This document shows, in pieces, positions 1 to 64,000 of a DNA stretch of 64,000 nt. Within the stretch, counting starts at the first letter, position 1; each line of letters opens with the position of its first letter. Location: assembly GCA_903813345.2 (NCBI GenBank), contig CAIIXF020000008.1, forward strand, positions 16,664,822-16,728,821. Direction: 5' to 3'. Under the pieces are notes generated by a model, which was not told where the DNA came from, ran no database searches, and saw nothing but the letters and a program-made list of their open reading frames with translations. The position numbers and the translations under genes were made by a program. The stretch is from Owenia fusiformis (lineage: Eukaryota; Annelida; Polychaeta; Sabellida; Oweniidae).

Positions 1-2732
1 CCAGTGGAAAGTGCCCAGTTTTAAGCACACAAATCCTAATATTTACTGTAAATGTTACTACATCTTTAAAGAAATTGCTCCCAGTTTTAGCTTCATATTG
101 GAGGCATCTAATCAGTGAACATCTTCTGAAAAATAAAGAGATGAATCTTTCAGTCAAAATGGGCCACTTTTATGTCCTCTATTGACGCCAGTATTGGTGC
201 TCTTTGATTCATAAAAGGACCAATTCTTTATAAATAAAAAAAATTAAATTCAACAATCCATCCTTATGCTATAATACAGCTGCTTGATATCCAGCTGAAC
301 AAAGTTCATAGGAACATAGAGTAGCCTCCCAGTCGCTTCTGTGTCCAAGCGATAACTGGAATACTGGTTGACAGATTCAGTTTAAATAGGTTTATGCCTT
401 ATGGGTGTAAAACCTCTGCTTGAGAAGTATTTTCATTATGTCCACTCAATTCAAAATGGCCACCATTTTTCTTAAAAAATCCTTGATCACTCAAATACTC
501 AGCTACATACACTATTACTAAAATCTTAATCATTTTGCAAAGACAAACGTTCCTGCAACTTCTTCTTTTCTTAATAAGGGAAATATTATTCGGGCATATT
601 AATGACAGTTACTATGCTTTACTTTCCAGACAATAGAAATTCCAAAGGTGTTACGTCAACTCCGTGAACAGCGTATGCATATTGTACAAACAGTAGGGCA
701 GTACAGCTTCGTCTACAGAATACTCATTCAATATTTAAAGAACTCCAGGCTTATATGATACTGGAGCATAAGTAAAGGTGCCAAAACCTCTGAAGGATTT
801 CCCTTGCTGGGTTGTTCATGTTTTCAACAGACATGATGGGAAATGACATGCCATTATGTGAAACTCCAGCCTACATGAGAACTCGAGACCTTCCTTTATA
901 AAGGATATCATTACATGGATTTATGAACATGAACTAAGGAAGCAACATACAAATTCTCTTGCCAACATTAAAAATGTTTATGAAAGATGCAATGATTTAT
1001 GGATAAGACTTGTTATTGAATACTGATCTGAATCTCAAGGCTGGAAGTAGGATGGTATATGTATACCTCCTTTGCCTCTTATTATAAGGATTACTACGTG
1101 TACAGTTCTAAATATTTCTGTGCATGAATGATTAAATAGTGGCTACTCCCGTGCATATCACTGTGTTTAAAGGAACTAGGATGCATTTTAGAATGCCCGC
1201 AGCGCAAGTCAATTGCTATTTCGCAAATCTATATATCCTGATGGTTTGGAATGGTAAAGTCAGTACTTCATGTACTGCACTGTACCATGTAGAGTCTACA
1301 GTAAAACCAGTCTTATCTGAATGCAACTGGGATCAGCCACTAGTGTTTGGAATTGCAGGTGTTAACATGGGCATTAAAGAAGACTTCGGATTTTCAAAAA
1401 GAATTATGCTGGGATTAAGGTGTTTGGATGTACAGGTTTTACTGTAGGTATATTTGTGTTTTAGTTTTATAGATTGCATGGTCAGCTTGTCCAAGAATCT
1501 TTCATTAAGACTTTCAAAACAGTGAAATATTCCTTTGTAACTTCTAAAGGAATAGACTCTTATATATTTACACAGGGGTTTGAAGAAATCACTTTAGAAT
1601 CAGAGATGATATGTATTCAGCGTACCAAAGAAATAAATAAATTATAGTCCTTGATTTGAATAATACCAAGATATGTCAGGTGGATCCTTGCAGGAAGAAA
1701 ACTGAAACTTTTTTTGTGTTTATTGGTAAAACTTCATAATTTATAGCCATCATTAATAAATGAATATCATTTATTAAAACCTGAATCATATGGTAGACAT
1801 GAGCCAGAAATAAACTTTTATCTGTTCTTATTGTTCCTCAAAGTGCAGTATGTATTTTTAGAGAGAATTCAAAACTTATCCAGTGTTTGCATTATTGAGG
1901 GATATTTTCCCAAGAGTTAATTGTTTTAGCGCCAAGAAGCAGAAGCAAGTAGATAAAAGACATCATGAGAAATCCATGGAATATGATTTTTATCCCATTT
2001 TTGAAGATGCAGTAATTTAAGCTCATTTATCCCATGGATATCATAATATATTGGATATTAAATTCTAATATAAAGGAAATATCAATGTATATCGAATATA
2101 GAACTTGATGAATCATGAGCCTGAAATATTTGAAAAATATTTTACAAAATACATGAATGAATATGGAATTATGAATAATTATTTATACATTTGAACATTT
2201 GGAATGTATGTACATCTGTACATGAATATAATGTATTATAGATCATTCTGATTTATGATGTCATGCGCTGCCCTTTTATTGCATGAGATACCCACCATCT
2301 ATTGATTAATCTGCATATGAAAGATACAATCAATACTTGTATCAGCAATTTTGCTTGGAAGTATACCTTGGAGACTTTGACTCGTCTTAAGCGCATGATT
2401 GATGGGAATGGTCCATTACTAAAAGTGTGATTTACACTGTAATTTTGTTGTACACTCTTCAAAAAGAGAATTTGTATTTTATAGAATTTTTAGTACACAT
2501 TAAAGTATTGTTACATACTATATACACATGTACATATCTGATAATTAATGAGAAAATAACATTAAAAAATGTTTCATATATTTTAAAAACTGAGAATTTT
2601 TCAAACACTGCTGGATGCTTATTTGTCCAAAATTGAGCAAATGTCAATGTATAATACAAGGTTGTGAAATAATTTCTGTTATGTCATTATTGAATGTTCA
2701 AAATTGATCATAATGTTTACAAGTTTTTATTA
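1..2732. other. intergenic DNA, nothing recognised
   Basis: AT-rich sequence with no open frame that reads like a protein, no splice-bounded exon series and no clear repeat structure. Open frames are short (102 codons at most, near 1,139-1,447) and have no recognisable motif. It could hold untranslated exons or the far intron of a gene starting outside the window, but nothing in the sequence shows this. Confidence 0.5.
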
Positions 2733-2864
2733 TGTCACCACCACAAGTGGTGACATATTGCATTGTTATTGTTTTCAACATTTTTTGGATGGTGTTCAAT
2801 TGTCGGAGTTTTGCATCTGTAAAAAATCGCAAGTGGTGACATTTTGCATGTTAATGCCCTGTGT
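2733..2864. repeat. GTCACCACC-family MITE, copy A
   Basis: A short element starting gtcaccaccacaagtggtg and ending aagtggtgacattttgcatg followed by ttaatgcc. The same end phrases recur near 4,153, 11,690, 28,918, 29,690, 31,127 and 59,403. The ends are inverted relative to each other (gtcaccac / gtggtgac), as expected of a non-autonomous DNA element. The interior differs between copies. Superfamily is not determined. Confidence 0.7.
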
Positions 2865-4152
2865 AAAGAACAAGATGCAATGATGATGGTGCTAATTTCT
2901 AAGGGACTGTGTCAATATGTCAGTATACACTCACAAATTAACTACTTTACCTGGGATTGATAAGGGTGAAGTCATTGCATTTAGGTACCATACATTAGTT
3001 TTTTAAATGATTTGAGCAAACAATATGTGTTAATTATATTTTTAGGGATGAGAGACTCACTTGGTTACTGAATTGTAAATTTTTTATTAATTACATGCGG
3101 CTATGTCCTTGGATACATTGAAATATTGACATGGTTCCTAACATTTTGTGGAAGTGTGAAGAGTATGGTGTTAGGGTTTTGTTTTGTGCCTGCTGTTATG
3201 ATTTGTGTATTATGAGTAATACATAACCTTTCACATACTGATCTTATGCATTGTGTTCATGTGAAATTTACGAGCAATATATCTCTATCAATATTTTGCA
3301 TTATGAGGGTATGCCTGTATGCTGTCAACAGATGTGGATGAACAAAGTGAATTTCATTTGGGGATAGAGAGTAAATGTCTTGATTGCTACAAGGCTATGA
3401 ATATCATCCTCCCAAGCAGGTATCCAGAATCCGTACCTCCTTCCGCCTGCTATAACCAATTTGGAAGCAGCCGATTAAACTGAATCATGTGATATAATTA
3501 TGCGCAATGACTTCTACATGATTTCCGTCGCAGTGTTGCGACAACCAATCAGATTGCGAGTTCTTAATCGGGGAAATGCTAACTGCTTATCGCAGGGGGT
3601 AAAAACAAAGAACATATTCTGGATTTTGAACCCCTGTGATCGGAGGATGATGAATATTAACCCTGATATTAACCTATAAATGTGTAAGGTTTCATTTCAT
3701 TGTTTTTGCACTTGAATGATTTATTTTGTTTACAATACAATACAACAGAAGGGTACAATCAATTTTTCAAGATAGTCCAAGCCATATTTTCTTTGGGTTG
3801 TATGCAAGGCTGTGAACTTCATTGTATTGAATCTGTGCTTGCTCTGTTCTTATGGCTGAATACACATAATGATGAAAAAATAAATAATTTATAACTTCAA
3901 ATACTGCAATCATGTTTTATTTAATCACTTAGTAATTGACATTCACAAGGAATTGAAAACACATGTGACACTCACAAGGCATTCAATTAAATACTTTACC
4001 TGTGCTACAATATTTAAACAATTCTCTCCCAACCATACACTGACATGCTTCATTCGAATTAAACTCACAGATCTGTTTATTCCGACAGGAAAAGCATCAT
4101 CTTTGACAGATAGATAATTCTGCCTGATATATTGTTATGGTCTCATTATCAT
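2865..4152. other. intergenic DNA with one MITE-like element
   Basis: No gene seen. At 3,398-3,658 there is an inverted-repeat element: it opens with atatcatcctccc and closes with ggaggatgatgaatat, and the inner flanks (tccagaatcc / ggattttgaa) also partly pair. This suggests a MITE of about 260 bp. The rest is unremarkable AT-rich DNA. Confidence 0.45.
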
Positions 4153-4935
4153 GTCACCACCAAAAAGTGGTGACATATTGTTATGGTCTCTGTTTTTTTT
4201 GATGGTGGTTGGTGGTTGGTGATCAGCAGTAGGCGGTTGGTGATCAGCAGTAGGCGGTTGGTGATCAGCAGGTGGCGGTTGGTGTCTGTTACAAATTCTT
4301 AAAACTTCCAATAACTTTACAAATACTGTTTAGACTGACTTCAGTTTTTTTTCAAAATCATGTACAAGATATCGGAAGTTCAAATCTGACTTTAGATTTT
4401 ACATTTGACCTTCATTGACCTCCAAAGGTAAAAAAGGTATTTTTTCAACTTGCTTCAAATTGACCTTTTTTTTTAAAATCATCTAGAAGTTATCAGAAGT
4501 TCAAATCTGACTTTAGATTTGACCTTCAATGATCTTCTCAAGGTCAAAAAAGGTCTTTCAACCTGCTTCAAATGGACCAATTTTTTTCAAAATCATCTAT
4601 AAGTTATCAGAAGTTTTAATCTGACTAGATTTGAGATTTGACCTCAAGGTCAAAAAAGGTCTTTTTCAACTTGCTTCAAATTGACCATTTTTTTCAAAAT
4701 CATCTGCAAGTTATCAGAAGTTCAAATCTGACTTTAGATTTGAGATTTGACCTTCTCAAGGTTTCAGAAGTTCAAATCTGACTTTAGATTTGAGATTTCA
4801 CCTTCAATGACCTTCTCAGGGTTAAAAAGCTCTTTTTCAACTTGCTTCAAGTTGACCTTTTTTTCAAAATCTTTTACAAGTTCTCAATAATATTGTGAAC
4901 AACTTGGTGACATTTTGTAATGTTAATGCCTTGTT
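4153..4935. repeat. GTCACCACC-family MITE, copy B, with internal tandem repeats
   Basis: This starts with the shared gtcaccacc end and finishes with ggtgacattttgtaatgtta. The interior first repeats a short ggtggttggtgatcagcag phrase, then holds about five degenerate copies of an 80-130 bp unit. Each unit contains tcagaagttcaaatctgac, tttagatttgagatttgac and caacttgcttcaaattgacc. The same unit fills copy F in the TEDC1 intron in the opposite orientation. Confidence 0.75.
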
Positions 4936-5137
4936 TTAACTTGTGGCTGACATAAATGAATTTACTGGAAAACTAAAAAGTTATGGTTGTCTCTTCTTAT
5001 GGACCAAAATACATAGAACATTCATCAGATATTAAAGGCAGAATCGGATCTAACAATTACTTTGGTGCTTCATCTTGACGAAAATTATTTCAATGCTTGC
5101 AATTTTGCCACTCCCTAAAGGTCTGATTCTACCTTTA

Positions 5138-6280
5138 ACCAGAACAACGGCAACGCCAAAGCGTAGCAAATCCCATCGAACAGAAATGGCTGGCATTTTT
5201 ACAAACGAATAGCAAATATCATAAAACAACACACCAGAAAGGCCACCATTTTCAAAATGGCTGCTCACTAGCCAAGTTGTCATCAGAAGAAATGCACCTC
5301 TAAAATTTTTGAAAAATCTCACACATACTTGTAAAATTACACACATAAAAATAGTGGCCATTTTTCAAAATGGCCAACTACTCCCCAAAGTTTTATTAGA
5401 CAATGTGCCATGCTTAAAGTATTCAAATATCAAATATGAACAAAATCGCTCCTCTACTTTTCGAGTTATAGTAACATATGTTAAAATGGCAGCCATTTTG
5501 AAAAATGGCCACCGTCTACCAAAAGTGTCATTAGAAATAGACAGTGTGCCATGCTTATAGTATTCACATACCAAATATGAACAAAATCACTCCACTACTT
5601 TTCGAGTTATAGTAAAATACGTTAAAATGGCGGCCATTTTTCAAAATTTTTTTCAAAATGGCCGCCTCCTACCGAAAGTGTCATAGGACAGTGTGCCATA
5701 CTTATAGTATTCACATACCAAATATGAACAAAATCGCTCCACTACTTTTCGAGTTATAGTAAAATACGTTAAAATGGCGGCCATTTTTCAAAATGGCCGC
5801 CTTCTACCAAAAGTGTTTTTAGACAGTGTGCAATGCTTATAGTATTCACATACCAAATATGAACAAAATCGCTCCACTATTTTTTGAGTTATAGCAAAAA
5901 TCGTAAAATGACGAGTAAAGGCCGCCATTTTTCAAGATGGCTGCCATGTGCTTCTTTAATATCTACATTTGTAGCATTATTAATGTCCTTTATAATTTTT
6001 TTACATTTAAAACATATTGCTATTACAGTTTTACATATTACACCTAAATTACTGTAAAATCGGCACTAAAATGGCCGCCATTTTGAAATGAGCGGCCATT
6101 TTGAAAATCGGCTTTCGAGCAGAACTTCTGCCCCCATAGGGTATATGTGTACAAAATATGAACAAAATTTGGCCAACGGTATTTGAGTTATTGCCCGGAC
6201 GGACGGACGTACGTACGGACGGACGGACGGACGGAGGCGTTCCCTATATCCCTCCGAACTTCGTTCGATGGGATAATAAC
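5138..6280 (+). repeat. satellite-like 'GGCCATTTT' element with (GGAC)n tail, copy 1
   Basis: Opens with accagaacaacggcaacgcc, continues through four or five diverged units of roughly 110-150 bp, and ends in a (GGAC)n tract (about 6,194-6,232) followed by ccctccgaacttcgttcgat and gggataat. Each unit pairs a self-complementary core (gccatttttcaaaatggc) with gaacaaaatcgctccactac. An inverted, nearly full copy lies at 25,781-26,820 and a diverged short one at 22,590-23,010. Open frames inside it are by-products of the repeats. Its transposition class is unknown. Confidence 0.8.
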
Positions 6281-6342
6281 TTATAATTTATGAATGCCAA
6301 AAATTGAGATGTTACTAGCCGTTACATTTTATATATGAACAT

Positions 6343-8677
6343 CTATCGAACTTCATTACTTAGCTTTGCTACATAGTTTAAAATAATTTTGGCTTTTATA
6401 AGATTCATTCCTAAGCCATAATGTGTCCCATCAAAACTAAAGACATTTTTTGACAATTCTTCAGTATTCATTACTGGTACACATAGCTTTCTGAGGTACG
6501 CATCCACATGTCTGTTGAACTGTTTGGTATGTTGTACATCCTGGCGAACTTGATGGATAGATTTTAGCAGGCCTGGAAGATGGGTATTTAACCATAAAAC
6601 TTTTGGAACACTCTCATATTTTGTATTTTCCAATAGTTGTTGATCACCACTCGTATCTGATGACAGGAGTGTTCTGTAATGCTTAATGGCTGATTTGTCT
6701 TTCTGTTCATTGTCCTTTCCTGGTAAATATCCTGTATTGGAAATTCTTTCTTTGTGATATATTGATTGCACCATGTGAGAATCTGTTTGTATGTTTTTTG
6801 TGATCCTAATGTTTTTTAGATCCTTTGTGTGTGGAATTGAAATAGGTCGATCACCATGGTGATACTTGGGGTTTACACCTTGTAGAATCATCTCTAATGT
6901 TGGGTTGATATAGCCTAAAATCAGCTTCTCAGCATTAAAATCATCATGTAAGCCAGTTCCCATGATGAGAAAACTTTTGGAATTTAATTTCAGATCTTTT
7001 AGTTCAGATTTTCTAGTTTGTAGTTCGTTGATTGACTCTAAGCTGAGCATTGTAACACGGAGATTGCCATCACAAACTGTTGCGTTCCTCCATAAGTTGA
7101 AACTGTTGCATTCTTTGTCAAGAAGTTGGTAGTAGCCATGACATTTCGCTTTTACATCTGAAAATAGTTTGAAATATTGAGATATTCTGTAAATGATATA
7201 TACAGGGTGGGCAATACAAATGGGACACTGCATCATTCATGAAAGGTTTATATACATGTATACTTGTTTAAATAGAATACCTGTGAGTGTCCCATTTTTA
7301 TTTGCCCACCCTGTACATACTTTACACTATTTCTTCTAATTTCTTTAAGTTAATGATAGACAATACATAATTGCAATAAACACCATATGCATGATCAAGT
7401 GCATATTCTTTTCTCATCACGTTGGGAAAATGTGTGAAACAACCCAAACTTAATGATATGAAACTATGCATTCCAAAGTGAACAGTGTATCTGGACCAAA
7501 TCAAATTTTTAATCTTCATGTCAAAGATATCTTATGATTTTTGAGGCATTTCATTTTCATCCATGACAAGATATTGATGTCTCCACAAGTGAGATGGGTG
7601 GTATCCACAAGAAGATAAAAAAATGATAGCCCTAGGAAATCATAGGATATCATATTTATCCTATGGGTATCAAAATTTGCATAACAGATGTTAGGTAAGG
7701 TAGCTGAAAATATCAATATGTGATGGTCTGAAGGTCTGTAAGGTGATGCTGTCATTTGGCAAATCATTTTAGGCACTAAACTAACTAATGAAAAAATGGT
7801 ATCCGTCAGACAGGATTGGATATCAGTCAGATACAATTCGAGTAGTACATACCAAATATATCTTGTGTTGTAATCTCAATATGAATAGATTTAGTATCCA
7901 TAGGATAAAGCTGTTGTATTCTTTAACAATGTCCTTACCCTCACTGACTCCTGGCTTAAGACAGCTGCCTGCGTTTGCCCCAGTCCTGAGTAATACCAGC
8001 AGAGATGAGAAGACATGTCTCATCAGCGAGTCCCCCATAACCACAATATGGTCAAACACCTTTGTTAGTATCCCACATGCCTCATTGGGACTATAATGTT
8101 TTACATGGCACTTTGGGTTAACTGGGACCCATTGAGATAGTTCAGCATGGTGTCTTTGTCTCATATCATAACAGTTATCACATTGACATTGATTTACAGG
8201 GAGATTCACACAGTGATTTTTGTAACAACATGGGGTAGGCCCATCAGGGTCACAGAGGGCTCTCATGCGGAGCTTAACATCACCTGGGTCATAGACTATA
8301 TATCTACTAAATGTTTCTTTGAGTAATGACATATCCCCACATCGGCCATCAATTCTATCCAATGTTTGGGTTATTTGTCGAGTCTTTAATGCTAAACTTT
8401 CATAATCTTTGACCTTTTTGATCTCCTCTTTTGTGACATTTTTTGGCCTCCAAATACCATTGGTTAACTCATGCAATGGAGAACAGATTTCATCTGAGAT
8501 TTTGTCACTCTTTGATCTTTTATTTATGATATTGCACATTGTTAATTTTAACGGAGTCGTTTGGTCAGCAAATAAATGATCCAGATTCTGTGGAGGCCTT
8601 TCTTCTGTACTTGAATTAAGAGTGTTTGAATGTATGATTAGCTGTATCCCAATCAAACTGCCTGCAAATATCACCAT
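6343..8677 (-). CDS. SGNH / PC-esterase-like type II membrane protein
   Basis: Two coding exons join in phase: 8677-7939 and 7157-6343, giving 517 aa from the first Met in exon 1. A good acceptor at 8,704/8,703 and an open frame before that Met suggest another short upstream exon. The N-terminus holds a hydrophobic anchor (YMVIFAGSLIGIQLII). A Cys-rich segment follows (CDPDGPTPCCYKNHC, QCQCDNCYDM), then block I Gly-Asp-Ser at residues 215-217 (VVMGDSLMRH), a block III-like GTGLHDDF, and Asp489-x-x-His492 near the end (FDGTHYG). The GDS plus DxxH layout is that of the PC-esterase/TBL/NXPE/CASD1 clan, whose members act on acyl groups of glycans in the secretory pathway. The substrate cannot be read from sequence. 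A mariner-like MITE sits in the intron. Confidence 0.75.
7201..7315. mobile_element. mariner-like MITE in the SGNH gene intron
   Basis: A 115 bp palindromic element with ends tacagggtgggcaa and ttgcccaccctgta, extended inward by aatgggacact / agtgtcccatt. It has TA at both ends, as Tc1/mariner elements do. It lies just upstream of the acceptor of exon 2 and would fold into a long hairpin in the pre-mRNA. A single similar end (tacagggtgagccaaaaatg) occurs at 38,525. Confidence 0.75.
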
Positions 8678-8703
8678 GTATTTACATAACCTCGATTTCC
8701 AAA

Positions 8704-9607
8704 CTGAAAATATAAAATCAATATATTAATGATAGCATAATTCACAAATTTTAAAACGAAGTGAAAAAATGTGGTTTTATATGTACATGTAGATTTCAAT
8801 TATCACTTTGACTAAATTTTGAATATTCTATTTCATTGAGATTATTTTTGGTCTACCCGCATCTTGTATATTCACATGTGAAATCAAATATTTATTATAC
8901 TTATAGAAAGCATGTTCTTACAGATTATCCTGTGCCTATAGTCCTGGCACGGTACAACTTAGTGTCAGAACCTACCCTTTGACTTCATCCTGCCTCTTAA
9001 CCATTCTTCTGTTAAACAGGTCTGTGGACAAGAATGATTACCAAGTAATTCCCTTATTTCACACTAATATGAAGTCCATTCACATATGAGATTTTCTTAA
9101 TAGATGCTGAGTTATAATGCTCCACTGCACCAGTTATATCCTTATGGTAATACAATACTGTATGTGCTAGCTTGTATTTATCCCCAATACAAATGTATAG
9201 TGACCTACACATTTAATTCACAAACGGTATTAACTTAGGAATATCTTTAGAATAAAGTGAACAATTCATTTAATTCAAATGCACTTTAATATTGGCTCAC
9301 ACTATAACATATAAACTATAAGCTCAATATCTCATGGAAAGTTTTGATTGGCTAAATTACCAGACTATTAATTTTCTATTGCTTTTCTATTAGTCTTGTG
9401 ACATTTGTGAATGTTAATTGCATTGCAGGACAGGCCATACTGTACATAATGCCATGTTAAATGACATCACAATCAAATATCACTCTACTATACCTTGCAT
9501 TGGGTGTTCATGAGCAACCCTTTTGGCATATTAGTAATGATTATGTTATTTGTTTTTATTTGTCTGTTCCTTATTAATGGTTTATCGGATGATGTTAGAT
9601 GTAATAA
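8704..9607. other. intergenic DNA upstream of the SGNH gene
   Basis: No coding exon recognised. The missing first exon of the SGNH gene, if it exists, should lie here or further right on the minus strand, but no short exon could be picked out with confidence. Confidence 0.4.
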
Positions 9608-9988
9608 TAGTCCATTTGTCATTTTCTGAACGTATAAATATTTAAAAGTATGATGTTTTTCTGTGTTAATACTATCATTAGGGATTATTGGAGTGATTTA
9701 GCTGGGTTGCCAAAAAAATAACTTTGGGGAAAATTTTTGTATCTATTACCATGGTAACATACCAGGTATATGGTGGTATCCAAACGCTAAGTCAATAGTC
9801 AACGCCATGTTAAGCGATTGCACCCCTCCCTAATCAGCCTATATCATTTTTTCCCCAAACAAACTTTTTGGGCAACCCAGTTAAATCACTTCAGAAAACC
9901 CTTATTATCATGAATCGACCATAAAACATCGTACTTTTAACAATTTCTAGGTTCACTATTGGATGTATAGGGGTGACAAATGGACTAT
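9608..9988. mobile_element. MITE with long imperfect terminal inverted repeats
   Basis: The left end tagtccatttgtcatt matches the right end gacaaatggacta in reverse complement. The arms go on pairing for over 100 bp (for example gtgatttagctgggttgcc against gggcaacccagttaaatcac). About 380 bp in total, with no coding content. The TA-like ends suggest a Tc1/mariner-type non-autonomous element, but no target duplication was established. Confidence 0.65.
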
Positions 9989-10194
9989 AAGGTACTTTCA
10001 AAAATGTACTAAACAATATAACTGGACAAACAGAGTATCTTATGCATTTCTAGGGGTTAGGTATAGTAGAGTGAATATGGTCATGTAATTGAATACATTC
10101 ATATTAGTCATTTTGCACTGCATACAGAAATCAATGGCCTAACTTGGCCCTATTACCCTGGGCACTTGTATACAGGCCATTCACAATTAATTTT

Positions 10195-10613
10195 GTTAAG
10201 GTACAGGTGGAAAATAACTATATTGCTACACCTGCACATGTTATTTTCTGGTACAAAATTAAGTATGAAGGCATGCATGTATTTCCTTCCTTTTTTCAGG
10301 AAAGTATCATTACATTGTCTACTTTTCATTACATTGTCTACTTTAATAAACCTTCAAACAGGTCAATGGTTGCTCCTGTGTTGTCTGGAAACTTCAAAAG
10401 AAAATTTGGAAAAATAGAAGGTGTGAAATATCAGAATTTCCTGGATTCCCTATGAACTCTTACCAGATTTACTGAAAGAAGACAATGTAATGATACTTTC
10501 CTGAAAAAGCAAGGAAATTAACCCATGCCTTCATACTTTATTTTGTACAAGAAAATAACATGTGCAGGTATAGCAATTTTTTCCCAAAATGTTATTTTCC
10601 AACTGAACCTTAA
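10195..10613. mobile_element. MITE / foldback element
   Basis: The arms 10,195-10,335 and 10,470-10,613 are imperfect reverse complements. Left holds ctgcacatgttattttctgg and gaaagtatcattacattg; right holds aagaaaataacatgtgcagg and caatgtaatgatactttc. Two overlapping open frames of 83 and 103 codons inside it are by-products and show no protein signal. Confidence 0.65.
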
Positions 10614-11689
10614 CCTGTTGAGAGGCCGAGGGTTGGAGATTAAAAGGACTCATCATGAGTAACTTCTAGCCATGAATACAATGTTTTCATTTCAATAATA
10701 TGTTTTCTTTCAAGTGAAGTCCCTGAGATAATAAAACTATCTATCCAACTCTCCGAAAAATTATGGATGAGAACCAATGAGGAATTGTTATGGAGAAAAC
10801 TCATGCTATCCATTGTTTTCAGCATAATTTTGGTCATCAAAAAATTGATTTGTTCAAAACTAGACTTTCAATATCATTCTACTTTTGAAGAAGCTTTAGA
10901 CACCTTATTGAATAATCTTTTCATGCAATGAAAATCCTCTTAAAGTCCCCGATAAATCGGGCTACGTATACCGCCGTGTTTACATTAGGGGATTAGAAGA
11001 GTTTATTTTTTATTTAGGTATGCACGCTACGTATATCAATATTAGGCCTTCATTCATGTACTCGTGTGCATGTAATCAGCATGCCCTTCAATATTATGTA
11101 AACCAGGCTATTCAAGTACTGTATAATGTACACTATTTATGTGTGTGCTACATACAATACAATTCCCTGGGAAACAAAACACAAATACTTTTTAAATGTT
11201 CAAAATGAGCCATTTGATTGATGCAAACACTAAATAGCTTCATAAATAACATCTACAAAGTATATCTAATAGTAATTTTCAATTTTAATGGTGAAACTTC
11301 CCTGGTTACGATTATATGGGAAATCATCACGAGACGAAGATCGTTCGCCTTCCTGGCTTACCTCTGAATCGTGTACCTGGTAATCTCTTTATATAGTTTA
11401 GCGAGAGCGGTGCGCCTGCGCAGTTTTAAACTTTGGCGCACACTTTAAGTAAATAGGTTCAACATTTTGAAAACAAGTTTGACATGGGGTCCCTATTCAT
11501 AATTTTTCAAATTGTTTGATTGATACTTTTATTATCTTTGGGATTTACTGTAAAGATAACATATTGTGTTGATGAAAATGTCATATTTAAATTGAGAAAG
11601 TATTCATGGTAAAAGATATGACTGTCTAAAATCACTTGCCATACTATGCCTGGTCCATTAAAAAAAAAAACTTTCTTCACATATTTTGG
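10614..11689. other. intergenic DNA, nothing recognised
   Basis: No coding exon, RNA gene or clear repeat is visible. The stretch around 11,330-11,430 is locally richer in CpG (gagcggtgcgcctgcgcag) and could be a promoter remnant, but no gene start is found next to it. Confidence 0.4.
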
Positions 11690-12054
11690 GTCATATTGTT
11701 ATGATCTCTGTTTTTTGATGGCGGTTGGTGGGTGGCGGTTGGTGGGTGGCAGTTGGCGATCGGCATCTGTAACAAATTCTTAAAACTTCCAATAATTGAA
11801 CAAATACTGCTGACTTCAATTATTTTCAAAATCATCTACAAGTTTTCAGAAGTTCAAATCTGACTTTATATTTAAGATCTCTCCTTCAATGACCTTCTTA
11901 TGTTCAAAAAAGATCTTTTTTTCAACTTGCTTAAAATTGACCAATTCATTTTTTCAAAATCATCTACAAGTTCTCAGAAATTCAAATCTGACTTAAGATT
12001 GAACTCATAATATTATAGCAATTAGGTGGTGACTTTTATTATGTTAATGCCTTG
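11690..12054. repeat. GTCACCACC-family MITE, copy C (degraded)
   Basis: Starts near ttttgggtcatattgttatg and contains the ggcggttggtgggtggc phrase and two copies of the tcaaatctgacttta unit known from copies B and F. It ends ggtgacttttattatgttaa, followed by tgccttgtc. The outer gtcaccacc end is lost on the left. Confidence 0.6.
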
Positions 12055-13729
12055 TCTGAAATTTTGTCACAATAAAATAATCTGCATGTAATGACCTCAG
12101 GACAATTGCAGACCTCAAAAGTGAGATCATTTGTGTCATTCAGGCCATACTTGCTGAGGAATGCATTCGGGTCATTGACAGCAGTTGTGCAAGTTTGACT
12201 AGGCTGAGTGCGATAATGCCCAAACCCAAAGCATGTTGTTCAAAGTGCTGTAAAACTGTGACTATCAGTTTGACGGTCATGAAAATTGGTAGGGTTGTAG
12301 GAAAGTGAATGATGTACAAATGTGTGAAATATCGGGGAGTAATTTCTTAAAATGATAAAGATATGAGGAAAATGCAGGGTTTCCATTTTCTGACCACCCT
12401 TTACATAGCTCAATTTTTAAAAATCTAGAGTACTTCGGACATTGCAGTGACAGGTGAAATCGATACTATGGATGACTAATCCCTTGTCAATCCCACAGAC
12501 TCGCTGTGTGAGCCAATAAAACCAATTTTAAATCATTAAATTAAATCCTGCACATTCTGTCCCATTTTGATAAAATTTTATTGCACAGCTCAAAAATATG
12601 ATCATTCACCTAAATGATGTTTCATAACATATTAATCAAATGATAACAAACACATCAAATGGATTGCCATCCATTAGACTGTCTCCATACATTATCTCCA
12701 TACAATCTGAACCATCCTTCAAAATTGGGCTTCATCAGCTATGGAAAGAATTGAAATGCCCTTGGACCAAGGATGATCTGAGCCTACACGATTCCTCTCT
12801 ATTTGGATGTTATTTTGTGAATTATGATTTATTGCCATGTACATCATTTATGTGAATGGTGAAACATAAATTACATGTTCCTTTATATGTAATTTAAATC
12901 TACCAGTATCAAAGTTTTAATGATATAACGGTCGAGATGGCCTCCCACATGTAAATGTTTATGGCGTGTCCATCCATCAGAATAGAGTATGTATTACCAG
13001 ATATGTTGGTTTTTCACTTACTTTTCAATGTATATGTACCAACAATATCATTACTAAAAACATGGATCTGTCTTGGTCTATGCCATTCTATCATACGAAT
13101 CTCTCTGGGAAGAAAACTTATTTTTGCCCTGCTTTTCTGAGTAGATTAGTTGATTTTCAAATAACACTTTTACAATCCATTATCTCCAAGCTTTAACTGC
13201 AATATTTATATAACTTAAAATATTGCGGTTTATAGTAAAACTTGCGCTGGATTAACACCTCTTGGTACAATGCCTTTCCATATTTCAAAATTCAGTATTA
13301 CAAGTGGACCCCATTTTCACAAATGAATATTTCTTCACAGGTCTTAAATTGGTCTGTGTGTTAGATAAGGTATTTATTCAGTTTATATAACTTAATTGTT
13401 ATTTAATGTATTAAATACCTCAATGTTCCCCTGAAGAGTTCCATCATAAAAGTGTGTGAAGCTGAAGTTATACACATAATGGGGATACCACTGTTATTTT
13501 CACCTCTCACCTCCCATACAGGTATCTCCAAAAGCAGTTTTGTTTGTTGCGTACCTTACTAAGAAATGAGGCACGATCGCACTGAACAAAATGCTGGGAG
13601 ATTGCTCAACTCCAGAACTAAAGAGGAGTAAAAGCCTTCATCTGCTGGCTTGATAGGAGGAGTACAGTGGGAGAATATGCCACACTTAAGACCCCTCAGT
13701 ATACAGCACTGTAAATATGTTAATCATTC
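12055..13729. other. intergenic DNA downstream of the F-box gene
   Basis: No coding exon seen. On the minus strand this is the 3' flank of the F-box gene, so its untranslated end and polyadenylation site should lie near the right edge. A reverse AATAAA occurs close to 13,372 and is a possible but unproven signal. Confidence 0.4.
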
Positions 13730-16700
13730 CTAGGGTGGGAACCATCTCACAATTTTTATCTGAGATTCCGTTGCTATGGCAATGACAGGTCCCTCTCCGT
13801 CATCCAAAATATCCAAGGATTTGATTGGCTCTCCCTTGTTTCTGACAGTGGTGTGTGGTTGAGAGTAAAAGCTGCGTCTAATCAGGTCATGCTCCAAGTT
13901 GAAATGCAGAAGGAAAACTACTCCTGAAAAAATGCAATTTAAACATATAACACAAATACGTGTTATACAGAGTATGTGCAATATAATAAGGGGTATCAAA
14001 CAAGGCAATTTGTAATGTTTAGATATGACACACAAGCCACATGTCTTGTGGGGGTGGTCAAATATGTGTGTTCCCCTAGGGATATGACATAAACCCATGT
14101 TATATACTGATATAAAACAACACATGTCATTTAGGGATATGAATCAAGCATTCCAACATATATCATGCCATGTAACAGTAGTAGAAACCATTGCATACAG
14201 GTAATGTCAGTTTTAGTCACAAGAATAAGTCAATCTGAGCTCAAAAATTGTTTTTGAAAAAACATAAAGGAACTTACCATTTGTGAGCCCAATTGCAAAC
14301 AGGTGTCCAAACATAGATATCTTAGTGGCCCCAGCTTTGAAAAGTTCCATTGTGTTGATGCTTTTTTCCTCATCTTCTACACACATATGTAACAGGCCAT
14401 CTCCTAAAATTGAATTTTTAAATATGATAACATTGATTAGATATTGGATTCGCTCTATGATCATTTCAAAATTCTTTTTCATTTTTTACCTGAAATTACA
14501 ATTTACTTTTTAATTTTCAATTTCATTTTGTTTTTTGATAAATACTGACATAATAGGCATAAAAGTTTTAAGTGTGATTACTGAATCTTAACTCTGGATT
14601 ATTATCAACTAGGAGGTCATAGCCTTGTACCTGTGATACATATCATGAGCTGGCCTCGGAATATGATATCTGACACCCAAGACTTGAAGTTGCGACTGTT
14701 AATAGTCACTGGTTCTATATGTGGAATATGTTTTTCCACATTTGCCTCCATATCATTGTCATTATTGTCTTCTGTCTTTCTTTGTCTTAAAGAGTCGATC
14801 TCCAAATCTGCCCATTTCACAAACTGTCCATCTGCTAATATGATCTACAAAAACAAAACAAAAACAAAAAATTATGCAAAGGACTGAATGTCATCCTTGG
14901 TCATTTTCATTAATTCAGTCATAGAAGAATATGTATTGTCATCTAGCAAATAAAACAACAGAAAAGCAAATTGCTCTATTTTTGGGCAAATTACTACCAA
15001 CTTCTGCAGATTATTCATTATACTTTCAAAAAATCTATCAATTCCATGAGAAATGCAGATATTGATCAAAATTCAAGATTCTGGAAATATGTACCAAGAT
15101 AAAATCTGACTGCACCCTGCAGAAATGGAAAACTGAGAGAAGTGATTCACAGGTCAAGTAGGCTGTCCAATCCATAGTTCTAAATTACCTGATTTCTCCA
15201 TATCTTGCTGCAGACATTGGACGATGAGCTGCTAAATCCATGTAGATATGCTTCAACTGTGACGTTACAAGATTGCACAAATGTGTCCATGGCCAGCAGG
15301 ACATTTCCATTACCAACACTATCATCTGCACATGTAAGCAGGTGGTCCCCAAACAAACTGAAATACATGATGTGTATCCAATGAAGCAGGGATGCACAAA
15401 AATATAGATTTCTACCAATTCAGTAAAACCTGTCTCAGTGAACATCTCTTTGTAGTGAACACCTGTCCCTAGTGGACACCCTTCCTCTACACATACTCTA
15501 CTGACTTCTGTATAAATTACCCTCTTTTAACTGTATATGAATGTCTACCTCAATGATCAATGAAAATCAATGGTCCATCAAAAGGTAAGAAATGTTAATC
15601 TTAAAATACTTTTACTTAAATCTCAATTAACATCAATATAAGTGACCACCCTTGACCCATTTCATTGTTGTTAAAAGCAAATGAATTCAAAAATGAAGAC
15701 ATTAGTGAGCCATATATCACTTGATAACCAGATAACTTACCTTACAGAATGTACAGGTTCAGAGTGGTGCCTCAGCTTATATGTCCATGTGCTATCATGA
15801 AGTTTAACAAATGAAATTGTTGTATCTCTGGATGATGTGCACACAATGTCATAAACATGTTCCACCTTGTTAATAACCATTTCGGAATCAAGCTCCAGTG
15901 GATCTGTTGAAACAAAACAAAATTCAAAAAGCAATCAGTTCCCTATAGTATTTGGTGCCCGCTTCCTACTATGTAGTCCCCTATCAGTGTTTGAAAGAGA
16001 AAGGAAGGGGGTAGGGGCAACTTGCACAATATAATCTTACTTAGAAGAAAAACCTTGCATCGAGTCTCTATTGTATACTCAACATTTCCCTAACTATTTC
16101 CACCTTCAGTGGAGGTGGAGTCACAAAGGTTTGAAGGGCGATTAATTAAAAAAAATGCAAGCACTTACCTATCCTATGTAGGACCATATCAGAGATGGGA
16201 CCATGATGCTGATGTAGACTGGTTGTATCTGGTATGTCTAGTGACTGACCTGATAGAGCATCCCAGGTTCTCACTAAGCCATTCTCATGTCCTGACAGTA
16301 CAACATCCCCTGCAATCCAATACAATAAAATTGTTATTGAAACTTACAATGGCGCTGTCCATATTTTGAGCTATTTCGAGAGATAAAAATATGGGTTAAT
16401 GTCAGTCAAACATTATATCTGAAGTAAAATATGGTATATTCCCCATGCTTTTCAAAAATTTGATTCTGTAATTTTTCCTTTATGAAACCACAGGTTTGTC
16501 ATCAAAACAGACAGTGAGCAGTTATTATCTCTATAGTACTATATTCTAGTATTAATATTACACTGCACTACACTATATATTCTGAGCTTCGCACTTCAAG
16601 TATCTGTGTCAAACCTAACAAAATGATTCAACAAACAGTCCGTTTTTACATATTCTGTACCTCCAATTCTGACACAGTTTGGAGGTCCCACAGCATTATC

Positions 16701-17513
16701 TTTGCAACATATTACTGTTTCTAGTCGCTCCCAGTGTGTAATGTGTACACCACAATACCATGTCCTATACACATCTCGCCAGAACTCCCAGGACAGAACC
16801 TGATCAAATAAATATCAACAAGTATATTAAATAACTGCTGTTATGGGGTTACATAGACAATGCATTTCATAATTTAATAACAAATTTTAGCCTATAGAAC
16901 ATAGACCTTGTGGAGGGGAGGTGAATAAGAGGCCTAGAGCAAGACTATAGGATTAGGTACAATCCTTAGTCCATGAACTGAATAGGATAATTTCAAGAAG
17001 TTTTGGGTCATCATGTGCTTTACGAGGGTTGATCCAAAAGTTCTTCACTGTTTGCTTTAAAAATCTTGATACTTAATAAATTTTGTTCATATTTGGATTG
17101 TTGAGGCCAAATATGAACAATATTCATAAAGTACTGAGATTTTTAGACCAAACGGTCGATGCAAAAGTTTTGGATCAACCCTCATATATAGGATCAAAGG
17201 ATTACTGGCCCTTGGAACAACATGTAAGAAACATGTAAGAAAGTTCTGAATGTTAATTCTTAAGAACAGACACACAAACCTCTGATGTAGTTGCTGAGTG
17301 AATTGATGTCTTATATATTCCTGTGATCTGGATGAGGACATCAAGATTTATTTCTCGCAGACACACAGTCTTCCAGACTCCACGACGCTTTGGAAGAGTC
17401 AACATTATGTTCCTCCAGAGCATGCACACGCTCGCTACTCTAGCAAGTGAAACGCCATCTAGTTGAGTGAACACTTCCTCCAGTAGTTCAACAGCTAGAT
17501 CAAATAGCTGCAT
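13730..17513 (-). CDS. F-box protein with WD-type beta-propeller C-terminus
   Basis: Eight coding exons join in phase: 17513-17280, 16799-16661, 16309-16169, 15903-15741, 15357-15189, 14844-14631, 14403-14278 and 13923-13730, giving 459 aa. A TAA lies in frame just before the Met, downstream of an acceptor near 17,527, so a noncoding 5' exon is likely and the start is firm. Residues about 3-50 are an F-box (LAVELLEEVFTQLDG, VASVCMLWRNI). The rest has propeller-like blades with typical words: VVLSGHENGLVRTWD, DIVCTSSRDTTISF, HLLTCADDSVGNG. Such proteins are SCF ubiquitin-ligase substrate receptors, with the F-box binding SKP1 and the propeller the target. It fits the FBXW type, but no single human member was clearly recognised. 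Exon 6 adds an acidic, Asn/Asp-rich insert. Confidence 0.8.
17021..17186. mobile_element. mariner-like MITE in F-box intron 1
   Basis: About 166 bp, with ends tacgagggttgatccaaaag and cttttggatcaaccctca bounded by TA. The tacgaggg opening is typical of Tc1/mariner-derived MITEs. The inner arms also pair partly (gttcatatttgg / ccaaatatgaac). Confidence 0.75.
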
Positions 17514-17947
17514 GATTTAAAATACTGGAATAAAGAAACATTACAGGTATAGATTGTACCATGGGCTCTATCAGACCATGCTTGTACACAGGGAAAGTAA
17601 GAAGCTTTCTCCTATACAATTCATACGTTCCGAATTATGACAAAAATAATTTTTCGTGAGATTACATGGAGCAAGATGTTTGCATAAGTACCCAAGAAAA
17701 AAGACTAACCATGGGCTTTCAACTACATGATGTGAATGAGATCACATCATCGAAAAAACCTTCAAAACAGTCACCAGAAAATAAGATGGCCGCCAATAAC
17801 TTGATAATATCCTCTCTATCATGAGTGCGAATTAGGAGAAAATCCAATGAGCGGTTTTCTTGAAATGGTGATGACAAAGAAAAACCTTTAAAAGAGGATA
17901 AACAGTTTAAAGACTCACTACATTCCCAGGAATTACTACAGTAGATC

Positions 17948-18006
17948 TATATTTGCACATAGCCATCATTTAGATTGAATCTAAAGATGGCTACGTGCAA
18001 ATATAG
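17948..18006. repeat. perfect-core hairpin inside the foldback element
   Basis: The sequence ctatatttgcacatagccat, ending in tagatt, is followed at once by its reverse complement (gaatctaaagatggctacgt, then gcaaatatag) with about two mismatches and almost no loop. It would make a cruciform with arms of about 29 bp. Confidence 0.7.
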
Positions 18007-18522
18007 TAACCCAGGAAGAAGATGTTAAATACTTAGTATTTATTTCATAATACTACTGTTTTCCCAGGGAAATATAAAGGAATAAAAATCGTATTGAATT
18101 GTATTACATGAAAAAATTGTATTGTCCCCGGGAAAAATCGTATTGGAGCGTATTACATGAAAAAATTGTATTGTCCCCGGAAAAAATCGTATTGGAGAAT
18201 ATTAATCTATTTTCGGTTTCCAAGTTATTTTTCCCCAGTTATCTGCATTTTCCAAATGTAGCATTTTAGAGGGGTGTATTATGGAATAAATAGGTTATTT
18301 CTGGTCTGGATTGAATATGGGTTTAATTCCTCGGAAAATATGGAGACCCTATCTGTTGCAAGACTAACGCCTGGCCTAACCGTCACTGTACTATATTATA
18401 TTGCCACGGTCATGCCAGGCTTTGGAATACACATTGTCACGGTTATAGCAGTCCAAATCGTAAATTTCTACATTACCACTCTCATACCTGAACTTGTCAT
18501 GCCAGGCCTTGCAGAACTATAT

Positions 18523-18923
18523 CAGGGCTGTCAACTTGGGACCACCTAATATGAGTGACTTACAAATGTTGGACACCGAAGTCCAAATCTGAACACTTTT
18601 GTCCAAATTTTGAACACCTTTGGCCAACTTTTAAATACCTTTGGCCAAAGGTACGAAAATTTCCAATGAACATGCGTGACATATACGGGATTCGCGTGAC
18701 AAATCCGAACAAATTGCGTTCGTTTTTTTCCGACGTTCGTATTTTTACCGTATCATAAACATATTTTGAAATTTTTTTTACAGAAACATATTTGCGTGAC
18801 AATTACCAGGTAAAATGCGTATTTGCGTGACATTTTGTGTCACGCAAAAAAAACTGGCGTGACTTCAAATTCTTCAGCAAATGCGTGACAAATACGCAAA
18901 TTGCGGGACAGTTGACAGGCCTG
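18523..18923. mobile_element. CAG...CTG element E1, 6-bp target duplication
   Basis: Left end cagggctgtcaacttgggac; right end gcgggacagttgacaggcct plus g. The exact duplication ctatat sits on both sides (18,517-18,522 and 18,924-18,929), inside one repeat unit of the foldback element, so this insertion came later. The interior repeats two phrases, ttttgaacacctttggcca on the left and gcgtgacaaatacgc on the right. CAG/CTG ends suggest the hAT superfamily, some lineages of which make 5-6 bp duplications. No coding content. Confidence 0.8.
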
Positions 18924-19254
18924 CTATATAACATTGTCACGGTCATGCCAGGCCTTGCAGTACTATATAACATTGTCACGGTCATGCCAGGCCTTGCAGT
19001 ACTATATTACATTGTCACGGTATTGCCAAGCCTTGCAGAACTATATTACATTGTCCCGGTCATGGCAGGCATTGCAATATAATACAGCATTGTCGCGGTT
19101 ATACCAGGCTTTGTATAAAAAACCTCCTACCTCATACCCACCTACCCATGTACGTGGGACATGATACAGTCTTTGAAGGGTTCAATTTTAAAGATCTTAG
19201 TTTATAAAATCTTAATTTATGATGAATTATAGATGCATTTGTAACGACCCTTGA

Positions 19255-19460
19255 TAGCAAGTTGCTACTACATCCCAGCTGGGTTCGATTCCCACTCAGG
19301 GCATCGAATTTAGCACACTTTCTTTCAATTTCTTTATCTGGCTTGTTGGACCTATGCTCCCGGTTGTTACTTATTTATTCCCCTGGGGCGCCCTCGGGTC
19401 ATTACACATTAAAATGCATCCATATGCGTTTATTTATGGATCTGTCATCTGTCTAGTCAT
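19255..19460 (+). repeat. tRNA-derived SINE-like remnant
   Basis: Holds a good tRNA B-box context (gctgggttcgattcccactc followed by agggca). A 150-200 bp tail follows with tcccctggggcgccctcggg and ends tcataaaataaag. A matching A-box is not convincing. It lies in the spacer of the foldback element. A similar B-box phrase (gtgggttttgattcccacc) occurs at 34,395. This fits a decayed SINE better than a working tRNA gene, since no cloverleaf can be drawn. Confidence 0.4.
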
Positions 19461-20826
19461 AAAATAAAGCCGGAATCGTAGAAATGTTAATAATTTGAGC
19501 TATTTTGAGATTTAATAATCTTTAAAACTGAACCCTTCTATGACTGTATCATGTTCCACGTAGGTGGGTAGGTGGGTATGAGGTAGGAGGTTTTTTATAC
19601 AAAGCCGTTATACCAGGCTTTCAAGATAACATTACTACGGTCATGGCAGGATCCTTGCGCTACTTAAAAACACTGAATAACATGGTGACGGTTACGCCAG
19701 GCGTTAGTCTTGCAACAGATAGGGTCTTCATATTTTCCGTGACAATGCTACATATATATAGTTCTGCAAGGCCTGGCATGACCGTGACAATGTAGTATAG
19801 TATTGCAAGTTCAGGTATGAGAGTGGTAATGTAGAAATTTACGATTAGGACTGCTATAACCGTGACAATGTGTATTCCAAAGCCTGGCATGACTGTGGCA
19901 ATATAATATAGTACAGCAAGGCCTGGCATGGCCGTGACAATGTAATATAGTATTGCAAGGCTTGGTATGGCCACCATGGCCTTGAATGTGATATAGTATT
20001 CCAAGTTCGGGTATGAGAGTGGCAATGTAGAAATTTATGATTGCTATAAGTGACCGTGACAATGTGTATTTCAAAACCTGGCATGACCGTGACAATGTAT
20101 TATGGGATTGCAAAGCCTGGTATGACCGTGACAATGTAATATAGTATTGCAAGGCCAGGAATGAGGGTGGTAATTAAATGTAGAAATTTAGGCTTAGTCC
20201 TACTTTGACCGTTATAATGTATTGCAATGACTAGTAAATATATATGACATTAATGCCAGGAATATCCTTAACAATTTTAAGTGATCGTCATTACAATTAA
20301 ACAGTTTAATACTATGATCATGGACAGGCTTCCACAATAACACTTCCAGGGTCATGACAGGCCTTGCAATATAATACAGCATTGTCACGGTTATACCAGC
20401 CTGTCACGGTTATACCAGGCTTACACAATAACACTACCACGGTCATGGCAGGATCCTTGCGCTACTTAAAAACACTGATTAACATGGCGACGGTTGTGGC
20501 AGGCGTAAGTCTTGCAATGGATAGCATGTGAAAATATGATATTGACCTTGGGCTATGACACTCGGTCGCAGCTGCGCTCCCTTGGTCAATATCATATTAC
20601 GCTTGGGTCAATATCATATTGTCCCTCGGAATAAAACCCATATTCAATCCCTCCCAGTAAATAACCTATATGTATCCAACAGACTGATGACAAGTCAGAA
20701 TATTATTGAGACTAGAAATAACAAAGTCAAATTTCTTACCATTTCTTATGCACAGGAACTTTGATCAGGATTGAACATCTTCTTCCTGGGAATGTAGTGA
20801 GTCTGTAAACTGTTTATCCTCTCGTT

Positions 20827-22589
20827 GATACACGTTCCTGTGGATAATACAGCTATAAATGGAAAATTACCGTCGATTTGTAAAATCATGTGTGCAGCCA
20901 TATTTAAAAATAAAAATGAGACACCTATAGGTAAAATAAAAGGGGATTCCCCAGGGTGATGAAAGGGGATTCCCCTAGAGCCTAAATTTCACTAGATCTA
21001 CACCCCCCAACTGGGATGGGCCTAGAAATGTTTTTAAGCCCCAGTTAGTGGGCCAACTTTTTTGGCATTACTGGACAGTGGGGCTTCTTTTAGCTAAATT
21101 ATCACATAAATGGGCCCAATATCACGGACATCTAATACGTTCTTCGAACGGGAATGATATCTTTGAAATCCCAATCTCCTTTCGCCAGAACATTCTCTCT
21201 GACTGTGCCCAATATCACATGGACATAAATATAGTCCATGTCTTCACTTAGATAAAACTGGACATCCTTGTTCAAAGGACTTCATTTATGCTAAATTCAA
21301 ATGGAAGGAAGTGAAATACCCTTGTACCAAGGTTGAAAACTGGAGTGACAACAGAAAAACCATAATGGATCAGATAGCACATCTTGGAAATAAGTCTAAC
21401 AATTAGTATTGACACTCCTCCAATAAGTTTGGTAACTGAAAGTCACCTTTTGGATCACATGACGTTTATGTTTCAAATATCCATCAAATGGGTCATACAT
21501 TTCTTTAACTAATGCAATTAGAAAAAAAATTAATATTCGATCATTGACTATCAAATGAATAATTTTCTGTTTGTCTCACTTATGGAGGGGAGTGTACAGT
21601 TAGATTATAAACAAACTATCATTACTGGACATCTTATCTTTTAAAAATTCTAAAGATAGTAAACACATTTTTAAATGAGAGCAATTTTTTACGTGTGAGT
21701 TCAAAATTTATTTATTTTCAGTTAAAACATGCCACCTCTGTTGATTTCCAGAATAGCCCCTTGGTATGTGTTTATACGATACAATACATGTACTTTGAAC
21801 CAGGAAACAATATGGGCAGGTGGAGGATTTTTTTCAAAAATGTGAGCATAGCCAGATATGAGGCAAGGCATCACCAAAAATACAGAAATATAACTTCAAA
21901 CATTTTTTACTAAAACTGCAGCAATGAGCTGTAAATGCCGTTGCATGTATTTTGCAGTAACAATAAATGATTAAACAAATTCATATATATTTTCCACTTT
22001 ATGTGGTAATTTTTATTCATCCAATATGAAATGACATGGTTGATTAAACATACTGAGAAATAAAGGTTTGAACACGATGGGCAATATTGGAATTTGTAAC
22101 TGTCACATGCAAGCATTGGCCTAGAGGCATTTAATTTTGAATGGACCATTTTCAGCATGTTTATGAATACTGGTACTGAATGCTGAATATAAGAGCAAAC
22201 AAACTAATGGTCCTATATTCAATTCCAATGTCTCTATGAGGCACCTTGGCTTTAATACCAATAGCAAATAGGAAATTATGTTCATATGATTAAATATAAA
22301 CACAGTTTAGAGCTATTTACAAAATGAATATGAATATATCTCTTTAAAACATGTAAAATGCCCAAAATAAATTGATGGAATTTGAATCATCATGAAGATT
22401 TATGGCCAAGTTCTGTAAATTAATACTTATTTATCTAATTGTTAGGTCACAATAATACATTTAGAATAAAAGAAACGGTTTATTTCAAACGGTCTTAGTA
22501 AAATGATTACATTGTGTAAATGCAATTTTATTGGAATGTGGCCTTCACATACCGATCACATGAAAGCTACTAGTCTCAATTATTTCGGT
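20827..22589. other. intergenic DNA with one possible MITE
   Basis: No gene seen. At about 21,405-21,602 the end phrases attgacactcctccaataag and cttatggaggggagtgtaca are inverted, suggesting a MITE of about 200 bp. The rest is AT-rich with no structure I could see. Confidence 0.4.
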
Positions 22590-23010
22590 GTAAGAACAGC
22601 AATGCTAAGGTGTAGCAGATCCCATCTGCCATAAAAATGGCTCCAATTTTGGAAATGGCCTTCTTTTGCCCAAATTGTTATTAGACGGTGCAATATGCTT
22701 CTAAGTATTCACATATGAAACAAAATCGCTCCACTATTTTTCAAGTTATAGCAAATATGTAAAAATGATGTACAAAAATGGTCACCATTTTTTAAAATGG
22801 CTGCCTATTGGCTAGATTATTATTAGATGGTGAAATATTCTTTTAAGTATTCATTCAGTATTTCAACCAAAAATCACAATCACTTTGAGTTATAGTGAAA
22901 AAAATGTAAAAAAAAAAATTCCCACCATTTTTCTAAATGGCTGCCAATTAGCCAAATTATCATTTGACAGAGTAACATTCTTCTTCGTTCGACGGGATAT
23001 TTAACATGTT
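22590..23010 (+). repeat. satellite-like 'GGCCATTTT' element, diverged short copy
   Basis: Begins gtaagaacagcaatgctaag and gtgtagcagatcccat, a diverged version of the opening of the 5,138 copy, and ends cttcgttcgacgggata, the usual tail. Inside are three decayed units with caaaatcgctccactatttt and accattttttaaaatggc. The (GGAC)n tract is missing. A related fragment with atttgagttattacccagac follows at 23,070-23,300. Confidence 0.7.
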
Positions 23011-23317
23011 TCACTGAACAGGACACATGTATTTACCATTAGATTATGTTATAATACATTTTATAGAATGTGTCCTTCAAAATCATCACCAATGATGCAA
23101 AATGACTACGTATCAGAAATGGCTTTTCCAGTAGAGGTCCTATGCCCATTAGGCATCGGCCATTTTGAATTGAGAATCCATATTGGAAATTCTTTCTTGG
23201 GCAGAGGTTCTATGCCCATAAGGCATCTGCCCAAAATATTTGATACACCAAATCTGCAAACTGGTATTTGAGTTATTACCCAGACAGACAAATGGATGGA
23301 TGGATAACCTCTACTAG

Positions 23318-23660
23318 CGAGATCAATAGTGCAAAAATAGTTCATTCATGGAACGAAGCGTGAAACTTTCCACATATCATCAGAATACCATTCCCTTTGA
23401 TTTAAGAGCCAGAGCCATTTTTGTAGTTCATTAGAATACCCGAAAAATTGCAAATACCCCCTCCCATCAAATCCTTGGGGGAGGGGGAGGGAAGAATTAT
23501 TTTTTGGTTGATTTTTTTTTTGAATATGATCTATATTCATTTTTAGTATGTTATTTTCAGTGTTTAAAAACAATTTTCAAGATTGCATCAGTATTTCTCA
23601 TTGATATTCATTGTTAAAGCCTGACCAAGGGCGACGCCCACTTTATCAACATGTTAAATA
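23318..23660. repeat. left member of a 0.34 kb inverted repeat pair
   Basis: Runs from gcgagatcaatagtgcaa through atggaacgaagcgtgaaac, aagagccagagccattttt and gggcgacgcccactt. Its inverted partner is at 27,832-28,190, about 4.2 kb away, with the pseudogene between them. The most conserved block is cacatatcatcagaatacc followed by ctttgatttaagagccagag. It may be the end of an element that carried the gene. Confidence 0.75.
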
Positions 23661-24069
23661 TACAAGTTAATGAGTCTTCTATTATGAATAGGAAAATTAC
23701 CTAATATGGCTGAATAAAACTGACAAGATTACTTATGTTAAGATAATAGATGCTGTAAGTAAGTCAATTTCACTGTTGAAGGCTTGTGAAAGGCCACACC
23801 CCTTTTAGATATAAAGATATAATAATATATAATTCACAATTAATGATACATAATTTTTAATGAGAGCACTTTGACTAATTGATACAAGTTACCTCATTAA
23901 GTATCTTAACTGCAGTTCAAATATCCTATTTTGTGCATTTAAGCACTTCAACACTCTATTATAATTATCACTCACTTAGGTGCCATGTCCATTACAATCC
24001 CTGTCACACAAATACAGGGCAATACATGCATAATATTGGCTTTAAAGCACTTGCATCTTTTTGTTGAGC

Positions 24070-27000
24070 ACTATTGTTTGCAGCTACATTTTACTAGCAT
24101 TTGGCATGCATCTGAAGCTTGGGGCAATGTTTTCCATACTGGCACATAAATCATTTTTCCAGCCTTTGTGGTAATGGATTCCCAACTCAATTTTGAGAGT
24201 GAAGCGAGGACTGACATAGGTATAATTGTCTGGACCGAACTTATGCAACTTATGGCGGGATGTTCTCAATTTGAGCTGTTTTCTTTGTGAACATTTCTTG
24301 TCTTGCAGCATTTACAGTTGTTTCATTGTTGTCTCTGTTGTATAAAATCACAACAAAATGTGCAGTGATTGGCATAACTTTGGCTTACTTATTGGGATCT
24401 TCAGCCAAAGTTTTAAGTGCATTTGTCAACTCGGATAAGTAATCCAATGTTTCTACGCTGTTGTTTTTAATTTACCATGGAATCCGGATATAGTGTCTGA
24501 ACTTGTGGGGGCATGAAATAAGGGGAGACACATAGTCCTACCATGTCAAAGTGCAGCTACCATTTCATGTGAGATATCTCTAATTTTTTACTTTTCCCAA
24601 AGCTATCCATTTTTGAACTTTGAGTTCTGTTCTGATGATATACTGACTGTGAGACAGACAATATCAGTCTACTGTTCTAATCATCAATGTGTTCTACCCA
24701 GACTTTACTGCACGGTGGATGTGCTTATTCATGTGTTGATGGGGAAATGTCTTGAATGGGCATCGGGGGATATGATAAAACATCTTACAATACATAATTT
24801 ACATCATCTCTAATAAATTCCAATTTGATGGTAACATTTCATCTACCTTTCGGCACTTAATTAGTTGTTTTAATTGTTCCATTTTGAGATAAAGAGGGTG
24901 GGAAGGATTGGTTTTCACGTTTGAAGAACTCCTCAAGATGACTGTCTCTATTCTGACATGCAATGAACAGTCTTGAAAAGAGAGCACAATCATTTTTTTC
25001 AATGCTGTTTCCTTGGTAACATTCACTTTTGTTTTCTGTTCCTTAAATATTAGAAAATTGTTTCTTTTTATATAGATAGTGTCTGTTATTTGTTTAGATT
25101 TGTCATCCAGTTTTTCTTTAGTGTACAATTTGTACTGATCCTGGCCACTTTGCTCCATTTCCCAAATATGACCCAGGTTCACAAGCAGAATGTTTATTTA
25201 TGATTATTCTCTACAAGTTTGGATCGATTAACTTAAATAGTGTTACCTTCATTTAGAAATGATGATGTTGACCTGATGTTAAACTGAAATAAACACCATC
25301 TCCACAATTTCCCATTTTACTTTGCGCATGTGCTGCCCTGAGAGACCTCATGCTCATGATTGTGCACGTAATCATGTCCTGCAATTTGATTTTACATCGT
25401 ATACTGATGGGGGTGATTTAAATAAATTATGTTCATGAGTACGAAAGAATGTGATAGTATTATGGGAACTACTCACTTCTTCTGGACTGACATTGAGGAT
25501 ACAATATCTTTGTTGTCTAATGAGTACAAGTCATTTGAAGTCTCCAGAAAGGATTTCCCATCTATTCTATGGTTTCTGATAATAGTTTCACATTATCTTT
25601 GCATCTTTGTTGTATGCTTATACTTTGTTCATGATTAGATAGGTCTTCATCTTGATCATTATTTATATTGTTCTCAAATTCATGATCAGTCTGACAAATT
25701 CAGGGCCCCCAACCATCCAATAGAGTTGTCTGGTTGTCAAAGAGCCACACTGCTCCACCGTTTGATTTATCTAGACTGTTATTATCCCATCGAACGAAGT
25801 TCGGAGGGATATAGGGGACGCCTCCGTCCGTCCGTCCGTCCGTCCGTCCGTACGTACGTCCGTCCGTCCGTCCGGGCAATAACTCAAATATCGTTGGCCC
25901 GATTTTGTTCATATTTTGTACACATATACCCTATGGGAGTAGAAGTTCTGCTCGAAAGCCGATTTTCAAAATGGCCGCTCATTTCAAAATGGCGGCCATT
26001 TTAGTGCCGAATTTACAGTAATTTAGGTGCAATATGTAAAACTGTAATAGCAATATGTTTGAGATGTAAAAAAATTATATAGGACATTAATAAAGCTAGA
26101 AATGTAGATATTAAAGAAGCACATGGCAGCCATCTTGAAAAATGGCGGCCTTTACTCGTTATTTTACGATTTTTGCTGTAACTTGAAAAGTAGTGGAGCG
26201 ATTTTGTTCATATTTGGTATGTGAATACTATAAACATTGCACACTGCTTAAAGACACTTTTGGTAGAAGGCGGCCATTTTGAAAAATGGTGGCCATTTTG
26301 AAAAATGGCCACCATTTTAACATATTTTACTATAACTCGAAAAGTAGTGGAGCGATTTTGTTCATATTTGGTATGTGAATACTATAAGCATGACACACTG
26401 TCCTATGACACTTTTGGTAGAAGGTGGCCATTTTGAAAAAAATTTTGAAAAATGGCCGCCATTTTAACGTATTTTACTATAACTCGAAAAGTAGTGAAGC
26501 GATTTTGTTCATATTTGGTATGTGAATACTATAAGCACGGCACACTGTCTAATGGCACTTTTGGTAGAAGGTGGCCATTTTGAAAAATGGCCGCCATTTT
26601 AACGTATTTTACTATAACTTGAAAAGTAGTAGAGCGATTTTGTTCATATTTGGTATGTGAATACTATAAGCATGGCACATGGTCTAATGACACTTTTGGT
26701 AGAAGGCGGCCATTTTGAAAAATGGCTGCCATTTTTGCTATATACTTTGTTTGTAAAAATGCCATCCATGGCTGTTCGATGGGATTCGCTACGCTTTGGC
26801 GTTGCCGTTGTTCTGGTTCTGCTTGTGAACCTGGTCAGTAGCACTAGCAATGGCTGAAAAGCTCCATCTTGGTAACAGTGAAGTGGCCTTTTGTGAAGGC
26901 TTCGTAGACTTCTGGATGTATTTGTTATAGTTGTAGCATATTCCTAATGTGAACTGGTACTCATCAAGCATATTGACAAGGTCATAAAACGAAAAACCAG

Positions 27001-27613
27001 GTGATACGCTTGCTAATTGACTAGAGATAAAGAGGGAAATTGCCCTCTCTGATAGCACACACTTAGTTAAGGCACAGTATTTCGATTCAAATAATCGGAA
27101 ACCAAAACTTAAAGACTGGTACATTCTGTTCAGCACACCATTCATCAAACTCTTTATCACTTCATCATCTAGATTCTAGACAGCTGTATATGTAGTATAG
27201 GCTCTCTTGAGAATTTAGAGACTGCAGGCTGTGACTGTGTGGCGGCCCTTCTGGTTCTGGTTCAAACCCATAAAAGAGGTTTAATAGCCTAAATGTTCAG
27301 CATATGAAAAGTGGGTGTCGCACATGACTAGTCTTCAACAACTATGAAAATCAAAGAGAAACCATCTGGAAATAAAGAGGAAAGTTCTCCTCCTGTCCCT
27401 CACATAGTCTAGGCACAGTATTTCAATTTAAATAATCAGAAACCAAAGCCTGAAGACTGGTACATTCTGTTGGTCAGCACACCATTCATAAAACTGTTTA
27501 GCCACTTGGTCAGCACACCATTCATCAAACTGTTTAAGCACGTCATCATCTAGATTCTGGACAGTTGTACCTGTAGCATAGGTTTTCTTCAGGAGAATAT
27601 AGAGACTCGACAT
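24070..27613 (-). pseudogene. decayed copy of a multicopy invertebrate gene family (HEQNN / GGPE type)
   Basis: Stop-ridden and frameshifted, but reading across frames from high to low coordinate gives the family's blocks in order. They are NLDDDVLKQFDEWCADQ (27,540), NVPVFRLWF, FSAIASATDQVHKQN (26,850), NGGAVWLFDN (25,765), RWMVGGPEFVRLIM (25,715), GQDQYKLYTKEKLDD (25,150), FQDCSLHVRIETVILRSSS (24,970), MNKHIHRAVKSG (24,730), VETLDYLSELTNALKTLAED (24,450), ARQEMFTKKTAQIENIPP (24,320) and a final Cys-rich stretch (24,100). I recognise this from memory as a long protein of unknown function, present in many copies in molluscs, cnidarians and other invertebrates and behaving like a mobile element. 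The 5' part is tandemly duplicated (27,180 and 27,540), and a 1.04 kb element splits it at 25,781-26,820. The 127- and 123-codon open frames here are surviving pieces. Confidence 0.7.
25781..26820 (-). repeat. satellite-like 'GGCCATTTT' element with (CCGT)n tail, copy 2, inserted in the pseudogene
   Basis: Reverse-complement copy of the 5,138-6,280 element: starts attatcccatcgaacgaag, passes a (CCGT)n tract at about 25,826-25,875, then four to five units spaced about 135-153 bp (tggtagaagg at 26,261, 26,414, 26,562 and 26,697). It ends gcgttgccgttgttctggtt. It lies between the HKQN and NGGAV blocks of the pseudogene, giving clean insertion boundaries in a known protein order. The units contain long self-complementary runs such as gccattttgaaaaatggc. 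Confidence 0.8.
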
Positions 27614-27831
27614 ACATGTACATAGAATAGTGGATACATGTTGTAGATCTGGGACATTTGTTGCTCGCTTTCTTCTTTCTTCTAAACAGGGGTGTAATAT
27701 GTTATGAGCCTTTAAGAAGTCAAATTCTAAGATTAATTATAGCACCTAACATCAAAAGAGTATCTGGTCTTATCCAGAAAGCTGAATTACATTCATTTAT
27801 TCAACCCATGATAGAGATTTAATAACCTAAA

Positions 27832-28190
27832 TGTTCAAGATATGAAAAGTGGGCGTCGCCCATGATTAGTCTTTAACAATGATGAAAATTGATGATAAAT
27901 CATCTTGTTATGTTTGCAAAATTTCTTTACCATGAAAATAGCACACTAAAACTGTGGTATGACCATATTCAAAGAAAATTTTTTATGAAAAAAATATTCC
28001 TATATCTCCCCACCCCCACGGGATTTGGTGGGAGGGGGTACTTATTATTTTTTGATCATTCTAGTGGACCACAAAAATGGCTCTGGCTCTTAAATCAAAG
28101 GGAAAGGTATTCTGATGATATGTGGAAAGTTTCATGCTTCGTTCCATGAACGAACTATTTGCCTGTTTTCTTGCACTATTGATCTCGCTA
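27832..28190. repeat. right member of the 0.34 kb inverted repeat pair
   Basis: Reverse complement of 23,318-23,660, including ttaaatcaaagggaaagg, gtggaaagtttcatgcttcg and tgcactattgatctcgct. The inner part (aacctaaatgttcaagatat, then gaaaagtgggcgtcgcccat) also occurs at 27,288-27,345 in the same orientation, so the right side has been tandemly duplicated together with the first pseudogene exon fragment. Confidence 0.75.
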
Positions 28191-28483
28191 TATATCCCTA
28201 CTCGAATTTCATTTGGTAGGATAATCAAACTGACTGTATCTCACTTACTGTATAATGTATATACATACGCAGCACTACATATGCAATATATGTAGCACTA
28301 CATACAAAACACTCATCACAACATATGTAACACTACATACACAGTGCTTTATCTGTCATATCACTCATAGTCCTACTACATGTAGTAAATAAAACAGCTG
28401 CACCTTGTATGTGTAACATAAATAACTCTGAAATTGGTCCTGATGTCCCTGAAGCGTAACTTGTAAAAAAGTCTTCACTAAGT

Positions 28484-31400
28484 CTATTCAGAAGATGCGA
28501 AATGTTCAAAAGCAGGAATAGTGATGGCATCAGTAAATTTGCTGCTTAGATCGTTCATTTCTTCATTATAGTTTATTTCATTACTTTGTATTTCTCCTTC
28601 TAGTTTATCAACAAGTGATTTCAATGAGTGAATCTCTCCCTGGATGTCTCTGATTTTATCACTGGTGACCATTGGTTGATAGCGATTGGTTAATTTCACT
28701 GGCATAGGGTTTTTAACATAACTGAGTGTAGGAGGGACAGGTCGCGTTGTGGTGGAGGAACTAGGCACTGGGGTCACTTGTTTCTTGAAATGCTGTTCCT
28801 GAATGGAGATTTCAAGCTCTATTGAAGCGAGAACTTTATCCAAGTCTTCTTGGCTCACCTCTGAACTCTGAAAATACAAGACATGTATTTATTGGTTAGG
28901 CCATAATTACATAAACAGGGCATTAACATGCAAAATGTCATCACCTGCCATTTGTTACAGACGCCAAACAACATCCACAAAAATTGGAGACTATATCAAT
29001 ATGTCACCAATTCTGGTTGTAACATAAGAATCCAATTTTAGGAATATAAAAAATATTTGACCACCAGGTGACCATTGGTTTAGTAAGATCTTATTTCAAT
29101 GTATTTTTGGATACTTTGAGATTAACCTATTTTCAACACAAAAAAAATAAATCAAGGAGTGACAATTCACTATTTTACAACATTGACATCTTTGAAGATA
29201 TGAAAATGAATAACAAGAGCTTGTTTCTTACAAAATAATATAGTAGCGCATACTTTGGCCATCAATTTGTGTTTACACCTGCCACTGTTTCTGCAGTTGC
29301 CTCGGTAACAAAAACAACAAACAAACACACAGACTCACTTTAATGGCCCATAGGTTTTCTAAGTTGCCTATTATGGATTCATATTTATAAATGGCATCTC
29401 GTAGTTTATTGTGAGATTCCTGTAGCACAGCTGCAGGCTCGTCAAGGAGTTCATATGTCACTGAACTGGTGCAACTGGTGTCTTGATTGAAGCCTACTGC
29501 CTCTGCAAGCTTACTAGACTCTTGAAGTTTGATATCTAATACACTTTCCTGGAATTAGAACAGCAATGAGTCATGTGTTTGTTCTATCAAGTCACACATC
29601 GTACTGCTAATGGCTAAGGTAATGGTCTACTGATTAATACTCTGAAGACACAGTGCCACCACAAAATCGCTGATTTCAACCATAAACAAGGCATTAACAT
29701 GCAAAATGTCACAACCTGCCATTTGTTAAAGACGAGGAACTCCAAACACCAACTGCCTTACACTGAACACCAACCGCCAAACACCATCCATAGAAAAGTT
29801 GATGACTATTACACCACAAGTGGTGACATGATATGAAAATCGCCAAGGGTGATTTCGTAGAATGCCGGTCCTCACTGCAGCAGTGCAAAATTGACTTCCT
29901 CAAATTTCAAATTTTCAAGGTCATTCAGAGGTTTGATTCCGAAACCGAAAGCAGATTTGGAATCAGGGGCATCTATCCTCGATACTTGCTAAAAATTTTG
30001 ATGAAATTCATCCAATTGTTTTCAAATTTGGGTGCCCCATTTTTAAAAATTTTGACAAAAGATAACTACGGTAGCTCCTTGAACATGTAAAAGCAGAAAT
30101 AAGTTTTGCGTCATTTTATGGTGGAGGTCAAAGGTCAAGGTCAAAATGTTGACCTTATTTACTCTAAGTTCAGTGTAATACAATGAGATCAATTTGGAAT
30201 CAGTTTGAGCGATTTTGATTTGGGAACTTTTTGACCTTTTTAAGGTCACCCGAACACCAATAACAATATGGCACCTCTTCTTAGTGGTGACCAACTTAGG
30301 AGCAAAACATTTTAGACAGTGTCTTACCATCCAACGCCAGAATGTGTCTTCAACTTCCTTCCAAACTAGCAGGTTCCTCAACCGTTCATTGTCTTTCTCT
30401 AAAAGCTGAAGATTCTGAAATTAAACATATATGTTCTTGTTATTCATTTAACTATTATAATAATTTTTAACTGTGGCATTGTTCACATGGAGCAGTATAT
30501 TGAATTTCATAATATGATTAAAACAATAATTTATACTATCAAAGTATTAGAGTTACTGCTAATGTATATACTGGGTTTAAACTAACTGGTTATTTCTGAA
30601 ACCACATTTCTAGATGTAAATTCCTGGTAGATTTCAATAAAATATCACTTTGACTGAATTCTGAATATTTAATAACGTAAATCAAGATTATTTCTACTTG
30701 GATTTAGTGTATTCAAGAGATTGTACATTGATGGAGAACCACAATGCCAACTTGAACTTGCATAAAAATGACTATCACAATCCATTCGGCTCACATGGTG
30801 AGAAAGGTTGATTCTTCAGACTTGTATAAAATGAATATGAACAGTAGGTCAAAAGTGTTGATGGACCGACAGACAGAAACACAGCTGAACTTCTTGTTAA
30901 AGTTCAACTCATTGATTTCTTCTTATCATAGTTTCTTCTTTTTTTCATTCCTTTTTGCTTCTGTTGTTGTATTTTCTTTTTCTTGATTTATTACTCTTGG
31001 TTTTGTTATTTCAGACAGACAGTTGGTGAGTCCACAGACTCACCATGTGAGCAAAGAAAGAAACATTCATATTGAAGAAATATTATAAGGTAGGGTAAGA
31101 TCTTATCAAATTTTGGCATTAGAGTTTAACAAGGCATCAACATGACACAATGTCACCACCTAGTTGCTCACAATATTATTAGTTCAATCTAAAGTCAGAT
31201 TTGAACTTCTGAGAACTTGTAGATGATTTTTAAATAAAATTGGTCAATTTGAGACCTTGAGAAGGTCAAATATTTTTTTGACCTTGAGAATGTCATTGAC
31301 GGTCAAATCTATAGTCAGATTTGAACTTTTGAGATGATTTTGAAAAAAAATTGGTCAATTTGAAGCAAGTTGAAAAAAAAACTTTTTGACCTTGAGAAGG

Positions 31401-34400
31401 TCAATTCTCAAATCTTAAGTCAAATTAACTTCTGAAAACTTGTAGATGATTTGAAGAAAAAAAATTTGGTCAATTTGAAGCAAGTTGAAAAAAGCCTTTT
31501 TCACCTTGAAAAGGTCACTGAAGGTCAAATCTTAAATATAAAGTCAGATTTGAACTTCTGAATACTTGTAGATGATTTTGAAAAAAACCGAAGTCAGTCT
31601 AAACAGTATTTGTTAAGTTATTGGAAGTTTTAAAAATTGTTACAGACGCCGACCGCCGATCACCAACCGCCGTCACAAAAAACGGATACCATAACAATAT
31701 GTCACCACCTTTTGCTGGTGACATAATAAATGCCAGCTACTTATCAAAGTATAAGATTCTGAAATAGCATTTCAAATTGGGTGGCTAGATTTGATTGACT
31801 TATTTTGACTGGGTAAGGCTAGATCAAAGGATGATATCTTGAAGCAAAATTTATTGGACATGGCAATAAATCTGTGTTTATATATACCTTTTTCAGAAGT
31901 TCTGGGTGTCTTAGCATATACACTTCTAATGCAGAGAGATGCTTCATATCAGGAGAGAGGGATGTACCATATGTAGACTCATGCACCTGAAATACAGAAC
32001 AAATTATGAAAACTAATTTTCAAATGTACCATATGGAGACTCTGCACCTAAAATGGAGACTCATGCACCTGAAATACAGAACAAATTGTGAAAACTAATT
32101 TTCAAATGTACCATATGTAGACTCATGCACCTGAAATACAGAACAAATTGTGAAAACTAATTTTCAAATGTACCATATGTAGACTCATGCACCTGAAATA
32201 CAGAACAAATTATGAAAACTAATTTTCAAATGTACCATATGTAGACTCATGCACCTGAAATACAGAACAAATCATGAAAACTAATTTCCATAATTGTGAT
32301 GCTCAGTCGAATAGCATTAACAAGCATTACAGTAGATTTATTTACACACCAAGTGTCATCAAAGAATATAATGTCAAACAATGTAGTTATGTCAACCTAA
32401 ACTAATGTTAAAAAAGATAAAAAAAATAATTCCAATTCTGGAAAATCACATTTGTAGATCAATGTGACATTTTTATGTGCAACACAAATTCCAACTTAGG
32501 TGAGGAGCTAATTGGTTTTTAAAGGAAATTCACATTACAATTATTTCCACCACAAAAAGTTTACTTGTACAATAATACCTTATGTGTCAGGACTGCATTC
32601 TGTTTCTGCATTGCAAATAAGTTGCGTAGAGTCATTCTCAGTTTCCCATTCAACCACAACAGGTACTTCACTTTATCTGCAGGGTGGGCAGGGTTGTGAC
32701 TTACTGGTCTTGGGGTACCTTCATCATCCTTGGCCTAGGGAGTAATAAGGAGATTGATAAATGGTACATTTAAAATATAACACAAAAACATGACAGGTAC
32801 CAACTAAATAAATGTTGCTAATTGTAATCAAATTTGAAGTAAATGCAATGAACAGTTTTTCTGGAATGATGATGACAAGATTTATCAAAACCTTTCCCTA
32901 TTCATATTACTGATTACTATTCACCATACTGATTGAAAAGAACCCAACAAATTACAAGCCATTTGTATTTGCATGTATATCTCTTCTCAGAGTATCATTT
33001 GTACATCATATAATGATATCATACTAGTACAATGAGTTATATATAGTCCTTGGATACTTCCTATACTTTACATTACAGGGTTCTCACCAAGAAATATTTA
33101 GACTCCGGATTTTTCACGGTATCGTGACAACCGTTCCCCGTGTGATATCAAAGATAACCTATTAGTATACTTTTCAAAATCCTATTTTAAGCGCAATACA
33201 AAGAAAAAAATTTGACTCCGGAAAAACATTTCAGACTCCGGAAAAGCTATTAGACTCCGGAGCAAGAGAATTTCCAAAGTCAAAAGCCGCGTCGGAACCC
33301 TGCATTATGTATTGTTAAATTTTTAAGTCATATTATGATTTTTGGTGACTTCAAATGGTTGTAAAAGTAACATACATGTACTTCAGGTAAGCCCTTTTAT
33401 TTAAAGACTAACTATGAAGTAAAATTTGCCTCAAATTTCTTCACAAAAATTTACATATTCCCTGCCTATAGTTATAATATTTCTTTTCTTCTCCTCACCT
33501 ACTAGAATGTCTTCAAAAATGAAAAAGCTGTTCAGGTTGCTCTGAGCTTAACTTACAGTATAGAGATCATCAGCAACAGGAGACGAACAATTCTCCATGA
33601 ATTTATCCATAATATTTTCCTTGCATACCAGCCATCCGAACGCTAGCAGGAGTTCCCTGGCCCCCTTTGTCATGTCATTAGGGAGACTAGCAAAGTCCCT
33701 CGAGTAAAAACCAGTCTTTTGCATCTCTTTCTTTACATAGATCACTAACTCATCTGAAATGTAAAATATTCAATGTTATAAGTACACTATTACGGTGAAA
33801 CCTGTCTGAGGGAACGCTTCTAGAAAGAATAGTTTTCAATAGAACCAAATATTTTTCCTTAAGTTACATTTTAAATATAAGAATATACTAGAGACATTTG
33901 GCATTCCTTATATTGGCATTGTACCAAATAATAAAAAAAATGGAAAAAATAATGAGCAACAGAATTTGTATCATTGAGTCCAAAGTAAGTCCCTAAAAAC
34001 ACTTTTTAAAGTTAATTTTGGACACAGTAAAGAATATGGTATGTCTGATTTAATCATGTATTTTATTTAACAACATAAGCTCCATGTATCATTTGTTTTG
34101 CATTTATGTTGCAAATTGTTTTAGTCACTTGTTGTGGTGGGTCATCACATTAATTTTGTCTGGGCAAATAGGAAGCTCTGAAAGGGGAAGTCTGTTCAAA
34201 ATGTACTAACAATGAACAGTACCATAAGACCATGGACAGGCTTTAAACCCCCTCTGTGTCTAACACTGTCTATGGCCTCTAAAAAGTATATTGACAAAGT
34301 TAGCAAAAAAAGATTTTACAAGGTATGATATACCAAGTAGATGTGCCAAGATGTATTAAACCATAAACTAATAAATAAATACATGGAATAAGGAGATTGT

Positions 34401-36884
34401 GGGTTTTGATTCCCACCAGGGTGGAGTGATTTGATCCCTAATGTTTCAGATTAACTAAACTAATAAATAAATAAACAAGGCATTATCACAACAAAATGTC
34501 ACAACCAGCGGTGCAAATGAATACAAGTGTATACATTCTGACCATATTCCAGAGGTTTCAAAAGTCATACTGGCATATTTTATGGCAAAAATACTGAAAA
34601 ATGTAATGACTTACTTGTGGAGAGCTCAGTCACAGCTTTGACGCAAACATCATCAATGATGTGGAACTTGCAGAAGTAAGTCAACTCAAACAACATGATC
34701 CATAATGGTTCCACCTGAAATATTTAATCGAACATAAAGAATTCTGTACCATTCTACATTAGAAATTCAAAAACATGAGGGCATGTAATAACCTTCCACA
34801 TCATTCGTACAATCATGTGGATACACAATATTGATATATGTCAAAATAAAAACAAACAAAAACTACATTGACAAAAATCCACTGCTGGGTTTCGAACTCA
34901 GAGCATGCTTACAAAATGAGTTTTACACCTGTAACACCCCCCCCCCCCCTGTAACACTGTCCACTTGATTGACATCCCCCCTGCCCTCTGTGAAACCCTC
35001 CCCTCCTGTGACAACCTTCAACAACTACTGTAACACCCCACTCATTGTCACCAGTATTTTGTTTGACACTTCCTCCTTCTGTGACATCCTCCCCTGCTGT
35101 GACACCCTTTTTTGTCACAAACTCCTGTAACACCCCTCCTGTAACCCCTAATTAATTGAAAAACTTAAGGTAGTATGCGAGCGAAGGGAGCGCGAAAAAT
35201 TTAAGGTGTTGTAAATTAGACATGAATGTTCAAAATATGAACTTAGTTGTTCAAAAACTGAACTTAGGTGTTAAACTTTAGTAAGTCACTCATGTTGGCT
35301 GCTTTCAGGTTGACAGGGCTGTTGATCTATAACCTACTTTCAGGCATGCTAATTTTTTGGCGAAATATGAGAGACGACACAGTTCAGAGGTTTCACTAGA
35401 ATTTCTAACAACAGGCCTAAGAAATGAAAACAACAGGCAAAATTAATGGAATTCATAAATTTAACATGGAAAAGTAGAAAAATCCCTAAAAACAACAGGC
35501 AATTTTGTGAAAACAATTGGTGAAAATCACCCGTTGCCTGCTGCTAACCCTGCATTTGATAAGCCAAACCCCAAGCAATTAAAGATACAGAAGCATTTTG
35601 CAACTGAAATATGAATGTATTTCCCGATATAATATTGCACTTGTGACTATGCCTCGTTTTTAGGTTTGAAAAGTGATTTAGACCATGGGCATTCAATAGA
35701 TTGAAAGCCCATGTTTAGACTGACAGTTGTAACAGACAAGTAAATTGAAATATTAGATAATTTTCAATAAAGTTCTAGTGGAAAATTATGCAATGTAATC
35801 TAAATGGAAATAATCGACTAACCTTGCTAGCCTAAATTATGTGCTCTATCAGAGCCCATGCCTAAATCTAAAATCAAAACACAAATTCTCGGGATAAGTT
35901 CATATGGTTAAAATAACGAAATAATGAAATGTTACCGTGTCTACTTAGCAGTTTGTTCTATGTCATCCCTCCTGCTAGGTTACATTGTGGAACTCAGCCA
36001 AACACGACACTGAAGGCAGTATTCTGAGGTTATAAAATCTGAATCTTAAAAATTTCCCATTTGCAGCAATGCAGCCCCTTGGAGACTTCCGGAATTGAAC
36101 AAAGTAGCGAACGTTGTGATCTTTCAACTTTAGTTCGTTGTTTTTCACCACTTTATGTGAAGTGTTTTCATTTAGGAGGCGGTCTTATTTGAATGCATCA
36201 TTTCAGGTCTTTATGAATCAATAGATCAATAAGCAGACTAAAATTATAATTTAGCAGTTTCGTTGAAAAAATGATTTGGAATACCCAGTGACTTTAGCAG
36301 CCCTCCCTACAATGTTTGACATTGCTATCTCGGCGTGCCCTCTTCTATAATCAGTAGCAAATGCTCGCAAAACATTTTCCAAAATATTTACTACTGCTTT
36401 CCTTGAAGACATGGTTGGATGACACGTCATTATCGATACAGTAACTAGTCACATGATCAGACACATGTCACGTGATCAGACACAGTTACGCAATCAGTCA
36501 CGTGAGCTTGCAAAATGGACGATCTAAATTTCCAAAAATTCTGCTAAGATCAATATCGACATGTTGTTGCCTTCATTGTCGTGTTTGGCTGCGTTCCACA
36601 ATGTAACCTAGCAGGAGGGATGACATAGAACAAACTGCTAAGTAGACACACGGTAACATTTCATTATTTTGTTATTTTAACCATATGAACTTATCCCGAG
36701 AATTTGTGTTTTGATTTTAGTAAAAAATTTAATTTAAAAAAATTAAAAATCATAAAAATTTGTGTCTCACCGCTGCTTCGTTATCAAATTTGGCAAGACG
36801 GAAGACTTCAGCCTTTATTTTTCTGGTTCCATTGTCTTTAAGGACCCTTGTCAGCAATTCTATAGTCTCTCTTATATTAGCCAT
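28484..36884 (-). CDS. TEDC1: tubulin epsilon and delta complex protein 1 (C14orf80 homologue)
   Basis: Eight exons join in phase: 36884-36771, 34714-34615, 33753-33557, 32734-32579, 31986-31888, 30414-30328, 29548-29339 and 28867-28484. They give 448 aa, close to vertebrate TEDC1. Diagnostic words are EVFRLAKFDNEAAVEPLW (residues 25-42), GARELLLAFGWLV (about 104-116), WLNGKLRMTLRNLF (about 155-168), LSALEVYMLRHPELL (about 207-221) and NERLRNLLVWKEVEDTFWRW (about 230-250). The C-terminal third is predicted coiled coil (LDKVLASIELEIS, IRDIQGEIHSLKSLVDKLEG). TEDC1 works with TEDC2 and the delta- and epsilon-tubulins to make and keep centriolar triplet microtubules. It shares a short upstream region with the C11orf68 homologue. 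Its introns carry many repeats, including duplicated splice acceptors before exon 5. Confidence 0.92.
28918..29010. repeat. GTCACCACC-family MITE, copy D (short)
   Basis: In TEDC1 intron 7: opens with gggcattaacatgcaaaatg, passes ccatttgttacagacgccaa and ends caatatgtcaccaa. These are the shared end phrases of the family in reverse orientation, with almost no interior. Confidence 0.65.
29690..29836. repeat. GTCACCACC-family MITE, copy E
   Basis: In TEDC1 intron 6: aaggcattaacatgcaaaat at the left end, an interior made of caccaaccgccaaacacca phrases, and caccacaagtggtgacat at the right end. The downstream stretch to about 30,290 (ggtcaaaggtcaaggtcaaa) looks repeat-derived too, but its limits are unclear. 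Confidence 0.7.
31127..31733. repeat. GTCACCACC-family MITE, copy F, with internal tandem repeats
   Basis: In TEDC1 intron 5: starts caaggcatcaacatgacaca and atgtcaccacc, holds about five diverged units of 80-120 bp (gtcagatttgaacttctgag, ggtcaatttgaagcaagttg), and ends caatatgtcaccacc with ttttgctggtgacat. It is the inverse-orientation counterpart of copy B at 4,153, with the same internal unit. Confidence 0.75.
31964..32293 (-). repeat. 62-bp tandem repeat duplicating the exon 5 splice acceptor of TEDC1
   Basis: Five copies, starting (plus strand) at 31,964, 32,026, 32,108, 32,170 and 32,232; spacing is 62 bp except one 82 bp step with a 20 bp partial extra copy. Read on the coding strand, each unit holds a polypyrimidine run and acceptor (gttctgtatttcag), followed by the first 20-odd bases of exon 5 (gtgcatgagtctacatatgg). 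Only the copy next to the full exon (acceptor at 31,987/31,986) keeps the reading frame. Confidence 0.9.
33076..33302. mobile_element. CAG...CTG element E4, 5-bp target duplication
   Basis: In TEDC1 intron 3. Ends cagggttctcacc and gtcggaaccctg share an inverted cagggttc. The pentamer catta flanks both sides. The 227 bp interior repeats the phrase gactccggaaaa about four times. No coding content. It fits a hAT-like non-autonomous element. Confidence 0.65.
34919..35150. repeat. low-complexity (C)n and CTGTAACACCCC repeat tract
   Basis: A poly-C run of about 14 is followed by degenerate repeats of tcctgtgacacccc-like words. A 74-codon minus-strand frame here is Gly/Val/Glu-rich and follows from the repeat, not from a gene. 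Confidence 0.7.
35215..35327. repeat. truncated copy of the E1 element
   Basis: Ends gttgacagggctg. Its reverse complement repeats the left end of E1 at 18,523 in the same order: the gctgtcaac terminus, atgagtgactta, then gttyraacacc and ttttgaac phrases. The other end is missing, so this is a one-ended remnant. A further CAG-type element with a repeated acaacaggcaa phrase may follow at 35,341-35,552. Confidence 0.55.
35868..36720 (-). mobile_element. DNA transposon derivative with ~150-bp terminal inverted repeats
   Basis: The arms 35,868-36,019 and 36,567-36,720 are nearly perfect reverse complements (left ctaaaatcaaaacacaaatt ... ggttacattgtgg; right ccacaatgtaacc ... ttttgattttag). The 550 bp between them holds a short minus-strand open frame with a transposase-like start and, upstream of it, a cluster of CACGTG/CACATG boxes (36,446-36,507) that could be its promoter. 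It sits in TEDC1 intron 1, only 50 bp from the exon 1 donor. The near-identity of the arms suggests a recent insertion. Confidence 0.8.
36251..36412 (-). CDS. 53-residue transposase N-terminal fragment
   Basis: An open frame of 53 codons with ATG and TAA, wholly inside the inverted-repeat element. It reads like a small helical DNA-binding domain: MSSRKAVVNILENVLRAF, then IAMSNIVGRAAKVTGYSKS and QRNC. The last part resembles the helix-turn-helix start of DDE-type transposases. The catalytic part is absent, so the element can only move with help from elsewhere. Function is inferred from location and appearance, not from a named homologue. The frame is well kept for a non-autonomous element, so a splice to a lost or distant exon was probably once used. 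Confidence 0.5.
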   Translation of the reverse strand: MSSRKAVVNILENVLRAFATDYRRGHAEIAMSNIVGRAAKVTGYSKSFFQRNC

Positions 36885-37335
36885 CCTATCTTTAATAGAG
36901 AAAATCAAAATTAAATCTGTCAAAAATTATATTCAAAATCTCCAATGAAAACAAAAATGGCGGTCTATAACTGAAAATGTCAAACTCTTATGGAAATTTG
37001 ATCGCGAAAGATCGATCAAGGATGGATTCCTACATGAAGACTGAAGTATTCATTGATATACAAAAGCTTTTTTCTCAAAGAGATTAAATTTTGAATGAAA
37101 AAATATTTTATATAAAATATTTGATATTGTTAAATTCAATCACAGTCAGGGATCACAGTTTGCCTTTTATACATAACCTTGACCTACTTCTGAGAAATCA
37201 AAACAAAATTCTGGACAAAATCTGAACAAGTTTTGGCTACAGATGTAGACACTGACAGACCTATAGTACTACGATACATAACACAGCAGTGAGCACAGGG
37301 ATCATATTTTGTTAATTATATTGTGCTTTAGAATA
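36885..37335. promoter_or_regulatory. shared upstream region of TEDC1 and the C11orf68 homologue
   Basis: The two start codons face away from each other, 451 bp apart, with no repeat element between them. This geometry usually means a bidirectional promoter. No TATA box or named factor site was identified, and neither transcription start can be placed from sequence. Confidence 0.5.
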
Positions 37336-39862
37336 ATGGATGAACCGATGGAGTACGAGATGTCAAAACCTTCAGAGTACTACTTTGCTGAAGCAATGTC
37401 CACTGACAGGTTAAAATGGCTGGTTTACAATCCAAATAAAACAAATGTTCCTTTTGATCAGTGGCTGAGTAGAGTAAAACCTTCTCAAATCTTTAAGTAA
37501 GTATGATGGTATCAATATTTTCTAAAAATTAGCGTTGTTTAGAAAAATAGTGTATACGACTCGATCTTTACACATGTTACCAGGCCTATGAACCGCAGGA
37601 CCATGGGCTTTCAACTAGACTAGATGAACTAATCGCAAATTCAGTTTTTGTTACCCCAATTTTTATCTATTTTATGAAACCCTGATTTTCTTCCAATTTT
37701 CCTCTAATTTTCACACTGATATAAAAAAGATTGAGTCGCATACACAGGGGCGTTAGAAGGATTTGCCAAGAGGGGGGGGGGCGACTTTTGGGTATGGGTG
37801 GATCATGCGTGAAGCGCACCGCACACAAAGGGTGCAAAATGCAAATTATATATATTTTGCACTTATTCTTCAAAAAAGAATGAAAAGGTATATGTGTTAC
37901 AGAATTAAATATAATATCAGAATTGAGATCTTCTATGCTTGATGTAGACTAGATACTGATATAGTATCATTTCAATTTATTAGCTGTATAGAACTTTCAA
38001 TTCTAGTCTCAGTTTCAAATCTAAAAAAATCTGGGAAAAGGGGGGGGGGTGGTAACCCCCAACGCCCTTCCAACGCCAGCGCATACACCAAGTAAAGAGA
38101 TCTAATTAAGTTTATTCTGTTGATTATGAAGTTAAAGTCCAAATAAATAAGTTACATCAATGTATTACATTCATCTGTTGTGTATATGTAGATTAAAATG
38201 GCATTATGGCAAACTATATCATGTAGAGAAAGTGGTCCAAATATTGATCCAATATCTAGTTTACATTATTTGGGAAATTGGATTAAAACAACAAAATGGC
38301 CCCAAAATGAATAGCAATCATCGGATAGACCCTATATCAAATCATTTCTTGGATATCATTTTATCGCCTCATAGATATCAATCATTAACACTCATTCACT
38401 TCGCTCACTAAAGATGGTATTTGATGTCAACTCGTTGATAAAAATGATATCACTTAAAATGATCTGATATTCTGTATAGATTTGAGCTGAAGCATTTCGT
38501 GATTTTATTTCATGATTTTATACAGGGTGAGCCAAAAATGTTACATGTTACAAGCTCAGTCATCTAGTATGGACTTAAATCATATTTGGCACAATTAAAC
38601 CATGTCCAGTGTTCTTTAATTCTACAGTTTCATTGGTCTAGTTCTACCACGATTTCATGGCTTTTCAAAACATTCTCATGGGGGGTTGCAAAATGGAAAT
38701 ACCTGTAGTTTCAACGAACCAATCAAATAATGGAATATAGAACATGTATCATTGAAAAGATAGTATAAACATGCAATTGATTGTTCACACAAAAATAGTT
38801 GTCTTTCTGACTGGGGGTATGTTCCGAGCATGGGGTTTGTTCTCAAAAAGAGGTCATTCCCTGCCATCTTAAAAAATGTTATTGAGCAGAGCTCCTTTAT
38901 CTCTAGGCATCTGCAAATAAAAGTTGAACCAAATCCATCCTCTGGTATTTTAGTTATCAAAGATAACGTTTTTTCCCAAAAATTGTTGCCATGTTGTAAT
39001 TCAATGGCCATTTTGAAAGTGTCTTCTTCAGCCAAGCACCTTCAATCTTTAGACATCAGCATATGAAAAAACCGAATCCAATAGCTGGTATTTGAGTTAT
39101 CGTTCTTTTTTTAACAATGGTGGTCAATCACTTTGTCTTTATACTAGAAGAGAATTCTACCACTGCTGTCATTTTTATATCAGCCAAAACCTGAAAAAGA
39201 TGAAACTTGAGTAAAACTTGAAAAAGTTCCAAAATTGGATGTATATTAAATGTCATTGAAATTGCCCCTTTTCCCAGGAGTCAATAGACTAGATTAGAGA
39301 TACGTCTGTGGTTATATGTCTATGTTTCTGTTTCAGATCTGAAGGATATGGATGGATATGTGTCAGATCCCCAAATGATAACCATGAATCTCCAGATAAA
39401 GTACAACTCCAGGAATCATGGGAAATGTTATGTGGATCAGGTAGACCAATTAACCAACAGTCAATAACAGAACTTGCTCTATCCCACAATGCAACAGTTG
39501 GAAAATGGCTATTTTACACCCAAACTGGGCTGAAGGTTGATCATTTGTGGAGTCTTGTTGCAAGAGCTACTTATGAAGGTAGTCTAGGAAGTAGTGCCAA
39601 AGTGAGCGCTTTTGATGATGTTAATCCAGAAGGAGATCCCAATCATGTTGTTTGTATATACAATCAGAACTTCACTGAGGAAGAAGAAGTATATGATTTG
39701 GAGAATAAGATTCGAAACACTGGATTGAAGTGCCAGATGAATTATAAACCTGATATATACACATATATAGGAATATATCGAAACAACGAGTGGAGCTTGA
39801 GGCCTAGTATATACAAAAGTGTATATGAATTAAACAAGGGCTCCATAGTGACTAAGATGTGA
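37336..39862 (+). CDS. C11orf68: C11orf68 / BLES03 homologue (DUF1917 family)
   Basis: Two exons, 37336-37496 and 39337-39862, join in phase (AA|A) to give 228 aa, somewhat shorter than the vertebrate protein. The donor is gtaagtat and the acceptor follows ttgtttctgtttcag. Recognisable words are YFAEAMSTDRLKWLVYNP, YGWICVRSPNDN, LCGSGRPINQQSITELA, GKWLFYTQTGLKVDHLW and the C-terminal CIYNQNFT ... YKPDIYTYIGIYRNNEW. The family is widespread in eukaryotes and its cellular role is not known to me; its Trp-rich compact fold has been compared with eIF4E-like proteins. There is no signal peptide or membrane segment, so it should be cytosolic. It is paired head to head with TEDC1. The intron carries a hAT-like MITE. 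Confidence 0.9.
37738..38088. mobile_element. hAT-like MITE in C11orf68 intron, 8-bp target duplication
   Basis: The exact octamer gcatacac flanks a 335 bp element whose ends are inverted: aggggcgttagaagg and ccttccaacgccagc. G-runs lie inside both ends (37,771-37,781 and 38,040-38,049). The 8-bp duplication with CAGGGG-type ends is the hAT signature. No coding content. Confidence 0.85.
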
Positions 39863-41644
39863 TCACACACTGCACTGTCTTAGGTTTGAACATGTATTAT
39901 GCACTGCTTTACTCCCGGTTAATTTTGAGAATTCACGAATATGCAGATCTCACAAGTTTAAATTTCATAATTGTCTAAATCCTCAAGCTCTGTAAATTAA
40001 GTTACCTTATGTGTCATGATTTCACAGCACTTTGACCTCTATTACATCCCATTTTGTATCTAAGAAGCCAATGTAAGAGACATTGTTGTTAGTATCCCAT
40101 TTTTTGCCCAATAACACAGGACAAACATTCTAAACAAAACAAAATGCATCTAGTCCCATTGCACAAATCCCGGCCCGGGATTTTATTGGCAAATTTTGCA
40201 ATGATTAAACCGTGAAACTAAATTCACATGCAAAAAATACCAGGAGTGTAACAAGTAGATGGACTAAAATTATCTTCTCATGGATAAAAACATCACATCC
40301 CTCAAAAAGCTGAGGATATCTCATACATTTATACTGAGCCAAACTTTTGCATATTAGTGAATTTTTATATGATCTTGATTCATAGATGACGGTGGATGAA
40401 AATCACTTTCAAGGATTTTTAAAGGTCTGCAGAATGGAAATGAAATTTTAGGGGCTTTAGGACGAGAGGCTTGACAATAACAATAGAACAAAAGATAAAA
40501 TAAGAATCAAGAATATTTTAGTTCAAATGTCATTTATTTCTTAATAAATAAAATATATCCTACTATTTCAGTTTAAGCATTACATAATTTGATACATTTG
40601 TACAAAATTTACAAGGTCTAAAAGGCTAAAACAGAATACAGTGAGTAACAAGTTTTTAAGTCAAGTGGAATATCGATATTATCATTAAAGTAATTTGTTG
40701 AATCCTTAATTGGTATTTACAAGAGACTGTTTTAAGAAAAGTTGACTGTATAAAGGTCAATGATCTCACTAGCATTGGATGGAACCAGATGCTGCAGGAA
40801 AAATGAATAATTACATGACACCATGTTAATTGAATATTTTGTTTGTACCCTATTGGAATGATGAAATATGGAGATATTCAGACCAAAACATGTAAAATTA
40901 GGAAAAGGCCTTAAGTGCCCTAAGTCTGGGGAAATCACCACAAATGTAATACATAATGTTATCTAAGATGGTAATCTGTCATCCCACACTGCTAAATATG
41001 TATAATTACTAGTGATGCAAGTTGAGGAGAAAATGAGTCAATGATAAATGTGCCTTTGGATGTCCATACTTTTTTTAATAGGTTAATTGTTTTTATTTGC
41101 ATAATAAATTATATAAAAGTTCATAAATTATTGTGGAGGGCTGATGGTTTAAGCATATTGTTACTATATTCTTTTTACTTAGCACTATTCAAGCCAACAG
41201 CTCCATTAATCCTTAATTAGCATTACGCTTACATCATGTTTTTATATTTTCCTCTGCGAGAATCTAACATTAGTTGTGATAATGTTCTCTATTAGACTTA
41301 ATTAGCAAGTTGCGATTATGTACATTGGAGTTGACAGGATTATTCAAGACCTTCAATGCATCATGTCAATAACGCGACTCTAGAACTTTTTACTGCACCA
41401 CTAATAATTACCTGCTATTTGTTTTCTGATAGTTTCATTACTTTTTCAACAATAGTCATTTTGAAAAAATGTGGAGACTCCTGCAACAGATTTTGAATTT
41501 TTCATAATTTGTGAGGATTATGCAGTTCCTAATTTTTACATTTACGCACAGTGACCTGAACTATTGAAAAACATATTACCTGAAGTGCAAATGCTCAGTA
41601 GTAAGAACACTGTCAGAATTGCAACAGTTCCAGTTAATACTATT
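39863..41644. other. 3' flanks of the convergent C11orf68 and RNF216 genes
   Basis: No coding exon seen. The two genes point at each other here, so the 3' untranslated ends of both should lie in this stretch; ataaataaaatatatcc near 40,543 is a possible plus-strand polyadenylation signal. A 69-codon minus-strand frame at 40,732-40,941 shows no protein signal. Confidence 0.45.
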
Positions 41645-42278
41645 TTAATCATCACTGTCATAATAATAATCACTCCCATCATCTCCACTGCCATATATTT
41701 CACTTTCCTCATCATTATTTTCATTGACACTATTACTATCCTCATCGTCGCTGTCACTATTTCCATTGTCACTATCATTTCCCGCATTGTTGCTATCATT
41801 ATCCTCATTGTTAATATCATTATCATCACTGTCACTATCCTCATCATTGCTATCACTATTTCCACTGTCACTATCATTATCATCATTGTCTTTATCATTA
41901 TCCTCATTGTTACTACCATTATCTTCATTGTCGCTATCATTATCCTCATTGTTACTGTCATTATCTTCATTGTCGCTATCATTATCCTCATTATCACTAT
42001 TATTATCTTCATTGTCACTATCATTATCTTCATTGTCACTGTCATTGTTCTCATTGTCACTATCAATATTCCCATTGTCAGTCTCCTCATTGTCACTTTC
42101 ATCATCCTCATCATTTACACTTTCTACATCATGAACTTTTTCAACATTGTTCTCATCCTCGCTAGCATCTTCATCATAACTACTATCATCAGTGTCAATG
42201 TCATCAGAATCATTCGGGAAAAGATTAGCCCAGTGTAAATATCTACCTATGTCTCTATACTCTAGACCATCATCACTC
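41645..42278 (-). CDS. RNF216: alternative acidic C-terminal exon of RNF216
   Basis: The acceptor ttcctgtttgtttgttatag at 42,279 joins the preceding donor (43,215, two bases left over) in phase and opens a 211-codon acidic tail ending in TAA. It begins [20 protein letters not shown], then becomes a run of DNEDNDS-type heptads encoded by 21-bp units. The competing acceptor at 42,403 gives a 30-residue tail beginning [10 protein letters not shown] and stopping at 42,312. The short tail resembles the NYDFG stretch of vertebrate RNF216 as I remember it, so it is probably the ancestral end. Which form is used cannot be told from DNA alone. Confidence 0.6.
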
Positions 42279-45200
42279 CTATAACAAACAAACAGGAAAA
42301 AGTAGTGACGGTTAGAAGTAGTCCATATATTCCTCCTCATTGCTGTCTAGTTCCTCGTCTTCATAATCTCGCCATCTGTGTCTCCCAAAATCATAGTTGT
42401 ACCTGCAATGCAATGAGAATCATAAACTGCATGCATAAAGGGACATTCCTGACTAGCCTGTTGCTGTCTTGATATGGCTGCTATAACCAATAATTATAAA
42501 CTATCAACATAAAATTTTTAAAATAAAGAAAATGTATTGTACACTTCGAATGGGCTGCCATCTTAAAAGATTCCTATCAGGAAGTAGTGTCATCGACTCG
42601 AATTTGCTAAAACCCACAAAACCAGCTAGCATTGTTTTAAATTGTCTTGAATTTAAATTTCAAATAATGTTTTTATTTGGTATACTAATACAAGTTTGAT
42701 AAAAAAGAAAGGACGTAAATAAGCAGCTTTAACAGATTTTTTCCTTTTGTTGTTATAAACAAGTTCAAAAGTTGATGAGATAACTTCCCACTACAAATCT
42801 CGAAAGGTGGCAGCATCCTGGAAATGAGTACTGTTACTGTATAATAACTCAGGACTCTGGAGAATCTCAGATATAAGAGGAAACAGATTATTTTTAAAAA
42901 ACAAGAAACAGGACATTTTAATGGAAATAATAGAAAAAGAGGAAACTCCTCTCTAAATATGAGAAATTATGCGTGATAAACTGCAGCTGATTGGCTGAAG
43001 GATGGTCAACATACAAACAAATAATGTCTGAACGTTAATGATGAAAAATTGCAACATTAAAGAGAATTGCATCAAATAAACAATAAACATATTGACCATT
43101 AGCTTATACTAGTTTCTGAGAAAGTAAAACATAATGGATATGTTGACCATTATACTAATCTCTTAGAGCGTAAAGCACATAGTGTAATGTGATACAGCAG
43201 AAATATTTACTCACTCATCTTCATCCTCATCATATTCTTCATCACTATCAACATCGTCATTGTCAACATCATCATAACCATAGAAAGGATGTCCAATTCC
43301 ATATCCCTGTGGGCCACGATTTTTCTGCTTACCTAAATTTAAAGAAAAAATGCCAACTCAAATAAAACAAAAATTAGAAAGAGATCACATACCTGTAGAT
43401 TGCATCAAGTTATCAACAATCGTGTCAGGCATATGAGTAAATATTTTTAATTTAGCCCTTATTTGGGAGTTTTAGATGCAATATTATTTAGGCAGGGGGG
43501 GGGGTGGTGTTTTATAAAAAGGTTACCGCACAAAAGAGACCAATTACTAATTACTCAAATTGTTCAAAATTCATAAATTTTACATGTCACAAATTAGCAA
43601 AATATAAGGGGTTAAATGTACTTCAATGTAATACAGTACACATTTATCTTCAACCTACACATACCTATGAGCGCCATGGGGTCATGTTTCATGGTTGAGA
43701 CATCAACATTGTCTTTAGCAAACTTCTCTTTTGCCAGAAGACCAGCCTTTTCCATCTCCTGTCTGTGGAGCTCATGTATGTCAGTATCCTGAGGGCACCT
43801 AGAAAATATAATGGTCATAGTTAAGCAGCAAGTCAACCATACCTTGTCTAGAAAAAACTGTTAAATGACTGGTTGGTTTTTTGGTGAGGCCCTGTGATGT
43901 AAGTTAGACACAATCACTTCTCATCTATCCACCAGGGCACGCCTTAAGCGTCAGACAGCTGGTCATTATCTGGTTACTTTTGATACTGACCAGTTGATTT
44001 TTTCACTAGGTATAGGAAAATAACATTGCAACTGGTCAGTAATGCCTTTTTGACCAGCAGCTCTAGAATCCTTAGGGCATACACTGCTATCCACTATATC
44101 ATAATACTCTACTTTTATACCCTTCATGATAAGGGTGAATGAGAAAAGCTGATTAAAGCTGTAGTAACTGTGAACTGTACAATTAACAATAAGGAGAGGG
44201 AGGGGGTGTTCATCAGAGGTGCTTTGAAATTAAAAATTAAAATATCTTGTTTTAGAACACAGGCAGAGTTGAAATAGCTTTTAGTTCAAAATGACTGGCA
44301 TCTCTTACCAATTTGATGGTTGTTTTTTGTTTCTATTACAATATATTTGTAGGTCTGCTGGAAACAATGTTATGCACAAATAGTAGTTATGCTGGATGAA
44401 AAAATGTTGGGCAACAAGGGAAAATAAAGACTTCTTTGAAATACCCAAAAATTAATACACTTACTTATTTGGGCCTGTTCCAAAATGTTCATAGCCAATC
44501 TTTGGTTTTCGGCAAACATAGCACATTGTCGCCCCACATGAACATGTCATTTTGTTGCACCCTTCAATCTGAAATCATATTAAAATATAGACCAAGATGT
44601 TATTTCTGATAATAAAGTCACTAATTAACATACTACGTGTAACTCGTATGCTTTTTAAGAAAATTCAAGTTCAAATTGACAAGAAATTTGTAACAAGTGA
44701 TGCAATATTTAATAGGACTTTGAGGAGCAAAAGTGGCTGCCAGGAAATTTACCCAGCATGCCCAATACCTAATCAGATATTGACACTAGTCTGCTCTAGC
44801 ATATGCAAATTTCTAAGTTGAGAATCTAAGTGTTTATTTTAATTATAAAGCGTTAAAGCAATACTTGCGATTGCCTGACTGACCTTACCTTGAAAAATCG
44901 TTTCTTGCATCTCCAGCATTCCCGGATCATTGCTTCAGTGATTTTGTTTTCTATGAAAGTTCTTATGTCTGTTTCTGTCTGTTTTTCAACCTCATTACAT
45001 CTCAGAGGAATATGGTTGACTTCTTTACATAATCTATGGGGAAAAAATAGTGCATGTTACATTGTGTCCTGACACAAACACAATTTTATATTATCAGTAG
45101 GAACAAGTAGCATAAAAAGTTTTACTATACCTTTCAAGGTTCTAGGTGCGTAATGTAAAACTTTGGAACCTTAGAACCTCATGTATATGATTTTGTTTTT

Positions 45201-48200
45201 AATGGCCAGTTTTGGAAAGAGGTAAACAGACCCTCAGGAGATGCAAATATTTCGGCAGGGATAAACCCTGTATCTAAAACCTATAACTATATTACCCAAG
45301 GTTACGTATCTGTGTATTTATTCATTTATTAATGTTCATTGTCACAGACTATTTTACAATTTTATTACCAGACTATGAATTTAATGTAATCAGAAACATA
45401 ACTGTGTATTTATTGTTTTAACATGTAATTCTGCTGCACTGAAAAGGTGTATTCTAATTGATGTGTTGCACATATTTGCCATTTAAAATACCTACCGACA
45501 AGACTCCTTCAAGCACTCTGGGTTGAGACATTTGAATATTTTCTCATCAGGGTTGTCAATAATGGTGGCAAAGCTGCAGAAAGGGCATGATTCTAAGCCT
45601 TCTATATCTGCCTGCCGTATTTCCTCCTCTTGAATTTTCCTCAGCAAGTTTGAAAAAACTTTGGATGGAAGCACACTTTGTAGAACCTGAGTGGGAAATT
45701 GTGCCTTGCAGTCACCTGTTGATAAAATGAACAATATTATGTTTTCGAACATGACTGTATTCATGCCTTCTATAAACTGTACAAAGTCAACATTTCACCC
45801 GGGGTATATTTGCGAAGAATACCCTGGGTAATACATGTAATGTGTGACGTCATAACAGCTGGTCATAGTAATGGCGGACCATAATGAATATTCGAAACAT
45901 TTTGGTGAGTTTTCATGTTCGAATCATAATATAGACCTCAGAGCAGGGGTAATATCGTAGAATACACCCCATAGGACTAGGCACAAAAACTTTTGAACAG
46001 AAAATGTTTGTGCCTAGCCCTGCGGGGTGTATTCGACAATATTACCCCTGCTCCTCGGTGTATATTTCTTAATTAGACAAGGCACAGACATGAACAATAT
46101 CTGCCTAAAACACAGCATTGTGGTCTTGTTGACCAAGACGTTGATATGTAGAAACATCCCTGAAAATTTCAGATGAATCCCTCAAATGGTTTGGCTGGAA
46201 ACCTGTAGACAAGTCTTGAAAGTGAAGATTTTAGGACGGAAAATCCAAAATGGCCACCTTAAAATTTACCCAGAATGCCCAAAAACCAATCAGTTTTTGA
46301 CGTTGATATGTAGAAACATCCCTGAAAATTTCAGATGAATCCCTCAAATGGTTTGGCTGAAAATCTGTAGACAAGTCTTGAAAGTGACGATTTTAGGACA
46401 GAAAATCCAAAATGGCCACCTTAAAATTTAACCAGAATGCCCAAAAACTAATCAGTTCTTGACGTTGATATGTAGAAACATCCCTGAAAATTTCAGATGA
46501 ATCCCTCAAAAGGTTTGGCTGGAAACCTGTAGACAAGTCTTGAAAGTAAAGATTTTAGGACGGAAAATCCAAAATGGCCACCTTAAAATTTACCCAGAAT
46601 GCCCAAAAACTAATCAGTTCTTGACGTTGATATGCAGAAACATCCCTGAAAATTTCAGATGAATCCCTCAAGTGGTTTGGCTGAAAACCTGTAGACAAGT
46701 CTTGAAAGTGAAGATTTTAGGACGGAAAATCCAAAATGGCCACCTTAAAATTTACCCAGAATGCCCAAAAACTATGTAGAAACATCCCTGAAAATTTCAG
46801 ATGAATCCCTCAAATGGTTTGGCTGGAAACCTGTAGACAAGCTGAAAAGTGAGACGCCGCCCACCGCCTGCCGCCAGTCAAGCTGACTACAATATCGTAC
46901 CTCTTGTTAGGTACGATAAAAATGTTTAAGGCAATACAAGAGCAGTCTTAGTAATATGGAAATGAGGTTTAATTTCAATTTTTTTAAATTTTTTTTCACC
47001 ATTGCACATTGGCAAGAACATATAAAGAGAAATCAATAGATGTGTTATAATTGAGAACCTTGTCAGCCTAATTAGGCAATGGTGGCTGATTAGTTCAAGA
47101 CATAATTCATTTACCTGTTAAACAAGGGAATTTGATCTTGCCACTGCCAATATTCTCCTCTGATGACCGTTTGATGCACTCCCTGCAGAACAAACATCCG
47201 TCCTCACAGGCTGCTAGCTCTTCAAACAGAAGTTCATCCTCGCAGCAACAAGGACACTCATGGAGCTCTCCTTTCTCTTTTGCCATCTTGAACTTGTTGG
47301 CTTTCTCTCGTTTTTGCACTTCAAAGTATTCTGAAAATTTCAGTGGTAAATAGAATTTGCACTTCAAAATATTTTCAGCAAATTCATTTAATCTAAAATC
47401 TCTGGTAAAACCTGTCGAATTCGAACACCTCTGGGATCAGCCAAAAGTGTTTGGATTAGCAGGTGTTCATATTTCAAGGTTTTCTTAATGTGTGAGTCTG
47501 TGGGAAGGTAACAAAAAAACATTGAGAGGTGTTCAGATGAGAGGGGCATTCACTGTACATCTTTTGTAAAACAGAATTATTCAAATATTCTCTTCATGAG
47601 AGACTGTAAACAAAGCACTTTTTAAAGACACAAAACAGCTCTTAATTTAAAGGAATTTGATTGTTTGTTCAGAGAGAAGATACAGAAGTCATGCCTGGAT
47701 CAACAGTTTGTTTGCACATTCCTGATATCCAGTCACTAATTTTCAGTTCATCACTACAAACAATCAAATCTCCACATGTCTGTTGAAACACCAAAAGAAT
47801 AGACAACCATCCTTTTGAGCTGAGCTCATTAATGTTGAAAGGTTCATCCCCCTCCTTCACAAATAACATTGTGTTTGGACGAAGAAAACAATTATAGAGT
47901 GTTAAACACAATAGGTTGATCCCGTGTATCAAAAATTAATACCTTTAATTTCTTCCTCATGTTGCAAAAAGAGCATCTCCTTGTAGAAAAGTTCATCTGG
48001 TTCCTCTGGTATAAAATGTTTGACATTTCTGGCTCTTCTCATAAACACACCCTTCTTCTTGCTCCCTGAAAAAGTGATAAACGTCAACTTATCTCTTTAT
48101 TCCTGTATGGAAGTTTCATCATTAACACTGGATTTGCAATGGAGAGAAATGAGCACCCAGTTAACTAGAAAATGCATATAACATAAACTGTACTGGATTT

Positions 48201-50899
48201 AACACTCCGTCTCTGACATTCATGGGTCTTCTAAAAATGAGAGTCCTAAAACATAGTTCATGCACAGTTTATTTAATATATAAGAATGGAACATCTCTAT
48301 TATTAATTTTTCACTATGTCCATAATTTATCAAATTATTGTATTAAAGAGACTCAGTCTCTAACTCAATTGATCCTAAAATGTTCATTCTTCAATCGACA
48401 CATTCAATAAATTTTGGTACAAACACGGTCTTTTCTTAACTGTTATTTTTGCAGAAAAGATTTGTTTCATTTTTATAGTGCAAGTAAGACTGCTAATTTG
48501 GCAGACAAACATTAATGTAATATATCACCTTTGAAAGCTCCAGCTTCATTCTCCAACTCTCTCACAGTGGGGGTCAGATGGAACTTGTGCTTCATAAATG
48601 CCTTATTTATATAAACTTCAGTTATCAATGGGAAATAGTTCTTTAACTGGGGCAGGGCATGTTTTTTATAACTTTCTGTCACTGGTTTTTCCTCGTTGTA
48701 AAATAAGGTCAAGCAATCAGGAAACATTTGGATGAATTCTTTCAAATTAAATGTCATATTTTGGATCTGGTGTTTCCAAGCAGCTTGTTTTTGTTTCCCT
48801 TGGACTTCTTTAAGCTTTGGGTATGCTTTAGTGTTGAATAACTCTGCAGCTAATGTCTGGGCCCTCTCCTCCTCTCCAGCCTTTTCTTCCAGACGTGCGT
48901 ATAAGTAGTTAGGGTCAGCATCTGGGAAAATACTGAGTAACGCATCCATGTCATTTTGAGCAACAGCAGAATGTTTTCTGGAAATGTTTGTTTTAGTTTG
49001 GGTATTGTTGTTTTTCTTAATAAATTTATCATTAGCTCCTGATGTGTTTCCAGCAGTGTCATTTGGCACAATTGTGTCTTTACTCTGTTCTGGATGGGTA
49101 GCAGGGTCGGTCTTAACATCTACTGCATGTTCTATATTTTCAACTTGGTTGGTTGTTTTAATGTTAGTTTTTGATGTACTTTTTGGTAAGTCAATGCTTA
49201 GAGTTGAATCATTACGTATGACTTCACCAGTATGTACCATGTTGCCAGGGATGTCAAAACTATCACCTTGGCTCTCATTTCCCCCTGCAAGCAACTCCTC
49301 AGCAACCAAAGCTATTCTATTAGGGTTATCATAATGTGCCTCAAGGTAAGCATAAATCTCATTTCGATTTAAATTTGGGAACATCCTCGAAATGGTCATC
49401 ATATCTTTATACAGAGGGTGATTTGTAAGCTCCCCTTCAGGATTGGCCTGAACATCAGTTGTAATTGTTTGATCATTAAGATTTGGCACATTTACATGTC
49501 TTAGTTTACTGATAGTGATAGCTATCCTATCAGCTTCCTTAGAGGAGTCTATGTGTTCTAATGTATTAAGTACATCAACAGGGTCGGCATGTGGTAGTAC
49601 TTTGAGCACCTCTTGGACATCTTGTACCAAAGTGTCCTCTTTTGAAGGTGGGTTGGCAGCTTTCACAACTGTCACTTGGATAATATCATCTGATGCATTA
49701 AGAAATTGGTTCAACACTTGGTTTACTCTTTCCGGTTTATGACCAATAGCTTCTAATGCTTCATACACTGCATTGGGGTCTACATCATTGTCTGGCTTTA
49801 GTCTTTTCAATCGAGTTAACACTTCATCAACATCGCTAAATATATCACAGATAAGAGTTTCTGGACTTTTTTGATTTTGTGTATTTGCACTTGGCACTTC
49901 ATCAAACTCAGCAGTCACTCCTTCTAGTATCTCGTTGGTAACTAGTTCAAGTCTATTGGGTGTTTTACGGTGTTTCACAAGTTTGTCATATATCATGTCA
50001 ATGCTGGCACCAGGAAACATACTTGCTATCATTTCAGCATCATTACGACAAGATGATATTGGTTTTATCACATTTGTAGGTTTATCTGAGTTATTTGCTG
50101 AACCAGATGCCTTAGTTTCAGTAAATGCTATGTTATTGACTGTGTTCAGTGATTTGTTCTTTGTGTCATTTTGAATACTTTCTGTATGAGAAGACACATT
50201 GTTTGTGTCATATGACACATTGTTTTTGGCATGACTAGATATGGCATCATTTGATAATTGCACTATATTTTCACCACTATGTGTATTGGGGTTTTCAGCA
50301 GAGGTATTCCCTTTCTCTTGAAAATTAGAATCTGATAGAGCATTACATGGTGAAACTTCTGGAATATTTAAATCTGATGGCACTTCACATGATGAGAACT
50401 CTGGATCTTCCAAAAATGCAAAGTCATCATTTGAATCCCTCGGCTTAACTTTGCTTTTTCCTGATGGACGGGCATCAATTTCGTCCTTTTGTTTTTCAAT
50501 ATTATCAATAAGAATTTTGGCACTTTCTGTGGCTCCATCTATAGTCTCTATTGCATCTTTATAACTTTCAAGTTGGGTTCCATTCAAGGAATTGCCCATT
50601 TCAAATCCATCATGATAGGACAATGTGTTTGAAGCAGCAGTTGAGTGGCCATCAATGTCATCTAATCCATATTCAGGGCTGTGACTTAGCGAGTATCTCT
50701 GAGTAGGTTCCTCACTGTCACTGAGAATATCTGTCGCTTGAGAATCTAAAGATTCTTCAGTTCCATTCAATAGTTTATTATCACCACCTCCCTGTCCATT
50801 GGTTAACTTTGGTCGCTTTGATATACTTTGTTGTTCATCATTGGATCTTCTACGTTTATCTAATTGTATATTGTTCTGGAGTGTCTGGGATAGTGACAT
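41645..50899 (-). CDS. RNF216: E3 ubiquitin ligase RNF216 (TRIAD3), RBR type
   Basis: Exons: 50899-48529, 48065-47943, 47330-47115, 45715-45496, 45033-44889, 44568-44465, 43798-43665 and 43332-43215, then either 42402-42312 (total 1,173 aa) or 42278-41645 (1,354 aa). A TAA lies in frame before the Met, and an acceptor near 50,936 implies a noncoding first exon. The long exon 1 has a basic N-terminus (KRRRSNDE), an acidic Ser/Asn-rich part, and five CUE-like helical modules near residues 285, 350, 420, 495 and 650 (such as [18 protein letters not shown] and [19 protein letters not shown]). The RBR follows: RING1 from [14 protein letters not shown], an IBR with [11 protein letters not shown], and RING2 with [18 protein letters not shown], in which the catalytic Cys is kept. 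RNF216 makes ubiquitin chains on signalling proteins and in autophagy control. Confidence 0.93.
41740..42115. repeat. 21-bp minisatellite (CATTGTCACTATCATTATCnn)
   Basis: About 18 diverged units whose length is a multiple of three, so several frames on both strands stay open through it (190, 224 and 136 codons besides the acidic one). Only the minus-strand frame encoding Asp/Asn/Glu/Ser heptads connects to a splice site in phase with a known protein. The hydrophobic Ile/Val/Thr and Leu/Ser frames on the plus strand are artefacts. Confidence 0.85.
43933..44086. mobile_element. CAG...CTG element E9, 8-bp target duplication
   Basis: In an RNF216 intron. Ends cagggcacgccttaag and cttagggcatacactg are inverted. 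The octamer ctatccac is exactly duplicated (43,925-43,932 and 44,087-44,094). The 154 bp interior repeats ctggtca/tgaccag in both orientations about five times. This is a hAT-type signature. Confidence 0.8.
45939..46056. repeat. hairpin-forming palindrome in an RNF216 intron
   Basis: The left arm gagcaggggtaatatcgtag plus aatacacccc pairs with ggggtgtattcgacaatatt plus acccctgctc. A second inner stem pairs ctaggcacaaaaactttt with aaaatgtttgtgcctag, with a loop of about 7. The total of about 118 bp is probably a MITE or the end of one. Confidence 0.7.
46137..46850. repeat. 162-bp tandem repeat in an RNF216 intron
   Basis: Units start with gacgttgatatg at 46,137, 46,299, 46,461 and 46,623, with a shortened fifth copy from about 46,775. 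They are almost identical (over 95% by eye). Each contains gatgaatccctcaaatggtt, ctgtagacaagtcttgaaag and aaaatggccaccttaaaatt. The array is followed by gacgccgcccaccgcctgcc and a short hairpin (cgtacctcttgttaggtacg). Confidence 0.9.
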
Positions 50900-51961
50900 G
50901 CTGACACTGGCTCCTTATTTAGCCACTGTTCTTAAGCTGAAATGACATTAAAATTAACATCTATCATCACAGTGATGCAGTGCATTCAAAAGGTTTTAAC
51001 ACAATTATAAAATTCTAGAGCAGACCCACTAAACTGAGATAACATCCTGCTACCCATGCAGTCAATGTTGAAATTATTTCAAAAAATTCAATGTAGCTCA
51101 TCAAATTCAATTGAATTAAGCAGTAGAAGAGCCCCAGAGCAAAGAGATGACAAACATAATTATGTCTCTTGCTTACCATCTCATCAGCTAGTTTTCGAAT
51201 ATAACACGTCGCTGTGATGTTTTAATCGATGCATATTTCTTACACTTTTCTTTATCTTGATGTGAAATAACAACCTATGATATTGGACTAGTATTGGTTT
51301 AAGCACACCAGAAATAAATATACCATATTCTCTAATAAACGCACAGTGTGTCTCCCAAATTCTCCTGGAGGAGATGTCTCAAATAACAAAATCCACCAAT
51401 GGTGTCATCTCAGTGCACATTTACAAATAGTAAATATGTCCTGAACCCTGAGGTTTTTCCCTCAATAGAATCAAATTATTTCATGAAAATTTTTCTTTTG
51501 AAAAAATTGAATTTTTCTTCAAAAAATTATATAATATTAGCTAACCTTAGACATCAAAGCATTTTATCGTGCCATGATGATATTGAGATAAGAATGCAAT
51601 AAAGTATACACTTACGTCTATTTCTGAAAGTGAAAATATTAGATTTATACACATATTTATGCTTATATTAGGGTAAATAGCATCTTGCCAGGGCACATTC
51701 CGGAAGTACTTGTGAATAGTGACACGCCACAAATTATTTTTATAGGGGTAGTCTTTGATGTATACAAGCACTAAATGTTCTCTAAAAGAGATGCAATCAA
51801 ACACAGCAACAGTTTACACCTAATTTTAAAATCATATTATAAAGAATATCATAATGTGAAAATAAATACATGCATAAGGAATTTTAAAACGTAAAAATAA
51901 GGTTTATTTAAGGTCAAGCTGCTTACACTATACAACTACTAAACTCAGAAAACAAAAAACA
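50900..51961. promoter_or_regulatory. divergent intergenic region between RNF216 and the cystatin gene
   Basis: The two start codons are 1.06 kb apart and point away from each other. RNF216 has an acceptor near 50,936, so its noncoding first exon and promoter lie within or beyond this stretch. The cystatin start follows aaaactcagaaaacaaaaaac directly. No core promoter element can be named. No other gene is seen here. Confidence 0.4.
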
Positions 51962-54900
51962 ATGAAGGTGGCAATTTTCCTGCTCCTTTTGCAGCTTGTT
52001 TCCGCGCAGGCAGTGGGTGGTAAGAAGCGTGTTGAAGTAACAGATGGAGATGCAATACATGTTGCAGAGTTTGTTGTGAAATATATGAATGAGAGAGACC
52101 ACAGAAGTACTAAACTTGACAGTTTATTGAAGGTTGAAAAACAGGTAAAATTTTGTCAATAAAAACATCACATGACATACAATTGAATAAAATTCCTTTA
52201 TGAAGGCAGCTTGGTAAGGGTCATTTTGACCATGACCATTGTGATCCTGACCAAGTAAATGATATATGGGAGTAGTACAACTGACTGAAGATCAAAGCAG
52301 AACTCGGTTATCTTTATCCCGTTCCCGGACTATAGTCCATAGTCCGGGAACGGGATAAGGTTATCTTACTTCAAAAAATTCTAAAATCCACATTTTTTCA
52401 TTTCCTGTTGTTTGGTGTAAGTTTCTTATCCCGTACCAGCACCATAGTCCTGTAACGAGCGCATTATTTTGCCTGTACGATTACAACTTGGGAGAATATT
52501 ATCTACGCCCCTTACACTTAAGATACCTACTTCAATAGATTCCGGGATATTTTAGCATTTTTTTCGTATAGTTGAATCCACAATTGTTTGGGTATATCAG
52601 CAGAATGTGAACATTTTCTTTTTCATCGAGAGATATTCCATCACTTTCCAAGATGGTGGTTGGATTTAAAAGGGGATTTCCCGTTTGACTGGCCGGGATG
52701 TACCAATAAATGGAAAAATTTGACGGTTGAAATAAGTTAAATATTACATGCAAATATTGCGATCAAAAATGAAAATTTCTTTGTTCTGCCGATAAACCCA
52801 GACAATTGTGGATTCAACTACACGAAAAGAATGCTGAAATACCAAGGAATCTATTGAAATATGTATCTTAAGTGTAAGAAGCGTAGAAAATTCTCTCATG
52901 TTATAATCGGACAGGCAAAGGAATAAGACGTTCGCAGGACTATAGTCCTGGCACTGGATAATAAATTTCTGATAACTACTCCGAGACCTTATTAAGTAGT
53001 AAGGTACAATTAAACCCCATTAAAAGTAACACAGCAGATTGTGCTATATATGTCATGGTATAGGGAGAAAATCAATAAACTCAAGGCCTGTGTTACACTT
53101 GCTAACTGTATATTGAATGCTATTACTATGCTAGAATATTTTCTCTCCCTATATCTTGACACTGTTAACATCTTAGACTGAGACAGTCTAAGTTATCCCG
53201 TACCATGCCAGGACTACAGTTCTGAGAATGTCTCAATCTTTTGCCTGTAGGATTACATCATGGGAGAATTTTCTACGCCTCTTTCACTTAAGATCAGTGC
53301 TCTCTTTATGCGTCGGACCATGGGACAAATCCGACTACTTTTGCTCTGGGCCGACCAGGACTAACAGACTGTCAGTCTGAGTGTCCGGCGTAAAAATACT
53401 CACCAAATTATGGGCCAAACTTCGGTCCGATTGTCCTTTTATCCATCCCCGAGGATATGACTGTAATACAACTAATTGTCAGCGGTAAATTACAAAAAAA
53501 AATTCAAATATTTCAGAATATTTTCAACAATTTACGTTATCGGTTGGTGTTGTTTTTTGTTTTCTTTTTGGAGAGTAAAGGGCGCCACCTGGCAAGCGAA
53601 TCTACTGTTCAAAAATTGAACGTTTTTCAAGTTCAGAAATTATTACGTTAAATATCTGGCTGTGGATGCATTAATTCAATACAGGAATTAATGATAATCA
53701 AGTAAGGCATTGTTATATTATAGACATAAAAGGCATTTGTGTGAAAATGACCCACAAAGTTCATAACGCAATCGAATTTCTGGGTGGCTCCAGTATTTTT
53801 AGATTTGTTGTAAAGCATAATTTTTTCACAATCATTTCATTTCGCGAGTACTCTACACCTGGCAAAATCGTGAAAAACACATGCAAGCAAATTCAATGTG
53901 TTTGACAGTCTATTTGGATCACTGAGAATGAGAAAATACGTGTACAGCATGAATACGAGTAGGCCTATGTAAAATTTGAATGCTACTCCGATTTTTCATT
54001 TTTTCCTGGACTGGCAAGAACCAGTCTGGACTGGCTACTAATTAAAAGTAGTCAGTCCAGGGACTGGCTTCTTTTGGTCTGGACTGGTGAACTCTTCAGA
54101 CTTGTCAGTCCGTTGGTCCTGTGACTAATTTTGCCTTAACCTCTTGACTACCCAGAATGACAAGATTTCTCGTCACCTCAGAAATGACCTTGAAACCCAG
54201 AGGGACGAGAAAATCCGTCACAAAATTTTTCACAAAAATTGCTCTCATTTGAACAATTTTCATCGAATTTACACAAATTTTTTTTAAAACATGTAGAAAT
54301 GATCTCTGCCATCCAATTTTACTAAGTTGAGCATCTAAAGTTGTATAGGTATGTAGTAAAATGTCAAAAGGTGGAAAAATGAAAAATTCTTTGGTTTCAT
54401 GCCAATTTTAGAGCCTGGGATTCAAGAGGTTAAGGAGAGCACTGCTTAAAGGGAATGCGAAGTTTCATGTTCTAATTTACACGCTGGCTACTTATAACCA
54501 TCATCTATCACTTCAGCTCACTCATGGGACATATCGTGTTTGAACTAACATATAATTCAAGTTCAAAGTACCCATATCTGGATCGCTGCGGATGCCGCCA
54601 TTGTTATGTATCAATGACGTCATTGATGCCTTAAAATTGATGCCTGGGAAATGTCGCTATATGATCACGTCATACTCGGATCGCAGAAATAGAACACGAT
54701 TTCACTGATATTGTATAACTATTTCTGTCCGCTTGACATTGTTGCCGCATGTTCATGTCCATATCATATCATATATTTGGAAAAGTTGTTTCAATATATT
54801 CTTCATAGAAATTGAATTGTTGCAATGTATTTTTTCAAATGTTTGTATTTATTTTCTCCAATGTGATATAGTATAGGCTAGGTAGAAAAATCACTAAACT

Positions 54901-57900
54901 TATGAGATATCGGCTGCGCGATTCGGAATTCATCGCATTATATTCCACTTGAAAAATGTCCACTAGAATTATTTTATATAATGATAACATTGGGTCAAAA
55001 AGGATAAATCTGTTCAAATCCTGTAAATGCTTTCTTGTATATTTAACCAATAAATGAGGTAAATGCATTAATATATACAAAATGGCATTTACACATAAAT
55101 ACATTACTTTGCATCAATGGTGATTTATTTAACTAAGATTAATGTGGCTAATGTGTTGGCGTATTTGTGGTGAAAATACATGTAAGTAAGTTATATCATC
55201 GGCTGAACGCATCCAACAAATAGTTGCATTTACCATATTTATGTAAATACACGACATACCATTTAAAATATCAAAATCTATGCTAATGTTCATTAATGCG
55301 CTGATGAGCATTTACGGCACATCATTATTAACCTTAAGGTTTACGTCGGCAAATAGGCATACTGCCGCAATTGCATGCTTTCTTACCTAATCATAAGTGG
55401 TAGATTTCTTCAATCTGTAGTATTCTATTCAAATATGAATAGGTGCATATTGGAGAATGAAAGAAATAAAACAAAAAGTAGCAATCCAATGAAACAGTAA
55501 CTCCCTAAAGTGTTTAGCCATTTAAATTCTGATGAAAAACGCAAACAAAAAAACGAAAAATCGATGTCGTCTAAATGATACATATGTAAATGTCAATCTC
55601 CTAAATACTAAGATTGGCAATAGCTTTACAAGGACATGCCACTGTCATATTTTCAAAGAATAATACGTAATGTTTAATTTCTCAGTTGTCAAACGACCAA
55701 TTTCAATATATCATATCACCGTAGCGACATTAGATATGACAAAAAAAGCTTTTCAAAATTCAATGGTATTTCACCTTGGATCATGACAAGAGAAGGCTCA
55801 TAACATTCAGTGATGCGGGGAGACGATGGGGTCGATTGTAGTATGATATTTCATTTCCACGACGATGAGGCAATTGCCGTATTGATAGTACGCCAATAGT
55901 TTAATATTTATTTTATTATATATTTATTTTTTGTTAAAAACAATTCCTGATTTCGAGCTCGAATTTAATTATATAACATCCGTGGTAAGTACAGTTCTAC
56001 GGTATTTTCGAAATAATGATTTACAATTTAATGGCATACAACCTTTTGTTTTTCTATATCGGAAAATAAGTGGAACTTTAAAAGCTTCAGTCACATTTGT
56101 TCAATGCGACCACACGTCGATCGTATTTCCCTGAAATCAGTAAATTTCTGCGGCAAACATAGGAAAACTACAGTCGACTTAAGGTCACTGCACCTTGCTG
56201 TCTACGTACACGACATATCCAGTTTTTACCAGGCGTAGAGTCGGAGTTATAACTTTTTCTTTCCTGTGGTCACTATAGATATCAACAAGCAGCAGCCAAA
56301 CCGTAGGTCTCACAACGGCCGTACGTCGGGTTCACGGTCGACTTGCGGCTGCGCTTGGATTTCATAGGTTTCAATTGACCTTTCCGAACCATAGAACCCC
56401 TTGTGGATGCCTTCAAGAAAAAACTACGCACGTCGTAGGGCCACCCTACGCTGATCGTGCGTCATCATTTATCAGCCGTACAGGAATCGTAGTTTTTCCT
56501 CATAATCAAGATACGCCGTACGGCTATCTTAGCAAATGTGACTGCTAAATTATCTGGCTGCAGAAATACTTAGGCAACCGTGGAAATCCTACTTACCACA
56601 GAAATGATAGACCGTACGGTCCCCGTAAAAATGTGACGTGAGGCTAAGAATCCATGATAGTAATTGAATACGGAATTTTAATTTCTTTGAATACCTGTTT
56701 TAAAGATAAACATAAATGCAATGAATATTAAAGTACGAACACGTGTTTTTGTAATGAGACTAGCAAATTAAACAATTGCATTCTTGGAAATTCAAGATGG
56801 GTTGGTTGAATTAATTTTATTTTGTTTTATTCGAATAGTTTGTATTCGCCTGATAGAATTAGCATTCTCTGTTCGCATTTAGCGCTAGACCTAATAAAAG
56901 TTAAAAAGTCACGAATCCCAGATTATTTCAAGTGTAAATAAAGAATAAATCTAACCCGCATTCCATGTCTAGATAGGTAAAAAGCAATTCCGAAAATGCC
57001 GGCGTTAATATTCAATTGAAATCGTTCTTTATTATGGGTGGTATATACGTAAGCCTATTCTTTTAGTTCCTTTGAAATGATTTCTTTGGTTTTGGAATGG
57101 CAACAACTCGGCATTCATTTTTTGATTCAAAAATGGCGCCACAAAACTTTTGGAATGCCAAGGCATCAATCTGGCATCAATGACGTCATAACAATGTCGT
57201 AAAGAACCACTTTACGGTTGAAATGGCAGCTCCGTGGTCCAGTTCATATGCAAAACCCGGGGCTCAATAACAATTAAAAGGATAATGATAGAACAATAAA
57301 ACTAAGTTGGATTGAAAGATATATCTTTATTCTAACTTATTATCAAGTTTAAGGGACAAAACTTCTCATTCCCTTTAAGATACCTACTTCAATAGATTCC
57401 TGGGTATTTTAGCATTCTTTTCGTGTAGTTGAATCCACAGTTATCTGGGTATATCGGCAGAACGGGAACATTTTTCTTTTTCATCGAGAGAGATTCCATC
57501 ACTTTTCAAGATGGCGGTTGGATTTAAAAGGGGATTCCTTGTTTGACTGACCCGGAAGTGGCCCAGAAGTACCAATAAATGGAGGAATTTGATGGTTGAA
57601 ATAAGTTAAATATAACACACAAATATATATCAAAAACAAAAATTTCTTCATTCTGGGGATAAACTCAGACAATTGTGGATTCACCCCCCCCCAAATTATG
57701 ACTTTTGAGGTATGACAATGTCGGATTGTTCACTTTCAGGTATGAGAATGGTCATGGAAAATATGTTAACTCACACTTGTGGTATGGAATTGGTTTAGGA
57801 ATTCCACATATCCTTAATTTGAGGTTGTTTTGGATCATTTTCTTCATAGATTTGCCTTCTTCTCAAGGCCTTCTTCAGTTTGAATATTAGCTTTTTTCTA

Positions 57901-60900
57901 CTTTGGATAGTAGACACGAAAATGACACTGCTTTGAGTGATAAAAATCGAAAGAGCTACCAACCTAAGATTCAAAAACAAAATCAATGTTGAGGGTTGTC
58001 TATCATCTACTGAAAAGGAAAACACTTCAAAACCACCCCAAACCCACTCAAGTATGAGATACACCAGTTATGTATGGTCAGTTTTGGATATAGGGTATAT
58101 CCCTCAAGAAATATACATGTATAGGGAGGTATGGATATATCCATCAGGATATACCCTATATCCAAAACCTCCCAGTTCATCACCCTTATTTATTTACCTT
58201 TCTTTATCACTTCCTTTCCTGGACATAAAGTACATATTATAACCATCCTATATTTACAACAGATGCATGGTGCAAGTTTAACGTCTAATGTTACTTTTAC
58301 CAAACGGGTTGTGGTTGAATTTAAACTTTTTTCATATAGATATTGTTTCTTAGCCTGGCTCCTTTGATCAAAGGCTCTCGTACAAGAGCTTTTAGCTCTT
58401 AGAGATCTACCAACAACTCCAATACTACTAAAAAACAAAAGAATATGAAATAATTGGTTATTTCAAATATTTATTCCAAACATATCTGAAAACCAAATTT
58501 CTATTTTCAGACTGTAGCAGGCAATAAATGGTTCCTGAAGTTTGATGTAAATGACCCAGAGAAAGGCCAGGTATGTATATGCATATTAAAAGAAGAGTTA
58601 GTAGATATATATTATATTCATCCAATAATTAGTAGGATTTTCTGGATGTAACATCATCACAATTGTTAAATTGATCAATGAATTTTGGAACTGTAAAAAA
58701 TAGCAGGAAAAGCCAGGAAGTATTCCTTCCCCAATCCCCAGCTACCATATTATAAGACTATATGGTTCATCATGGAAGAAAGCGTTTTTGAAGTCTGCTG
58801 CTGGGTTAAATTATATATCTTGATGTGACTTAGTTTGGTTTAGATTAAATTATTACCTCTGATTTTTGGTCCGATATTTTTTCAAGCAATCTCAATTTTT
58901 CTTGGTTTAAAAACATCCTTATTAGTATTTATATTTTTTCAGTTAACAGGTATTTTGGTTATTCTAAGGAAATTTGCTTTATACATTAAATTGATCAGGA
59001 AAGGCTCTTTAGAATAAAAATGTTTAAAACAGATATAGAGTTTGTAACAGTGTATATTAAAAAGCATAAAAGTTGAAGGATATTTCTTTTGTCCCCTTAT
59101 CCCCTTATCTAATGTCCTCATGTTAAGTGGTTGTAAGTTGTCCTTAAATATTACTTAAAATATTGTTACTTTGAAGTAAACAGGAGTAAACAAGTTCTTT
59201 TGTTTGTTAAATGATACTCAGACATGAGGACATAACATTTAATGATACTCCAAGGACAAAGTTGCATAGCAGTTGTCTGAGTTGAACAACTCTAAAAGTA
59301 TAACTTATTTTCTGGCAGACATTAACCCAAAACATGTTTGAATAGTCATCCTAATCATAAGTGTGATATTAGCCTAATATAGATTCTTTGTGATTATGTA
59401 CCCACCACAAGTAGTGACATAACTTTTTTACGGACAGTGTTCGGCGATCAGTCTTTGGTGGTTGGTATTTAGTGGTTTGTGTTTGGTGGTCAGCATCTCT
59501 AACAAATGACAGGTGGTGATATTTTGCATGTTAATGGCTTGTTAATGTATGTTGCAACCCCCCTTTTGGTTCCCAAATCTCTCTTTTTGACAATAAACTC
59601 TATTTGTCTGCATCTAAATAATCTGAGATTGTGCTGACATGAAGTTAATTGATGAATCCATCTTGACTAGACTTCTATATCTGTTTCATAAAAGTTGTTT
59701 ACAAAGCTGAATTCTAAAAAATGGTTCTAGTTTTAACAAACTTTACATGAACTATAAATTTGCAGTTATCAGGTTATTTTAACAGTCATGTAATCTACTT
59801 TAGCAATGAAGAGAAATGAATAGACCTTTTGAAATAGCTATGATATCTTGTTAAGGGATGATATCCAATCATCAACAGTCATGAAAAAACAAAGATATTT
59901 TGTTATGCTCCCCCTCCCCTCATCTAATGAAATTTTAAGATGTTGATTTGTGTTTCATTTGTCTTTGAAAATTCAAAAATCAGTTATATCAAGAAATTGA
60001 TTTTAATCAGAAAACAAGAGTTCAAGTATTGTAAACAAATCCCATGTTCAGCAAATCTATCTGTAGTGTAATGAATAGATGCACAGTGGCAATAATGCCC
60101 ATATGTAGCATGCAGCCCATTATATCTATTATTTTGAAATCTGCCCCCCCCCCTTGCTAAGGGGTGAGATGACAAATTGATCAATGTGGGACTAATTTTA
60201 GCATCAATTCATATGTTTATTTTTACCATGATCTGTTGTTCTTACGGTATACATGGTTCTAACCATATACATATTTAATAATTTGTCATAAAACTATAAT
60301 AAACATTCAGCTTTCAATAGAATGAATTTACTCTCTGAATAGTAATTTTTTTCATTTACAAAGGCGCTGTTATCCATAAAATTAATATAATGTTCATTAC
60401 ACCAGCGCTTGCATTAGGTTAGAAAATTTGTGAGTCCCAAAGACGCAATTTTTTTTTAAAAAGTGTGTCCTTTGAAAAAAAAGTGTGTCCCCTATTTCTA
60501 GCCTGATTTGAGGTATAACTTTATTTTAAAAGCATTTTTTACCAAAACACCTTTCAGTTTTTGATTTCTTGCTGCGAATTTAAAACGGAAGTAAACGTTA
60601 AGTACGGACTGAATAAATGCATGTTCGTTCATTCGACAATGAATACATTTTATTTCATGAATAACCTAATATTTGTTTCTGAATAGGAAAAACTGTGGCG
60701 TGTCATGGTTTCAAATCTAAAAATAAACAAAGTCGAAAAAATTCGAGAGAATCATGATTATTTGTAAATATTCAACATGTTGAGCCTTATTTACAATTCA
60801 AATAAAGGTGAGAGATCATAATTATTTGTTTTTGTTAGGTATCGTTGTAAACACATTGTAGTATTGACCTAAAAAAAATTTGCGTCCAAAAAACGGAAAT

Positions 60901-63422
60901 ATTTTCAATTTTTGCGTCCTCCAAATTATTTTTGAGTCCTTAACATGTAGGGGATGCCGTTAATGCAAGCCCTGATTACATGCTGGTTGGTTGGCATATC
61001 ATTTAAAGTGCTAATGGCTGTAATGCTCCTCTTAAATAGATGTTAAATATTTTGAATTCTTATTGATATTAAACTTATACAATCAACTGACTTATACGTT
61101 ATCATTGGAGCTTGAAAAGCATCGTTCCTGTATAAAGTGAAATGATTTGATCCTGTGATAGTGTAAGTTACATACCATTCTGAATTAAAAATATTCTAGG
61201 GTTACTAAGGATTATACTGTAGATACACTTAATTTGGCTACCATTTTAATTTGACGGATTGGTGGATTCAGAAAATCTACCAAATTAAAAATCTGTCAAA
61301 TTTCAGTGTTGAGGTGTTGTCTAATGCACTTCAGGGGTACTCCAGGGGCCCCTTTTCCTGTCAACATGTCATCAATTCTACATTATTCCAAAAGAAATAC
61401 ATAAAATATCTGAGTAAACACCTGTCCCAATGACATAAACATCTACAAAAATTAAACTTCAGTCCTGAATCCTCCACCAATATTTTAAATTGAGCAAATC
61501 CGTCAAATTAAGTAGTGTTAAAATAAGTGTATCTACAGTAAGGCTTTTAATAATGTAGATAACATTGCAGGTGAATCAATAAAAGATGAATATCAATATT
61601 GTATTGATAGAAAATATTTTCTGTTTTATATCTTACAATGTGAAAAACAACATGCATGATTTGCAGAATATCAAACTTGATTCTAGATCCAGATTAAACT
61701 TCGCTAATCCTTCAGTAGAGTTTTGCGACTGTTCAATTTGAAATAATTGATGCTTCATATTTCATGTTTTTTGTCTCAAAAGCTCAGTACTGTCAACCCC
61801 CAAAGATTTTCTCGCGGGACATATTTTTTAGACCCAGTTCCCAAAATTCGCGGGATTTTGCGGGACATCCACCTAAATTCCCGGGATTTCGCGGGACATT
61901 TAAGGGATTTGCGTGATTGCGCTAAAAGGAGAAATGTTGATCAAATTCGCGGGATTTCGCGGGACCATTCGAGGGACAAACACGCTACTTGCGGGACAAT
62001 TAACAGGGTAACCACCAAAGACTTCAGAGAGGGATAATTTTTCTAGACAAAGTGTCCTAAATTCGCGGGATTTTGCGGGACATCCACCTTTTGCGGGATG
62101 TCGCAGGACATTCAAGGGATTTTTAATGTAAAAGTACTCTTGAATCAAACTTTCAGATACTGATTTATCAAATATAATGCACTTAACTAAAAGTAAACGT
62201 CAACACAATTCCACACAATACGCATAGAACTATTATTAAACTATCATAAACCACGCTTTAGGTGTGAGTACCGTAATCCGACACGAAATTCAAAAATTCT
62301 TGTGAATACTTTGCACTTATGGCGTTCGTGAATCGTGACCAACTATGAAACATTTAACCCCATAGTGTAATATATCAAAATGTACCTATTCGTATAGGGG
62401 TTCGATTATTCTACATCAAATTATGGGGAGTCAGGTTTCTTTTCGAGATATCAGTGTCCATTTATTGGAACTCGCGTTTGCTAACATTTGTTCAGTTCTG
62501 AGATGAAGGCCGTGACACGCGTAGTAAAAAGGCCAACGTTGGAACTAATCGTGACATACATCCCTATTTCCGTAATTAAAATGAAATTTGCACTCTTCCT
62601 CTTTATTTTGATACCAAACGGCATGCTAGAAGCCAACTATGGTGTTATTTGGATCAAAATCATAGTTTTATAAGTGTACTATATGCTCCTTCCAAAAGCA
62701 GTCTTCGATGATCTGATGCACTGGGAGTTCGGCAGCACTTTTCAAATTAGGTAAACTTGACTCCTCAAAAGTGCAAAAAGCTTAGCTTCTTATATCACAA
62801 TATAATCACAATTATTTAGCCTCGGGGATTGTTACAATTTTGAAAATTCGCGGAGGTCAAAGCCGTCGTTTGCGGGAATTCGCGGGACATTGCGGGACAC
62901 GCGAATAAGCCAAATTTTGGTCAAATTCGCGGGATAATCCCGCCATTCGCGGGACACTTGACAGCTCTGAAAGCTGAGCCCATAGAATATACCCCTAGTT
63001 CATCCATCTATTCATCAGTCATCCGGCAGTTCAAGAAGTTCGCCATAGAAAAGTTCAGTAAAGTCCTTGAACAATTATATTCATATATTTTGCACTTATG
63101 ATTGCTTTGAAGAGTGTAAAATTTATTTAATGTATATTAGACTCACTGTCATATTCTTCTTTTATTTTCACAGTTAGAACGATGTGTTGCTGAAGTGCAT
63201 GAGCAATCATGGCTGGAGAAAATGGAAGTTTTGTCCCTGGATTGCAACGCGGAATCCCAGAATACCCTAAAATATGCACAAATGACTGGAGGGCCTCGAC
63301 CTATCGATGTGAATGACGCAGGTGTTCAGGGGGCCTTAAAGTTTGCCATGACAACCATCAATGGCAGGTCTAACTCATTGTATAGACATATGCTGACACA
63401 GACTGTTGAAGCAACCTCTCAG
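51962..63422 (+). CDS. secreted multi-domain cystatin, 5' part
   Basis: Three exons, all phase 0: 51962-52144, 58511-58570 and 63174-63422, 164 codons so far; the last donor leads off the window, so the gene is partial. A signal peptide (MKVAIFLLLLQLVSAQA) is followed by cystatin domain 1. It has an N-terminal Gly pair (AVGGKK), the helix (HVAEFVVKYMNERDH), the QxVxG loop QTVAG formed across the exon 1/2 junction, KWFLKFDV, and a Cys pair around HEQSW (in place of the usual PW loop). A second domain starts with TGGPRPIDVNDAGVQGALKF and stops just before its own QxVxG exon. Cystatins block papain-type and legumain-type cysteine proteases. The exon pattern repeats per domain, so more domains are likely beyond 64,000. 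Intron 1 (6.4 kb) is full of mobile elements. Confidence 0.88.
52314..52358. repeat. perfect 20-bp palindrome
   Basis: The arms ttatcccgttcccggactat (52,314-52,333) and atagtccgggaacgggataa (52,339-52,358) are exact reverse complements around a 5-base loop. Similar words (cgtaccagcaccatagtcct, gcaggactatagtcctggca) recur at 52,433, 52,935 and 53,195, so it is probably the terminal part of the element family at 52,430. Confidence 0.85.
52430..52975. mobile_element. inverted-repeat element, copy 1 (cystatin intron 1)
   Basis: The arms of about 190 bp are imperfect reverse complements: left has cacttaagatacctacttca, atagttgaatccacaattgt and aacattttctttttcatc; right has acaattgtggattcaactac and atgtatcttaagtg. 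A second copy lies at 57,375-57,690, and a third partial arm (53,210-53,292) is cut by element E3. The superfamily is not clear. Confidence 0.7.
53293..54444. mobile_element. CAG...CTG element E3, carrying a nested MITE
   Basis: Ends cagtgctctctttatgcgtc and ggagagcactg are inverted (cagtgctctcctt on the far side once the nested MITE is removed). Flanks cttaagat and cttaaagg share six of eight bases, so a target duplication is plausible but not exact. The interior repeats agtctggactgg / cagtccag words in both orientations at both ends (53,315-53,400 and 54,005-54,125), with a unique AT-rich middle. No open frame looks like a protein. Confidence 0.65.
54136..54433. mobile_element. piggyBac-like MITE, copy 1
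   Basis: TTAA on both sides (54,136-54,139 and 54,430-54,433) encloses the inverted ends cctcttgactacccag and gggattcaagagg. The TTAA duplication is the piggyBac signature. It has landed in the right end of E3, so E3 is older. A second copy, in reverse orientation, is at 63,438-63,734. No coding content. Confidence 0.85.
54445..56087. other. intron sequence, nothing recognised
   Basis: Cystatin intron 1. AT-rich, with no exon, RNA gene or clear repeat seen. The flank cttaaagggaatgcgaagtt at 54,445 matches aaacttctcattccctttaa at 57,360 in reverse complement, hinting at a larger rearranged or composite element between them. Confidence 0.4.
56088..56544. mobile_element. CAG...CTG element E8, CpG-rich interior
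   Basis: A perfect 12-bp inverted terminus: cagtcacatttg at 56,088 and caaatgtgactg at 56,533-56,544. The 457 bp interior is much richer in G+C and CpG than the surroundings and repeats cgtacggc/gccgtacg and cgtaggg/ccctacg words. No target duplication was found. The interior composition contrasts sharply with the AT-rich intron. Confidence 0.65.
57375..57690. mobile_element. inverted-repeat element, copy 2 (cystatin intron 1)
   Basis: Same family as 52,430-52,975: aagatacctacttcaataga and tgtagttgaatccacagtt on the left, then cagacaattgtggattca on the right, cut off early by a short C-run. The interior word cttttcaagatggcggttgg is shared with copy 1. Confidence 0.7.
57691..59402. other. intron sequence around cystatin exon 2
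   Basis: Apart from the 60-bp exon 2 (58,511-58,570), no coding or RNA feature is seen. A short inverted pair (gttttggatatagggtatat at 58,081 and atataccctatatccaaaac at 58,149) could form a hairpin with arms of about 20 bp. Confidence 0.5.
59403..59549. repeat. GTCACCACC-family MITE, copy G
   Basis: Starts ccaccacaagtagtgacata, has ggtggttggtatttagtgg phrases inside, and ends caggtggtgatattttgcat then gttaatggcttgtt. In cystatin intron 2. Confidence 0.7.
59550..60402. other. intron sequence, nothing recognised
   Basis: Cystatin intron 2. AT-rich DNA with no gene, RNA or clear repeat. A short C-run sits near 60,145. Confidence 0.4.
60403..60974. mobile_element. CAG...CTG element E5
   Basis: Ends cagcgcttgcatta and taatgcaagccctg are inverted. 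The flanks share attac (60,396-60,400 and 60,975-60,979), offset by two bases on the left. The interior repeats agtgtgtcc, gagtcc and tgcgtcc words near both ends (60,434-60,500 and 60,885-60,945) around an AT-rich middle. Non-coding. Confidence 0.6.
61785..62969. mobile_element. CAG...CTG element E2, 6-bp target duplication
   Basis: Ends cagtactgtcaacccccaaa and gcgggacacttgacagctct plus g, with the exact hexamer aaagct on both sides (61,779-61,784 and 62,970-62,975). The right end is related to that of E1. The terminal thirds are packed with cgcgggattttgcgggacat phrases (about ten). The middle (62,110-62,800) is unique and includes a 61-codon plus-strand frame (62,488-62,673) with no recognisable protein. 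In cystatin intron 2. Confidence 0.8.
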
Positions 63423-63437
63423 GTGCAGTGTGCTTCA

Positions 63438-63734
63438 TTAATCTCTTGAATCCCAGGCTCTAAAATCGGTTGAAATCATAGAATTTTTCATTTTTGCCAG
63501 CTTTTGGCATTTTACTACATACATACAACAGGTGATGCTTGTTTTAGTAAAATTAGGCGGCAAAGATTATTTCTACACATTGTAAAACAATTTTTATGTA
63601 AAGTAGATGAAAATTGTTCAAATAAGAGCAATTTTAGTGAAAATTTTTGTGACGGATTATCTTATCACTCTGGGTTTCAAGGCCATTTCTGAGGTGACGA
63701 GAAATCTTGTCACTCTTGGAAGTCAAGAGGTTAA
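63438..63734. mobile_element. piggyBac-like MITE, copy 2
   Basis: TTAA at 63,438-63,441 and 63,731-63,734 encloses tctcttgaatcccaggctct ... ggaagtcaagagg. Reverse-orientation copy of the 54,136 element and clearly diverged from it. It starts only 15 bp after the exon 3 donor of the cystatin gene. The 62-codon frame inside is an artefact. Confidence 0.85.
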
Positions 63735-64000
63735 TGTAGATGAAGTAGAAATACAGTAGCATCCCCTTTATCATGATTACAATATCTGTACTTTTTGTTG
63801 AGGAAACATCTCATGTAAATTTTGACTGAATGAAATAGGTTTGCGTTTCTTGTCATGAAATCAGACTTTTTTGGCTGATTCATAATTTTTTCTTGTTGTT
63901 ATTTTTATTCATAATGTTACTGTGCATTCAATGTATAGTCTTAATGTACATTTCATGGGCGTAGCGCTATATTTCTAAGTAGTACGCCACCACGGGAACA

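Follow-up and report, generated by a model that had tools for sequence, protein, structure and literature searches.

The short CAG-ended elements in the 64,000-nucleotide window of Owenia fusiformis DNA (the whole stretch analysed here) very probably represent a mixture of hAT-type transposons that carry no recognisable gene, derive from at least three hAT subgroups and were moved in trans, with the words repeated inside them serving as putative transposase sites. A mixture of non-autonomous elements from several subgroups is indicated because the published duplication lengths of hAT5, hAT6 and ordinary hAT elements are the 5, 6 and 8 bp seen here. Divided by duplication length, the 6-bp subgroup would contain E1, E7 and, judged by its ends, the relic E8; the 5-bp subgroup would contain E2 and perhaps E9; and the 8-bp subgroup would contain E3 and, probably, E6 and E4. 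PMC12730594 describes two named classes within an animal lineage, hAT5 with duplications of 5 bp and hAT6 with duplications of 6 bp, against the 8 bp usual for hAT elements. The hAT6 group (Kapitonov and Jurka 2007, cited in PMC12730594) shares its 6-bp duplications with E1 and E7, which are assigned to it by duplication length only, since no transposase was seen; the hAT5 group (same citation) shares its 5-bp duplication with E2, a comparison that draws on one insertion and no transposase. The hAT kind of element is itself well known, with 5, 6 or 7 bp in place of 8 in its named subgroups, and the fitting subgroups have already been named.

The earlier note had listed E1–E7 as sharing CAG/CTG termini, and a terminal inverted repeat starting CAG is present in all seven, with the correction that E4 begins at 53295 rather than 53293. 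The four exact target duplications that it reported were confirmed without change (6 bp in E1, 5 bp in E2, 8 bp in E3 and 6 bp in E7; 4/7 elements); the duplication is imperfect in E4 and E6 and absent in E5. Scanning the window for CAG..CTG pairs 80–4000 bp apart with at least 10/14 end bases matching returned 614 pairs, four of which possess an exact 5–8 bp duplication (or an 8-bp duplication with one mismatch): E1, E2, E3 and E7. This raw count is not unusual, as other trinucleotides gave 0 to 38 pairs with duplications in the same scan. Pairs of 100–1300 bp were compared with 40 local dinucleotide shuffles: 8-bp duplications numbered 1 versus a shuffle mean of 0, 6-bp duplications 2 versus 0.075, and 5-bp duplications 1 versus 0.275, a chance expectation at which the E2 duplication is not decisive alone. 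End matches of at least 13/14 were found in 15 pairs versus 0.275 in shuffles; these include E1, E4, E5 and E6, together with many others from tandem arrays. No family recurs in the window (E1/E8 and E1/E7 are merely related), so that the tips as boundaries rest on single copies.

Table 1. Positions of the elements and associated features within the window.
Feature	Position	Strand	Description
E1, hAT6-like	18523–18923	+	401 bp; ends CAGGGCTGTCAAC/CAGGCCTGTCAAC; 6-bp duplication ctatat
E1 target duplication ctatat, left copy	18517–18522		right copy 18924–18929; within 39-bp tandem array
E2, hAT5-like	33076–33302	+	227 bp; ends CAGGGTTC; 5-bp duplication catta
E8, decayed E1 relative	34940–35321	-	tip 35321; other end not located, limit 34940 guessed next to a poly-C tract
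E9, partial	35322–35552	+	only right end CAGGGTTAGCAGC clear, tip 35552; CAACAGGC three times
E3	43933–44086	+	154 bp; ends CAGGGCACGCCTTA/CAGTGTATGCCCTA; 8-bp duplication ctatccac
E4	53295–54444	+	1150 bp including nested element; ends CAGTGCTCTC; flanks cttaagat/cttaaagg (5/8 match)
TTAA-flanked miniature element	54136–54433		nested 11 bp inside E4 right tip
E5	56088–56544	+	457 bp; 12-bp terminal repeat CAGTCACATTTG, perfect; words of CGTACGG type; target duplication absent; of uncertain class
E6	60403–60974	+	572 bp; ends CAGCGCTTGCATTA/CAGGGCTTGCATTA; flanks attacac/attacat
E7, hAT6-like	61785–62969	+	1185 bp; ends CAGTACTGTCAAC/CAGAGCTGTCAAG; 6-bp duplication aaagct
E7 inner junction	61967–62089	+	eroded right end (to ~62006) abuts second left end (from ~62010)

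E1, E7 and the E8 relic have CAGnnCTGTCAA ends in common. E1 interrupts the tandem array in which it lies, the intact units of which represent the empty site; its joined flanks (..GCAGAACTATAT/AACATTGTCACGG..) are the same as those intact units. From the E8 tip, ~120 bp inward align with the E1 left end (74% identity over 90 bp, E=5e-10), while in their right halves E1 and E8 align no better than shuffles do (score reached in 82/300). E1 and E7 can be aligned at their right ends, starting from the tip, and in each of them TGTCCCGC comes immediately after the terminal repeat. Over 33 bp, the E1 right end matches the inner right end of E7 at 85% (E=1.4e-4); since this eroded inner end adjoins a second left end, E7 is an end-to-end composite. 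The words in E1 are GCGTGAC (seven copies) and GCGGGAC (one copy), unevenly placed with 6/8 in the right half. GCGGGA occurs 16 times in E7, 15 of these on the + strand, at both ends and absent or sparse between them. The GCGTGAC:GCGGGAC ratio is 7:1 in E1 versus 0:9 in E7, for which the Fisher p=4e-4 assumes independent copies, which these are not. Within this hAT6-like lineage, two related elements have words that differ at a single position, GCGTGAC in E1 and GCGGGAC in E7, at aligned right ends.

Diversification of words in parallel lineages behind a set of related ends, as the earlier note had proposed, holds for this one pair and not for the whole set, because related ends are evident only for E1, E7 and the 35321 relic; the other elements, whose ends and duplication lengths are different, fit separate named hAT subgroups. 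It is a rather doubtful proposition that sister hAT6-type lineages changed whole word arrays in step, the word becoming a key that bars the transposase of the other lineage; the words in question would, equally tentatively, be GCGTGAC (E1), GCGGGAC (E7) and perhaps TGTGACA/TGTAACA (E8). Should the words be binding sites, one genome would hold natural pairs of related transposon ends with sites one base apart, and such pairs, if real, would allow a direct test of transposase/site co-evolution; should they not be, what is described here is ordinary transposon annotation.

Among the remaining elements, E2 carries four copies of GACTCCGG on a single strand, one left and three right, and also has a phrase that forms a 20-bp tandem of 3.1 copies. 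In E3, CTGGTCA occupies mirrored positions, 27 bp from one tip and 30 bp from the other, and the ends merely resemble those of E6. E6 possesses six copies of GNGTCC on one strand, no farther than 100 bp from a tip and absent or sparse between the two ends, with one more TTGCGTC on the opposite strand. A NGGACTGAC-like motif is present at both E4 ends, and the E4 terminal repeat is restored once the nested TTAA element is left out. Neither this nested element nor the composite build of E7 had been noticed in the earlier note. E4 and E6 are each probably a CAG-ended element with an imperfect duplication. Judged on ends, duplication lengths and words, the hAT-type identity with subterminal binding words advanced in the earlier note is well supported for E1, E2, E3 and E7; with the words as putative binding sites, it is less supported for E4 and E6 and weakly supported for E5.

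The private words are real and largely confined to their own elements. Exact copies within the elements number seven for GCGTGAC, four for GACTCCGG, three for CGTACGGC, one for AGTCTGGACTGG, two for AGTGTGTCC, five for CGCGGGAC and one for TTTTGAACACC, and none of these words has an exact copy elsewhere in the window; TGACCAG occurs four times in its element and twice elsewhere. They are also mostly degenerate, TTTTGAACACC and AGTCTGGACTGG being exact once each and AGTGTGTCC occurring at the left end only. A subterminal motif lies near both tips of E3, E4, E6 and E7, is uneven in E1 and unclear in E5. The words had been described as occurring in both orientations, which is borne out for E3, E4 and E5 (where the word is near-palindromic); in E2, E6 and E7 nearly all copies, left and right, are on a single strand, with exact or near-exact counts of 4+/0- in E2, 6+/0- in E6, 15+/1- in E7 and 7+/1- in E1.

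The count of the top 7-mer was reached by 0/300 shuffles for E1, E2, E3 and E7, by 6/300 for E4, 3/300 for E5 and 284/300 for E6. Among 300 random windows, it was reached by 14, 8, 10, 93, 84, 290 and 34 for E1 to E7, respectively; tandem arrays abound in the window, and a 7-mer repeated just as much is common in random windows. A degenerate 9-base motif search, run with the same settings for elements and shuffles (40 shuffles each), gave scores that no shuffle reached for E1, E2, E3 (45.6 versus a shuffle maximum of 44.7), E4, E5, E7 and E8, placing 6/7 listed elements above 40/40 shuffles. The E6 score was reached by 1/40 shuffles (2/30 in a first control with 60 seeds for elements and 25 for shuffles), and that of E9, reached in 2/40, is not clearly above shuffles. 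The E1 motif found in this way is A-rich and differs from the word given in the earlier note.

Taken together, a model emerges in which a transposase encoded elsewhere would have moved each element in trans. The enzyme would cut at the CAG tip, producing the observed duplication at a length typical of the subgroup, and, by analogy with Hermes, Ac, Herves and Tag1, its BED zinc finger most likely recognises the private words behind the tips. Binding of the zinc finger to these words would gather several enzyme copies at the element ends, and each lineage may possess its own word because each enzyme would have its own preference. For Hermes, PMC10368747 describes BED domains that bind subterminal repeats, with left-end repeats 2–7 antisense and right-end repeats 1–5 sense. 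The words behind the tips are comparable, and left and right repeats are, in our reading, opposite when followed from the tip inward, as in E2, E6 and E7; Hermes differs in its word, AAGT, and in its 8-bp duplication, and the E3 words are mirrored instead. According to PMC3143072, the Herves transposase binds the same motif at both ends, whereas the left and right motifs of Tag1 differ, as perhaps do those of E1; Tag1 is a plant element with unrelated words. E1 may have a GAACACC-like motif on the left and GCGTGAC on the right. Ds1 of the maize Ac/Ds family, as presented in PMC3260210, has ends and words that differ from those of the elements here. PMC8097297 reports that DNA-binding proteins with BED and Hermes domains usually prefer CGG or CGC; one or the other lies within 5/7 words versus 5.8% of window 8-mers, the words having been picked after the data were seen.

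The earlier note favoured a single hAT-related lineage that radiated in this genome, all words descending from one ancestral site. The CAGnnCTGTCAA ends of E1, E7 and E8, the right-end alignment between E1 and E7, whose words differ at a single base, and the likeness of the E3 and E6 ends would fit such a radiation, which we nonetheless consider unlikely given that the duplications are of unequal length (5, 6 and 8 bp) and that E2, E3, E4, E5 and E6 have little beyond a generic CAG tip in common with the E1/E7 set. It is likewise unlikely that the words, instead of being binding sites, arose as a side effect of slippage or tandem expansion within the elements. Many E7 words do lie in 10-bp steps (63,73; 94,104; 162,172; 278,288; 306,316; 1085,1095,1105), E1, like E2, has a tandem phrase, with 3.2 copies of a 21-bp unit on its left, one-strand polarity is compatible with local duplication, and the window is full of arrays and comparably repeated 7-mers; set against these are the concentration of E6 and E7 words at both ends, the mirrored placement in E3, and a first word copy directly behind the right-hand terminal repeat of both E1 and E7.

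There is a substantial, if less than even, chance that some members, E5 above all and perhaps E4, do not belong to hAT and represent either a different inverted-repeat element or an inverted repeat that is old or due to chance. E5 is without a duplication, CCGTACGG recurs beyond its limits at 56612, and a weak outer inverted alignment of its flanks is borderline at most (reached in 3/200 shuffles); the E4 flanks match at the 5/8 positions only. Both have a motif above 40/40 shuffles, however, and the perfect terminal repeat of E5 starts with CAG. CACTA (EnSpm) elements have CACTA-type ends and 2–3 bp duplications. The earlier note had named CACTA beside hAT as elements with subterminal transposase-binding sites; a CACTA identity is not supported here, given CAG ends and exact duplications of 5–8 bp.

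No hAT or BED domain was detected in the 20 ORF stretches scanned, which comprised 10/24 ORFs of at least 110 aa plus nine pieces in or overlapping E4–E7 and one exon, these pieces and the exon being drawn from 78 ORFs of at least 45 aa in 53295–63800; none lies inside E1–E3. Rfam returned no match at the gathering score, and the 48512–50914 ORF had no match in a PDB sequence search. Pattern matches in viral contigs numbered 22 for the E1/E7 right end, 0 for the E7 word pair, 1 for the TTAA element, 1 for the E4 end and 2 stretches for the E1/E8 left end. Of 78 fetched loci, 7 contain CAGnnCTGTCAA, in no case with an inverted partner less than 3 kb away, a result for this end type only. The viral-contig matches are taken as chance, with four loci from the TTAA, E4-end and E1/E8-left-end patterns checked for the CAGnnCTGTCAA type only. 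In prokaryote genome contigs, 52 matches were to a pattern with one base too many and are uninformative on E1. By the measures used for MITEs, the listed elements span 154–1185 bp and have no transposase domain in the pieces scanned. We inspected 13 inverted pairs, including 10 CAG pairs whose ends match at 12/14 bases or more; the pair at 7203–7313 was the sole inspected CAG pair that seemed a possible further member. The TTAA miniature element nested in E4 has a second copy at 63438–63734.

The CAG...CTG ends claimed in an earlier note for seven elements (E1-E7) were present in all seven, with the start of E4 lying at 53295 and not at 53293. The exact target duplications claimed for E1 (ctatat), E2 (catta), E3 (ctatccac) and E7 (aaagct) were all confirmed; the E4 flanks, cttaagat and cttaaagg, match at 5 of 8 positions. 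Scanning for CAG...CTG pairs 80-4000 bp apart with at least 10 of 14 end bases matching returned 614 pairs, of which only these four elements carried a duplication of such kind. Relative to 40 local dinucleotide shuffles (pairs of 100-1300 bp), the 6-bp (2 observed, 0.075 in shuffles) and 8-bp duplications (1 observed, 0 in shuffles) were above chance, while the 5-bp duplication of E2 (1 against 0.275) alone was not. Because other trinucleotides gave 0 to 38 pairs with duplications in the same pair scan, the raw count of CAG duplications is no evidence; the case depends on ends, duplication and the short repeated words near the tips taken together. E1, the only element with an empty site, sits within a 39-bp tandem array, and its joined flanks leave a single ctatat that reads as in the adjacent uninterrupted units; therefore, the E1 ends coincide with an insertion boundary. 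An inverted repeat of ~40 bp at 17903-20812 surrounds 2.9 kb with 39-bp tandem arrays, E1 inside.

Features of the window

Feature	Position	Details
E1	18523-18923
E2	33076-33302
E3	43933-44086
E4	53295-54444
E5	56088-56544
E6	60403-60974
E7	61785-62969
TTAA-flanked miniature element	54136-54433	298 bp; 11 bp inside E4 right tip
Second copy of TTAA element	63438-63734	opposite strand; 85% over 309 bp
~900-bp repeat	5347-6235 and 25835-26736	opposite strands; listed arms 79-96% complementary
111-bp candidate	7203-7313	perfect 12-bp ends CAGGGTGGGCAA; GGGACACT behind both ends
TA-flanked element	61215-61540	inverted ends CTGTAGATACACTTA
Likely host exon, Bles03 domain	39293-39862	E=7e-20
Likely host exon, TEDC1	30043-30420	5.9e-7
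Likely host exon, cystatin-like	63141-63446	4.2e-4, just below Pfam's cut-off

Exact matches to a word hardly occur outside the element it belongs to. The top 7-mer was equalled by none of 300 shuffles for E1, E2, E3 and E7, and by 6 (E4), 3 (E5) and 284 (E6); in same-length random windows, it was equalled in 14 (E1), 8 (E2), 10 (E3), 93 (E4), 84 (E5), 290 (E6) and 34 (E7) of 300. Using a 9-base motif search at equal settings for elements and 40 shuffles, no shuffle reached E1, E2, E3 (narrowly), E4, E5, E7 or the decayed E8, with one reaching E6 and two the partial element E9. The E1 motif is A-rich and differs from the word named earlier. In E6, GNGTCC, a word picked after inspection, occurs six times, always within 100 bp of a tip (0.098 expected). 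The words had been described as occurring in both orientations; this applies to E3 (2+/1- and 1+/1-), which is mirrored, but not to E2 (1+ left, 3+ right), E6 (3+ at each end) or E7 (10+/0- within ~310 bp of the left tip, 5+/1- within 93 bp of the right), where one strand is used at both ends with a single exception in E7. The E1 word is 7+/1- overall. In Hermes, left-end repeats 2-7 are antisense and right-end repeats 1-5 sense (PMC10368747, in excerpt); reading each end from its tip inward, which the names of the substrates there suggest, would make this the arrangement of E2, E6 and E7.

Without mismatch, CAGnnCTGTCAA occurs at five sites in the window: both E1 ends, both E7 ends and a minus-strand site with its tip at 35321. 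The latter aligns to the E1 left end, tip inward, at 74% over 90 bp (E=5e-10; about 120 bp overall) and is a relic (E8) that accounts for part of the stretch previously assigned to a truncated member; the alignment of its other half to E1 was not above shuffles (82 of 300 reach the score). From the tip inward, the right end of E1 can be aligned with that of E7: in each, TGTCCCGC immediately follows the terminal repeat, and two more aligned positions have TGTCACGC in E1 opposite TATCCCGC and TGTCCCGC in E7. GCGTGAC and GCGGGAC stand at 7:1 in E1 and 0:9 in E7. Word diversification, as proposed, is seen directly within this one lineage and at that place only. Likewise, the related ends hold for E1, E7 and E8, but not for the other elements, which differ in ends and duplication length; the ends of E3 and E6 are alike (CAGnGCnnGCnTTA-like).

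E7 is an end-to-end composite, right end against second left end (61785-62122): its left 222 bp close with a copy of the right end, TTGCGGGACAATTAACAG, reaching about 62006; next to this lies a second copy of the left end, starting near 62010 and 79% identical to the first over 116 bp. Both inner ends show erosion. Because a single exact 6-bp duplication flanks the whole, the composite was probably mobilised in one piece. Within E4, the TTAA element (inverted ends CCTCTTGA) is a later insertion of the TTAA-duplicating kind (piggyBac or Kolobok type); once it is removed, the right end reads CAGTGCTCTCCTTAAGGC, which extends the agreement with the left end, CAGTGCTCTCTTTATGCG. Extra copies of CCGTACGG (56612) and AAATGTGAC (about 56629) lie at 56612-56637, 65-95 bp outside the E5 right end, which looks as if duplicated.

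The CpG observed/expected ratio is 0.47 for the window (64,000 bases, G+C 35%) and 1.15-1.37 in E1, E2, E5, E6 and E7 (0.98-1.43 outside the words), 2-3 times the window value even with words excluded; E4 without the nested element gives 0.80 and E3 0.28. Random windows reached these values in 7/890 (E1), 12/916 (E2), 15/894 (E5), 17/871 (E6), 0/825 (E7; 35/825 outside words), 66/841 (E4) and 529/936 (E3) cases. The raised CpG points to either fairly recent insertion or protection of the sequence from CpG decay.

The elements are best read as members of several hAT subgroups that each have a private word. According to excerpts of the cited sources, hAT duplications are usually 8 bp, and the groups with 5 and 6 bp, named hAT5 and hAT6, belong to a lineage that also includes Blackjack and further families of animals (PMC12730594); the N-terminal BED domain of hAT transposases binds short subterminal repeats, cooperatively at one site pair in Hermes (PMC10368747); and subterminal motifs differ between hAT elements (PMC3143072; PMC3260210). 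Among hAT-transposon-derived DNA-binding proteins and four hAT proteins for which a clear motif was obtained, specificities are varied but usually include CGG or CGC (PMC8097297, in excerpt); CGG or CGC is found in five of the seven E1-E7 words. E1-E7 would have been moved in trans by transposases not seen in the window, the words being presumptive binding sites of the cognate transposase. No hAT or BED domain was found in 20 scanned ORF stretches, none of them inside E1-E3, and Rfam returned zero matches at gathering score across the window. Scans of viral and prokaryote collections, the latter by a pattern with one base too many, gave no element-like E1/E7-type relative; four loci matched by other-type patterns were checked for the E1/E7 type only.

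The 111-bp candidate, without clear target duplication, is a possible further hAT-like member. The inverted ends of an element at 35949-36637 match almost perfectly over about 80 bp without gaps and reach outward past CAG. A hint of a mollusc host comes from one repeat, that of ~900 bp: it contains 135-bp tandem units, ends on one side in a (CGGA)n microsatellite and resembles pearl and Cg_HINE, central-repeat Helentron elements described in bivalves (PMC7492417, in excerpt).
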